Source: Paragyromitra xinjiangensis
Taxonomy: Eukaryota > Ascomycota > Pezizomycetes > Pezizales > Discinaceae
Direction of reading: 5' to 3'
Assembly (NCBI GenBank): GCA_038503065.1
Contig: JBCAMK010000017.1
Location: 186,001 to 250,000, forward strand
DNA length: 64,000 nucleotides
Positions 1-64,000 of this stretch are shown in pieces. Below the pieces are notes generated by a model that was not told the origin of the DNA, did not search any database, and saw nothing but the letters and a program-made list of their open reading frames with translations. A program made the position numbers and the translations under genes. Positions within the stretch are counted from its first letter, which is position 1. Every line of letters begins with the position of its first letter.

Positions 1-188
1 AACCCATTTTGACGAGTGCGGCTCGAATTCCAGTTAAATTCAAGCCGTATCCACCAAGGGGTTTCTGCCAAATTATATCCGACAGTTATCAATCATTAAG
101 CTCATCATTCATCAGTGTTTTTTACATCGCTGCAGGGGATATTGTATTGAGGACGTGGGTATCAGGATGGAGATTTCATTAAAATTAC

Positions 189-467
189 CCTTCGCAATAT
201 CCGTGTGCGATAGCATTTCAACATTTGGATAAGGGTAGCGAAAGCAATTAGGATGCCTACGAGGCCAATAACGAGAGTGATAATGTCGCCACGGTTTAGG
301 CCTGCGCTCTGGACCTTGTTTACGGTGTTGGAGCTCGTTATACCGTTTTTTATGGAAGAATTTATAGTTGAGCTCGAGTTTCCGCTGATATGTATCGTGG
401 GGGTAGGTGTTATAACTACGGTGGTGATTTCGGCTATTTGTCGAAGGCCGATAGTGGATGGAGACAT
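189..467 (-). CDS. Small membrane protein family, copy 1 (exon 1 only, partial)
   Basis: Exon 1 of a two-exon gene whose second exon lies before the window start. It encodes 93 codons: a Ser/Thr-rich N-terminal half, one hydrophobic segment (around residues 60-80, core IITLVIGLVGILIAFATLI) and a basic tail KCYRTRILRR. The start at 467 was chosen because the ATG there aligns with the starts of copies 3 and 4 and gives the same 93-codon exon; an upstream in-frame ATG at 551 exists. The donor is GTAATT at 188, phase 0, the same place as in the other copies. No convincing acceptor with the CTAAC branch site was found in 1-187. Function unknown; a single-pass membrane protein is inferred from hydrophobicity only. 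Confidence 0.6.
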
Positions 468-882
468 ATTTTGGACAGGTTGGGGGAGTAAATGGGGGAG
501 ATGAGGAAAGTAGAGGAAATTTTCGTGAAAATGGCTATGACTCGAGCTCATAATTATGAGATATTACGGAGATAATATACTTATGAGAAACGGAATGCGG
601 CTCGGACAGCCTCCCAATATGCTACTGCTATGGAGCTCTTGCTAGCTATAGGCTGAGCGGTTCGACGACCTGTCAAGTGTGTGCTGTAAGTTAGCTTTAC
701 CAGCCCGGGAATATCTTAGTGAGCGAGCGGGGGGATCTGAACCCTAGGCGGAGTTTGGGTCATGACGTGTTTGGGTCCTACTGAAGCAGCATGCGCATTT
801 CCCGTTCTTTCTAACCCTGGGTAATACTTGTGAACTGCGACGAGTAATATCATTTGATCTTTTTTCTTACTCATATGTATTA
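468..882. other. Intergenic, upstream of copy 1
   Basis: No gene is supported here. This is the 5-prime side of small membrane gene copy 1. Short open frames are unrelated to any protein I recognise. Confidence 0.5.
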
Positions 883-1039
883 CCGTATAGTTTCGGGCGA
901 TACCCCCAGGGGAATCCCACGGAACCAAGAGGTATATGAACCTTTAATTGATGGGAAGGACCTTCAGCCTCGTTTATAGGTGCCACCACCCTCCTAGTTG
1001 CGCGAGATCCCCCCGGGGGTATCGCCCGAAACTATACGG
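883..1039. mobile_element. 157-bp MITE, CCGTATAG termini, TA duplication
   Basis: The left end CCGTATAGTTTCGGGCGATA is repeated inverted at the right end (about 25 bp nearly perfect). TA flanks both sides (881-882 and 1040-1041). TA duplication suggests a Tc1/mariner/pogo-type non-autonomous element. Two other elements in the window (53605-53823 and 54724-55183) also start CCGT and have TA flanks. Confidence 0.85.
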
Positions 1040-1101
1040 TAGGCAAATAGAGGCCGTTGCCAAGAGGGGGCGTTCAGGATACTATCCGGTACTAGGGTCA
1101 G

Positions 1102-1180
1102 GCATATGGAGGTGGAACAGGTCTCACAATTTTTGTATGGTGACCTCGCAGAACGGAAAACTCCGGTGTTCCATCTCCAC
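1102..1180. repeat. Short hairpin repeat, copy 1 (second copy at 54557-54640)
   Basis: A unit of about 80 bp starting CATATGGAGGTGGAAC and ending GTTCCATCTCCAC. The ends are inverted repeats of each other. A clear homologue sits at 54557-54640 with the same central phrase CACAATTTTT. Nature unknown; too small for a coding gene. Confidence 0.6.
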
Positions 1181-1440
1181 TACCCTGACCCGAGTATTTC
1201 GAGCACCTGACCTCACCCAGGTACTACATGTAGTATGTGTCTACGTGTAAATACGCATGTCGCCTATATTAGGCTTGATATGATGTGACCTACACAACTT
1301 GCCTAGGCCAAATCGAGATACTTATTTTATTGAGGTCAAAGGTTTTACGATGGAACGGAGACGTTATGGACGAATAGGTAATGTACCGACTCCGCACCAC
1401 CGGCTCTCTAGAACGCCAGCAGGCTGGTCAGGCACCGGAT

Positions 1441-1582
1441 ACCTCGTCACCTGCAGATTTTGTAGTCCGATCTCTAAATAGTTGCGAGGAGGTTAGGGTC
1501 CCAAGCCGCTGGCGCGCGGCTTTCGAGCCCTCCCTCCTCACGGGCATGGTCTGGTTTCTCAATAAAAAACTTCTGTTCTAGG
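1441..1582 (+). repeat. Dispersed repeat, copy A (others near 46795, 47033-47100 and 50340)
   Basis: The stretch from CGTCACCTGCAGATTTTG to CTTCTGTTCTAGG recurs in parts: its right half occurs inverted at 47033-47100, its middle at 46797-46845, and its left half at 50345-50445. The centre CTTTCGAGCCCTCC resembles a polymerase III B-box, so a SINE is possible, but I could not identify an A-box or tRNA fold. Not coding. Confidence 0.5.
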
Positions 1583-1682
1583 TTTTGACTCAACTTATAG
1601 GTCTTATGTATAACATCTTTTCTTCAACTTAATGATTTTTGATGGACGAGTAAGAGCAGAATAGACCAGGTCACGGCTTGAG

Positions 1683-1945
1683 CGCGGCGCGGGAGATCCC
1701 TGGCCAAAGCAAGAAAAAGGAAACAGAAGGAAGTTACCACCGCTGCTGTTGCATGCATCCAGGTTGACGTGGGAGTACCATGGTTAAAACAATAAAAAGG
1801 AAATATCGAAAGAAGTTACCACCGCAGCCGCGGCCGCCGCTCATGTTGCATGTATCGCAGGTCGGCGTTGGAGATCCCTGGTCAAAGCAAGAAAAAGGAA
1901 ACATCGAAGGAAATCACTACCGCTGCTGCCGCCTGCATCGTAGAC
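1683..1945. repeat. Three diverged tandem units of about 80-100 bp
   Basis: Phrases like GAGATCCCTGGYCAAAGCAAG followed by AAGGAAAC and ACCACCGCTGC recur around 1689, 1771 and 1871. No gene is evident here or in the rest of 1583-2102. Confidence 0.6.
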
Positions 1946-4416
1946 CGGCGAATCTTCGATCGAACTTTGCGGGATAATGTATATCCTATGTATTGAGGCA
2001 AGGAATGGGGGCTGTAGTATTTTGGGTTAGGGTTCGTTTATTAATTGACGCTATACCGTGAGGGGTAACGAAACCCTCTGCTCACAGTGTAACGGAATAG
2101 GTCTCACAACCAGTGCAAGCAATGGTCCGGTCCGACTACAGTCGACTGCAGTCGACTGGAGCCAAGCCCGTCCAGTAAAGACTGGAAATTTTTTGAAAGG
2201 ACTGCCAAGTATTGTAGTCTTTTTTTCCAAGCCAGTCCGTCCAAAAAATTGACGGACTGCCAAGAAATCTAACAATAGTGTTATTTAACTTGAATACCCC
2301 GCTTTCTCAAGAGAAAATGTATCGCAGAATTCATCAAAATCATGGATGGCCTTATTGACCCACGTCTACTTTCTGCAAACTCTAGTTCAGAAAACCTACA
2401 TCAGCAAAAAAACGGATTGTCGCCCGGTCCGCCCAATGCATCAGGCGACCGGGGCGGTCGGGGCGGAATATAGCCCTTCCTAAGGTTGCACTTTTTGCCC
2501 TCTGCGCCCGAAGGCAGCCTTTGGGAGGTCGTTAGTCCTGACGACTCCTTTCACAACTGTTGAAGTAGCCTAGCCTCTGGATGGCTTTGCTTCAACATCA
2601 TTTCTCTAGAAGACCTTGACGACCTCCTACAGTCCGGACGCATCCTTCCTGGATTCAAATGTTTTGAAGATTATGGATGCTCATGATCGTGAGCTCGAGC
2701 TTTTGGGGGCATATTCAGATGTGTAGTAAATTGACTATTATTTATACGCTCTATTCTATCACTCTAAATACAAATCTTCGGCTGCCTCTCTCTGCTCCTT
2801 CCGCCCATCTATCCCTTCCCTTCCCTATCTTCCCTCCACTCACTTGACACCTCCCTTCCCCTTCTCCTTGTCGGCTCGTACGAGGTCGTCGGCAAGCTCT
2901 AATGGCAAACTCCTATTGTGTTTCCGCGCAGTTTTCCTCCGAGGCAGGGATTGCTGTTAGAATGGCAGCCGCCTCTTCAACATCATTTCTAGGGATTGAG
3001 CTGGAGCTTGACAGCTGAGCTCGCCGAGTCACCGACTGCTGGAGGGTCATCGATGAGCTTCTTTTGCGTAGCTCTAATATTGCCTTTAGTCGTCCTTGAT
3101 CCCCCCGGAAGGCAGCTTGCGACTCGATATCTGGGCTGACATCCTCCCGCTAATACTGTTAGCCAGCGTCACGTTGTAACGAGGAAGAATCTTACTAGAC
3201 TATCGATTTGGCGGCGGATATCATTTACTAGCATTTCCCGAACCTCGGCATCAAGGAACCTCAATGTATTGTACTGATGGTGCCAAGGATCTATCATCTT
3301 CTTGTTAGCAGAGGATACCGGCCTCCCAGAGGTCGTTCATAACTTACAGAGAGCGCTTTTGGTGTTGAAGTCCTTAGGGTCTGAATAGGCGCCTGTTTTC
3401 CAAGCATGCAGACAGTGATATATCATGGTTGCAGTCGTTGCAAGGAATATAATATTGATACTCCCGATAAAGCTTCTATCCGACCTCCCAAGAGCCTTCT
3501 TACCTTCGAAAAACTTGCCATATATCAAAGCAGGGATTTGGGGGGCTAGGAATCTACCCTCTCGGCTCTGCCAGCTTGTCAGCGGTCGTCATATACTAGT
3601 AGGAGTTTGTACTGACCTCATATGTATCAGGGTGACAGGTAAACCTATCATCATCTAGCAGATATTCGATCTCCCTCTGGTGCTCTTCCTCCTTTAGGTT
3701 TGTGAGGTTGTAGGCGCTCATCACGTTCCTTTTGACGTGAGCGAGGAATTGGGACCGTGCGCTCGATTGCTTTGCCCTTAGCTGAGAGCTGTTAGAATAC
3801 CCAATCAACGTCACGGAGGCCGGCAACGTACCAGGTCAACACACAATTTGTTGACAGGGCATACTACGCCTATATCCTTCTCAGCAGTTGCCCAGGCTTT
3901 TTTTGCCCATTTGGCCATCTCGATTGCGTCAGGGAATGGATGCTTGAAGTAGGTAAAAGAAGCAATATACAGCTTCGCGAGCTGACATCAGCAAAAAGGG
4001 ATGTCCGCCCGGGCGTATGGGCAAGCGCCCGGGCGAGCCTCCAAAATCCAGCACGCCCACCTGCGTCCAGCTGCGTCCAGCCGCCTCCGTACGTCTAGTA
4101 CGTTGGTACTATGGTACGCTATCCCGCCCAGCTCCGCCTGATGCACTCGTACGTCTGATACGCTGGTACTATGGTACGCCTACCCTCGCCCAATGCTCTC
4201 CTACGTCTGATACGCGCAGTTTATAATCACAAGAGATCACTCGACCATCCTTTATCAGGCTAAAACACAACGTTTAGTCTCCAAATCCTTGTTTATATAC
4301 AATATCTCGGGCACATAACGCAGTCCCGCTAACCCATCCCTGTCCAATCGAGATCTGCGACCCAGATCGTATTGCCCCGCACCCCGCGCCCCGCACCCCG
4401 CGCCCCATACCTAATA

Positions 4417-7400
4417 TCAGTATATCTCGTTGAAGGTATCCAAATCTATGGTGTTGTTGACGAACCAGCGCGTATTATCAGGCCCAGGCGATTCAGGTAC
4501 GAGGTGGGCCATACCCGTGATACTCTTGATATTGATAATCCATGTCTGGTCACTCGCGCTAGGGCGAGATACCCGTACCATCCCATGGATTGGGTCCACA
4601 TGGCCGCCTGAGTCAGGCCGCAATGGCTGCACCACTGCCAGAAGTAATGGCCTTTGTGTTGGATCCTGAAGTTTTAGAAAACGTATGACCCGAGCCGGTC
4701 GTCTGCCTCGTAGGGCTCCATACTGATCCTCCTGACCAAACTTGCACCAGGCCCAATCGTTTCGTGCCTCACGGCCCCAGAAGGATTCTCCTCCTGTTGC
4801 TCGAAGGATATGGACCACTGACTCGTCTCCTAGCCCGAGTCGGTGGACTGGTACATGGAGAGCGTTGAAAGCGGTCACTTTCCATAGCCCAATATTTGGT
4901 ACGCTGCGATCCGGACCAAATTCTCAACGGTAATACTGAACGAGGTACGCCTCCAGGGGAAGCCTCGCCCCAGGCAGGACGAATTCACATACAGGCACGG
5001 TTTCCCGTTCTGAGGCGATGCGCCGCCTAGCATTGATAGGTTCAGCTGTATCAGGGAATTGAGGATGTATGGTGGCACTGACTGGGGCGTTTGGGCTATC
5101 CCAAGGGTCTCGATCTTTCCTACGGCAGGCGCTAACTAGCCGATTGGTCTCTGGGGGCAGGAGATGTAGGACGTCTGCCATCTCGGTGGTACAGTGACCC
5201 TCACGCGCAAGCTGGATCAGATTTTGCTGGTGCATGGCTAGTCCGTACTCACAATTATACCCTGCTAGGATCTGAAGCGTAGCATCAACCCTATTCGTCC
5301 GACGGTATGGCTCTTTGATCTGATCCTTGTGGGCCGTTTCCCCCACCTCAGTCGAGTACTGAGAAATACCGCCATACCTGCATATCTGCTCCGAGAAGTG
5401 GGACAAAAGATGCATCTTGGGGAAGTTTAAGTGGGAGTGCTCACGGTACGCTTCAGCGACAGCCTCATCCAGTTCTAATCGTTGGTCTGCCTGGAGGCGT
5501 CGTTTTTTGGCCTGGGTCATGCCTTGCGTTGATCGGATCTCGGTCTCATGCCGTTCCTTCATAGTTTGACGTACGTGGGCCGCCAGGATATCCGAGGTCT
5601 TGCCCCCTTGGTACTTGAGGAAGACATCTTTGTGGGCATGAAACTGCTCGATATATCCATCCATATACGCTATAGTCTCGTCAGTATGAGACGGATACTG
5701 GGCCATTAGTACCCATCCAACGAGAGCCTTGACGCAGCGAAGTGCTTGACTAAATACCAGACGTTGAGCGTCATTTGCGGGGTTTTGCAGCGCCCTAGCC
5801 AAGGCAGGTAGGACGATCCTGCCAAAATTGCGCATCTCTTTGCCTTGCCATTGGGTCACCTCTCGATATGCCTTGCGAGGCGGTGTGAATCCAGAATAAG
5901 TCGGTATACTCTTCCAAATACTGTCGAAGTCGTCCAATCGCCCGAATTCTTGCAGGAACGGGCTGAGCCAATCCATCAGGTGCTTCAAAATACCCAAATA
6001 GACAACATGCAGCGTATCGGGCATGTGGAGATCGGAGGCATTGACGAAAGGGAGTCCCCAGAAGGGATTGCGCGCAGATCTGAGGCCGCACTGCTCGAAC
6101 CAGCCTTCGATCGTCGCTATTTGGCCACGTATGCCCCGAGTATTAGTATTAGTACTAGTATTGGTAGTAGGCTCTAGCATTTGCTGCAACCGATCATACT
6201 CGTCCATTTTGGCCTCATAGGCATCCTGAGTCCGACGGTATGTGGATCCAGGGTCTTTAATGTAGGTACCCAGATCCTCTTTTGGTATCTCGCACTTCGG
6301 GCACTGATTATGCTTGACGTTCTGGAGATTGCAGTGCTCCACATGGTCCGCCAGCCATGCGGCTAGTACGGGCCAGCATTCCCTTATCTTACCATCCGAA
6401 CTGTGCATGGTTATACTGTGGGTCGCATCTATACCACGCAGGGGGTCCATAATCGTCCGCATGACCTGGTAGAGGACCTCACAATTCCAGGCACGCTGTC
6501 GATCTTGGGCTGCCGCATTCCCTTTGAATTTGGGCGGTATGGGAAGTAGGGCGACACATACTTGGGCGCGATGCTGGGAGCTGTTGCGTACCCGCCTCGG
6601 AAGGTTGCCTATAGTCATATATATGGGCCATGCTTTCTTGTCTCCTGAGAAGTTAGTCAAATGAGTAGCATCAGACCCACAGATTACTGGGACGAGCGTC
6701 GCCCCAGGAGGCAGCTGGGACTGCATATCCCACCACCAATCCGCCGTATGGAGCTCAGAGTATAACCTATTACCATCTCCGTCGAACTCTTTCACTGGGG
6801 CGTAGACCATATGAGGCGCGTAGCAGCGCTGACGCATGAGATATTGGGCACAGGTGAGTATATCACGGTAGTAGAAGTGGATGATATCTCCCCGCTCTCC
6901 TGAGACCGACCCATGTTGCCACGGAGGTAAGGATTCTGAGCCAGGCATACGGTCAAGGTGCTGGTCCAAGGTGTGGGCGGACTGGAAAGTACGACGGGAC
7001 TGGGATGGCTTCCCGAGCCCAGCATTGAAGAAATCGTTGATCTTCTGCTTGGGTGTTTTCGACTCGATGAACCAGCGAGCCAGCCGCCATTCTTCTGCAT
7101 CCGAGAAAGGCGACCAAGGATCCCAATCGTCCGAGAGATGGTCTTCATACCCAGGTACCTCGCCCAATGGCGCCCCGCTAGCAGGCCAGTACTCAGGAGG
7201 ATAGACGCTATCACCGTCTGTTTCGGGCTCGTCTGAGCCCTCTATGGATTCAAGGTCTGAGTCTGAGTCTGGGTTTGCGTCCGAGCCAAAAGAATCAAGC
7301 AAATCCGAGTCTTGAGATGGCTCATATTCGATATCCTGATGGCAGCGAGCGAGGTGCGTATTGAAAGCTCCAGCCAAAGCATAGCGACGCGGGCAATGGG

Positions 7401-7422
7401 GGCATTTGGTCTCCTGAGGCAT
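4417..7422 (-). pseudogene. T1: Plavaka-type transposase with one in-frame stop
   Basis: About 1001 residues from MPQETKCPHC; an upstream in-frame ATG at 7515 exists, but 7422 aligns with the starts of T2 and T3. N-terminal C2H2 finger (C7, C10, H23, H28), an acidic region to about residue 110, then the Plavaka core: ELHTADWWWD, GSDATHLTNFSGDKKAWPIY (D251), PDTLHVVYLGILKHLMDW (D469), TQWQGKEMRNFGR, and YSTEVGETAHKDQIK (E692 or E695). D251, D469 and that Glu are my candidate catalytic triad. The C-terminal block ends in SITGMAHLVP and IDLDTFNEIY, as in T2 and T3. A TGA at 4924-4926 (residue 833) lies in frame; downstream codons remain open to the end. Unlike T2 and T3 it has no 51-bp intron after DWWWD. 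Confidence 0.88.
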
Positions 7423-8076
7423 ACCGTCTCTGCTAGTCGTGTCAGCCCTAGAGTCAAGATATATGTAGGGCACCGCATACCTGACTATTCTCGTGTAATC
7501 CCATGAATAGATCAAAAGAGGTGGTGATCTGAGGTGGTGATCTGAGGTGGTGTGGTTTGGTGTGGGGCAGTACCGGATTAGGCATGAGTTTGCGAGATCT
7601 TGGCGTCTTGGCCTTGGACGTCATCGCCTACTTAGGCAATTAGCGACGTCACCTTCCCCCTCAACCACACCAACACCGCTCACCACTCCTTTGTTTGCTC
7701 CCTTCGCCCAACGGCCCTCTATTTCCTTTGTTTCTCGTCCTATTCTCTTTGTTGTATTCTTTGACTCGGTACGGTAGAGGCTATTCCGCCAGCTGATCCT
7801 TCTCATACCAGAGGCGGGGGTGGTGGGATTGGGCGGGGGTGGTAGGTAGCAGTATGGCAGGCGACTGATGAGCATGTTGGAAAGGGCCCGGGCGCAAAAA
7901 GGAATATGGAGTGTTTGTTTTGATAGAATACGCCCTATATATGGGGCTCAGGCTGCCCTCCGCTCTCAGTCAGCTCCTTCACTCCTTCCTCTACCGCCTC
8001 AGGCTTGTTTGCTATCTCGTACGCTCCCTCGTACGCTTCCTTCTATACTGTCCGATCTAATCCTCAGCTCCTACCG
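7423..8076. promoter_or_regulatory. Divergent promoter region of T1 and B1
   Basis: 654 bp between the two divergent starts. A TATA-like CCTATATATGGGG lies near 7930, about 145 bp before the B1 start, on the B1 side. GC-rich repeats GGCGGGGGTGGTAGG lie near 7810-7850. The equivalent spacing is 648 bp in E2 and 548 bp in E3, so divergent transcription from one shared region is conserved. Confidence 0.5.
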
Positions 8077-9470
8077 ATGGCCCCAGGCAAAGCAACGCCC
8101 AAGAAAGATAAGGGGAAAGGAATCGCGGATCCTCTCGCTAAGGTTGTTAAGAAGGCTAAGACTAAGGCTAAGGCTAAGGCTAAACCAGCCAAACCTAAAG
8201 CTCCCGTATGGATACTGGGACTGTCAAAGGAGGAGAATGATGCCCTCGTGAGTCGCAGCGCCCAATCCTATACTGACTACGTATCTCTACTAGTACTAAT
8301 CGATCTTATAGGATAAAGCACGTCTCAAGATCAACGAGTCAAAGGCCATCTTGGGCAACATGAGCGCTGAGGCGTGGAAAACCTTTCGTACCGACATGAA
8401 GCAATACTACGCCACGAATAAGATCAGGAACAAGACTGCGGCTGGCGCTCCCGCTTGGGCAGCTGCTATGCAACATGCTCTGACGCTCGAGCCACTGGTC
8501 CAGTTTGCTGGGATATTTGGGAAAGGGGATGAGCAGGCTGCGGTACTCCAAGCAGCCATCAATACTTTGCTGACCGACGCCGCAAAGAATAAGGGCAATG
8601 CTGCTGTGCGGGCAGTACTCGCAGGGCCGACTACTCGGGCGCGGGCCAGAGCTGAAGAGGATGAGGGGGAGGATGGGGAGGAGGAGGATGAGGAGGATGA
8701 GGAGGAAGAAGAGGAGCTGGATATTGATACTAGGGAAATACAAGGTACAGCAAATCCTATCCTACTGCGGAGTATGATATTAACTCATCGGCGGCTTAGG
8801 TATATGTAGGGCGAATCGTCACGCATACTTTGGCCGACCCGTAGCCGTTAGCTACCACTGGCACGATGACTGCCGTATCGAGCAACCTCCAGCTGCAGGG
8901 GCTGGCGACGCAGCCGGGCCTGCTGGGGCAGCCGGGCCTGCTGGGGCAGCTGGGGCAGCTGGTGCAGCTCCACTTAGATCTTGCGCCCGATCGTTCACCC
9001 AACCTGCCTGGGTGCCCACTCAGGACAGCATACATATCCCATACATCGCGCACCTTCAATTGAGGTTGCCTACGTTTGATTATCTCCTGAAGGCGATACG
9101 TCGTCGCTATCCAAGCCAAATTAGGGATAGAGCAGAGTGGACGCCGCGTCAGATCTATGGGGCATTGAAAGGTCCCAATCGCTGGTTTGTGGTAGTAGAT
9201 ACGAACGAGCCGCTGAAGCCGTTCTGGGGCGACGTCGTTACCATCGCGGACGATGAGGACGTCCGCACCTGGCTGGCTGCGACCAAGGCTCTGGACGTCC
9301 TTCATCTCCTCGTCGTCTTCCATCAGCCCGACTACAAGGACGAGCAGACGCCACCCCCTTTGTATCGGACATACCTTGATGGTAATATATTCGACAATCT
9401 AGAGACTGATGAGGAGGATGAGGAGGATGAGGCGAGGGCTGACGTGCCGGCGGAGGCTGAGGGGAATTGA
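8077..9470 (+). CDS. B1: transposon protein B of E1 (function unknown)
   Basis: Three exons, 8077-8247, 8312-8744 and 8800-9470, giving 424 residues with all phases consistent. Introns are 64 and 55 bp with GTGAGT or GTACAG donors and ACTAAT/TTAACT branch sites. N-terminus is Lys/Ala-rich (a likely nuclear localisation stretch), then a helical region starting KAILGNMSAEAW that aligns with B2 and B3, an acidic Glu/Asp run, an Ala/Gly/Pro linker, a second conserved region (IYGALKGPNRWFVVV, then IADDEDVRTWLAATKA, then VLHLLVVFHQ), and an acidic C-terminus. I do not recognise the family. Its place beside a transposase and presence in all three elements suggest a role in transposition or its regulation. 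The start is the first ATG in the frame after the TATA-like site. Confidence 0.75.
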
Positions 9471-9479
9471 TGGGAGTCA

Positions 9480-10010
9480 GACTTGGGGGAAGTGTATTAC
9501 CGGGCAGCTTTGGTACGCTATCCTATCCCCGCCTTCAGCCTCTCGCAGTTGCTGACCCATCGGATATCCTATCACAGACGCGGGTATCAGTAGGAGGATA
9601 TTTCTTTGTTTTTATACCATTTCTTATCTCTGGTCGGCTCATTGTGTTTTGTTGGAGAGTATTATTAGGCAGCTTTGGTACGCTATCCTATCCTGCGCCT
9701 TCAGCCTCTTGCAGTTGCTGACCCATAGGATATCCTATCATAGGCGTAGGTACTAGGAGGATATTTCTTTGTTTTTATGCTATTTTTTATCTCTGGTCGG
9801 CTTGTGTTTTGTTGGAGACTTGGCGGAAGCGTATTATTAGGCAGCTTTGGTATACTACCCTATCTCCCGCCTTCAGCTTTTTGCAGCTGCTGACCCATCG
9901 GATATCCTATCACAGGCGCAGGTACTACTAGTAGGAGGATATCAGGTTCTTTGTTTTATACTATTTTTTATCTCTGGTCAGTTCGTTGTATTGGTCTAGT
10001 TGGTCGGGTT
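9480..10010. repeat. Three tandem units of about 170 bp between B1 and C1
   Basis: Units begin with GGCAGCTTTGGTACGCTATC near 9504, 9670 and 9841 (the third slightly altered). Each contains GCAGYTGCTGACCCATMGG and GGATATCCTATCA, then a T-rich stretch ending TATCTCTGGTC. Non-coding; may be 3-prime sequence of B1 or a protein-binding array. A TATAAACGCC near 10143 may serve C1. Confidence 0.75.
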
Positions 10011-10271
10011 AGCGGCCAGTCGGTATCTATAGCCTCACCTCGGAGCAAATAGCTTGCTCTCGTATGATGTCAGTGTATTAACACACTTTGACCGTATTAG
10101 CGTTCGTAGCAAATCAATGCTTTAGGCTTGCTCCAATTCTTCTATAAACGCCCCACCCCCCTGCGACCTAGGTCTGATCACCTCCATCCCTCGTACTCAC
10201 ACATTCAACCTACTCGACCTACCTAAGCACCCGCCCAAGCTATACTACAACTGCCCAATTGCCCAATCCTT

Positions 10272-12437
10272 ATGCCGCCCAAACGTAAGTCTCAGCGAGT
10301 GACTGGAACAGCTTCGGGCACTCGTAGTACTCGGCTCAGGCAAAGTCAAACGGATGGTATTCCCAGCACTTATCCGGACGAGCATGCCGGACCCAAGGCT
10401 CGCCTGCAATCTAAAAAGCGTATCGGCCCGACCCCTACCGTACCTGCTATCCCTGGTGGCCAATCTCAGCCACGTCCCAGCCCCAGAGAAAACTCATCTT
10501 CACAAACATCATTTGCTCGCCTCGAGTCCTCTCAGCAGCAGGAAAATCCACCTTTGGATAGCCAACATCCGGAGAACGAGCCACAGAATAGTCGAACTGC
10601 AGATAGCCCACGCCCAGAGAACGAGCTGCGGAATAGCCAGACTGCGGATAGCCAACCTCCAGGTACGACTAGCCAGTCGCAGGATAACCATCGTACAGGC
10701 CAGTCGGCTCCTACACATACACGTAACCTAGATATCGGTATGCAGCTGCAGGGAGATGCATTTCGTCGCCCAAAACCTACGCAAACAAATAGAGCAGCGC
10801 CTCAGGATCGATATACGAATAGGGCAGCGCCTCAGGATCGATATATGATACCCAGTTCCGAGGAATCAGACCCAGGCCTTAGGGATCATACCACACGCAG
10901 GACAAGAAGTATCCACCGATTTGAGGATACCCATATCGAAGTCCTACGAGAAGCTCAACGCCGTATCATCTATAGTACGTTATTCATCTGCCCCTTCCCT
11001 GGAGTTAACGAGACGAATACCATGGTCAAATGTGCTTGGGCAGAGGCTCAGGAAGCCTTGGACGTGCATCAGCAAGAACAAAAAATGACCTATTTGAAAT
11101 TAGGATCATGTTCTTACCTCTGTGACCTATTTGGCTCCTATTTGGACCTCTGTGGCCTCTGTGGCCTCTGCAGAGGAAAATATCAAAATTTCCTCGGAAA
11201 CCTCCACAGAGGAATGTTGACCTCTGCAGAGGCCACAGAGGCCAAATAGGAGCCAAATAGGCCACAGAGGTCAAATAGGCCACAGAGGAATGTCGTTTGT
11301 TTTTGCTGATGTGTATATTGCACCTAGTCCCTCACTGCAAGCGGCTAGTCAGGTACGTACTACAGTATATCCCACGATATACAGTCTTAGGCTAATAGCT
11401 TGAGGGCTTGGGCGTACTCTAGCTCCGCAGCTACCACCATCGCATACGATCCCAGCTTTACTCGATCTGCAAGGACCACATCCAAAACTACTACCAACTA
11501 AATCGTCTGCATTGTACTGAAGTATCGACTAGAGTACGATATCTACTAGAACTAGACCGTTTTCAATGCGACCCAGATCATTACCAAGTATGTACCGCGC
11601 CCAATATCTTCCCTAAGGCGAGCCGTGCTGCTGCTTACCCATACCCAGTCATACGGTTGGCGGTTTGGTGCGCCCCAGATACCTCGTCTGATTTGGAGGA
11701 AATACTTCTTTCGTTCGCAGTCTTTGGGATTGCAGGATTCAGGATTTGCCCAGCGAATCAACCCCGCATTCGTCTGCCTGGTATCTACAGCAATCTGCCA
11801 CGCCCTACGACTGTATCGGACAGGTAAGTACGTCCGAATCTCCAACTTTAGTAGGGAGAGCTGCAATGGTATGTGCTCTGCCCAATTCGGTACAGCATTG
11901 TTGGCCCGTGTACCTGACTAGTATTTACACTTAGCCCTATGGGAGCGGCAACTAAGTACGTGGAATACTTCATTTCCCACTCAAGAAGTCAGTGATCTAG
12001 TCCTAGATCGTATCTGCCGAAGAGTATTTGAACGGATCAAGGGCAAGGGCTTGCAGCCCCCTGATTTTGACGCCATCCAAGCCCTGCCAGATCCCGAGAT
12101 TGACTCTTTCACGGCGTCGCTTCGGGCAGAGGCTGCTGCCCACACCTCAGAGGCAGAGCAGAATCCCGCCGATCACAGGTGGGCAAGGCACGGCTCGAAC
12201 GAGGACTCAGACGAAGAACAGCAATATATTCCCGGACGTGGAAATCGTGTCCGATACGCACCTCCAGATCCGGATAGCGCTCAGGATGGGCCTGATATAC
12301 GCTCCGACCCATGGGACGACTCGGATAAGCTTTCAGATCCACCCAGCGAGGACGAGGACGAGGATGAGGGCGAGGGTGAGGATGAGGACGAAGACGAGGG
12401 TGAGGTCGAGGATGAGGTAGATGGAGAAGGTAGCTAG
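10272..12437 (+). pseudogene. C1: protein C of E1, DUF6532-like, split by MITE-A
   Basis: Predicted exons: 10272-11066 continuing at 11314-11352 after MITE-A, then 11423-11587, 11649-11868 and 11935-12437. Total 573 residues with all phases consistent. The first 230 residues are Ser/Gln/Pro-rich and low in complexity. Then CPFPGVNETNTMVKCAWAEA, a helical block ending YLLELDRFQCDPDHYQV, the block WRFGAPQIPRLIWRKYFF with LVSTAICHALRLYRTGKY, and an acidic tail. The LVSTAI..AL....TG pattern is what I remember of DUF6532, a fungal domain of unknown function. MITE-A puts a premature stop after residue 325, so the copy is probably non-functional. The third coding exon is 220 bp, exactly as in C3. 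Confidence 0.75.
11067..11311. mobile_element. MITE-A: 245-bp foldback element in C1
   Basis: Starts CATCAGCAAG, ends TTTTTGCTGATG, duplication TG at 11065-11066 and 11312-11313. The interior is a large imperfect palindrome built from CCTCTGTGGCCTATTTG and CCTCTGCAGAGG. It is nearly identical to MITE-B (20541-20788) in the opposite orientation. Removing it plus TG restores the C1 frame (DVYIAPSPSLQAAS). Confidence 0.95.
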
Positions 12438-12710
12438 GACGAGGACGAGGTTGAGGACGAGGGTGAGGTTGAGGATGAGGACAAGGGTGAGGTCGAGGAT
12501 GAGGATAAGGGTGAGGTCGAGGATGAGGATAAGGGTGAGGTCGAGGATGAGGATGAGGGTGAGGGTGAGGTCGAGGATGAGGATGAGGGTGAAGTTGAGG
12601 ATGAGGATGAGGATGAGGGTGAAGTTGAGGATGAGGATGAGGATGAGGGTGAAGTTGAGGATGAGGATGAGGGTGAGGTCGAGGATGAGGATGATGGGCA
12701 AGGTGGCTAG
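12438..12710. repeat. GAGGAY/GAGGGT minisatellite after the C1 stop
   Basis: The repeat encoding the acidic C-terminus of C1 continues for about 270 bp past its TAG. Units are variants of GAGGTCGAGGATGAGGATGAGG. The stop may be recent, the ancestral protein having had a longer acidic tail. The long Leu/Ile open frame on the other strand is an artefact of the repeat. Confidence 0.8.
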
Positions 12711-12889
12711 CCTAAGATTGGGCTATACTGAGGTCGTCTCCCTATGATTGTACCACTGCCCAACCTACCTCCTAGCCCTATTCTCTGCCGCGGGTATCGA
12801 TCCTACGTACCGGCCCGTACGCACTGTATATAGCAAATAGATAGCTAGGCTCGTGCGGTATATAGAGAATAAAGAATGTATGGGCTTAC

Positions 12890-13200
12890 GCCCCAAGGAT
12901 ATTGTACGCCCACGTGAGATGGTACGTCCAGGCGGTTTTGCACGCCCACTGGAGACTGTATGTCCAGTATATCAGGCTCGGATTTTCTAGACCTCCGCCC
13001 AGGCGTGGACGAAGTCTGCCCTACGCCCATGAGACCAGGCGGGTTTGTACGCCCACGGGAGACTGTACGTCCAGTATATCAGGCTCGGATTTTCCAGGCC
13101 CCCGCCTGAGCGTGGACGAAGGTTGACCCACGCCCGGGACTAGGACTGATATCCACACGTCCAGCGCTTCCAGGCGTATACCGTACTAGTCAGTACGCCC
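12890..13200. repeat. Subterminal direct repeats of E1 (two units of about 105 bp)
   Basis: Units at about 12928-13034 and 13036-13138 share TATATCAGGCTCGGATTTTC and GYGTGGACGAAG. They carry GTACGCCCAC and ACGTCCAG phrases also found near the left end. Probably transposase or accessory-protein binding sites, by analogy with CACTA-type subterminal repeats. Confidence 0.6.
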
Positions 13201-13901
13201 AGAGCAGTGCCTAAAAAAAATCCGAGCCCAGTGCGCCCAGTGCGCCCAAGGCACTGGGCGCGACTGGATGCAGACCCGGCTTTTTGCTGATGGAGCGACG
13301 GGCTGTAGGGAGCTTTCTGTGTAGGCTATGCTTCGGTCTCGATTGCGACTATGAACCTCATTGATTATGCTATTAAGGCTATCGTTAGGTCCATCTGCCG
13401 GCTGCAGAGGAGTCGGCATGATGCTGCTCGGTACCGGCTTCGAATTGGTATCCTTATTACACCCATTAGTAGGCTAAGTGACTGGAGGATTAATTGTACT
13501 TGCCAGTCTTTTGCGAATGAGGTTTGCCTGTATCATCTCTCGATGCCTTGCAGTAGACTTTTTGGGAGGGCCTGCCGGCTTCTGTGAGGTCGGGAGTAAT
13601 TCATATTCGTCTGAATCGTCACTCTCATAGGGTCTACGAAAGAGCGCTATATTTTCTTCCTCTTCCTCTTCCTCTTCCTCTTCCTCTTCCTCTTCCCCTT
13701 CCCTTTCCCCTTCCTCTACTTCCTCCTCTTCATCTTCGTCTTCGCCTTCTTCTACCGCCCCCCTGTTTTCTTCCTCATTCCTCGCCGACCTCTCACGAGA
13801 CGGCAGATGCCTGGAGGTGGAGGGTCGGAAGGAAGGTTTTGTTATCTGCATCGAACAGTGTTTTAAAGTGCTAGATTTCTTACCTGAATTTCTGATCATT
13901 C

Positions 13902-15853
13902 CATCAGCAAAACTGATTCTGATCCTGGCTTCCGCTTCTAGGTCCCGCGTGCTCCAGGAGGTCTGAGCGTTGGTGTGGGAGAGTCCTGAGCGCAACTGGA
14001 TCAGCCACCCGACTTCTGGCCTATTTTGGTTGCTACAGGATGGAAGGACTGTGCTCCAGTACATGCTGTGGACCTCGCCTACAAGCCCATGGACCGTCCT
14101 GGAGCTTCCTGGAGCTGAGCTGCACGGTCCATGGAGCTCTCTGGAGTTGCATATCTCCCCCCAGTACCGATCAGGGTTCGCTTTTCTAGGTCCATGGCGC
14201 TCTCTGGAGCCGTGTACCTTTCCCCAGTACCGATCTGGGTACTGCTGAAGCACGTACCTGCCCTCCACCAGTACCCTGAAGCGCGTACCTTCCCTCCACC
14301 AGTACCCTGAAGCACGTACCTGCCCTCTATTAGGGTCCCAAATTGCGCACTCCGCTGACAGGAGATCGCAGGATCTTGCATGCAAGCGAGTCAATAACCC
14401 TGACCCTAGGGACTTAGTGAATTTTTAGCGAAAGTCTTTTGCTGCCACCCGTACCGTTGCCACGTTACCCCTTTTCTCTTACTCCCACCCATCCACACCC
14501 ATCCACACCCCCTATTGCCCTTCCTACTGTGCAGTTACATAAACTTTGCTAACATCGTGACTTCAGTTCTCACATCTCAAATACATTCGGATATCGACAT
14601 CGGACCCTATTACATAGGACCTCGCTTGGTCGGACCCTCAGCAGCAGACCCCTTCAGCAGCAGACCTCGCTCGCTTCCACAGCCTGCTGAATCGACTGCC
14701 TGAGAGCCTCCTGAGCAGCCTCCGAATCGGCTGTCTCTAAGCCTCCAAATTGACTGCTGAATTGACTGCTGAATTGACTGCTCAATAGACTCCGAATCGA
14801 CTCCCGAATAGGCTCCGAATTGACTGCTGAATAGGCTCCGAATCCTGCTGAATTGACTGCTGAATTGACTCTGAATTGACGCCCAAACCACTGCCGAATA
14901 GACTCCCGAATAGACTCCGAATTGACTGTGGAATAGGCTCCTGAATAGACTCCGAATTGACTCCCGAATTGACTCCGAATCGGCTGTTTCTAAGCCTCCG
15001 AATCCTGCCGAATTGACTGCCGAATTGGCTGTTGAATAGACTCCTGAATAGACTCCGAATTGACTGCTGAATTGACTGCTGAATAGACTCCGAATCGACT
15101 CCGAATCGGCTGTTTCTGAGCCTCCGAATCCCGCTGAATTGACTGCTGAATTGACTGCTCAATAGACTCCGAATCGACTCCCAAATAGGCTCCTGAATAG
15201 GCTCCGAATTGACTGCTGAATTGACTGCTGAATAGGCTCCCGAATAGACTCCGAATCAGCTATTTCTAAGCCTCCGAATCCTGCTGAATTGACTGCCGAA
15301 TTGACTCTGAATCGGCCATTTCTAAGCCTCCGAATCCTGCCGAATTGACTGCCGAATAGACTCCTGAATAGACTCCGAATCGACTGCGTGCCAGCGCCTG
15401 AAACAACTGCTGAATAGCAGACCAAACAATTGATTTAGGCACAGGTGGGTTTAGTGCGGGGGGGGGGTTGCCTCTAGTGGCGACTGCTTGATTTTGTACA
15501 TAGAGATCCTGTAGTGTAGCTTTTCAATATATGTAGCCGAATTGATACCAATAATCATATGCATTTGCGTGCCCCCAGTAGTATTATTGGCGCCCTACAG
15601 CCGCCCAACAACTGACCTACAAGCAATGGTGTGGTCCACGGGAATTGAGAGAGCTTCAGGAAGGTCCGCCATCTATGGTAGGTGGTCCAGGGAGGTCCAC
15701 GACGGTCCGTGAGAAGTGGTGTGTGGTCTGGGAACTGTGTGCAAGGGTCCTTGGGATATGGCTGTTCCATGGACTGGCACTTGCCTCCATCTGGTCCACG
15801 CCATCCATGAGGGTCCGGGAGCGCCCAGGAGCCAAGAATCGGTTTTGCTGATG
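13902..15853. mobile_element. I-a: 1952-bp non-autonomous CATCAG element
   Basis: Left CATCAGCAAAACTGATTC, right GGTTTTGCTGATG, duplication TC at 13900-13901 and 15854-15855. Inserted immediately upstream of the C2 start codon (13897-13899). No protein gene: the interior is subterminal repeats of GGTCCA/TGGACC and GTACCTGCCCTCCACCAG, plus a minisatellite. An ORF at 14079-14394 is repeat-derived. Confidence 0.93.
14690..15420. repeat. 12-bp minisatellite array inside I-a
   Basis: About 60 units of 11-13 bp, consensus GAATTGACTGCT with variants GAATAGACTCC and GAATCGACTCC, interspersed with TTTCTAAGCCTCC. The reverse complement of the same array fills I-b. The Ser/Gln/Arg open frames across it are artefacts. 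Confidence 0.9.
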
Positions 15854-16119
15854 TCTTTCAGTAGAGTGACAAAGGAGTTTGTCGGGCTGTAAGGGATGGC
15901 AGCTCTTTGGGTGGGAGGTGAGGTAGTGGCAGTGAGGTAGTGACCGGCCTGAGAGAGGTCGGCGTCTGCTTGAGGGAGTAAGTAAAGGGGTATTGCACGG
16001 ACTCCCAAAACATTGGTTGCCACGGGGCACGCTATGACTGTGGAAATGACCAGATCTTCAGCTCTGCTGCCACACCTAGCAACAGCGGCTAGTAGATATA
16101 TTTGTGGATACATAAGAAT

Positions 16120-16880
16120 GATTAATAATTAAGCAAATCCAACCAAATGACGGCATAAAGATAGTAAGACCCTTCACCAGCTCGCTGAAGGTCGGCAAAT
16201 ACTGTCTTAGACGTTAGCGTTTAGCTATAAAGGATGGATAGGGTAGTAGGGTACCTGCAACGGCCAGTGCCTTGCTGCCCCTAGGCCAATAATAGAAACG
16301 CCAAGATATCTAACATCTAATCGATCCCGCCATAATAATACAAATAATACAAATAATATAAATAATAGGAATGATACAGATAATAGGAATGATACAGATA
16401 ATAGGAATGATACAGATAATAGGATTATACAAAGACCCTGCCTTCCTCCTGAAGGTCGTCGGATACCACCTAAAAGTCAGCTTTGGATCTCAAATGATTG
16501 GTAGGAGGGAGTGTACCAGCACTCATCCACGCCTTGCTGCCCCCTTTACCCTCTAAAGCAACAGATAAAACAAAGGATATAAAACATATAAAGCATCCGG
16601 TATAATAATAATAAGAATAGGAAAGCCAGGACCGCCGACCTTTGGGAGGTCGGTAAACGCTATACATAAACCTTCACAAGCCAGTCAGTAATCAGGTAAC
16701 CGCGCGGGAGGAAATTTGACCTACCAAAAAAATAATCATGCGTATCCATCATATATCAACCAAAGGAAAACAAAAAGAACTTGAAACAGATAAAGAAATT
16801 TGCCGGCCTCTAGGAGGCCGAGGGGGGGTTGCCACAACTACAAAACTGAAGAAAATAGGAAATTGAGGACGAAATGGCCG
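16120..16880. other. E2 non-coding region between C2 and B2
   Basis: No gene seen. Contains a microsatellite of GAATGATACAGATAATAG units (16365-16425) and two to three copies of a phrase ending GTCGG or GGTCGGC, e.g. CCGACCTTTGGGAGGTCGG near 16636. Confidence 0.6.
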
Positions 16881-17312
16881 CAGAAGCTAAGCGGTAGCTC
16901 CAACATCCTCGTCAGCCCCACCCTTCCCATCCCCTCCGTCGTTCTCCTCCTCTTTATCCTCCTCCTCCTCCTCCTCTTCCAACTCCTCCTCCTCCTCCGC
17001 TTCAGCTGCTGCCTTAACCGCTTCCCTAGCTGCCCGCCTCTGAGCGGCCGACATATACCTGTTCTCAAACCCTTCCTCATCAGAAAATATGGCGTCTGGC
17101 GTTATGTCCTTGTGATGCTCTTTGATTGACTCCAGGAGCTCTTGCTGGCACAAGATTCGTGCCTGAGTCTTCCTTTCACGAGCTTGGAAGCCCCTATCTG
17201 TACGCGACAGTGGCTTAAACTTCTTCCGAAGCGGGCGGTCGTCTGCGTCAGAATCCTCGGCAGGGTCCTTGAGAAGAGAGGCGAAATAGCGCTTGGAGAT
17301 ATGTGCCCGCTC

Positions 17313-18773
17313 CATCAGCAAAATGAATTATTTTTTCCCTGAGCTCCAGGAGGCTCGGGATCGCCAGGAGGCTTGGGAGACCCGTGGAGAATATGTGCCT
17401 ACCTGGAGGAGCGATTCGCGACCAACCTCCTTAGGGAGGCACACGGAGGAGCAGCAGGCACTCCAGGAGACTCTAGGAGATCGATATAGGCGCTCCCAGC
17501 GTGCCATGGAGAGCTGTGGAGAAGCATAAGTTACACCTGTCACCCTTCTCAATTCACTGATGTCACGCTGTCACTCAAGTTTTGGAGAATATTGTGAATA
17601 TTATTATTGACTATCTAAAGGATCTCTATACATCGAACGAGCCCCTGCATCCTCCTGCCTGCCCTACTGCATCCTACTCCTCCTATTCCAAGCCTGCTGC
17701 TGAGCTTGCCGTGGAGTCGATTCGGAGGCAGGCAAACAGCCAATTCAGCCGTGGATTCGGAGGCTCAGAAACAGCCGATTCGGAGGCAGGAAAGCACGGG
17801 ATTCAGAGGCTTAGAAACAGCCGATTCGGAGTCTATTCAGGAGTCAATTCAGCAGTCAATTCGGCAGTATTCGGAGTCAATTCAGCAGTCAATTCAGCAG
17901 TGGATTCAGAGGCTCGGAAACAGCCGATTCGGAGTCTATTCAGGAGTCAATTTGGCAGTCAATTTGGCAGGATTCGGAGGCTCAGAAACAGCCGATTCGG
18001 AGTCAATTCAGGAGTCTATTCGGCAGTGGATTTGGAGGCTTAGAAACAGCCGATTCGGAGTCTATTCAGGAGTCAATTCAGCAGTCAATTCGGCAGTATT
18101 TGGAGTCAATTCAGCAGTCAATTCAGCAGGATTCAGAGGCTTAGAAACAGCCGATTCGGAGTCTATTCAGGAGTCAATTCAGCAGTGGATTCAGCAGTGG
18201 ATTCAGAGGCTCGGAAACAGCCGATTCGGAGTCTATTCAGGAGTCAATTCGGAGGCAAGCAAGCAGTCGATTTGGAAGCTGGAAAGCACGGGATTTGGAG
18301 GCAGGCGAGCAGTTGATTTAGCCGTGGATTCAGCAAGGGGAGTGACGGGGCCTATCAAGAGTTAGCTACTGTACAAAACGACGCGTCTATGGTGGAGATG
18401 TAGGAGAGGAGGAGGTATGGGCATTGCTCAGGGGGTTAAAAGGGGTGGGTGAATAGGGGCGGCGTGGGTGGGTTGGGGCAGCAACGGGGAGTTGAAAGAA
18501 ATTCTTCTAAGTCCCTAAGCGAGATCCAATAGTCTGCGATTCAGGGAGTCTCTTGCAGTGGTGTTGAGGTCCAGGAGTGGGATGGAGGCTCAGCATCGTG
18601 CCTTTGGCTCATGGAGTATACAGCATATCTCGGAAGAAGCCATATCCTCCAGGAGATGCAGGTCGGGCGCTCGTGCCTCCAGGCGCCCTGGGAGCGCACG
18701 GAGCACCTGGAGGAGATTGCCTCCCCGGGAGACATGCCCATGCTCCTGGAGGCGTTAATTATTTTTACTGATG
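17313..18773. mobile_element. I-b: 1461-bp non-autonomous CATCAG element
   Basis: Left CATCAGCAAAATGAATTATT, right AATTATTTTTACTGATG, duplication TC at 17311-17312 and 18774-18775. Inserted in a coding exon of B2. The ends are littered with CTCCAGGAG palindromes (17342-17480 and 18540-18755). The middle (17690-18330) is the 12-bp minisatellite seen in I-a, in reverse orientation. No protein gene. Confidence 0.93.
17690..18330. repeat. 12-bp minisatellite array inside I-b
   Basis: Reverse complement of the I-a array: AGCAGTCAATTC, GGAGTCTATTCA and GGCTYAGAAACAGCCGATTC units. Open frames across it on both strands are artefacts. Confidence 0.9.
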
Positions 18774-19860
18774 TCGCCAGAGGGCGGCAGGGTTTGGCGC
18801 GATCGCATTCCTTTGGCAGTAACCCGATGAAGAATAACATTCACAACCGGGGGGTTAGCCGTTGTCGACCTCAGCCAGGCCGTCACCTCGTCATCCTCGC
18901 TGAGAATCATCTCATCGTTAGTAGATATCCGAAAGTCTTCAGGTATGGGGACAAGAGCTCCCCAAACTGCATGAGCGCGACGATTCTCAGCGACATGCTT
19001 TGCTGTGTATGTCAAGATATCACGGTACGTGACCGGCTCTGGGAAGGTCGTCAGCTTCTGGAAAATGGTATTAGCTGGGTCCCAGCCATATCCGCTTGTC
19101 TGGCGTGGTAGAGGTGCATCGCTGTCGTAGGCACCAATTATGTCAGGATCGACGATGCGGACCTGAATGATGCGGGAAGGTGAAGGTGCAGCAGCGCCAG
19201 CAGCACCAGCGGCAGCGACAGCTCTAGTGAGGCCGGCAGCAGGCCCGTCAAAGTCACCATTATCTGCCATCTGCTTATCTGCTGCTGCTCTGGCAGCGTT
19301 CTTCTTCTTGATAGCGTCAAGGCAAAGGCATTTGATAGCCTTCTGAACGACTGCGGTATTCTCCTTTGGCCCTGCTCCTTCGTAGGCTTCCTTGAAGCAG
19401 CTCAAGTATTTGTGGCTGACTGCGTGCTCCTCACAAGCAGTCCAGGCAGCCTTTCCAGGGGTGTCGACGCCTATGATACCGTGCTGAATAGTGTAGGAAA
19501 CAATATCATCACAAACGATCAAAGAGGCTTGATTGTTGGTTGCACTGAAGCCCAGCACTATTTTGAGATCTGCTGCAGTCATTTCAGTCGCTCTGGCGCG
19601 GGGCGGCATCTTGGTAGGGGTGCTTGCCGGCTTGTGGGAGGTCGGTTGGGTTGATGATTGCCGGGGTGATCAATATACTGGAGTTTTTTGTCGGGGGGGG
19701 TTAAGCTTGGGGATATTCGTCGTAAGGATGGATCTGTTTGCGACGGCTTGCGAGAGGTCGGTACACTGTTTGGTGGGGTTGTTTGATTGTTTAGATTGGG
19801 CGGGGGGGTTTTGTTTGCTCTGCTTGGTTCTGACTCGGTTAGAGGCGCCATATCTGCCAT

Positions 19861-20508
19861 TTTATAGCCTTTGCTGGCTATTCAAGCTGGAAGGCAAGAT
19901 TGCGAGAGCAGCAACTTGAAATGTTGAGCTGAATAGCAGCTGCAGCTTGAAACGCTGCGTTGAAGGAGGCTGCGAGGGAGGAGGTGGTGGTGTGAATAGT
20001 GCGAGGAGGTGGAGGTTGGAGGTTGGAGGTTGGAAGGTGAGGGGGTGGAGGGTTGACGTAAGAGTTAGCAAATCCGAAACTCTTAAAGAGCTCAGGGTTA
20101 GGGTTATAGGACACTAGCGCTACTTCAATATGCGCAGATGTTGAGAAAGGAGCCTGCCAACCTCCTGTAGGCTGGTAGAGGATCCACATGCCAGAAAATC
20201 ACTGAGCTTAGAGCAACTTTTTTTTTGAGGATCTTGCTGCTGTTGAGCTGCGATTGAGCTGGTTGCTGAGCTTCAAAGTAGGCTGCGTCGGCTGCAAAGG
20301 TCCAAGCTGTTGCGTTGCGGCTCTTATTCTGAATTAGGCGCCATATCAACCCCTAACGTCAGCTCAACCCTTGATCTCAACCCCCAAAGACACGGCTGAG
20401 AGTGCTATGAGCTCTTTCCCGGCTCTCCAGAGGTCGTCACTCCCGGACCATAAGTCCCCTATTATCCCACAACACCTCGCTACCCCTTTTACTACCAAAT
20501 CTCCAAAC
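19861..20508. promoter_or_regulatory. Divergent promoter region of B2 and T2
   Basis: About 650 bp between divergent starts, as in E1 and E3. It contains palindromic phrases such as CCAACCTCCTGTAGGCTGG (20158-20176). No TATA-like site that I would defend. Confidence 0.4.
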
Positions 20509-23500
20509 ATGCCAGACCGCTGCCCCTTTTGTCGATATTCCATCAGCAAAAACAAACGACATTCCTCTGTGGCCTATTTGACCTCTGTGGCCTATTTGGC
20601 TCCTATTTGGCCTCTGTGGCCTCTGCAGAGGTCAACATTCCTCTGTGGAGGTTTCCAAGGAAATTTTGATATTTTCCTCTGCAGAGGCCACAGAGGCCAC
20701 AGAGGTCCAAATAGGAGCCAAATAGGTCACAGAGGTAAGAACATGATCCTAATTTCAAATAGGTCATTTTTTGTTGTTCTTGCTGATGTCCTACGACTAC
20801 AGCTCAGCTTTGATGACCCATATCTTGACCAAGCACCCTGAACAAGCAGAAGTTTATCTTGACGACTCACTGACGGATCGAGAGGAGCCGGCAGAGGACT
20901 TACTGGACGAAAGGAGTGATAGATCATCAATTTACGATTCGGACAATAATTCAGACGAAGAACCAGCTACAGCCTCTGATGCCGAAGACAACGATAGTGA
21001 TGCGGTCGAAGTTCCAAATATCAGCCAAAGCTTCCTACCAGACGTAGGGAGGTCGGCAGGGAACGTGCCAAGCTTCCTAGAAACTCAGGAAAGCTTGCTC
21101 CAATTCCCTCTATTTCCTTTCCACACCGCTTATGACTTCCATTTAGCCAAATGGTTTATTGATACCAAAACGACGAAGACTGGCATCGAGGAATACTTCA
21201 AGAAAGGTCTTTACCTTGGTGCCGACTCCTATTGGTCTGCCTACACCCTTTACAAGGTCATCAAAGACCTGCCTACGACCTTAGGAGAGCCTAGTTGGAC
21301 CTTTATAGAGGAGGAGATTGATGGAGAGCCTTTTGTATTCTGCCATCGCGATCCTATGGTTTGTATACGATATTTGCTGGCCCAGACGGCATATTCAGGA
21401 GAAATGGTCTACGCTCCAGTGATGGAATTCAACCCTGCCGGCGAAAGGATGTATTCAGAAATGCATACAGCTGATTGGTGGTGGGATCTCCAGGTTACTC
21501 TTCCGACCTTCCAGGAGTCGTCAAAGCTTGCTAACCAGTCGTAGGAAACCCTTCCCGCTGGCTCCACATTAATTCCAATTCTTTGCTCGTCGGATCAAAC
21601 ACATCTTACCAACTTCTCAGGCGATAAAAAGGCTTGGCCTATCTATTTGACGATAGGCAATATCAAATCCACACTTCGAAACAAACCTTCCGCAATGGCA
21701 TCGCTGCTGCTGGCACTGCTTCCTGTCCCGCCAAAAGTTGGCAAGTTGAAGATCAAGGCTGCTGAAGCGCAAAGGTCAAGAAATCGCGCGGTTTTTGATC
21801 TCGCCATGGAAAAAACTATGTCGACCCTCCATGAGCCGGCAACAAATGGTGTTCAGCTTCCATGTGCTGATGGTCAGTTGCGATTCTGCTTTCCAGTAGT
21901 CTGCGGCTGGTTGGCAGACCATTTAGAGCACGTCACCCTCCAGCATCTGAAGAATAATGCATGCCCAGTCTACGAGGTTGACGCCTCTAGCCTTGGTCAG
22001 CTTTGTACGCAGCCCTTCCCAGTACGCAATCACGATAGCTACAAAGCTCGAGTAAAACATTATCAAGAGACGGGCTCAATAGGGGATCTAGACTGGCTGC
22101 AGCAGAGAGGTATGAAAGCACTGATGAACAGCTTCTGGCGGCTTCCCAGAGTCCGGCCAGAAGCTCTCGGGAAACCCGACCTTTTACATACAGTCTATTT
22201 AGGTCTTTTGAAGCATATGATGGAATGGATTCAAGGCTTCCTTGGCAAATACAACTGACTCGGCCAATTTGACAAAGTATGGAAGTCCATCCCCCCCTAT
22301 ACGGGCATCACAGTTCCCAAAAAGGCCTATCGAGAGGTGACCCAGTGGCAGGGCAAAGAGATGCGGAACCTTGGTCGATTCCTCCTGGTGGCGGTCACGA
22401 TTGCTCTGCGGAAGCCAACGGCCTCTGAAAGGCCGGCGTTCAAAAAAGCTCTTAACTGTATCCGAGCCTTGATAGATTTCCACCTAATGGCTCAATATCG
22501 CAGCCACACTGAACAGACTATTGCCTATATGGAAGGCTATTTGAAGGACTTCCACGAGCATAAGGATATCTTCCTCAAATTCCGCAAGTCGAAGGCGACG
22601 AATGCGAAAGCAAAGAAAGCTAACAAAGCCATGCGGCAAGCTCAGGAGGAATTGTTGACGGCCTCTCAGAGTACGGCGAGGAGGCGGAAGGTAGTGGTGG
22701 AAGAAAGAATTGAGAGGCCAGAACAGCGCCAGGATATCTACCGTCAGGAATCTCATTTCAACTTCATCAAGATGCACCTATTGACCCACTTCAGCACACA
22801 TGTGAGGCAATTCGGTAATATTGTTGCCTACTCCACAGAGGTCGGTGAAGCCTCACATCGAGAACAGATCAAAGTCGGTTATCGCGCCTCGAATAAAATT
22901 AATGCAACCAAGCAGATCTTAGAACACTACTCTCGTCGGCACATGATGGCTATGCGTATCATATCTATTCGGGAGGCGACTCGTGAGAGGCCGGCAGGAT
23001 CACTCCCAAAGGATGTGAGAGAACTCCTAGAGAATGAAAAGGTTCCAGCCTGGTGCGAGCCGCATATTAGAGCGGAAAGAAAGCCCCCATCTTACCTCCA
23101 AGGACGTATAAGCGCCCGTTTGACCCAATCCCTGGAAGATGTGATGCTGGATATTGGTGATACCAAGGGTCTATTAGTGCAGAAGGTAGAGTCATATAAC
23201 AGTACATTGCCGGACTTCCAGAGGTTGCCAACCAACAACATCAAGCTAAGACTGTGCCCAGTGGAGCGCTTTACCCAGCTTCAGGTCCCTATGCTCAAAT
23301 TCCAAGAGACCGATCTCTATACCATACACCACCTTCGATGCACGATTAATATGCCATTTCGAGGAGGGGCTGCAAGGAATGACTGGGTCTGGGTTATGGT
23401 AGGAAACGAGACTGAGTATGGTGCCTTGCATGGGCGCTTACCTGGCCGATTGAAATGCTTGTTTAAGCTTTGCGATCCAAGCTCGGGACGTACCCATCGG

Positions 23501-23725
23501 CTTGCGCTCGTCAAGATGCTTCAATTGAAAGGCACCGGCCTCCTGGAGGCCGACAACAGCTTGTTAAGAGTTCGTCTTCGTAATGTAAGGATTCCTAGTA
23601 ACGACGAGTGGGTTGTGAGTGTTGCTTCGATTACAGGGATGGCACATCTGGTGCCAGATCTAGAAGAGGGCTATTGGTATGTAAATAGTAGAGTGGATCT
23701 TGAGACGTTCAACGACATATACTAG
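20509..23725 (+). pseudogene. T2: Plavaka-type transposase, MITE insertion and in-frame TGA
   Basis: Starts MPDRCPFCRYS at 20509; MITE-B interrupts the C2H2 finger, which reads on as SYDYSSALMTHILTKHPE once MITE-B and one TC are removed. A 51-bp intron (21494-21544) follows ADWWWDLQ, at the same site as in T3. The core shows SDQTHLTNFSGDKKAWPIYL, PDLLHTVYLGLLKHMMEW and YSTEVGEASHREQIK. A TGA at 22256-22258 stands where T1 has CGA (Arg). Corrected length is 972 codons including the stop. Ends SITGMAHLVP and DLETFNDIY. Closer to T3 than to T1 in sequence and intron. Confidence 0.88.
20541..20788. mobile_element. MITE-B: 248-bp foldback element in T2
   Basis: CATCAGCAAAAACAAACG left, TTGTTCTTGCTGATG right, duplication TC at 20539-20540 and 20789-20790. 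It is the reverse complement of MITE-A with few differences. Confidence 0.95.
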
Positions 23726-23768
23726 AGAGGCTGGAATTCACAGCAGGAATCCAAGACCGACCTACCAG

Positions 23769-24340
23769 AGGTCGACATAAGGCCAACAACAAAAATCGAT
23801 CCAAAGGGGTAGTCACTGGCGGGTCGATGTGAAGGGCTCACACAACAGAAGTCAATCCAAAGGGTCAGTCGGACGGTGGACCTGTACAGAGAACGTGGCG
23901 ACGACTTGACAGAGGTCGACATGAAAGGCTCACGCAGCAAAAATCGATCCAAAGGAGTAGTCGCTGGCAAGTTGACATGAAGGGCTCACACAACAGAAGT
24001 CAATCCAAAGGGGTAGTCGGACGGCGTGGCGACGACCTGAGAGAGGTCGACATGAATGGCTCACGCAACAAAAATCGATCCAAAGGGGTGGTCGATAGCG
24101 GGTTGACGTGAAGGGCTCACACAACAGAAGTCAATCCAAAGGGGTAGTCGGACGGTGGACCTGTACATAGAACGTGGCGACGACCTACTAGAGGTCGACA
24201 TGAATGGCTCACGCAACAAAAATCGATCCAAAGGGGTGGTCGCTGGCAGGTCAACATGAAGGGCTCACACAACAGAAGTCAATCCAAAGGGGTAGTCGGA
24301 TGGTGACCTGTACATAGAACGTGGCGACGACCTACTAGAG
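23769..24340. repeat. Subterminal tandem array of E2 (four units of 130-150 bp)
   Basis: Each unit runs from GAGGTCGACATGAA through ATCGATCCAAAGGGGT, GGCTCACACAACAGAAGTCA and GTCGGACGG to GACGACCTACTA, so each unit boundary is a GACGACCTACTAGAGGTCG palindrome. Unit starts are at about 23769, 23911, 24041 and 24191. Probably a binding array near the E2 right end. 24341-24668 is non-coding, with CCTTCTGGAAG-like phrases. Confidence 0.85.
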
Positions 24341-25324
24341 GTCGTCAATAAATAGTACTTCAAATAATGACACATGCAGCGAGAGCTCATCAGGGTCGGA
24401 AAGCATCTCCAGCACCAAGGACCAATGCCACCTGGCGACAGGCTGCAGCAGCGGAGATGTCCTGAAGACAACCAAGATACAAAGGGACCATTCGGAAGGC
24501 ACGACATGAATACAGCCACTGGAAGATGACGACCTGAGGAAGGCCGTCAGGAAGTTTGCTTAGCTCGCAGCTGTCTTCCAGGCGGTCAGGAAGACCAAAA
24601 TCTCTGCAGGCGGAATATGGCCTTCTGGAAGACAAGAAAGCGTCTGGGCGACTTTTTTTTTGCTGATGTATCAAAACGTTCCTCAATAGAATTAGATACA
24701 CAGTCCAATGCTAGTGATCAATACACATCATCAATATCCACAGTTGTTCCTGGTCTGTTCCAGAGCCTTTCACAAGGTCATACACCGAAATACATACTTC
24801 CAAAAAAAGGAAAAGAACCAGTTGGGTATGAAAGCATGGCTCCATGTACCAAGCACCAGACCGGAATGGTGTATTAAAAAATAGATGGAAATGCAATCTA
24901 TGTATGATTACAAGTTTAGGTTTACACATACTAGTTTATAATAATTTGATGCTAATATTCTACATTAGCAAAAAACGGAAATGCCGTAAAGTCCCTCTGG
25001 ACGCCAAAATGCCATGGCGGAAACATACCCTTCTGGACGCAGCGTGGCCCAACTACACGTCGTCCAGAAGACATGGGGTAGGAGCTCTGGCCGTCTGAAA
25101 GGCAGCGCTGTAGGCTCTGATCGTCTGGATGAGCTCTGGTCACCTGGAGGAGCTCTGGACGAAGCCTGTCGACCTCTGTACGTCCGGGGGAACCTCTTGC
25201 GGGGCCAGCACATTATGGTAGGTTTGGAATTGCATGCTTTGCATGTATGGCTCGAATTCGTTCTATTGATTTATATACTACTATTCTATGGATCTATCTA
25301 TCTATTTGTACAAACATTTACTAC

Positions 25325-25870
25325 CCGCAGCGAATCAACCAATTGGCGCAGGCGGCGGAAGCTGCGGCAGCGAATTGACCATATGGCGGAGGCTGCGGAG
25401 GCTGCAGCAGCGAATCAACCATATGGCGCAGGCGCAGGCGGCGCAGGCAGCGAATCGACCTATTGGCGCAGGCGCAGGAAGCTCAGGCAGCGGATTGACC
25501 ATGTGGCGGAGGCGGAGGAAGCTGCAGCAGCGAATCGACCATATGGTGGAAGCGGAGGAAGCGGTGGAAGCTGCAGCAGCAAATCGACCATATGGCAGAA
25601 GCGGAGGAAGCGGCGGAAGCTGCAGCAGCAAATCGACCATATGGCGGAAGCGGAGGAAGCGGCGGAAGCTGCAGCAGCGAATTGACCATATGGCGGAAGC
25701 TGCAGCAGCGAATTGACCATATGGCAGAAGCGCAGGCAGCGAATTGACCATATGGCGGAAGCTCAGGCAGCAAATTGACCATGCGGCGGAAGTGGAGGAA
25801 GCGGCGGAAGCTGCAGCAGCAAATCGACCATATGGCGCAGGCGCAGGCAGCGCAGGCAGCGAATCGACGA
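25325..25870. repeat. Minisatellite of GACCATATGGCGGA and GGAAGC units in E4
   Basis: Repeats of AGCGAATTGACCATATGGCG with GCGGAGGAAGCGGCGGAAGC linkers. It keeps every frame open, which explains the Ala/Ser-rich open frames on both strands. Confidence 0.9.
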
Positions 25871-25927
25871 CCTGCCAGAGGCTGGCAGCGAATTTAGTTG
25901 CCTCCTGAGCTTGCTTGGGCGGAAGCA

Positions 25928-26060
<133 letters not shown>

Positions 26061-28899
26061 TGTGAATCGAACCGAGTCTGGGAGGCATATCAGCGGGAGT
26101 CAAATAAACGGAAGCAAGACGTTACCAGGAGGTTCTTCGGAAGCAGAGCTTATTGCTCGAGGCCTAAATCTCACGATGTTAGTAAAATACTATGGTGTCG
26201 CGAGGAAGAGAATAGGTGGGAAAGAATAGGGGGAAGCAGATGGGAAGGAATAGGGGGAGGTGTCTTAGTAGGCGTTGCTTAGGCGTTGCTTAGGCGACAC
26301 CTAAGCGAAGCTTGAAGATTTTGAAAATCGCTAAGTGCCTAGGGTCAGGGTTTTGACTTAGCGAAAAAAAAGGTTCCAGCAGCTACACGCATCGGGAGGG
26401 TGTCGGACGCACACAGGTCGCCCAAAGGCGCCCGGGTGTTGGCTGGCGGTAAGAGTTGGTCAGAGCGTGCCTGGACGCACCACGGGTGCAGGTAGGCCGC
26501 CAGGAAGGGTTCAAGAGGCAATGCCCGTCTTCTAGAGGGTCAAAATGCCATTATGCAATGTTACTCTTCTGGACGCCTTTTTTTTTTTACTGATGTAGTA
26601 GGTATAGACCCCAGAAATGCCGCCAACTACGCAGATACAACTACCAAGAATGCAATTCAACATTTAGTAAAATCTCATGGGTTTTATGATAATGGAGAAA
26701 GAACACATACGTCAAGTGGAGCAGGACAGGATGCAGGGCCTGGTGGTTTATTGTCAACGTCACATGAGGCTTTTCGTGCAAACTTAATCAAATCCATTCC
26801 TCATTTGATCTTCAATCCAGAAGCATTTAAACACTTACTACTACGATGGATAATTGTCCACAATATGCTCTTCTCTCAAGCAACATCCCCTCTTCTCAAA
26901 TATTTACTTATGTATCTTTGCGCAGTAGTAAGTTTTTAGTCAACTCCACATTTATCTTACAAATAATAATTAATAAAAACAGCAAGCATCATATACCGAG
27001 CTTAGTAAAGCATTACCAAAATCAGCATCAACAATCGGCTCCTGGGTTATGAAATCCTTTTTACAAAACTGTGAACACATCAAAAACCTCCTTCATAACT
27101 CCATTTCTTCAATACACATGAGTTTTGATTTGTGGACATCACCAAATAACATGTCTTTGATGGGAATAGTTGGGTATTGGTTGGATCAACAAGGTATTTT
27201 ACGGCACGCATTATTAGCACTACGACGACTGCACGGAATACATAGTGGTGAAAATCAGGCAGAGTTGGTATGGCAAGTAATCAGTGACTTTCAAATTCAA
27301 AAGATGGCAGGATACTTTACATTGGACAATGCTAGTTATAATATTACTGCTTTACAATTGATTCAGCAAAAAATTAACCATTTTTGTGGAAAGTCAACAC
27401 CATACTGGCATTTTACAAACCCCACAAGTCAGGAGCTTCAACATCCACAGCTTGTACGATGTTATGGTCATGTACTAAATCTGGTGGTAAAAGTGTTTTT
27501 GTATGGGAAATGTTACCAGATGGACGGGGGACTACGATGGTCTGGAACGCGCTCTCCTTTTACGTCACGCAATAACATTTCACTTGGACAAAATTTTGCA
27601 TGAAGACAGTGGTTCTATCCTTTCAAAAGATTACCTCACACCCCCCGACTGGTATTTTCTGGAGCAAATGATTCTATTCTTGCATCCATTCCGTAATGAA
27701 ACACTGGAATTAGAAGGTCATCGGAGTCAAGGATCTTTATATGATGTTTATCCTTCGTTGGAATCCCTATCCCGTCATTTGATACAGACTCAACAGAGGT
27801 TAACCGGACAATCACCATTTCTTGATTTGTCACTGTCTCTCGCTGCGGAAAAATTGGCTAAATATTACTGCTTTGAATCCCTTTCCCCAATTATATGTGC
27901 TTCAATTGTATTGCATCCTGGTATGGATAACTTTTTTGATGATGCCGAGAAGGGGTGGGGAAATGGACGGGTGGAGGTTTGGGGAGGTAGAGCAAAGTTG
28001 TTTGTAAAGGATTTGTGGGAAAAGCATTACAAAAATTTACCCCTTCATGAGGTTTCAGAAGCATCGCCATCATCACCTAAAAGGACCCTAAATCCCACAA
28101 CAATTACGGTTCCTAATAGTCAACGAAGTTTCAAAAAACCAAAACTTATTCCTAATATGGAGCAAGACGAGTTGCAACGGTATTTATCTTGGGTAAATAC
28201 TTACGATTCAGATGATCCTGTTGCATTTCCTATCAAATGGTGGATTGAGCGCCGAAAGTTATATCCTAGGCTCTCAATACTAGCCTTTGATGCCTTTTCA
28301 GTTCCTGCTATGGCAGCTGAGTGTAATTGGGTATTCAGCAGGTATAGTTGTGATTTTTTATCTTTTTATGTGACTAGTAACTTGAATCTTTCTAATATAT
28401 TTATGTAGCGCAAAACACTTGATTACCGACAAAAGAAACCTGTTAAGTGAAGAGAGTATCGAGGCAGGGGAATGTCAAAAGTCATGGTCACCATCAGCAA
28501 AAAAAAAAGTGGCACCCAGTGCCTCTGTCTCAAGGAGCGAGGTTTCATCAAGCCCTTTGGTATCCCCAAAGGTGAGCAGTGCTACTTGAAAGAGACTTCG
28601 CTACAATGATAATACAATGTTTTCCACAGGCCTCACGTAGGGTAAGAATCGAGGTGATTCTGGGGGGGTGACAGCGACAGCGACGATGATGTTTCTGAGG
28701 TAGAAACAGAGATGATATTTCTTTAATAGTATGGTAGAAGTAAAGTAAGAAATAATAATAATAAATTTTATTTCGCATAGAAGTAACTAAATACTTATCG
28801 CGCGCCAACACTAACCGCCAAACAAACAAACAAACAAACAAACACACAAAAATAAATAACGAAATAATATAACAAACAGAAATAAAGAAATCCTTTCCA

Positions 28900-31800
28900 T
28901 CAAAACAAGAAACGATAACCCACTTGTTTAGCGAAATCAAGAAGCAAGGAAATATTTAAACGATCTGAAAAGAACCAATTCTCCCAACTAGGAGGACCTT
29001 CGATCTTATCGATTAATTTCTGTCGGAGAGGCGACCATCGGCCGCAGATCATGAAAAGATGGTTTGAAGAACGCTCCATACCGCATTCACAAATGGGGGG
29101 AGGCTGACCGGGAAATCGGTCCAAATTTGACACTTGACAGCGGATAACAGCAATGTGGTGTGCCTGCGAACGGGTAAGTTTTTTGGTGGACTTCGGGAGG
29201 TCCCATTGGATTTTTAAAGGGTGATCGGAGCGGGTGACCGATGATGCCCATTCTTTGAGTAGATATTGATGGAGGAGTGACAGTTGATTAAAATAATCGC
29301 GTCTGTTTCCTTCCGTCTGGAAATCAAGGAGGAGCTGTTTGATTCTTCCGAGGCCGCAATGCTGCCTAGTCGGAGGAGGAGGGGGATGATTGATGAGTAT
29401 GGTTCGACAGGGGTGATCCAATGGAGAGCAGATTATTCTGGAACCATATTTCCTGGAATAATAGTCTAGCATTAGGTTAAGAGGAGGAAGCCCTGCCTCT
29501 TTGAGTAGCGAGGTGGTGTTGGTCCATGGTGGGAGGCGGGTGATTGTTCTGGCCATGCGCATATAAGTGGGGTGAATAGCATCGAGGAGGTAGGGTGAGC
29601 CGTTCCACCAGGCTTCAGATCCAAATAGGAGCACTGGGAGGACGAGTTGCATTATGGTGTGGTGTAAAGAACGATGATTGAACTTGTACCAGATGCTGCG
29701 GATTTTGCCCAAAATTCTGGCGCATTTGCTGAGTTTGTGGTCTAGGTGTGGTCTGAAGGATAATCTTTCGTCCAGGTAAACACCAACATATTTCAAAAGA
29801 GGAGAGGGTTTGATGTCCGAGGTTCCAAAACGGACCGATTTAATTTGAGATTTGAAGTGCGAGGAAGTTGGTTTCATGACAAGGAGTTCGGATTTATCGT
29901 ACTCAAACTCAATGCCTATTCGGGAGGCTTTTTCTGACCTGTCTCGAAGTCTTCGTTGTAGACGACCAACCATGTAGGATTCCTGCTGAGCGCCTTGGAG
30001 CATGGCATCGTCGTCAACGTAGATGGTGTCAATTTCAGTTGGGGTTCTTGGGTCGGGATTTGGTACTATAGTTCCTGCATAGATCATATAAAGAACAGGT
30101 GAAATGGGTGATCCTTGAGGTGTACCTATAAAGAAGGGAAAGGAAGTGCCTGTTCTGCGATCAAATTGGAGGCTGATCGTTCGGTTTTGTAAGAAATTGC
30201 TGATCCACTTGGTGATGTAATTAGGAAAAGCTAACTTTTCCATAATAATTGGGATGTGTTGATGGATGACCGAGTCAAACGCTCCCCGTACATCACTGGT
30301 AAAAAGGGCTGGCCGAAGTGGTATTTGACCTGTGGATTTCTTTACTGATAGCCAAGTATTTGCTGGAGTAAGGGTGCGGAGGAGGGCGTCCACTGAACTG
30401 ATTCCTTCGCGCGCCCCGAATTGATTGGCGGTGAGAGCACCGTTGAGTTTACCATAATTTGCCAGTCTTCGGGCGACTATTTTCCCCAGTAGCTTATCAA
30501 AACATGATAGAAGGCTGATGGGTCGGTATGCCTTGGGTTGTGAATAATCGGGTTTGTTTTGTTTTGGGACCGGGACACAGAGTGCATGTTTCCATTCTTT
30601 TGGGTGGACGCCATGTTTGAGGAGACCGGTGAACATATCAGTAAAAAGTGAGCGGTTGGCGTTAAAAGCGGCGAGGAGGAATGGGTATCTGATGAGATCA
30701 TGTCCTGTGGCTTTATTGGCCGAGCATGATTGAAAAGCCTTGATAATTTCGTCTTCACTGACTTCGTCGAAGGAGTTCCTAAGGTCCATGGTAGGTGAAG
30801 GGAGGGAGGAATGGTCTAGAGGGGGTGGCTCTTTCCTTCGAGATGGAAAAAACTGCTCTTGCAAAAGGGTAGCTTTTTCTTCGAAATGTGTTTCTCCATT
30901 TAGGGTGGGGATGCCTTTTCCTTTGCATTTGGGAAAAATCGTTCTCCAGAGTAAGTCTTTGGGTGTTGTTTCCAGTGATTTCTCATCGAAGCGTGCTTTG
31001 GCTTTCCTGACGTTCTCCACCCAGGCCCTAGAAAGAATTTTTAGGTGGAGGAGATGCTCTGCCGACGGGTGATTTTTGGTGTACCTTTCGTATCGTTGGA
31101 GTTCCTTTCTTTGTTTGCCTAGTTCCTGCGACCACCAGGGTTTGGATTTTTGTCGCGGGAATCTCCAGGGAGTGGCGGCGTCCATGGCGTTGTGAACCAA
31201 AGAGATAGCATAGGATGCGCTGAGGGTTGTGTTTTCTTCCGAGTCCCATTCCAAGGGGGGTATCTGGTTAAAGATCTCGTGTACTACTGGCCAATTGGTC
31301 CTCTTCCAGTCCCTAATCGGGACCGCAGCGGGGGTTTGAAAGTCGAAGCTGAGTGTTATTGCTCCGTGATCTGAGGCGTATCCGTCTGGTAGGATGGACC
31401 ATGTTTGGAAATGTTCCAACCATTTGCCTTTTGCAAAAGATAGGTCGATAATAGTTGGTCGGGTATTGTTTTTGGGGAAATGAGTAAAAGTAGCGGGAGG
31501 GTTGAGTAAGGAAAAACCTTGTTCTTCGACATAATCGGTGATTTTATTGGCCGAGCGGATGTTGTTTTTAATGTTTTCCAAATAATCCGAGGCCACCTTT
31601 CCATACCAAAGCGGCGAATGGCAGTTGAAGTCGCCCAGGAATAAGGTGTTTTTATCGTTGGGTAAAAGGTTGAGGTTGTTGGCTAATTCGTTAGGTCGAC
31701 CGGGAGAATAAAAAGAAATAAGGTTAAAGAAATTTCCTCCCATTCCAAACCTAATTCCTATTGCAAAATCTTGAACTGTAAAAATAACTTTAGGAAGGAA

Positions 31801-32034
31801 AGACACGCCTTTCCTGGCTAAAATTGCACATCGGGGAAACAAAGAAGGAGAAAAATAATCAAAATTTAACAAATAAGGAAACTTTCCGGCACTATCTGTC
31901 CACAATTCTTGTAATATGACAAAAGAAACATGAATATCCATTTCGCAATCCTCCACAAAAGACCTGGTCGTGGCTTCATTTCTGGCGCAGTTCAAGAACC
32001 GTACCATGATGGTGTCTTTTGGTTGTGGATTCAT
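28900..32034 (-). CDS. LINE ORF2: endonuclease and reverse transcriptase
   Basis: 1044 residues. The N-terminal endonuclease domain (apurinic-type fold) shows VILQELWTDSAG, FLGDFNCHSPLW and SDHGAI. Reverse transcriptase motifs: YRPISLLSCFDKLLGKIV, NQFGAREGIS, TSDVRGAFDSV, GTPQGSPISPVLYMIYA and the catalytic IYVDDDAML (about residue 660). A Cys/His motif near the end (CECGMERSSNHLFMICG) follows. I see no RNase H domain. The ATG (32034) overlaps the ORF1 stop as ATGA, suggesting stop-restart translation. The frame is fully open, so this ORF may still work. Confidence 0.92.
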   Translation of the reverse strand: MNPQPKDTIMVRFLNCARNEATTRSFVEDCEMDIHVSFVILQELWTDSAGKFPYLLNFDYFSPSLFPRCAILARKGVSFLPKVIFTVQDFAIGIRFGMGGNFFNLISFYSPGRPNELANNLNLLPNDKNTLFLGDFNCHSPLWYGKVASDYLENIKNNIRSANKITDYVEEQGFSLLNPPATFTHFPKNNTRPTIIDLSFAKGKWLEHFQTWSILPDGYASDHGAITLSFDFQTPAAVPIRDWKRTNWPVVHEIFNQIPPLEWDSEENTTLSASYAISLVHNAMDAATPWRFPRQKSKPWWSQELGKQRKELQRYERYTKNHPSAEHLLHLKILSRAWVENVRKAKARFDEKSLETTPKDLLWRTIFPKCKGKGIPTLNGETHFEEKATLLQEQFFPSRRKEPPPLDHSSLPSPTMDLRNSFDEVSEDEIIKAFQSCSANKATGHDLIRYPFLLAAFNANRSLFTDMFTGLLKHGVHPKEWKHALCVPVPKQNKPDYSQPKAYRPISLLSCFDKLLGKIVARRLANYGKLNGALTANQFGAREGISSVDALLRTLTPANTWLSVKKSTGQIPLRPALFTSDVRGAFDSVIHQHIPIIMEKLAFPNYITKWISNFLQNRTISLQFDRRTGTSFPFFIGTPQGSPISPVLYMIYAGTIVPNPDPRTPTEIDTIYVDDDAMLQGAQQESYMVGRLQRRLRDRSEKASRIGIEFEYDKSELLVMKPTSSHFKSQIKSVRFGTSDIKPSPLLKYVGVYLDERLSFRPHLDHKLSKCARILGKIRSIWYKFNHRSLHHTIMQLVLPVLLFGSEAWWNGSPYLLDAIHPTYMRMARTITRLPPWTNTTSLLKEAGLPPLNLMLDYYSRKYGSRIICSPLDHPCRTILINHPPPPPTRQHCGLGRIKQLLLDFQTEGNRRDYFNQLSLLHQYLLKEWASSVTRSDHPLKIQWDLPKSTKKLTRSQAHHIAVIRCQVSNLDRFPGQPPPICECGMERSSNHLFMICGRWSPLRQKLIDKIEGPPSWENWFFSDRLNISLLLDFAKQVGYRFLF

Positions 32035-33671
32035 AGATCCATGGGGGCGGATTCAGGGCGGTGTTCGGTTTTCTGGAGTCTGGCTTTAGCTCTGGCTGGG
32101 CAGCTGGGGTCTGTGGCCTTATGTCCTGCTGATCCCGGGCAGTTGGCGCACATGATGGGATGGTGGGTACATCTGATGCCTCCTTTACACTTATCACAGG
32201 TGTGAGCGGTGGATGGGTGATCGCCTGTGCAGACCGCGCATTTGGAGGTTTCGGCTTTACATAATCTAGCATTGTGTCCTATGCCACAACACTTGGTGCA
32301 GATCTCGTCCACACTAAGGGGAACGAAAGACTGGATTCTACACTGTCTGTTGCAAAGGTTGAGGTGTGTGACTCCGAGGAAGGTTTTTGGATTGGCGTTT
32401 CTGGCTGCATCATCGCATTTGAAGGAAAAGACCATTGACGAGTGTGCTTTACCTTGTCTGTTTTCGGGTTTGGGGAGCCATCTGGGGAGTTGTGCTAGTT
32501 CGAGCTTGGGGTATGCTACTTTGAGTTCCGTAGCAATGAATTCTCCGGCTTCGAGTCCTTCGCCAATAGTTGTGGGAATGCCATGTACTATAAATTTTGC
32601 CCATGGTTGGTTGATGCGTGTGAGGGAAACTTTGAGGCCAAGGTCTTTGAGTTTTCCTTCGATGATGGTGGCGTATTTGAATACCTCCGAGGCTGGAGTG
32701 TCCAAGGGGGTTTCGCACACAATGTTGTTCTTAATTGTTTTCCTAGCGAGGAGAATTGAGGTGCCAGTGGGTTCAAGGACTGCATTGATAGCCTTGCGAA
32801 TGTCGTCAGTGCTTGGTGAGTCCGGGAGGGTCCCATCAATTTCCAAGATGAGTTCCCTGTTGACTCAGGTGAAGTCTGGTTTGATCAATGGTTCAATCTT
32901 CTTCTTCGGTGACTTCTTCTTGGTGACGGTTTCGAATGGGGCATCACCAGCGACTGCTGCCCAGGTGACCGGGGGGGCGGGGAGTGGGGTGCTCTGTGGA
33001 GGGGGAGGTTGAGGGACTTGGTTGGTTTTCCGTGGTTTCCTACTTCTGCCCCGATCTGGGGCCGGAGGTTCGGGCTGGAAGTTGGCGTATGTTTTATTGG
33101 CAATGCTGTTGATGCGATCGGCCATGCTATTGGAGGCTTTTTCCAAGCCAAGGGTTCTGCTATTTAGTTGCGCCGTGGAGATGACATTGTCATTTACACG
33201 GGTGTCGACTGCTGCGAGTTTTTTGAGGAGAAGGGCACTGGAATGGCGAATGATGTAGGTGGTGAAGTTAGCCGTGGCCCAGTCGATTCCAAGGGCGACT
33301 AGTCTGTCCCTGTCGCCTGTGTAGTCGATGTTGGGTGAAAAAGGGAGGGTGTAGTCCTCATCAGTTGCATACCTGATGTCCGAACTATGAGGGTCGGATG
33401 GTGGGGGAAGATTTTCTGGATTGGAGAAGGGGATTTGGGACTCCCCTTGGTGTAGCGGATGTCCGGACATTTCCAGGTCTTGTGAATCTGGGATGGTACT
33501 GGGTTGTTGTTGGCCCGGTGTCGGGGTGGATTGGCGTGAGGGGATAAATGGGAGAGTGGTTTGGAGTCCAGAATTAGGGGCTGGGGAGCCTTGTCTCTGG
33601 CCTTGTGAAGATTGTCCTCGCTTGGGAGTTTGCTTCCAAGTGAGGGGGTCGTTAATGGGGAGTTGCGACAT
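32031..33671 (-). pseudogene. LINE ORF1, copy a, with one in-frame TGA
   Basis: 546 codons if read through a TGA at 32865-32867 (after IKPDF-T). Copy b has an Arg codon (AGG) here. N-terminal low-complexity region; a central nucleic-acid-binding region; C-terminal zinc knuckles beginning CTKCCGIGHNARLC, CAVCTGDHPSTAHTC and CANCPGSAGHKATDPSC. It is the gag-like RNA-binding protein of the element. Ends at TGA overlapping the ORF2 start. Confidence 0.88.
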
Positions 33672-33900
33672 GATCAGACTTGCCGACCGTGTGCAAAGGG
33701 TATAAAATGAAAGGGAGGAACTTGGTTTCTATGAAGAAACCCAAGGGGCGAAACGATACTTGGTGGTGTTAAGCAGGCACACAAAAGTATCGTGGGGGGT
33801 TGGGAGTGAAGCCGAAGTTACAGACTTATCGCGAGATTTGGGTGTTGCGTTGGCGTTGAGGTTTCCAAATCGGGAAGGTATGCGCTCGGGTAGAGAGAAG

Positions 33901-36085
33901 AAATAATAATAATATATTTTATTTCGCATAGAAGCAACTAAATGCTTATTGCGCGCCAACCAAACCGCCAAAAAGATAAATACATAAACGGGTTACTTAT
34001 TCAACCCACGCAACATGAGTAAATCAAACAAAAATATCAAGCGAAAAATAAAGGAAAAATATCATAAAATAAAACCTTAACTGAAACTTAAGCGAAAGGA
34101 AAAACTAAACTTCCATCGTGACTTCCTTCCCTTTACCTTTGTTGCTAATGGCGTATTTGACCCTTGATGGACAATTTGGGTCGTCGGCTTTGTGACCAGG
34201 TCTGCCAGGGCAGTTGGCACATCGGATGGGTGGGTGAATGCATGATGAACCTCCTTTACAAGAGGAACACTTGTGATTGCGAGTGAGATGGGGTTCTGCG
34301 CAAACTGCGCAACGACCGGTATCGTGCTTGCACATTGTGGTGGCATGACCATAAGCGAAGCATTTCCTGCATTGAGTGTCGGGTTGGAATGAGACGTAGG
34401 GCTGAACCTTGCAGTTCCTATTGAACATGATGAAGCTCTTGACACCAAGGGTGGACATGTTGTAAGAGCCGTTAAAAGATAAGACCATGGAGGAATGTGC
34501 TTTTCCTTCACGGGACTGGGGAGAGGAGAGCCAGCGTGGGAGTTGTGCGAGAGTGAGAAAGGGGTAAGCTACCTTGAGCTCAGAGGCCACAAGGTTGCCT
34601 GCATCAGAGCCGTCGCCAACGGAGGTGGGAATGCCATGGACGATGAACTTGGACCAAACTTGATTAATGTGGATTGAAGTGACCGAAATCCCTTCTTCCT
34701 GGAGTGCTTCTCCAATTTCCTTGGAGTAGACATCTACAACGGAGGCTGGAGTGTCAAGCGGGGTTTCGAGAATAATATTGTTACGGGGAGTACGGCGTGC
34801 CATGATGATACTGGCACCGGTGCTGTCCAGGACTTTGTTGACAACCGATTTAATCCTGTCGTCTGTTGGGGGGTTGGGAATGGGGCCCTCGATCTGAACT
34901 ACCAGCTCACGATTGACCCTGGTGTAATCTGGTTTGATGAGGGGTGCAGGCTTGGGTTTGGGGGCAGGTTTGGAAACTGGAGCTGGAGCAGCGGCTACTG
35001 CAGCCCAGTTAACTGGTGGAGGTGGGGGAGCATTGACTGTAGTAGCCAAAGCAGCAAGAGGAACGGGGACAACTGGTGGTGGAGGTGGGGGAGGGGGTCG
35101 GTTGGCAAGTTTAAGAACTTGCGAGCGAAGGTCACGGGACTCGGTATGGAGACGAGCGACCTCTCCTTGTAGTTGCTTGATGGTTTTCAAAAGGGGAAAG
35201 GTGGCATGGTGCGAGGACCAGGCTTGAAAACTGGCCATGAGCCAAAGGTCATGGCTAGGGAAGGAGGCTTTGCAGCCGGTGTAATCGACGCTGTTGTTGA
35301 AACCTGTTTCAAAATCGGCGTCAACTGGCGGGCGGGGAGGTAGGTTGGTGTCCTGGGACTCCTGGAGAGGGGTCTGGCTCCATGGGATGTTGCCAGAGTG
35401 TTGCGTGAAGGAAAGGGATGGGAGGGGGAGAGGGTTGAGTTGGCTGAGTTGAGTTTCCTCGACTCCTGTGCTCATCTCTGTGTCCTGTACCTGAACTGGT
35501 GAGGATGGGCGGGAAGGGAAAAGAACTCCCTTATGATCTGGGTGTCCTGGGTTAGCAGGACAAGTCTGGCAGGCGGAAATCCAATCTGGATCGTTGGTTG
35601 CGAACCAACGGCCGAGGAGTTGGTCAATTAATTTGGGTTTTCTGACTATGATGGCCCCTGGGATTTTGATTTCAGACGTGACCCCAGCAGGTGGGGAAAG
35701 GTAGTAAGGTCTTCCAGATGGGGCACTGGAGCGAGAGGGAGTTCCGTGAAAGGGGATGGTGGTTTGAACATGGTGTTGGGAAGGCGTCTCCGCCCTCCCT
35801 GACTGGCCTGATGATGCTCGCTTACCGCGAGGCATGATTTCGTCGAGAGTGTATTGATGAGCCAGTTTTGACGCCGACCGTATCAATAACTAACTGGTGG
35901 GTAGAGGAGAACGAGGGCTCTGTGTGAGTACCCTTTGGGCGAAACGAAGTTGCGTTGGGGAAGCGAGGCTCAACGTATCGTTGTGCGGGGTAGGCGTGAA
36001 GCCGAAGTTAAAGAACTATCGTGAGAAAGTGGAGAAATGTTGGCGTTGCTATTTCCTAATGGGGAAGTTCGCGTAGCGAGGAGAA
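33901..36085 (-). mobile_element. Tad-like LINE, copy b (ORF1 only)
   Basis: Same 3-prime end as copy a (AATAATAATAATAT, then TTTCGCATAGAAG at 33916-33932), and a related 5-prime leader (GTGAAGCCGAAGTTA occurs in both, near 33812 and 35995). ORF2 is absent: only about 200 bp lie between the ORF1 stop and the tail. The upper boundary near 36085 is approximate. ORF1 is related to but diverged from copy a. Confidence 0.8.
34105..35835 (-). CDS. LINE ORF1, copy b (intact gag-like protein)
   Basis: About 576 residues from MPRGKRASSGQ (start chosen by alignment to copy a; an in-frame ATG at 35886 would add 17). Contains a short helical region with heptad-like LKTIKQLQGEVARL (about residues 225-250) that could form a coiled coil, a Pro run, a conserved central region (IKPDYTRVNRELVVQIEG), and zinc knuckles CRKCFAYGHATTMC, CAVCAEPHLTRNHKC and CANCPGRPGHKADDPNC. 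No stop. An intact ORF1 without ORF2 resembles the HAL1 arrangement of mammalian LINEs. Confidence 0.85.
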   Translation of the reverse strand: MPRGKRASSGQSGRAETPSQHHVQTTIPFHGTPSRSSAPSGRPYYLSPPAGVTSEIKIPGAIIVRKPKLIDQLLGRWFATNDPDWISACQTCPANPGHPDHKGVLFPSRPSSPVQVQDTEMSTGVEETQLSQLNPLPLPSLSFTQHSGNIPWSQTPLQESQDTNLPPRPPVDADFETGFNNSVDYTGCKASFPSHDLWLMASFQAWSSHHATFPLLKTIKQLQGEVARLHTESRDLRSQVLKLANRPPPPPPPPVVPVPLAALATTVNAPPPPPVNWAAVAAAPAPVSKPAPKPKPAPLIKPDYTRVNRELVVQIEGPIPNPPTDDRIKSVVNKVLDSTGASIIMARRTPRNNIILETPLDTPASVVDVYSKEIGEALQEEGISVTSIHINQVWSKFIVHGIPTSVGDGSDAGNLVASELKVAYPFLTLAQLPRWLSSPQSREGKAHSSMVLSFNGSYNMSTLGVKSFIMFNRNCKVQPYVSFQPDTQCRKCFAYGHATTMCKHDTGRCAVCAEPHLTRNHKCSSCKGGSSCIHPPIRCANCPGRPGHKADDPNCPSRVKYAISNKGKGKEVTMEV

Positions 36086-36447
36086 GAAGAAACGTTGCTT
36101 AACGAAAGAAAGAAAAAAGAGAACAGAACAACGGAAACCCATCGCTTATATACCCCACTTTTCCGTTCTATGACTAAGTCATACCACATCCCTTTTATCG
36201 GGTACCACCGAAACCTAAAGAAAGAAAACGAAACCATACACTACCCCGATCGCAACCAAACCCCAATCACATGCCCATCCTAATCTTCCAACTTCATTTC
36301 ATCCGTGAAACTCTGAAGGAATGTGGCCTTCCAGAAGATCAGGATGCACCTGAAGACCAAAACGCACTGGGTGACAATTAATTTTTTTGCTGATGACGGT
36401 GTGGGCGAGTGTGTAGGAGACTCTGCCAGTTTGACACAGAGATTTGA

Positions 36448-37224
36448 TATTCGCTGCCTTCGCACTGTGAAGAAGAGACTGCGTCGACGCGGACTTCGAT
36501 GTCCTATAACGAGGCACATATATGCGGATTATTAGGCGTGGAATCGAGTGAATAGGAAGGATATATTCGATACGAATTAGGCAAGGCAAAAGCCCGCCGC
36601 AAAGGAATACGATACAAAATAGATAGATAGATAGGAAAGAATAGAGTAGTGAATAGGATAAGAATTGACAGGCAATGTTGAACAGTAATAGAAATCCTCC
36701 GCTGTAAATACCCCTAACCCTTATACATGTGACCGCACACGTGACTTATCCATTGCTTCCTTCCACCTCCCGCGCGCCCCACCACAACGGGCTGAGTTGA
36801 TTTCATTTGATTCAGCAGGAGATATTTTGGAACTTTTAAGGATTGGTGAGCGGGACAGTTTGACACTTGAGAAAATGTCATGATAATTGTAATTTTTTTG
36901 TTGTCACTTGTACAGTCTATAGTCTAGAGTACTTGTATGTGACAAGTAAACATTGACATGCGAATGAACTTGAAGCCCTATTAGGTAGAAGCTGTATGTA
37001 TCTGTCAGTATATGGTGTTCGGTAACTCTATTCACCAGAACCATTGGTGAAAGTAGCAACAGATGGCCCGGGTTTCGGTTTGTGAATTCTAGGCAAGATC
37101 ATTGGCACTGACATCATAGTCAGAAACCACTGATTGACAAGCTAGGATCATACCCAACATTGTCTGCTGATTGTCGTCTCTATTCAGTTGAAGTTGGTGC
37201 TGTTTGTGTCCTGGGCCAGTGGTG
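36448..37224. other. hAT 3-prime non-coding sequence
   Basis: Between the end of the hAT transposase frame and E3. No gene seen. Includes a TAGATAGATAGATAGG microsatellite near 36620. Confidence 0.6.
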
Positions 37225-37591
37225 CATCAGTAAAAAAAAATTCTCGCCCACTAGGTACATATTCCGCCCTACCGCCTAGGCCGCCTAGGAGATTTGCCTG
37301 CGTCTTTAGTTCTCCTGAACGACCTCTCTGCGTCCGGCACCCTCCCTGGAGAGCCTGCTTATATCACATCACCGCCCGGAAATACTCTCCCCATACTTCA
37401 TTTCTAGGAGGTGAAACGCCCTCCTGGTGCTTCGATTTGCCCCTATTGCCCTCATGGCGGGGCTGCTTTTGATTTTGATGCACCTGGAAGATATCGCTAC
37501 TCCTGCATAATCCAATTTATTCAGCTACTTATAATACGGTGACGACCTCTAGCAGGTCGGTAAAAGGCTTTGTACATCGCTACTCCACATC

Positions 37592-40500
37592 CTAATAGAT
37601 ATTGTTGAACGTTTCTAGGTCTATTCTACTGTTTACCAACCATTGTTCCTCTTCCTCGTCTGGAATCAGGTGCGCCATGCCTATAATTGAAGCCACGCTA
37701 ATAACCCATTCATCACTATATGGTGTGTTTACTTTGCGTGAAGCCACCCTCACCAAGCTGCTGTCGGACTCTAGGTGTCCGGCGCCCTCCACCCGGAGCA
37801 TTCTTACCAGTGCTAAACGATGACTGTATCCGGTTGTAGGGTCCTGCAGCTTGAATAAACATCTCAATTGACCAGGTAAACGCCCACGTAAGGCACCGAA
37901 TTGAGTCTCGTCACCTACAGCCACCCATACCCAATCATTTCTTGGCGCAGCACCTCGAAATCGCTCCTGAATCGTACAACGAAGGCGATGTATGGTATAT
38001 ATATCAGTTTCCTGGAATTTGAGCACCGGCAGTTGAAGCTGTTTGAATCGTTCGGCTGGATAATGTAGCAACTTCCGTATATTGGTTGTCAGCTTGTGGG
38101 GGTCCGGCAAGCTTTTGTTGCTGTAGTCTACCACCTTTTGCACAAGTCGATCCTCCTGGTCCCCAAGCTCATAAGCCACATCTTTCAGTGACTTCGTCCT
38201 TTTAGTGCTGACGAGGCCCCGTAGCACCCGAGGTGGCCGGTATTCTGACCGAATATCGAGCTCTGCCAGAGAAGGCATCTCTTTTTGTAGAAGGTCTATC
38301 ACCTCCTTCCCTAGGTCCTCTGCTGACTTCTCATGAGCTGCCTCTCGAACTGACACCACATGCATAGATATTGTGTGGCGGCGGGAATAGTGCTCGAGAA
38401 TTTGCTTTGTGGCGTTGTGTTTATTGGAGGCACGGTATCCAACCTTAATTTGCTGTTGGTGCGAGGCTTCGCCGACTTCTGTGGAGTAGCTGGGTATATT
38501 GCCAAATCGCCTGATATGGGACGTGAAGTGAGTCAAAAGGTGTATTTTGATGAAGTTGAAATGGGATTCTTGGCGGTAGATATCTTGCAACTGCTCAGAC
38601 CTCTCTAGTCGATCCTCCACAGCTGCCTTGCGCTTTTTGTTTGCCGTACGCTGAGCAGTCAACAGTGCCTTCTCTTGTGTTAGTCGCAGTACTGTATCTG
38701 CCTGCTTTGCTTTAGCAGTCACCTGCTTCGACCTGCGAAACTCTAGAAAGACGTCTTTATGCTTGTGAAACCTTGTCAAATAATCCTCCATATATCCAAG
38801 GGTTTGCTCCGTATGGCTGCGATACTGAGCCATTAAGTGGAAGTCTAGAAGGGCTTGGGTACAGTTGAGGGCTTCTTTGAACGCCGGCCTCTCTGAAGCC
38901 GTCGGCTTCCTCAGAGCAACGGTCAACACTGCTAGTAGAAACCGCCTGAGATTCCGCATTTCTTTTCCTTGCCATTGAGTAACCTCCCGATAGGCCTTTT
39001 TAGGGATAGTAATACCAGTATACGGGGGAATAGACTTCCATGCTCTGTCGAATTGATCGAGGCGATTATGCTTTTTTAGTAAGCCCTGTATCCACTCCAT
39101 TAAATGCTTCAATAAGCCGAGATAGATAGTATGAAGAAGATCCGGTTTCCAGATCTCTTCCGGCCGGACTCTGGGAAGTCGCCAGAAGCTATTCATTGCT
39201 GCCTTTAGACCTCTCTCCTGAAGCCAATCTAAATTCTCGATATTGCCTGTGTCCCCAAATTGCTGCGCCTTGGCCTTATACTCTTCGTGATTGCGGGTGT
39301 TGAAGGGCAAAATAGTTAGCTGGCCTAGATTCTCAGCGTCAATCTCACACACAGGGCAACAGTTATTCTTCATGTGCTGCAGGGTGACGTGCTCCAGGTG
39401 GTCGGCAATCCAGCCACAGAGTATTGGAAAGCAGAATCGCATTGCCCATCAGCGCACGACAGCTCAATGCCGTTCGCTGCCGGCTCGTAGAGAGCTGACA
39501 GCACCTTATCCATGACCAAATCAAGGATCACTCGATTCCTGACTCTTTGAGCTTCGGCTTCTTTCGTTTTCAGCTTGCCGAACTTAGGGGGGATGGGAAG
39601 AAGTGCCAGAAGCACCATGGCCATTGCTGACGTTTTGTTTCGCACTGTGGATTTGATATTGCCTATCGTCAGATAGATAGGCCAAGCCTTTTTATCTCCA
39701 GAGAAGTTAGTGAGGTGGGTTTGGTCTGATGCGCAAAGAACTGGAACGACTGTGGAGCCAGAAGGAAGAGTCTCCTATAACCAATTAGCAAGAAGCGCCG
39801 GCTCCTGAGAGGTCGCAGGCGTTACCTGTAAATCCCACCACCAATCAGCTGTATGGAGCTCTGAATACATGCGCTCGCCAGCAAGATTGAGCTCACGTAT
39901 AGGAGCATAAACCATATCTTTTGAATAAGCTGCTTGGCTAATTAAATATCGAATACAGACCATTGGATCGCGATGTGCCAGCACGAAGGACTCTCCATCC
40001 ACTACCTCCTCCATAAACTCCCAACTGGGCGCCCCTAAAGTTGTGGGTAGGTTCTCGATGACCTTGAAAAGGGTATAGGCGGACCGATAGGAGCCGGCAC
40101 CTTGATATAGACCTTTCTTGAAGTAATCTTCAATGCCAGTCTTCGTCGTTTTGGTGTCAATAAACCATTTTGCTAGGTGGAAATCATATGAGGTGTGGAA
40201 CGGAAATATAGGATCGTCAAGCAGTCTTTTCTGAGCCTCCTGAAAGCCAGCTGCTTCGCCAGCCGACCTCCCAGCGTCCGGAAAGGAGGTGATAGCAGTT
40301 GTCGAGGCACGAAGCGTAGAATCAGCCTCATTCTCTTCATCAGATGCTCCAACAGGCTCTTCGTTCGAGTCGTACTCTGGTGGCATATCCAGAGTATTCG
40401 TAGGGCCCCAATTCTCGTCAGTCTCTTCTATATCATCCTCCCACTCGAAGGAAGTAGCCGACGACTGCTGACCGGCTGATGGATTGCCGAATAAGCGTGG

Positions 40501-40602
40501 GAAATACTGCTTGCTCAGCAGCTCATGCTCATTCTTGAGATGAGTCTCCCAGGCTGTAGAATAAAGATAGGTGTGGCGACAGAAAGGGCAAACCTGAGGC
40601 AT
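37592..40602 (-). pseudogene. T3: Plavaka-type transposase with a 1-bp deletion
   Basis: Starts MPQVCPFCRHTY at 40602 (C2H2 finger), then an acidic stretch, YDFHLAKWFIDTKTTKTGIE, MYSELHTADWWWDLQ, a 51-bp intron (39775-39825, ending TTGCTAATTGGTTATAG), and SDQTHLTNFSGDKKAWPIYL. Near 39442 one base is missing relative to T2 (the frame shifts between CADGQ and RFCFPILCGW). The rest is open: PDLLHTIYLGLLKHLMEW, TQWQGKEMRNLRRF, YSTEVGEASHQQQIK, and a C-terminus ending DLETFNNIY. With the base restored it would have 987 codons. A sequencing error at this site is possible; if so, T3 would be intact. Confidence 0.88.
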
Positions 40603-41150
40603 AATCAGCTATATAATACTGCTGCAGCCGCGTAGAGGTCGGAGAGCAATTGAGAAGGTAGAAGTGCTGATAGGGGAGCTGATAGAAGTGCTGATAGATG
40701 TGGTATTAGGCGAGGATCGTGAGGATCACGAGAATAGGGTGATGTTGAGGGGTATGACTAAGCGACTGCAGAGCCGCACAACACCAGCGCCATCAGGATC
40801 CTCAATCTCTACGACCACTCTATAATATTAGAAAAGTGCTGCCAAGTGTTAGACTAGCCATAGAAGCTCCCAGCCGACCTCCTAGAGGTCGGCTCATTCA
40901 TATAGTGTATTTGTAGGCTTTTCCGCGGAATGACATCATCCTAGCCATGAGGCTTGGCAATCGCTAGACCTCCTGCTCTTTCAACCTCACCTCTTTCTTT
41001 CAACGCTCTCCTCCACACCCTCCTCCACACCCCCCCCTCCACCACTCTATCAGCGTTTCTTTGTTTGAGGCTTCGAGATACAGCCTCCTTCACTCTCTTT
41101 ATGCTCCCTGTTTAATGCCATTCGCTGTAGTAATATATAAACCTCGCAAA
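40603..41150. promoter_or_regulatory. Divergent promoter region of T3 and B3
   Basis: 548 bp. It holds the best palindrome of the E2/E3 type, GCCGACCTCCTAGAGGTCGG at 40873-40893 (8-bp perfect arms), and a shorter GAGGTCGG near 40634. Being at the shared promoter, the palindrome is a candidate operator. Confidence 0.45.
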
Positions 41151-42824
41151 ATGGCATCCTCCGACCAAACACCAAGCAAACCTCCCGCTTTGTGGGAAAC
41201 AGTCAATAAGTCAGATCCCAATACCAGGCTACCCAATACTCCACCCAAAACTTCGCCGACTCCAGCGGGGCCGCAGGCAGCTCCCACTAGCCCACAGTAC
41301 CCTCTGCAGAATCCATACGGCTTTACTCCCTCCCCCACACAAGGTCGCTCGCCAGACCTACCCCGCACAAAGGACTTTATTCCCCCACCAGACTCTTCGC
41401 CAGACTCTTCGCGGCTCTCTTCACCGCAACTTACCTCAACGGACAATAATACTCACAGGCCGACCTCCCATAGGCCGACCAGGACCCGCAGAAAAATGCC
41501 TCCGCGTGTTAAGGCTGCTGCAGCCCCCGCTCCTCAAGCTAGATCTACTGAAATGTCAGCCACAGAGTTCAAAGCTGTGTTGGGCTTCGATGCAAGCAAC
41601 AATCAAGCCTATATGATTGTTCGAGATGACATCAGCTCATTTTGCATCCAGAACGGTATTACCGGCATTGACAGCCCTGGCAGAGAAGCTTGGGCGACCT
41701 GTGAGGAGCGGGCAATAAACCACAAGTACCTCTCTCGCTTCCGCCAGGCCTGGAATGGTGTTGGGCCTGCGGAAAATACTGCTCTTGTGCAGAAAGCCGT
41801 CAAAAACCTATGCATTGACTCCATCAAGAAGAAGAACGCGGCTAGGGCCCTGGAAGAGCGGCAAATGGCAGATAACGGTGATACTGATGGGGCTGCCACC
41901 GGCCCTTCTGAGGTCGGCGCTGCTCCTGCTGCACCTACCCCCCCAACTAAATCTCTTGTCATCCGTATCGTTGATCCTGACGATGTTGGTGTGCACCGTC
42001 CGGAGGATTCGTCGACTAAGGGGTCAGGATATATGTGGGACCATCATACGTATATGTATCGCAAGTTGACGACCTTCACGCAGCCGGTGCAGCTCCATGA
42101 TATCCTCAAATACGCCATGAAGCATGCGCCTCACCACCATCCCCGCGCAGTATGGGGTGCCCTTGTTCCCATCCCCGAGAGTGGAGAGTTGCGGCCTGAA
42201 GAAGAGTCCCTTCTCACAGAAGACAATGAGGTGGAGGCCTGGCTGGGGGCGACGACTGATCCCCGCCCAGTGTGCACCATAATCCTCCATCGCGAAGCAG
42301 CTGCTGGTGGGGAATCCCCTCCTCAGACCCCGCCGCCCTCAGGCGAGCCGGCACATATCTCCAAGCGTTACTTCGATGCTTTGGATGAGGATTTCCCGGA
42401 GGAGTCGTCGGATGATGAGCGCCCAGTAAGGAAGAAGTTTAAACCCCTCCCTAGGACGGATAGGGGCTTTCAAGCGCGCGAGAGGAAAATCCGACGCCAA
42501 ATTGCTCATCAGCAGACTATGCTAGAAACAACAAAGGCCCAGCACCGACTGATTGTCACCGATGCTATCTTCTCCGACGAAGAAGGGTTTACTGACGAGT
42601 ACATGTCGGCTCCTGACAGGGTGGCAGCCAGAGCTGCAGTGAAAGCTGCCAGGGCCCGGACTAAGGCAGAGAAGGCAAAAAAGGTTGCTGATGCGGCGGA
42701 TAAAGCTGCTGCTGCTGCTAAGGGCGCTGGTGGAGGTAAGAAGGGCAACGATGACGAAGATGAGGTGAGCAGTGACAACAGTGACGATAATGTGGAGGAC
42801 GGTAATGAGGATGGGGAGGAGTAG
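41151..42824 (+). CDS. B3: transposon protein B of E3 (function unknown)
   Basis: One exon, 557 residues from MASSDQTPSK; an upstream in-frame ATG at 41061 gives 587, and the internal MPPRVK (41496) aligns with the B2 start. N-terminal 115 residues are Pro/Ser/Thr-rich. Then a conserved helical region (TEFKAVLGFDASNNQAYMIV, GIDSPGREAW, AINHKYLSRF, SIKKKNAARA), a second region (VIRIVDPDDVG, VWGALVPIPES, LLTEDNEVEAWLGATTD, IILHR), then ISKRYFDAL and RKKFKPLPRTDRGFQARERK, and a coiled-coil-like Ala/Lys stretch ending in an acidic tail. I recognise no known domain. The central basic segment followed by acid resembles DNA-associated proteins; a nuclear role is inferred. Confidence 0.8.
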   Translation: MASSDQTPSKPPALWETVNKSDPNTRLPNTPPKTSPTPAGPQAAPTSPQYPLQNPYGFTPSPTQGRSPDLPRTKDFIPPPDSSPDSSRLSSPQLTSTDNNTHRPTSHRPTRTRRKMPPRVKAAAAPAPQARSTEMSATEFKAVLGFDASNNQAYMIVRDDISSFCIQNGITGIDSPGREAWATCEERAINHKYLSRFRQAWNGVGPAENTALVQKAVKNLCIDSIKKKNAARALEERQMADNGDTDGAATGPSEVGAAPAAPTPPTKSLVIRIVDPDDVGVHRPEDSSTKGSGYMWDHHTYMYRKLTTFTQPVQLHDILKYAMKHAPHHHPRAVWGALVPIPESGELRPEEESLLTEDNEVEAWLGATTDPRPVCTIILHREAAAGGESPPQTPPPSGEPAHISKRYFDALDEDFPEESSDDERPVRKKFKPLPRTDRGFQARERKIRRQIAHQQTMLETTKAQHRLIVTDAIFSDEEGFTDEYMSAPDRVAARAAVKAARARTKAEKAKKVADAADKAAAAAKGAGGGKKGNDDEDEVSSDNSDDNVEDGNEDGEE

Positions 42825-43918
42825 TTGCTGGCCTTCCCCAGGTCGGCGCAGTACGGTGGGAGTCTTTTTTTTATTTGTTCTCGCAAGGTATATTTCAGTA
42901 TTTTTAGGGAAACTGGGTGGGTGGGTGCCAGCTTGCTAGGAGCCGGTAAGGTGGTGCGGGGGGGGGCGTTTTTTTTCCTCTTTTCCTTCGACGCTGGGTT
43001 TGGGTATTTCTATCCGTGGAAGCAAGCTTTCTATTACTCGCTGGTAAGCTACCCCCTTCCTTTGTCAACGGAGTCACGGTGATCAATTAATGACTCGGGC
43101 TGGGAATTAGTATACCTTTTGCCGACCTCTGAGAGGCCGCACCGTACCTGTGAATATCATTATTACTAATTTTGTATCTATTACCCCTTTTCCTCGTTTA
43201 TTTGTGCTATTTTTCTATCTCTTAGTCGCAGTTTATCCTGTATTTGTTGGTAAGTCATCCTCTCCCATGTTGACTTAGTAGCGACGACGAGAAGCTGATT
43301 GTGGTTTTGGTATAGCTCGTGCCGGCCTGTGGGAGGTGGGCTTGTATTATTATCATCATTAGTCTTGACTTTAGCTGTTGTACTATTTCTTGGATGCGGT
43401 CTACACATTACCCCCTGGTATGACATCTTTCCCTGCCTTTTGATGAATTTAATGTGATTGATTGTTGATTCTCGCTAGGAATGGCGTGCGCCGACTCTAG
43501 AGAAGTCGGCATGTATCATTATAATCATTTATTGCAATTATTCTACCTCGATTTTGTTGGCGCAGGATATCTGTTATTTGCTAGCAAGCGATTCACCACA
43601 GTTCATGATTTTGTGGAGGTTGATTGCTAAGTTAGACGTGGACCACGAACGACATTCGCCGGCCTCCTAGAGGTTGACACAGACCTTCTTTCCTTATCTA
43701 ATTTCGGGGAACCTGCCGTTACTGTAACTATCGTTTAGGTGTGCCACCCCAAAAGTCATAGCGCGTTCCCATAACGGCAATGTTTTAGGTTAGCCGTGCC
43801 GTGTCAACTGATTTCTTCGCCCCTGACTATAATTCTGCTCCAACTCCCAGCAGGCTGTCATCAACTTCTCAGAGTCCGGCAATCAACGTTCACAAATCCT
43901 CTATCTCCTACTCACAAA
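42825..43918. other. E3 non-coding region between B3 and C3
   Basis: No gene seen. At least four palindromes of the GACCTCNNGAGGTC type: 43121-43140, 43323-43341 (imperfect), 43489-43510 and 43658-43678. Otherwise AT-rich. Confidence 0.7.
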
Positions 43919-45610
43919 ATGGCAAAAAAGAATGATACTAACGATCGAAGTAAGGTTTCCAGGACTAGGCAATCTAATCTAACGAACTGCCCTCCGCCTC
44001 AACGCCGAGTTCCTACAAAGGCAACGACTGCCAAAAAGGGTATATACCACGAGGTGGAGCAGCAGGAGTACGAAGAGGAAGATGTAGAGGAGGATTATGA
44101 GTATGAAGAGGAGGAGGAGGAGGAGGAGGAGGAGGAGGAGGAAGATGTAGAGTACAATACGGAGGATGGCGAGGAATTGTCGGACCCTCAGGGTCCGGTG
44201 GCTCCTTCTCTCCAGTTGCAACCCAAAAAGACCACCGCAAAACACAGGGAAATACTGCAAGCTGACAGGATCCGTCGAGAGCTCCAGCTTCGTACGGTAT
44301 GATATCACTTCTATTCAAAAGAAGAGGCTAATTGTTGATCAAACAGGGATTTACCACACCTCGACCATCGTCAACGCCTACAGCGAGTAAGCCAATGACG
44401 AACGCTGTCAGGTTGGCATCGAGACCCTACAGACCTTCCTCAGCTGTCCAGCCCTTGCCTGTTGATGTGTGGCGGAATCGGAAGTCAAGAAGCTATACTA
44501 AACTGAATCCTGGCCTGATTTCTTTAGTTCAATGTGCGAGTCAATATATATCTTCTTACACCTACTTCAGGGAGCCTTTTCCCGATGTGATTACGCAGGC
44601 CGAGTGGTATGCGGAAGCTTGGGCGGATGCTCAGAGAGCTTGCAAATTAGAGACACTAATCGATAAGGAAAGCCTAAGTTTGGTACTGATACTCCCCCGA
44701 CCCCTCTGAGGTTGGCAAGAAATGCTGACAAGCGACAGCTAAGAGCCAAGCAATCGAGCACACGTTCCCATTACTTATCTACAGTGAAAGGGGCGGTTCT
44801 TTCGCTCTATGACCTACAAGGGCTTGATATGGCGACAATGTCGGAGAAAGTCTGCTATTTGCTCGACATGGATAGGTTCGCGTGTAAGCTGTATGAGGTA
44901 AGAAGGTCTCTCCGATCTTGTGACGACTGCTGACAGGTCGGCAGAGCCTTGATGGCAGATTTCTTGCTCCACAAATACCGATGATGATCCACAAGAAGTT
45001 TTTCGACAGCAAGAGAGCGATAGGCCAAAAAGACAAGCATTTCCTTGATAGTATCAACTCGTGTTTGATTGCCCTGACGACAACCATGATATATCATTGC
45101 CTGAAGGCGTGGGAAACTGGGCTCTACGAGGAGCCTAAGGACTTCAACTCAAATAACTCCATAGGTAGGTCCTCGCCGACCTCAGTCAAGTCGGCGTCAG
45201 CGGCTAATAAACAGGGCAGCGATTTGGCATAGGCAAATCAATACATGGGATAAACTAACTTCCGACAACCAAGAAATGCTGCTGGAGGATATTATTGAGC
45301 AAATTAGAGAGGTATGCCACCTCTATTACTTCGCGTGGCTGCAGTAACTAATAGTATTTAGATGACTCCTCAGCCTGATAAGCATGTGCGTGAGTCGCAG
45401 GCCGGATTTGAGACCAATCAGCAACGCCTAGGCGTTGTGCTACAGCTAAGGAAGCGCAGGTCGTCGACTCTACAGGGGCCGGAGCCAATTCACCGATGTC
45501 AGGATACCGAGCTTCCTGCCCCTTCCGCCCCCGATTTAGAAATTGCGCATATCCTTGCTAATCTTCCGGCGTCGGAGGGTGGAGACAACGGGGGTGATGA
45601 GACAGAATGA
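43919..45610 (+). CDS. C3: protein C of E3, DUF6532-like, intact
   Basis: Six exons: 43919-44296, 44347-44682, 44739-44897, 44945-45164, 45220-45311 and 45362-45610, giving 477 residues with all phases consistent. N-terminus basic, then a Glu run, PKKTTAKHREILQADRIRREL, a linker, CASQYISSYTYFREPFPDVI with EAWADAQRACKLE, LRAKQSSTRSHYLSTVKGAV, YLLDMDRFACKLYEV, GRFLAPQIPMMIHKKFFDSK, INSCLIALTTTMIYHCLKAWETG, and INTWDKLTSDNQEMLLED; the C-terminus has VVLQLRKRRSS. The region YLL.DRF through IAL..TMI..L..W.TG looks like DUF6532, remembered from basidiomycete proteins of unknown function. Exon 4 is 220 bp, as in C1. It shares strand with B3, 1.1 kb apart. Confidence 0.85.
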
Positions 45611-46206
45611 GCCGCTGCCGGCTTTAGAGCGCTCGGCATCAGCTGCGAGGAGAACAATTTGAGGGGGGTTCAGAGTATTGGAGGCACATTGGGCGGGGGT
45701 GGTGAGCATCCCGCCGACTGCAGGAGGGTCGGCGGGAGGTTGAAAGAAGGGAGCCTTATTGTAGTAGTAGCAGTAGTGGTCGTGGTAGCGGGTAGTAGTA
45801 GCAATAGCAATCAATAATCCATATCCAATTTATATCCATTCAGAAACACAAATACCCTCCAGAGGAGTTAAAATATGGTGATATTCAGCCCGAAGCACGG
45901 CTTTCCTTGAGAGGAGAGTATCTGCCGCAGGGAGATCAGAATTAGAAGCCGACCTGCCAGAAGGCAAGCCCCACCCGAACGCCAGCAGGTCGGCACCAAC
46001 CCTACCAGAGAGGTTGCGCGCTGCCAGGCGACAACGGACGAAACGATATCTTCAGGAGGCAAAGGCACTAGAATTGCAACGTCCGCGAGGATAGGGAGAC
46101 TTCGAGGAGGCAAAAGACGCAGCAGCAACCTAACAGAAGGGTAACATTCCGCCCGACCGCTCCGGCCTCCAGGCGGCCGGGGCGGCTATATCAATTTTTA
46201 CTGATG
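45611..46206. other. E3 right subterminal region
   Basis: Non-coding; palindromes GCCGACTGCAGGAGGGTCGG (45713-45733) and GCCGACCTGCCAGAAGG (45948-), and a CGGCCTCCAGGCGGCCGG near 46163. Confidence 0.65.
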
Positions 46207-46435
46207 TGGTTGTTGTTGTTGAAGAAAGAAGAAAGAAGGGGAAAGGGGAAAGGAGATATCAGGAAGCAACCATTGCGTTACTAGTACCCACTTTGGCGTG
46301 TCACTTCTCGGTTGCAACACCACAAAAATGATTCAGTCTTGGACTAGTTGACTAGGACCAGACTGAGCCAAGCCTGTCCAGTCCGTCCCATCCAGTTTTT
46401 GGACGGACCGGACGGTTGGTTGCGCTGCTCACAAC

Positions 46436-47760
46436 TGGAGGTAGCCGACTGGCCGGCCCCGAATGCCCTTGATTTACTTGCTGAAAAATAAAGTTAGCGA
46501 TGTGGGTAAATTTCGGTGGCAATTACTTCATCTTAGGCTTCCAGAATTGATAACATAAATTGAGCCCCAAAACGCTCCAGAAATCATGATCACTACTACC
46601 CTAATTACCATCAGGAATAACCTAGGGCATACCCGCAGGGATAAATCTGTAGTTTGGAATCCGGTATGTTTGGATCTGGGGGGTGAGTTGGCTGCGACCA
46701 AGGCCTACTATTTTTTAGCAAGTGCTATCAACTCTCAGTTTGAGTTTAACAGGTTGCCTCTTGAGGTCTACTTTACCTACCCGCGGGAGTGAGGGGTGAG
46801 GGGTCTCAAGCCGCTGGCGCGGCCTTCGAGCCCTCCCCCATCGACTACCAGTTAGCAACACTTTTGCATTAGTTAGCCATAAAATATGTATCCCTTCCTA
46901 CTGGTTTCTGTGGCTAGCGGGCAACTTCAATGCTACTTGCCAAGCCGATATTTCCCATTAATTTACGCTAACCATAAAGGGTAGCGAAACTAACGTTCTA
47001 CAGGCGATCCCATGTCTCCGACATTCGGGGCACCCTAGAACAAAAAGCCTTTATTGCAAAACCAGACCATCCCCGCGAGGAGAGAGGGCTCGAAAACCAC
47101 ACTAGGTAAACTTGTGGCGGTTGATAGGAGCGTTATCCCATTACCTTTTCAGGCAAAGCGCCTGTTAAAGCTTAAGAGCAAATCCTAACCTTAAGCCAAT
47201 CTTACTCGGAGGGGAAGATTAGAGTATGCCGAGGTAAGAATCTCGAGTGTGGATCACCGAGCTATATACTTGCGCTCTACTATAAGTACCTGAAAACAGG
47301 GGTATGATTTTGGCCAACCAAACTGTAAGCGTTGCCACGGGGCGAATCAAGAGCTATTGCAACCAAAAGACATTTTCAGGTACTTATTGTAGGCCACGAG
47401 TAACTCGTATGGGTAAGACTGCCAAGAGATCGTCTTTGCGGGGGTTTTGGAGAGGGGAAGTAAGGAAAGAATGATCTCGCAACGCCTTTGGTACTTTAAT
47501 CCCATACATAGCTACATGTGCTTATGATCTCTCCAGGGCCACAAAAATAAATAAAACCAATAAATGAAATCTAGTGTCGAGAGTGGGTTATGTGTGTGGT
47601 CTGCTCCAGCCGAATGTTTGCCGGGTGCTGGTGTTGAAAGCTATCCGTCGTAGGGATTCATACCATCTGGGGGATACTTGTATTAGTAGGTAATTAATAA
47701 GGCGACCTGGTAGTACTCACCTAAAGTTTCCAACACGCTATTTAGTAGGTATGAACTACC
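46436..47760. other. Gene-poor flank right of the nest
   Basis: Contains pieces of the dispersed repeat described at 1441 (46797-46845 plus strand, 47033-47100 inverted) and a small inverted-repeat element at 47282-47387. An open frame at 46586-46792 has no recognisable relatives; I do not call it. Confidence 0.6.
47282..47387. mobile_element. 106-bp inverted-repeat element (MITE-like)
   Basis: ATAAGTACCTGAAAA at 47282-47296 recurs inverted at 47373-47387. Duplication not resolved. Confidence 0.55.
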
Positions 47761-48555
47761 TCAGTTTACCTCACGTCTGGTCGCTGGGTCGAGGTATCGT
47801 GTAGGTAGATGGTTACCTCGCGTACTGCCACCTTCAATCGGTAGTCTTGCTAGTAGTGGCCGCTGCGGTGTCGGTTGGTGATGGTGAATGTTCAAGACAT
47901 TGCAGTTGTTGTAGCTATTCGTCATTGTAGGCATGATAGTTCCATCATAGTTCTCTGGCCGAGCAATGTCCACACCGACCCGCCTAGTAGTTGCCTAGCC
48001 ATGGTGATATGTTAGCCAACCCTAGGCTACGAGCATATTATGAAATGCAGTTGTAATGGAAATGATAGAGGTTAAAATGATAATTGTGACTCCATTTTGA
48101 CAGCTGCAGGTACGACTTAATTAAAACTTCACTCAAATTTAGGCTATATTTATCAAAATTCTCTGCAACAGCTGGGTTTGACGGTTAAAATCACCAAATC
48201 TTCTGATGATTAATGTCTTTGGCATCGCCACGAAGGATGTTGTATTGCAGAAATAGAAGCATTAAGATGAAAACATCATTAAAGTTACCTTTTTCGTTCG
48301 TATTTTCCAGCATTTGAACACTTGAACAAGGGCAACGAAAGCTTAAGCTATTAGAATGCTCACGATGCCGGTAACGAGGCCAATTATGTTGCCGCGATTT
48401 AGGCCTGAATTTTGGGCCTCGTTCTCGGCGTCAAAACCTATTCCGCCGCTCCCCGGGGAAGCAGATGCAGTTGGACCTCTACTAATATACGTTGGAAAGG
48501 TAGGCGTAGTTGTGGATGCGGTGATATGTTGCCTTCTGGTAATGAACGGCGTCAT
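47761..48555 (-). pseudogene. Small membrane protein family, copy 2 (stop in exon 1)
   Basis: Exon 1 48289-48555, intron 47995-48288, exon 2 47761-47994, phase 0 like the other copies. Relative to copy 3, six extra bases (GCTTAA) in the transmembrane segment put a TAA after SILIA. The donor (AAAAAG then GTAACT), branch (GCTAAC) and acceptor (GGCTAG) are all kept. Exon 2 encodes NSYNNCNVLNIHHHQPT, the family hallmark. Confidence 0.75.
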
Positions 48556-48839
48556 GGTTTAAAAGGGTTGGAAACCAAATAGAAAAGATGGGTGAAGTAA
48601 GGGGTTCCGGTGTAAGTAGTTATGCCTTCTCTAGCTACGGGATTTTAGAATGTCTAGCAGTTTTATAAGAGGGAACAGTCGCGAAATATAACAATAAGAA
48701 AAAGAAACAGGCTTTAGTAACTACATGTGTATGGTGCGGTTGAGTGTTTTGTAGGGTGAGTGAGCCGCCTGCATGCTGTAGCAGATCAAAGGGATTTTCT
48801 GTAGCCCAATGGGAGGGCCCGTCAAAACGGGGTGGGGCC

Positions 48840-49170
48840 GGGGAAAGACCATTTTATAAGGTGATTGGAAGTCAACTAAGAAAAAATGTGGGGCTCTCTG
48901 CCACTAGAAAAGAGGGAAGCAAAGGATTTGGTGCTGATTAAGGATGAAGTGGGTCATCTATAATGAAGGAAAGGGCCGTTCTGCGATATAATTCGTCTGG
49001 TAAGAAAGAAGTGGGGCCGCCTACAATGGAGGCATTAGCAGATGGGAGAAAACCTCGCGATGTAATTCGTCTGGTAAGAAGTGGGGCCGTCTACGATGGA
49101 GGCAGCAGATGGGAGAACGCTCTGCGATGTGGTTGGAGGATCACTTGAGACAAAGTGAGGCCATCTGCGT
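48840..49170. repeat. Diverged tandem repeats of about 65-75 bp
   Basis: Phrases GTGGGGCCGYCTACRATGGAGG, AGATGGGAGAA and GCGATRTAATTCGTCTGGTA recur three to four times. 48556-49668 otherwise shows no gene. Confidence 0.7.
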
Positions 49171-49668
49171 GAGGAAGAACTTTACGTGATTAGAGGTCTA
49201 TTATTTCCACTATGTGATTACTGTAGAGCTTCACTGACCATACTGTCGGGTTATTGGGGACATGTCTACGTACTCGGATGGGCTGTGTGAACCCCCAGGC
49301 TGTTGATCATACACCTAAGGCACAGCAACGAGCTCCTGCTCTCGTATTGGCAAGGCGACTAGCGATCTCAGTTCCAAAGGTGCTTTGTGGGAAAAGCACG
49401 TAAAGTATGGACAGCCGATGAAGCTGCGTCAATCATGCTGTGCTACCATTTGGTGAGCCAAACGGGCGTGTACGACCGGGGCGTAAAACAACCCAATACC
49501 CTCGAAAGAACAAGCGGCTCCGCGAATGTGTACGTACTATAAGCGTCTACGGACTGCTTCCCTGGCCCGGGAATAGAGTAGACCTGTCGCCACAACCCGA
49601 TTTGACCTGTCGAGTTAAGGTTCTAGCTGGTGTAACTATAAGTACTATTTGCACTACCTTACTAGTGA

Positions 49669-50338
49669 TCCAAACATAAAGCTACGTAATTGGCCACAAA
49701 ATAAGCGGAGCTAACAAAATATTACAACCTTAGTAATATAGACGACAGCTCCTCCCGCTAATAAACACCCTTTCGAAAGTTCTGCAAATCTGCAGATAGC
49801 AACGAAAAGGATCGCCTTTTTTCTCATCACCACACAACACAACAAACAGGGGGTATGAGCACCTGTTAACTGATCAAGAAAATAGTGTGATACTTTGGAA
49901 TATGATTCTATATTTTCTGGCCTTCCCTGAGGTAGTTTTGGGGGAGAAATTAGTTGTTGCCCAGAGCTTACCGCCTTGGCAAGGCTTGGCGCTAATTTGC
50001 AGAACTTTTGCCAGCAGCAGGTGGCTTGTCAATCATCATGAAAAATCCCATTTTCGGGATTTTTTAACAATGGTACTGGTAAGTGCCCAAGAAGTTTAAT
50101 AAACATCCTAGCCTATGCCTTCTGCTATTTTAACGAAACTTAGGGGATTTTTCCGATTGACTTTGGTGGCTATATCACCTGTTTTTTGATCCCAAAAATT
50201 GGTGTTCCATCCCCATTGCTAGGCAAAGATTTGCAGAACTTTCGCCTCCTGCTGTATTCTTATTGCTCTTTATAAGAAAAAAAAGTCGACTATGCGCCCC
50301 AATCCCCTTACCCTCTCATCATCATCTCCTCGTCCTCC
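49669..50338 (-). pseudogene. Duplicated 3-prime end of PIF1 and its downstream DNA
   Basis: 49669-49773 and 50245-50338 match the DNA just below the PIF1 stop (about 59890-60090), including the shared AAAGCTACGTAATTG, ATTGCTCTTTATAAGAAAA and the last codons of PIF1 (GEDEEMMMRG then TAA on the minus strand). Homology breaks where the dispersed repeat begins, near 50340. A 471-bp element interrupts it at 49774-50244. Confidence 0.8.
49774..50244. mobile_element. 471-bp MITE with CGAAAGTTCTGCAAATC termini
   Basis: CGAAAGTTCTGCAAATCT at the left recurs inverted at the right (ATTTGCAGAACTTTCG ending 50244). The uninserted sequence is available for comparison at about 60000, where AACACCCTTCCG is continuous. 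A third, internal copy lies near 49995. Duplication not resolved. A hairpin (GAAAAATCCC/GGGATTTTT) lies near 50040. Confidence 0.8.
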
Positions 50339-50445
50339 CCAGATGCCCCGTCACCTGCGAATTTCGTAGTCCGATCTCCCAGAATAGTTTCACGTTGTAG
50401 CTGCGAGAAGTCGGGGTCCCGAGCTGTCGGCACGGCCTTCGAGCA

Positions 50446-52345
50446 AGAGATCCTGCGGTGCCATAGTAATCTTCGAGATACCGTAAAAACTCGAAAAATT
50501 GGGTAGCGCACTTTCCTAAATCGAACTTAGATTGAATTAGGAATGACCTGAAATTGGCTTAAACACGCCACTTGATCGACAAATCCCTTCATGGGTTAGT
50601 AGCGAGGTCAATGTCCCTGCATCTTCAGCCAGTCACAACTAGCGAGCATAGCGGAAAGCCCCAATTCTCGCCATAGCACTTGTTAAGCTATCTTTCCAGA
50701 CCTCTGTTATTCAAATCCCTAGTTTCATCAAGTGACTAGGAATAGCTATAATATGTCACAAAAGACAGGAGGTAAATGAGGAACGAGTATCATCACCTAC
50801 CATAAAGCTGAAGCTTGAGCCGCTCACTTGCACAGCGACATCAGTGCATAGCAGTGGTATGTAGCCGGCAGGCAGAGCGACCAGGGTTGCTACAATAGCC
50901 ACTTTTTTACAATTGGTTTTAAGTATTAGCTGTCAGAGCAATGAGGTTTGTGAAAATCTAAATTCTAGAATGTGGTCACCGGGGGAGGGTTACAGCTAAC
51001 TGTACTACGGGTATATATACGTGTGGGAGTAAATCTTTCACTGGGTGGTAGTGCTGGCAGCAGTGTATCTATTTGTATTTAACACTGTGTAGCTCTTCTT
51101 TCATCAAGTAACTCTAGATTCCCACTGTCTCTAATACTCTTTCTCCCTGCAACTCCGCTCTTGTGGTGTTGTAGCTTTTGAGGGCCGCCACCCCAGTCCT
51201 AGATTGAGCGGGCGGCCGAGTTTGCGCCGCCGCCAGCACCACTACCTGGTGGCAGACCGCTCACTTTATTTCCATAATGAGTTTTATTGTAGAGGAGAAC
51301 CACTACTATAACAGGATAGACCATTTATGAGTATCCATCTTATGAGTTACAGACTTCCCCACCCCGAAGGACCGGATATACATGTAGAGTACGCTTAAAT
51401 GTCGACTAGGGTTTTAAGCAGTTATTCTGATATCCACAACGAATTGAACTACTCAAAAAAACTTGCAAAGTTTATTACCGTAGTATTGAAGCTTCGCAAT
51501 TTTTTATAGAGCTTGTGACTAAGTGGCTGTAGTGGAATAAAGCTGTAAAAAGCGTAAGGTAGAACGTTCTGGGAAATACCGCGACAGTGATCAAATACAT
51601 GCATCATGGAGCATATACCTAGGGAGGTATGGCTTTAGAAGAGTTGGTACTAGATCTATAAAATCGACTCGAATTTGGCAGTCTTCTTGGTATGCTTGCA
51701 ACAGATTTGACATCCTTGGCAAGACAAAGGCGTTCCATGCTCGACTTTGGTTGGTTGACGTTCATGGACGCATGTACCACATATACGGTACATGTATCTA
51801 CTTAGGGCAAGATTAAGCATTGTCAGCTGCTTTATTACAACGCCGCACAAACAGGACAAGGATCTAGCATTACTTAATCTCGGTCCAAGTACTCATGTCA
51901 CCAGAATTAATGTCGGTCACCGGCTGACTAATAGACGGAGGATTGGTCAAAACTGTCACGTGACTGACGCTAATACTGGTGACATGAGGAGTAGCCGCCG
52001 AACCCTAACCCTTGCCGATGATGCTCTAGACACCAAATATCACTCGATAGTCAGGCGAAGCAGGGTTGCACAGCCATCCAAATATGAAATTTCCTAGTTA
52101 GCCTATAGCTGTGTGTCGTATGTGGGTTTCTAGGTTTCCCATACTTGTTACCCCGACTTCCCCTATTGAATCCGAGTGGGGGTGGGTTAGGAGTTTAGGT
52201 GCTGCTTATTCATATGGGTTTTTTGTTTTTTGTTTTTTGACCGTGCTGAAGTGGTGAAACTTCAGAACCAGGCCATGCAGCTCCAATACACAACCCTAAA
52301 CGAGTGAAATTACTGGGGTATCGTTTTCTTAACAGGATTTTTTGA
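50446..52345. other. Gene-poor stretch
   Basis: No gene supported. A TATA-like GGTATATATACG near 51008 and a GC-rich block 51180-51270 could belong to a solo LTR (polymerase II promoter type), but I found no matching ends or duplication. Confidence 0.5.
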
Positions 52346-52671
52346 GAAATACAGGGGAAAATAAGGAAAATAGAAAGAAAGAATGGCTTCGTAGCGCCCT
52401 CGGCGCTTCGATTCCATGTATCGTTGCATGCAGACCAAAGGGAGATGGATTGGGCGAATGAATCAAAGGCCAACAAAAGAAATATAACATAGAAAGTGAT
52501 CTATACGATCTACTCCAGACCGAAATATTTATCGGAAGGCGGCACCAAGAGCTGTATTTATTGCGGGGATCCTAGCATCTATGTCAGTACTTGTATCAGT
52601 AGGGTAGTTCGTGACACAGTGCGGAGCCGCTCACCTAGACCCACCACTCCATGGGCATGGACTATCTTAGT

Positions 52672-53322
52672 TTAATCCTCGTCCGGCCATTGGGTTCTGC
52701 GAATATTGGAGTATTGCATAGGTAGGTGATTACCTCGCATACTACCATCTTCAATTAGTAGCCTTGCTGGTGGTGGCGGTTGCAGTGTTGGTTGGAGATG
52801 GTGAATGTTTAATATGTGACAATTGTTGTAGCTGTTCATCATCGTAGGGTTCTCCGGTCGGGTAATATCCGCATCTGCCTGTCTGATTGCCTAGCAGCGA
52901 TAGCATGTTAGCTAATTTGTACAAACTCAAGAATTAGATCACAAACTAGCTTTAAGGGAAACGTTAGCGGGTGCAACTTGAATCCAAGCGCATCCGTCAA
53001 AAGTTTATTTACAAAAATTAGATGGATATTTGATTAAGGTTACCTTTTTCGTTCGTCTTCGAAAGCATTTAAACATTTGGGCAAGGGTAATAAAAGCTAT
53101 CAAGATGCTCACGAGACCGACGACGAGGGCGATGATGTCGCTACAATTTAACCTTGCACTTCGAACTTTGTTCTCGGTGCTGGAACTCATTCTATCGTTT
53201 ATAGGAGCGTTTGCCGTTGGATTTTCGCCGGTATACGTTGAAAAGGTAGATGTAGCCGTGGAGGTGATTTCGTCGATTTGTCGATCGTTGATAATGGGCG
53301 AGGCGACGGGTAGGTGGGTCAC
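52672..53322 (-). CDS. Small membrane protein family, copy 3 (intact)
   Basis: Exon 1 53044-53322 (93 codons), intron 52891-53043 (153 bp, GTAACC to CTGCTAG, branch GCTAAC), exon 2 52672-52890 (72 codons and stop). 165 residues. Order: Ser/Thr-rich N-terminus (about 55), transmembrane segment IIALVVGLVSILIAFITLA, Cys and basic residues (KCFRRRTKK), then after the intron the conserved NSYNNCHILNIHHLQPT, and a Pro/Arg-rich end. The basic residues just after the hydrophobic segment favour the C-terminus on the cytoplasmic side. No family recognised. Start is supported by alignment with copy 4. Confidence 0.78.
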
Positions 53323-53604
53323 GAGGAATATAAGGAAAGTAGAAAGGTTTGCGAAAAATCTTTGTGAGAGCTGTTTGGACTTGCTGGGTGGAAATAGCGA
53401 AAGTATCGGGAAAGTAATTTTTCCTTATTAGTGTTGTCCGAAAACGACGCTGCCGCCTCTTCGCCGAGAATCCGACGCATCAATCAGCCTATAAAATCCC
53501 TACAGAGATTACTCAATTCCTCGGACAGGGAATTGCCACAGCATTCCCAAGTGAGTTGGGGGCTCGATCTTCTCCCACACTAGATGCACAGCCCTGTAGT
53601 AATA

Positions 53605-53823
53605 CCGTATTATCTGGTGAAATTCGGTTTAGCGCTAGTGGGTAGAACATACATTAACGTACATAGAAAGAAAGGAATACAGCTGGTCTAAGCTCTATCA
53701 GTGCTTCTCTACACCATTTTTGTGTTAGTACTTTTGATTTCCGTGGATTCAACCTGATTTCTTATGCATATCGATGTATGTTCCACCCACTAGCGCCAAA
53801 CCGAATTTCACCAGATAATACGG
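53605..53823. mobile_element. 219-bp MITE, CCGTATTATC termini, TA duplication
   Basis: CCGTATTATCTGGTGAAATT and about 30 further bases recur inverted at the right end with three or four mismatches. TA at 53603-53604 and 53824-53825. Tc1/mariner-like by duplication. Confidence 0.9.
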
Positions 53824-54556
53824 TATCAATGCTTCCTGGCGAGCGTGCATGCGAGAGTGAGTTGGAACTCTCGAAACCAACGGAGCCATTCCGCGTCTAC
53901 TGTTCGCTTAAATTCCCAATAAACACGGCTAGGTTATTCCTGTCCTAGGAAAATTGGAGTGGGGATAAGGGTCCTGATATTCGCAAAGGCACTAGAGTGG
54001 AAAGAGGGGTTACGTAGCTAAGCCAAACACGCTCACGTGTGATAGCCCTCTCCTATCGAGACCTAATAAGCCACTGTGGCTGATTAGTTAAATCAATTAC
54101 CATTTCCGCAGGAATTCTCTCTTAAACTGAATTAAAAACTATGGAATAAATGATTTACGAACCGCTTCAAGACGATTTAAGCAATTATATAATTATAAGA
54201 CTGACCAATGATGAAATAGGTAAAACCGACTAAAATCAACGCACAACTCTATAAATGTAAATCGCAGAGAATTTTCCTTTTACCTTTAAAATAAAATCAC
54301 ATCAAATATAATCAAGCTTTTCTTGAGACGTTTCGTTTGTTGTGGGTGTTAGAATATCGGCCTAAAGAAGGTGGTCTAGCGCGCACCATACATGTATCCT
54401 CAATTATGCTGGAATACCAGGGTATTAGGGTCCTAGATCTTGACAACCGCTGCAAGATCCACGAATAGGTATGGTGCGAGAAGGCGAAGAAGGCGAGCTG
54501 GACAACCTGGTCCACACCCTCTTCAAAAAAATATTTATTAGTACCCGGATCAAGCA

Positions 54557-54640
54557 TATGGAGATGGAACGGGTCCCACAATTTTTCTATAGTGACCCCG
54601 CAAAACAGGAAATTCCGATGTTCCATCTCCACCCGAGTAA
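54557..54640. repeat. Short hairpin repeat, copy 2
   Basis: Homologue of 1102-1180: GGAGATGGAACGGGTCCCAC left and GATGTTCCATCTCC right. The open frame on the minus strand here (54312-54698) is not a recognised protein. Confidence 0.6.
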
Positions 54641-54723
54641 AGTCACAGTCAAAGGGCGCCATCAATAGGAAAACTACAACTCTTGTGGCACAGATCATCC
54701 CCTTGTGTCAATTTAATCAGCTA

Positions 54724-55183
54724 CCGTGGATGCCTTCCCGTAAAAATTTAGAGTAAAGTCTAGAGTAGTTCAGACAGGCGAGAACCAGAATTTAAACCTG
54801 AACTTCAGATCTATCACTACCAACAGGACCTAGTTTAGTGATGACTAATAAATGCTTTTTCACAGGAACATTGTGAAAATTAGCAAATGCCTTCTAGTAT
54901 GCAAAGCCATAATGGCCCTGTGAAAAAACCTAGCTTTTCCCGTTATTTGTGGAATTGCGACCGTAGAGCTAGTCACAACTAGCCTCTCTTTTGGTGTGGT
55001 TTATGGTTGCCACGACATATCATTTCCCCCTAGGGATCTGAAGAGCTTCAGATATCTAGAAGGGGGGTGGGCACCCCCTGCCATGATTCTACATCATGGA
55101 GTTGTCAGATCGGTTGTCTAGGGTGTCTCAGCCCACTTTCCTACTCTGAAGTGGTTCAGATTTTTACGGGAAGGCATCCACGG
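54724..55183. mobile_element. 460-bp MITE, CCGTGGATGCC termini, TA duplication
   Basis: CCGTGGATGCCTTCCCGTAA at 54724 is perfectly inverted at the right end (ending 55183). TA at 54722-54723 and 55184-55185. Internally TTTTTCACAGG/CCTGTGAAAAA is also inverted. Confidence 0.92.
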
Positions 55184-56219
55184 TATCAGAAGCCTCAACT
55201 GCTGTTTTCAGGATTTTAATTGGTCAAATGAACCCAGGGTGTGAACCAGGTTGCCAAGCCCACCCTCCGCGCCTTCTCGCGCCATAGTCCTTCCTGCCCA
55301 AGCCTACGACGCAACGACCAATGCAAGAGGAATCTCATGCGGTCCTGGATCTCTTAGCTTGTCCTCTTGTGGTTCGTGGGTGTTATTGCTAAGAAAGGGC
55401 GGTAATTAGTCACACCATGCCATCTGTTGAACCTAAACCCTTATCGATGACTTCAAGTCACGAATATCACTCGAAATTCTCGTGAGCAAGCCACTTTGTG
55501 TCACGTGAGTAGAAAATTGTGGCTGTACGCCGCCTATGGACAGACCTTTGAGTTTCCCGTCCGGCATATCTGCCCCTATCGAATTTGAGTGGGTGTTGGT
55601 AGGGGTGAATTCGAAGACTCCGGATCCCTTCTGGCGCTAGCTATCTACTTTTTGCTTCCAAGCTGTGCCAAAATTTCAAAGTTGTAGGTTCAGATTTGTG
55701 AAACTATTATACTTGTGGGGAGAATAAGCTCCCGCGTTGTAGTATAGATATAGGTGGTTATAACGGTATATGCACGGGAAGTTATTCTTGTCGCAAGTAC
55801 AGTCCTGATATACAAACCGTACGGGCAAAACCACCAAGATATCGCCTTCTTTACGAGGGGCTTCCGGGCTGGATGTAAGGGGGAAATGAGAGGAACAAAA
55901 GGACCTTGCAACGCCTTTGACGGTTCTATTTTATGCACAACTGCATGTGCTGATTCCCCCTAGGATTAATCATGAAAATAAATAAAACATAAGTTTTAGA
56001 GCGAAGAAATAAAGAATCAACAAAAGAAATCTAATATAGAGAGTCAACTATATATGTGAATAGTCTACTACTAATCAAATATTTGTCGAGAGTTGATGCT
56101 AAGAGTTGCATTGGTTGTGAGATTTCATAACTATAATATCTGTGTCAGGAGTAACACGACGCGGAGTCACTTGGCTAGAACTTGCAACTTACTATTTGGT
56201 GGGTTTGAGCTATCTTAAT
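55184..56219. other. Gene-poor stretch downstream of copy 4
   Basis: Nothing called. Around 55860-55940 is a block (CAACGCCTTTG, ACTGCATGTGCT) that recurs near 47480 and 52400, at the same distance below copies 2 and 3: it is part of the duplicated unit. Confidence 0.6.
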
Positions 56220-56973
56220 TTACCCCCCTTCTGGCCGTTGGGTCTCGTGGCTGTCGAGATATCGTGTGGGTAGATGGTTACCTTGCGTACCGCTACCTTC
56301 AGGCGGCAGTCTTGCTGGTGATGGTAATGTTGGTTGAAGATGGTGAATGTTCAATACATTACAGTTGTTGTAGTTATGCATTGTTGTAGGCGTGAGGAGT
56401 CTACTCGGGCTCCCCAGCGGTAGAGCAACATCTGCATCGATACGTCCGGCGCTTTTCTAGCCGCTCCAGCATGTTAGTCAGCTCTACGTGGGGTAGGCCA
56501 GGCTGTAGAGGCCGGTCCGATGAGCGTGATCTGGATTCTAGTCAAATCAAAGTTGCATTCGTTAAAAAACCTCCGTGATGATCACCCTCCAGCTGTTGAT
56601 TATTAAATTCTTCGTTGAATATATAGTATCTTGACGTCACCGCGAGGGTGTTGTATCACAACATGAGGATGTATAGAAATTTCATGAAACACACCTTTTT
56701 CATCCGTATTCGGCAGCATTTTAATTTTTGAATAAGGGCAATAAAAGCGATTAGGATGCCCACAACGCCGGTAACGAGAGCAATTATGTCGCCGCAATTT
56801 AGGCTCGTGTTTTGAACTTTACATCCGGTATTCTGATCTATTCTGCTACTGTCTGCAGAAGCGGTTGTTGTTGGGTCTCCATTGATATGCATTGAGAGTG
56901 TATATGTGGCTATAGCTAGCGCTGTGGAGGTGATTTCGGAGATTTGTCGACGGCCGATAATAAACGAAGTCAT
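56220..56973 (-). CDS. Small membrane protein family, copy 4 (intact)
   Basis: Exon 1 56695-56973 (93 codons), intron 56457-56694 (238 bp, GTGTGT donor, CTAAC branch, CTAG acceptor), exon 2 56220-56456 (78 codons and stop). 171 residues. Starts MTSFIIGRRQISEITS; transmembrane segment IIALVTGVVGILIAFIALIQ; KCCRIRMKK; exon 2 has MHNYNNCNVLNIHHLQPT and GNHLPTRYLD. Same architecture as copy 3 and exon 1 exactly the same length. Confidence 0.78.
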
Positions 56974-57639
56974 AGTTTAGGTGAGTTAGTAAGGAAAATA
57001 AGAAAGATGATCATGAGGGAAGTTGGGAAAATTTCGTGAGAATAATTAGGGCCTGCCCGGCTATGAATACTGGGGAGATAATGATATTTATAAGAGAGAT
57101 GCGGCCTAGGTATTTTTGAAATGTGTTACTATTACGGAGCCGAATTCTGGGCTAAGCAGGGAAAAGATAGGCGGCCAGCAGGAACTGAATTTTGGGTATT
57201 ATTTAGCTGTGGTTGGAAGGGCGTGTCTACTTACATCCTCAGACAAGCAGACCGTCGAATGATCGATAAGAGATTAACGTATAAAAATATTGAGAAAAGC
57301 TTCAAGATCCGTCCAATAAGCCCTCCCAGCTCAGAAGTGTTTTAGTGGAGTGTGCGACCATGTGATTTTGTGGGCCAGGATGGAATTCCGAAGGAGAAGT
57401 CATCAAGCAACAAGATATCGATAGACTCCTCAAACCATTGCCTTCCTATCTCGGCTGTGCTATAATGGGAGAAAGTGGGTGTGACTACGTTGATGGAACG
57501 GTGAAGAAAGAGACGTTGAACATCACTAGCTCGGCTACGCCTAGGAAGTATGTACATGTACTCTAGGTGTGTGGTACGTGTTCTTGTCAGCGGGAAGAGG
57601 CGAGGAAAAAATTCTAAGACCTCCGCTCCCCCTCAGCTC

Positions 57640-58200
57640 GGGAGCGCTTCCGTGGGTGTGTATGCGTTTGTATGGAGAAGTGTGTGGCTACGTGTCCGTG
57701 CGGAAGAGAGGAGGAGAGACGTCAAACGCCATTGGTATAAGTCTATGGCTTTTGTGGCAAATGAGGGGATCAAGTATCGCGACGAAGCTCATACCACGAT
57801 CTGTTTCAATGTAGGTTTTTTGTGACGAATAAGGGGGGTCAGATATCACGACAAGCTACACACTCATCTGTTTCACGACGATGCTACACACTACGATCTG
57901 CCTTAGTTTAAAAAGTGGTTTGTGGCTACGTGTTTCTGTGGATCAAGAGAAACTAGACGGGAGGATTATTGGTGAAGTGGTGTGTATGTATGGACTGGGG
58001 AGGGCGAAGAAAGATTGTATCTAAAATCCTTTCCTTACTCGCCAAGCTGCGTTTTAAGGTGAAAAAGCGGGTGTGTGCTACGTGTTTGTATGGACTGAGA
58101 GAAGAGGGTGAAAAGAAGATGGGGTTCTAAGATCCATCCCAGGATTTCGTCTTCGCTAAACTACGTTTTAAGGTGTGAAGCTATGTGGCTGTACTCTACA
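57640..58200. repeat. Diverged tandem repeats of about 80-150 bp
   Basis: Phrases GTGTGGCTACGTGTYYGTRTGGA, AAGATYYATCC and CTACGTTTTAAGGTG recur near 57670, 57910, 58000 and 58080-58190. Overlapping open frames are not recognisable proteins. Confidence 0.6.
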
Positions 58201-58299
58201 GCGTACGGCAAAAGGTATCGGGAAACGGGGTCTACTGACGGGGCTCTGTGGCCAATCTAGGTGCTAGAATCTTCCTCGTAAACTCTAAGACGTGTGTTG

Positions 58300-58608
58300 T
58301 CACCAGCTCTGGAGCAACCCTACGAGTGTCGTGCAGCGATGCTGACTAGACTCAGGCAACTCGAGCAACTCGGGCACCTCATCAAGGCTGAGAGGGACCC
58401 CCCACCGCGCAGTAGTGGAGGGATTTCTCCAATCCCGGCTGCAGTCACGGTACCGGTTCAACATTTCTGATGGACCGGGAGATGAAGGAGACCGACTGAT
58501 AGGTAGTGGCTTTTCCAGATCCCCTATCAGAGTGCGGAGGATAAAGTGAAGTTCTTCGTTCAGGGCATACGACATCTCTACTCCAGCCAGATTATGGGAA
58601 TCCGGCAT
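58300..58608 (-). CDS. Doubtful 102-residue hypothetical protein
   Basis: Starts MPDSHNLAGVEMSYALNE. Composition is protein-like (ELHFILRTLIGDLEKPLP, LSLDEVPELLELPE), with no low complexity. No relatives that I know and no second copy here. It may be an exon of a larger gene or chance. Confidence 0.25.
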   Translation of the reverse strand: MPDSHNLAGVEMSYALNEELHFILRTLIGDLEKPLPISRSPSSPGPSEMLNRYRDCSRDWRNPSTTARWGVPLSLDEVPELLELPESSQHRCTTLVGLLQSW

Positions 58609-58619
58609 CTAGGGTAGGG

Positions 58620-60054
58620 TCGTCTCGAGTGGAGAGTTACAGGCACAAAAGGCCTAGAGAGGGTTTGATTGGCTACTTAATCTGGCCAACGATCTAGGGC
58701 ATGGGACGCCGAAGCCGCCGTGTTACCAGTTTTTTCAGTTGATTAGTCACGTGGCGATTGTTGAACTTGGCAGCGGCATAAGTAATTGAAGCCTTTCTTA
58801 TTGGCTCTCCGATCCAACCCATGAACTCCTGGTAGCCAAACGGGTAGTCTGGAGAAACCCTAACTCACTAAAACCGTGAAACTAATAGATTGATTAGTCC
58901 ATTAAGTATGTATATCCAACTACCCAGGAACCGTGAAGTTAGAACAGCTAAGGTACTGAAGTCCTAGTGAAAGGTCTCGGGTTGGTTACGTACGCCTTTC
59001 CCATCGAGGCTTAAAGTCATATAATAAGCCTCTTGCTATACTCTTAACCCTTCTTCGTGTGTAACCCCTTTGGGAATTGCAGTGGCTACTGGATACGAGT
59101 GACCTATCATGCTACTGTGTAGGTATTGTGTAACCCATGGAATGTTACAGTGGTCGGGTATCCACTGGTAGTAGGGCTCGGTCTCTTCTACTGGAATATC
59201 TTGTACTCCCATTCGCCTTACACCCAGCAGTCATATAGTAATCTATTAAGCTATTGGCATCTTTTTCCTTGATTTAATAGGTAGCTGGGATTTTGATAGC
59301 TGATCGAGCTATGCTAATCTACGGTCACTATCGCCACAGAAACTCCTCTTGGTGGGGTTCTATTGCTATTGCCTTATTAGCAAATGTTTTCTTAGGGATA
59401 GTGTGCCTACACCTTCTCGCACTATTCCTAAGATGTGCTTTGCCGAGTAACTCTAGGAGCATGCCCTGAACGAAGTGAAGGGTTATGGGGTGGTAAGAGC
59501 CTAGCGGATTTTTGATTGGCTGCCCAGTCCAGCCAGTGAATTCCGGTAGCAACCAACCTAACAGGGATCTGACAAACCCTAACCCAATATCAAGGACTTT
59601 CAGGCTAGGAATCCCCGAGGTCCCAACTGTGAGTTTTTCACTTGATACTGAGGCAAGCCCAAAGCTCAAGACTCTTGGTGTTCTAGATATGGTTCTTCGG
59701 TCAGGGCATGCGACCCTCGGCTGGATCGGGGTCTGGGCTGGCTGGCCCAGGATCTGGGGGTTATCTCGAGTGGGTGGTCCTCAATCTAAGGTCCGTATTA
59801 TCGGTTCGGGATACTATATTGGGTACCCTTTTCACCCTCAGCCCTAAGCAAACTGCCAGAGCCACGAATATCTGCACTCTTTTACGGGTGATCCATATGT
59901 AAATAAAGCTACGTAATTGATCACAAAATAAGTGGAGTTAACAAAATATTACAACCCTAGTAATATGCACGACAGCTCCTCTAGTAAACACCCTTCCGCT
60001 CTTAATCTTATTGCTCTTTATAAGAAAAAAGTTCGATCACACATCCCAATCCCC
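58620..60054. other. Intergenic, below PIF1
   Basis: No gene supported. Two related segments (58798-58868 and 59509-59600) share TGGCTSYCCRRTCCARCC and AAACCCTAAC phrases. An open frame at 59328-59669 overlaps these and is not called. About 59890-60054 is the PIF1 downstream DNA duplicated at 49669. Confidence 0.55.
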
Positions 60055-62928
60055 TTACCCTCTCATCATCAACTCCTCCTCATCATCCTCATCCGGATAC
60101 TCCTCCCTCTTCTTCTTCGCTTCAGCCGCCGAATACAAACTCTTATAAAACTCTCTAACCTTTTCGTGTGCCATGACCTTCTTCGCATCAAACCGCAGGA
60201 CCTGCAATCCTTCTTGGCAAGTCGCCCTGCTAAGCGCCACGTACGCCTGACCCTTCTCGAACACCTTCCCGAGATCGACTTTAACGCGTTCGAGCGTTTG
60301 TCCCTGTGCTTTGTGGATTGATAGTGCCCAGGCAAGGATGAGCGGGATTTGAGTTCGGCATGCCTGGACCTCACCGGATGGAAGCTCAACTTTCCATTGC
60401 TCGGGCTGGACGAGCAGTTGTCTGCTCGTGCCGTCCGGGAGGACGAATTCGACCAGCGGCCAGAGCCTCGCTGTGGTTTTCCCTTCACTACTTGCCCGAG
60501 CAAGTTCTTGTATCCGCTTATAGTTCTTTGGTATTTCCTCGCCTTCTTCGTCATATTTCAGCGCTGCGTTCCACGCTTCTGGGTTATCCTGGACTAGATC
60601 AAATGTCTTCTCGTTCATAAATCCTACTATACGCCCCAATGACCCATTGACGAGCCCGTCGTCGACATTCTTGATAAGCATGACCTGGGAGTTGATTTTC
60701 AGCTCGATTGCTGCAGGCGCCATGCAATTACTGAGAAGTTTATCGCGGTGACCCCTGTCGGTAATTGTACCGCTGTCTTCAGCACGATATGTTTCTGATT
60801 TGCCTGTGAGAACACGCATTTTAGAATTGTTGGCAGTATCGACTTCTTGACGGGTTGGGAATAGTTCAGTGGGCTCGAGGCCATCATCGTAGGCGATAGG
60901 GCGAGCAAGGCGACGGAACACTGCTTCAGAAGGAGCAGAAAGAAAACCCAATCGCATTTCATTTAGAATAGAAGCGAATTCTAGGGTTGATTAGTATGTC
61001 TTAATGTAGCTTATGAGTGAATCATGGATTATCACTCACCAGGGTCTTTTTGCCTAAATACCTGTGTTAGGCCAATGGTATGCTCGATGGTTGTATTCCA
61101 ACTATCCGCATCGAATGCAAACTTCGCCACTTTCCCATAATCTGGCACCGGCGGCAGCTGGAAGAAATCTCCTGTCACCACCAGTTGAATTCCTCCAAAC
61201 GGCCTTCCGTTATTTTTTATGGTTCTCGCGATTGCCTCAAGTTTGTCGAAGAGTTCACCGTCAACCATAGAGATTTCATCAATAACAAGTACTTTGGTGT
61301 TTAACCATCGCGTCTTGGCTTTGACGTTTTTCTTGATCTTTTTGACAAGATCTGGGACAGCCTCTTTACCAAGACCAATACCGGCGAAACTGTGGAGAGT
61401 TACACCACCAACGTTACAAGCGGCAAGACCAGTAGAAGCAGTGACGGCTACCGCACCCGATTTCCTTGCCCATTTGTCTCGAAGAGAGTGGATGACTTCT
61501 CGCATGAGGACGGATTTTCCCGTACCTGGGTATTAGTCAGTAAAGTGCGAGTCCAGCTATCACTGCGGAGAGTGAATGATCGATATATTGAGATTTGCGA
61601 AAAGTCGAAAATACTCCAATTGGACGAAAGTTGCACCAACCAGCAGATCCTGTAAAAAACACACTCTTCCCCGATTCCAACACTAGGTCCAACACGTGCA
61701 TCTGCTCCGCACTCAACTGCATCTTCTTCTGCTTCAGCACTTTTTTCTTTTCACCTCCTGACCCTGCAGCTGTACTCATCGATCTTTTCTGCTCTGCATT
61801 CTTCCTTGAAGCCTTCTTCAAGTCTGATGCCGTCATATCCCACGGAAGTTGATTATCTGGCCCTGGATTTGGCCTTTTGGGTGGTGCCTTTGTCGATATA
61901 GATGGCGCTTTGAATGTAGATAGCAATTTTGGTGCCGTTGCAGCTTCCGTCTTTCCAGCCCAAGGAACCTTTCGTTTCTTCTTAGGAACATCAATTTCCT
62001 CGGTCAGATCCACTATTTCTGCTGGAGCCCTAGAAGAAGGCCTGGTAGGTGGACCCAGATATTCCACAGGAGAGGAAGACCATGGTAATGGAGCACTGCT
62101 ATTAGGGATAGCAGGATGTAGCGAGTTACTCTTATTCTGTGGTTCATCCTTAATACTATCGTAAGCTCTCTTATTAGGCGTTGATTCGCGGGAACTTTTA
62201 TTAAGAGAGGGCGAAACCCTCGGCAGTGGAGGCGATGGCACGCTGAAACTAGCGGGCGAGTTCCCAAAACTGTAACTCGGAGACTCTTGGGTAATCGAAT
62301 CATCAAAATTCAGATCTCCATCATCTTCAAAGTCACCTTCGTCAAAGAACACAGCTTGGTGAAGAGCCGATAGTTGAGTCTGGGGTTTGGAGTCCCAGGA
62401 CGATGCACTAGACTGGGACTGATATGCACTTTCCGTAAAGGAGGAGGATACGCTGTTGAAGGCACGAGAAACTGTTCCCCTGGGTTTCAACCCTTGTGAT
62501 GGATTCGTCCTTTGTGGTGGGGGGTTGCTCCTGTTGATAACAGTACTCAGAGATGGGCCATGTGAAGGTCTCTTTGACGGTGGCGCGTTATATCTACTCG
62601 GAGCTTTCGTTTGGAAGCTAGTAACAGAGATTTGGCTCTGCTTGGGGGGCGGTGGTGGGAGGGGGGCAGGCTTTTGCTGCTGCTGTTGCTCTTGTTGTGC
62701 CAAGCGGTGCTGTAAGCCATTGCCAAACATATCGTGATAAGCGGAGGAAAGAGCGGAAGCTGGTGCGTGGTTGAATCGCCCTCGAAGCGCAGCAGCAGTA
62801 GGGGAGGGAGTGGGGTTGGTGAAGCAGGAGGTGGAAGCGAAGGGTTGACGTGGTGAAACGCGGAGGAGACTCGGTAGAAGGAAAGGAAAGAACAAGGACA
62901 CTCTCCGACGGGACCAGCCACCCACCAT
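60055..62928 (-). CDS. PIF1: PIF1-family 5-prime to 3-prime DNA helicase
   Basis: Exons 61641-62928, 61525-61040 and 60980-60055, total 2700 bp, 899 residues, all phases consistent; introns 115 and 59 bp. The Walker A motif is split by intron 1 (FFTGSAG, then TGKSV). Others: [39 protein letters not shown] (Walker B), [18 protein letters not shown], and near the C-terminus [16 protein letters not shown] and [19 protein letters not shown]1 helicases unwind DNA at telomeres, G-quadruplexes and mitochondrial DNA. The N-terminus (Arg-rich, Ser, few acids) could target mitochondria; the next 300 residues are disordered and end with a KKRKVPWA nuclear-type signal. The start at 62928 is the first ATG in frame. 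It is the only clear host gene of this window. Confidence 0.93.
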
Positions 62929-64000
62929 TCACTGAGATTGCAATTGGGGAGATTTGGGCAATACACAAAAGAACAACAATGACACGGTAATTGGGGTACA
63001 CGCAGGGGGTGGTCCTGACTCTTTCGCGAGCAACTGGGGGTGGAGGCGATAAGTGATTGGCAGCCATCAGACGCGCTGGTGTTGGGATCGCGCCAAGCAT
63101 CTAAAGAGCCTGCAGAAGTCTGATTTGGGTTTAGGATCCCTCACAGTAATTTCCAGAACAACGTCCCCTGGGTCTGTCACACAAGAAATTGAAGCCACAG
63201 CTCCAGCCACGAAGCAGTACCTACCCGAATACTCCCTTCCCTAACCCTACACTACATGTATTTTCAGGGGAAAGATTCTCTAGTTGTATTTGCTCAAGTA
63301 TTTAGCTTGGGCGCGAACATTATCGAAATCTCTCCATTGTGATGTATGCAGGGCCAAGAAAAATTGGAACACAGTAACGATGCTGCAGTGTTTAAACGGG
63401 CGTATACGAAATATTTCTTACTGAGTTGATTGGATTCAGCTCGAACACGTGAAAAGTGGTGGACTTCCAAAGGCCCACTCGCAAAATTTTGATGGACAAC
63501 ACAAATTGAATTGTAGCCATTGCTAAAAAGCCACATGGGACTTTCTCAAAGGGACTGATGTTTCACCAGTCTGCCATAGAAGGAAATGTGAAAATTTAGG
63601 GGAAATTTTTCTCTAGGGAGCCAAAAATGGTATAAAGTTAATCCGAAAGGCCGTAAAGATCGTGTGTAAGTAAATCACAATGCATATGCCAAGGTTTGCT
63701 TTTAATATTGTTTTAGCGAATATACTATGCTACTGTCTTAATCTTTTCCATATACGAATATTCAGTTCCCTAATGAGGGAATATTACAAATACCGAACAA
63801 CGAAATAAGTCAAGCACCAACCATTTGATCAGAAACGCCGCCACAGCTCTGCATACATATGTGTCTTTAGGCGGCCCGTGCCGTAAGTTACCAGTACCTC
63901 GGAGCCCTACAGACCGCAATAAGACAAAGTGCATATAGGCGATACGCTGGCGCAGGTTCTTGGCAGACCCGATTTATCACTGACTGCTGCTTTCTTGGTC
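62929..64000. other. Intergenic, upstream of PIF1
   Basis: Holds the presumed PIF1 promoter. No other gene is supported; short open frames here match nothing. Confidence 0.5.

Follow-up and report, generated by a model that had tools for sequence, protein, structure and literature searches.

The window, a stretch of 64,000 nucleotides of the Paragyromitra xinjiangensis genome, holds Plavaka-type transposons in which a transposase gene (T) stands beside two further genes, termed B and C. The locus raises the question of whether B and C belong to the transposon and, if so, what they do for it.

Element structure and the transposase

Our analysis revealed three elements, E1, E2 and E3, together with smaller insertions:

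2399-24668: E2, an older Plavaka element, target duplication TA/TA, with E1 and three smaller elements nested in it
3986-13292: E1, a CATCAG-terminated Plavaka element recognized by its termini and target duplication GA/GA, sitting in the C gene of E2
11067-11311: 245-bp CATCAG element that splits the C gene of E1
13902-15853: nested non-autonomous CATCAG element in E2, at or just upstream of the C start, duplication TC/TC
17313-18773: nested non-autonomous CATCAG element within B of E2, TC/TC
20541-20788: nested non-autonomous CATCAG element within T of E2, TC/TC
23787-24347, plus strand: repeats of E2 (families D5 and D15), in units of 131-148 bp with variants of the dispersed word described below
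37225-46206: E3, a CATCAG-terminated Plavaka element, target duplication TG/TG

As an earlier note on this DNA had claimed, E1, E2 and E3 share one plan, with T divergent from B and C downstream of B, and all end in CATCAG plus an A-run flanked by 2-bp duplications. The same note had described three 9-kb elements, which does not hold for E2: it spans 2399-24668 with E1 inside and is not a 9-kb neighbour. E2 is a wreck broken by E1 and three smaller CATCAG elements, and these nested copies supply clean empty sites. An uninterrupted relative of E2 (C2:2815672) served as reference for the four insertions, whose joined flanks aligned with it without gaps over 400 of 400 bp, at 99.75% for E1 and at 99.5%, 96% and 99% for the elements at 13902-15853, 17313-18773 and 20541-20788, respectively. 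For the 245-bp element (left edge set 6 bp early), identity of the joined flanks was 96.3% across 406 columns, with gaps at 6 positions. The 2-bp duplications and the four empty-site matches establish that the unit moves whole.

The transposase genes are as follows:

4417-7620, minus strand: T of E1, in adjacent frames 4924-7620 (containing the start codon) and 4417-4923, with PF18759
20510-23725, plus strand: T region of E2, start approximate, split by the nested element at 20541-20788, PF18759 at C17:207230-208231
37592-40602, minus strand: T of E3, in frames 39775-40608, 39370-39774 and 37592-39448, PF18759 at C17:225089-226089

PF18759 matched T of E1 with 256.5 bits (cut-off 26.3), and T of E3 does not lie in a single open frame. 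Read by eye, the N-terminus of E1 T is C2H2-like. A protein search with T found 88 relatives, the best named ones in Morchella, Geopyxis and Tuber; the statement that Plavaka occurs mainly in basidiomycetes is therefore unfit for the P. xinjiangensis genome. Iyer and colleagues reportedly devoted a 2014 PNAS paper to KDZ and Plavaka.

All three elements are PlavakaB-type transposons. Their termini read 5'-CATCA..TGATG-3', their target duplications GA, TA and TG, accompanied by empty-site matches, agree with the 2 or 3 bp of that group, and the E1 T translation contains CPKC and HLLSH, which by eye fit CxxC and Hx3-4H, the motifs that PlavakaB has between its catalytic residues. In the available part of its description, PlavakaB likewise combines a Plavaka transposase carrying CxxC and HxxxH with CATCA..TGATG termini and 2-bp duplications (Kojima 2025, PMC12730594). 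That part reports TET/JBP cargo in only some families, where it is not required, and mentions no B/C pair (PMC12730594), whereas in the present elements proteins of the DUF6532 and Tri-helical families belong to the unit. TET/JBP is not supported as the accessory gene here: each of the four Tet_JBP matches in the genome (two over the cut-off) is more than 70 kb away from the nearest Plavaka transposase match. One of them, C12:824328, lies 9 kb from a DUF6532 locus that has no T.

Genes B and C as parts of the element

The genes that accompany T are the following:

8089-9467, plus strand: B of E1, exons approximately 8089-8248, 8312-8737 and 8802-9467 (by eye), a Tri-helical and then a predicted PB1-like domain
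10272-12437, plus strand: C of E1, split by 11067-11311, end approximate, DUF6532 at 11664-11861 (C17:197664-197861, 29 bits)
16887-19669, minus strand: B of E2 (C17:202905-205693), frames 18755-19669 and 16887-17327, split by 17313-18773
13294-13901, minus strand: first part of C of E2, continuing leftward past E1 at 3985
3358-3564, minus strand: remainder of C of E2, a DUF6532 match (C17:189358-189564)
41151-42824, plus strand: B of E3, 557 aa, one exon, 58 genome matches
43919-45613, plus strand: C of E3, 474 aa, DUF6532, six exons (43919-44296, 44347-44682, 44739-44897, 44945-45168, 45233-45311 and 45362-45613, the last including the stop and a few bases more)

The exon set of E3 C was recovered in a copy of 80% identity, and its residues 194-362 matched PF20149 (DUF6532) at 3.5e-25 (89.5 bits, cut-off 24). 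In B of E1 the Tri-helical family (PF24465) scored 27.4 bits against a cut-off of 27 (C17:194342-194587); 6 of its 11 genome matches were above the cut-off, E3 being under it (21.9-25.1). B thus combines the Tri-helical domain with a predicted PB1-like oligomerisation fold, the latter on a model of E3 residues 116-401 (mean pLDDT 62) built from four pieces of the window. A Foldseek search with this model gave no match with an E-value below 0.01, and a Pfam search of B gave no PB1 match. A full-length fold from the single sequence was set aside (mean pLDDT 43.5), as was myozenin as a relative of solved structure, the sole sequence match (alignment A1) having an E-value of 1.6.

Between E1 and E2/E3, T agrees at 40-42% over the aligned parts; B of E2 and B of E3 agree at 53-56%, and the second domain of E1 B agrees with those of E2/E3 at 25-26%, which is weakly significant (E 0.002 and 0.15). 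The earlier claim of considerably differing transposases thus holds for E1 against E2/E3, and B has diverged no less than T. Protein searches beyond this genome returned none of the 7994 best candidates scored for B at E 0.001, where low complexity may have crowded the candidates, and no match among 577 candidates for C residues 150-400. As the search with T finds its 88 relatives, fungal proteins were covered, among which B and C may have escaped annotation. Plavaka and DUF6532 are both named among the additional domains of two Ganoderma species in an excerpt of PMC8955403.

Alternatively, B and C could be passengers, or genes of the host that were caught in the neighbourhood of transposons. 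In the P. xinjiangensis genome, a Plavaka transposase stands no more than 5 kb from 59 of 67 B loci; 57 of these loci are divergent to it, and 42 have C downstream. Of 82 C loci, 58 have a transposase at a distance of at most 10 kb, where uniform placement would give 4.3%. The vicinity to Plavaka transposases foreseen in the earlier note is therefore borne out, and isolated host genes are rejected for this genome. Compatible with passengers are the 8 of 67 B loci without T within 5 kb and the 19 of 82 C loci that lack both a T at up to 10 kb and a B at up to 8 kb (63 have at least one of the two).

Selection was assessed for B in E3, the N-terminal part of E2 and seven of ten loci (L041 is E3; the partial L046 and L047 were omitted). 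Against relatives of 70-85%, E3 gave dN/dS of 0.27-0.36 for B and 0.24 for C, and in the E1 type the exons of B and the first exon of C gave 0.14-0.31 against the C8 copy; out-of-frame T as a control gave 0.80-1.10 in nine of ten pairs and 0.60 in one. Values were higher in close pairs, namely 0.94 for B of E3 versus C11, 0.51-0.63 in the E2-type B trio, and 0.55 (B exon) and 0.62 (C exon) for E1 versus C20. CpG decay is visible among close copies. Among diverged copies, purifying selection acts on B and C, as had been anticipated, and among very close ones both evolve near neutrally. Position, orientation and selection establish B and C as standing parts of the unit, as the earlier note had held. 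The 57 divergent loci among the 59 with a near T, the dN/dS below 1 between diverged copies and the movement of the whole unit into E2 all argue against passengers, which are exceedingly improbable; that T, B and C form a three-gene unit is practically certain.

A dispersed word in non-coding DNA

Elements of the E2/E3 type carry a dispersed word, GCCGACCTC, frequently in dyad form:

40873-40893: perfect dyad GCCGACCTC-N3-GAGGTCGGC, between T and B of E3
37541, 38883, 39163, 43321, 43658, 44696, 45175 and 45713: starts of the other E3 dyads (at most 2 mismatches per arm)

E3 has nine dyads versus 0.20 in shuffles. Genome-wide, dyads with up to 2 mismatches number 28, and all 28 are found no further than 6 kb from the genes of these elements, with 0 outside Plavaka neighbourhoods. 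The sites of E3 spread over the element, their distance to the closer end ranging from 220 to 4296 bp, and favour non-coding DNA; end-confined, TnpA-like sites are thus unsupported in E3. Thirteen of 50 T-C intervals were read, nine in contig order and four picked by kinship to E1 or E3. In the copies read, the word occupies introns and intergenic DNA, and genes less often, and it is also found at non-homologous places in relatives with saturated silent sites. Dyads were counted in eight of the 13 intervals (C1:2014073, C6:584117, C19:154512, C5:1267770 and C1:3354907 omitted), and private words were surveyed, as bins versus shuffles, in 11 (C1:2014073 and C6:584117 omitted, as was E2). Other sub-families have words of their own that differ from GCCGACCTC. 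Private words in non-coding element DNA, a VANDAL trait, are present in the E2/E3 type and unseen in the E1 type, no clear word being found in E1, its relatives C20 and C8, or C6:1292586 (11-12 bins; shuffle maxima 11-12). Some E2 word sites fall within tandem units, and the word found in C5 occurs in short tandem runs.

Word arrays might arise as a by-product of repeat growth or turnover inside elements, with no reader at all. The tandem arrangements just mentioned and the wordless E1-type elements would suit this, and so would the single sites: in an 88% relative, conservation of non-coding E3 sites shows no excess over matched 9-mers (0.841 vs 0.802, P=0.245), 5 of 14 still being the word. 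However, turnover accounts poorly for the dyad form and non-coding bias, or for the recurrence of one word at non-homologous places between lineages whose silent sites are saturated, and we regard it as quite improbable. An element-encoded protein probably reads the word.

The putative reader and its purpose

Because T, B and C diverge together, the word is not assignable to a single protein. B and/or C are somewhat favoured over T as its reader. The alternative, in which the N-terminal zinc finger of T or host factors read the word and B and C do something else, draws on the C2H2-like terminus seen by eye and on this joint divergence between families. Yet it would need several host factors, one per private word, and 0 of the 28 dyads lie outside Plavaka neighbourhoods; we consider it unlikely.

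According to the mechanism that we propose, T would cut and paste the whole 9-kb unit, by chemistry expected from its family, and B, perhaps with C, may bind the private word of its own sub-family. B would multimerise via the predicted PB1-like domain and coat its own kind of element, and the coating could stop CpG methylation, to which the decay footprint in the copies would be due, from closing the element. By analogy with plant VANDALs, B with or without C would thus be a VANC-like, sequence-specific anti-silencer. Anti-silencing rather than strand transfer as the purpose is possible, and we put it forward tentatively; with similar reserve, a word-reading B/C system whose likeliest purpose is anti-silencing is our reading of the whole.

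PIF/Harbinger elements pair the transposase with a gene for a Myb-like DNA-binding partner that carries it into the nucleus. They resemble our elements in having such a partner gene, and differ in the transposase, in the 3-bp duplication and in having no known third gene. B and C may similarly be transposition co-factors, B folding the element into a transposition complex via the dyads or carrying T into the nucleus, with no anti-silencing involved. The divergent layout of T and its partner and the predicted PB1-like fold, suited to architectural multimers, are in line with this, as is CACTA TnpA, which binds subterminal repeats according to excerpts of PMC8195511. In the same excerpts, CACTA En/Spm (TnpA, TnpD) shares with our elements a transposase of the broad CMCT clade, a second protein and repeated binding sites (PMC8195511). 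En/Spm has CAC..GTG ends and 3-bp duplications, whereas CATCAG and 2 bp are found here, with divergent genes, and TnpA sites are subterminal (PMC8195511, in part) while our word is element-wide. This spread in E3, together with the preference for non-coding DNA, which VANC21 sites share in the available part of PMC5735166, speaks against co-factors, which appear rather unlikely.

The VANDAL transposase is of the Mutator type. Arabidopsis VANDAL/VANC, in the portions available of PMC5735166 and PMC10398659, resembles the B/C reading in joining a transposase to an accessory protein and in words of 8-9 bp that sit in non-coding DNA of the element, are specific to a family and change between families. 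In contrast, the present T is a Plavaka transposase in a fungus, the word forms dyads, and B has a predicted PB1-like domain; VANC activity comprises binding and demethylation, both of which are putative for B and C.

Bolder, and on balance doubtful, is the idea that Plavaka evolved anti-silencing independently of plant VANDALs, in that B and C read the dyad and shield the element from CpG methylation, sub-families arise by joint change of protein and word, and fungal DUF6532 and Tri-helical genes are largely transposon genes. We found no account of function in the literature on DUF6532 and Tri-helical; both families now gain a home and a testable role, and DUF6532 gene counts in fungal genomes may in part be transposon counts. 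Family-private, dispersed, binding-site-like words thus occur in a transposon that is fungal and not of the VANDAL kind, so that repeated evolution of sequence-specific anti-silencing becomes directly testable. Helpers reading a private tag, if true, could show how such DNA escapes host silencing.

Element map and insertion history

E1, E2 and E3, the three CATCAG-terminated PlavakaB-type transposons of the window, have one gene plan in common: the Plavaka transposase T (PF18759) is divergent from B (a Tri-helical and predicted PB1-like protein), and C (a DUF6532 protein, PF20149) lies downstream of B. The earlier note had assigned this plan to each of the three elements, at 9 kb in total apiece; the plan, the CATCAG termini and the 2-bp duplications held, but E2 is a nest with E1 inside it. 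The genome covered was 48.2 Mb in 22 contigs, with the window at C17:186001-250000.

2399-24668: E2, duplication TA/TA, holding E1 and three non-autonomous CATCAG elements
3986-13292: E1, duplication GA/GA, within the C gene of E2
11067-11311: 245-bp CATCAG element splitting C of E1
13902-15853: nested non-autonomous CATCAG element, TC/TC, at or just upstream of the C start of E2
17313-18773: nested non-autonomous CATCAG element, TC/TC, in B of E2
20541-20788: nested non-autonomous CATCAG element, TC/TC, in T of E2
37225-46206: E3, duplication TG/TG

The flanks of E1 and of the three other elements nested in E2 were joined, with a single duplication copy omitted, and aligned to the uninterrupted relative C2:2815672. 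All four alignments were gapless over 400/400 bp (99.75, 99.5, 96 and 99% identity), which shows that each insertion duplicated 2 bp of its target and that the genes T, B and C entered E2 together as one piece. A flank test for 11067-11311, with the left edge set 6 bp early, aligned 406 columns at 96.3%, six of them gap positions. This element and 20541-20788 are inverted copies of about 250 bp, 98% alike over 245 bp. In two other nested elements, related arrays built on a short GAATTGACTGCT-like unit stand in inverted orientation to each other (14673-15417 and 17715-18291).

Other mobile DNA is also present in the window. A further CATCAG terminus pair with an AC/AC duplication (28492-36395) surrounds frames on the minus strand, one of which has both endonuclease and reverse transcriptase domains; it is read as a non-LTR element either inside, or mobilised with, Plavaka-type ends. 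A hAT transposase remnant with the C-terminal dimerisation domain was found at 26496-28408, and PIF1-like helicase domains in minus-strand frames at 60055-61505, perhaps a Helitron remnant.

Association of B and C with the Plavaka transposase

All PlavakaB features tested were found, save the optional TET/JBP gene. TET/JBP has four matches in the genome, two over the cut-off, and none of the four lies within 70 kb of any Plavaka transposase match in genome coordinates. A weak match under the cut-off, at C12:824328, is 9 kb from a DUF6532 locus without T at C12:833689, the two together spanning C12:824328-833907. The closest named relatives of T are from Morchella, followed by Geopyxis and Tuber, which would make the host probably a pezizomycete near the morels, although a mobile gene can mislead on this. 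Plavaka was reportedly named in a 2014 paper. Kojima 2025 (PMC12730594) describes how Plavaka elements end, the duplications they make and their TET/JBP cargo, and the portions of that article covered do not mention the B/C pair. None being found in the literature searched, the pair is apparently undescribed with Plavaka.

Genome-wide, at least 125 Plavaka matches merged into at least 99 T loci, at least 88 DUF6532 matches into at least 82 C loci, and three B searches into at least 67 B loci, all lower bounds built from the best-scoring candidates only. The earlier proposal that B and C go with Plavaka was borne out within this genome. In these lower-bound sets, 57 of the 67 B loci are divergent to T at ≤5 kb (two are near T in another orientation and eight farther), with C within 6 kb downstream in 42 of the 57; 58 of the 82 C loci lie ≤10 kb from T (4.3% expected under uniform placement), 49 of them divergent. 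On contigs whose length is known, 48 of 57 B loci fit the plan, against a mean of 0.6 and a maximum of 4 under random placement (2000 trials). A fixed gene order and orientation is more than clustering of transposons by itself would yield. Among the 99 or more T loci, 62 have B at ≤5 kb and 76 have B at ≤5 kb or C at ≤10 kb; the remaining 23 may be truncated copies or have diverged too far. Five B-C pairs have no T match within 13 kb (C1:2608063-2610926, C1:3486138-3488552, C16:1280360-1286030, C2:2799599-2803367 and C19:141572-144887), being either truncated copies or T-less units.

Purifying selection on B and C across copies, for which the earlier note proposed a dN/dS test, was found between diverged copies. 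Pairwise Nei-Gojobori dN/dS between E3 and copies named after their contigs was 0.24 for C (C1:1656601) and 0.34, 0.36 and 0.27 for B (C1, C18, C1b), with T at 0.34 (main frame) and 0.22 (first exon) in the E3-C1 pair; E1 against C8 gave 0.18 for T, 0.14 and 0.27 for B exons and 0.31 for the first C exon. Out-of-frame T controls gave 0.80-1.10 in nine of ten pairs and 0.60 in one. The signal was weaker or near-neutral in young pairs, as expected because their divergence mostly post-dates insertion: E3 against C11, a 97-99% copy, gave 0.94 for B, 0.53 for the T main frame and 0.28 for C. Further values were 0.50 for B between C1 and C18, 0.51-0.63 in an E2-type B trio, 0.46, 0.47 and 0.82 for the B N-terminus of E2 against three relatives, and 0.55 (B exon), 0.62 (C exon) and 0.23 (T) for E1 against C20. 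Where dS exceeded about 1.7, the pair was not counted as evidence of selection strength.

Private words and dyads

Thirteen element sequences were searched for words, short sequences dispersed through an element, defined as 9-mers (≤1 mismatch) that recur in many 150-bp bins (20 shuffles each). Nine carry a word, five different ones overall: GCCGACCTC, as such or shifted, in 17-25 of some 60 bins (E3, two further elements of its type and one of E2 type), forms of GCATCCTC in 23 bins each (C2:1576780, C2:2874448) and, in stretches with uncertain boundaries, ACTCTGACA in 20 bins (C5 element, in short tandem runs), TAGGGCAGA in 17 (C19:154512) and GAGAGCTCT in 16 (C1:3354907). Shuffles of these sequences never exceeded 13 bins. 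No clear word was found in E1, its relatives C20 and C8, or C6:1292586 (11-12 bins, shuffle maxima 11-12); four control stretches gave 8-11 bins against maxima of 10-12, one (11) exceeding its own by one.

The E2/E3-type word forms dyads, ideally GCCGACCTC-N3-GAGGTCGGC, numbering 9-12 in each of five elements against 0-1 in six other elements and four controls. At ≤3 mismatches the genome holds 184, against 18 for the reversed pattern. Among the best 50 of the 184, all 28 with ≤2 mismatches and 20 of 22 with three fall in the 3.7% of the genome that is ≤6 kb away from T, B or C loci. Twelve C loci are >20 kb from T: three have an upstream B and another has an E3-type dyad at 18 bp, which accounts for four of the twelve.

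E3 and the E2-type element have their word in common despite saturated silent sites in T (dS 2.5 in the main frame, 1.7 in the first exon), and only 3 of 21 E3 sites are at a homologous place (7 of 21 in still-alignable DNA); descent alone hardly explains the shared word. Half-sites of E3 are non-coding in 14 of 21 cases although 68% of E3 is coding (P=0.001). Single non-coding sites showed no excess conservation in an 88% relative (0.841 versus 0.802 in matched controls, P=0.245), where 5 of 14 still read as the word, so that selection, if any, would act on word density rather than individual sites.

CpG decay and likeness to VANDAL

Compared with their closest copies on other contigs, E1, E2 and E3 show a strong excess of C-to-T-type differences that is specific to CpG, roughly 6 to 45 times the level in other C contexts. 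Three close pairs have 78-85 per thousand sites at CpG and 2-15 at CpA, CpC and CpT; a fourth (78% identity) shows little contrast (148 versus 113-122). The excess in close pairs is the footprint of methylated-CpG decay, and C5-methylase domain matches occur at three places in the genome; the elements have thus probably been methylated.

The nearest working analogue to these three-gene elements is VANDAL/VANC (PMC5735166, PMC10398659). According to the 2017 paper (PMC5735166), VANC21 binds a 9-base word that lies in the non-coding DNA of its own element, VANC6 targets carry other words, and targets have grown by tandem repeats. The VANDAL transposase differs from T; what the two systems have in common is how words and accessory genes are laid out. 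An anti-silencer encoded by the element, as B and/or C may be if they read the word, would oppose such methylation.
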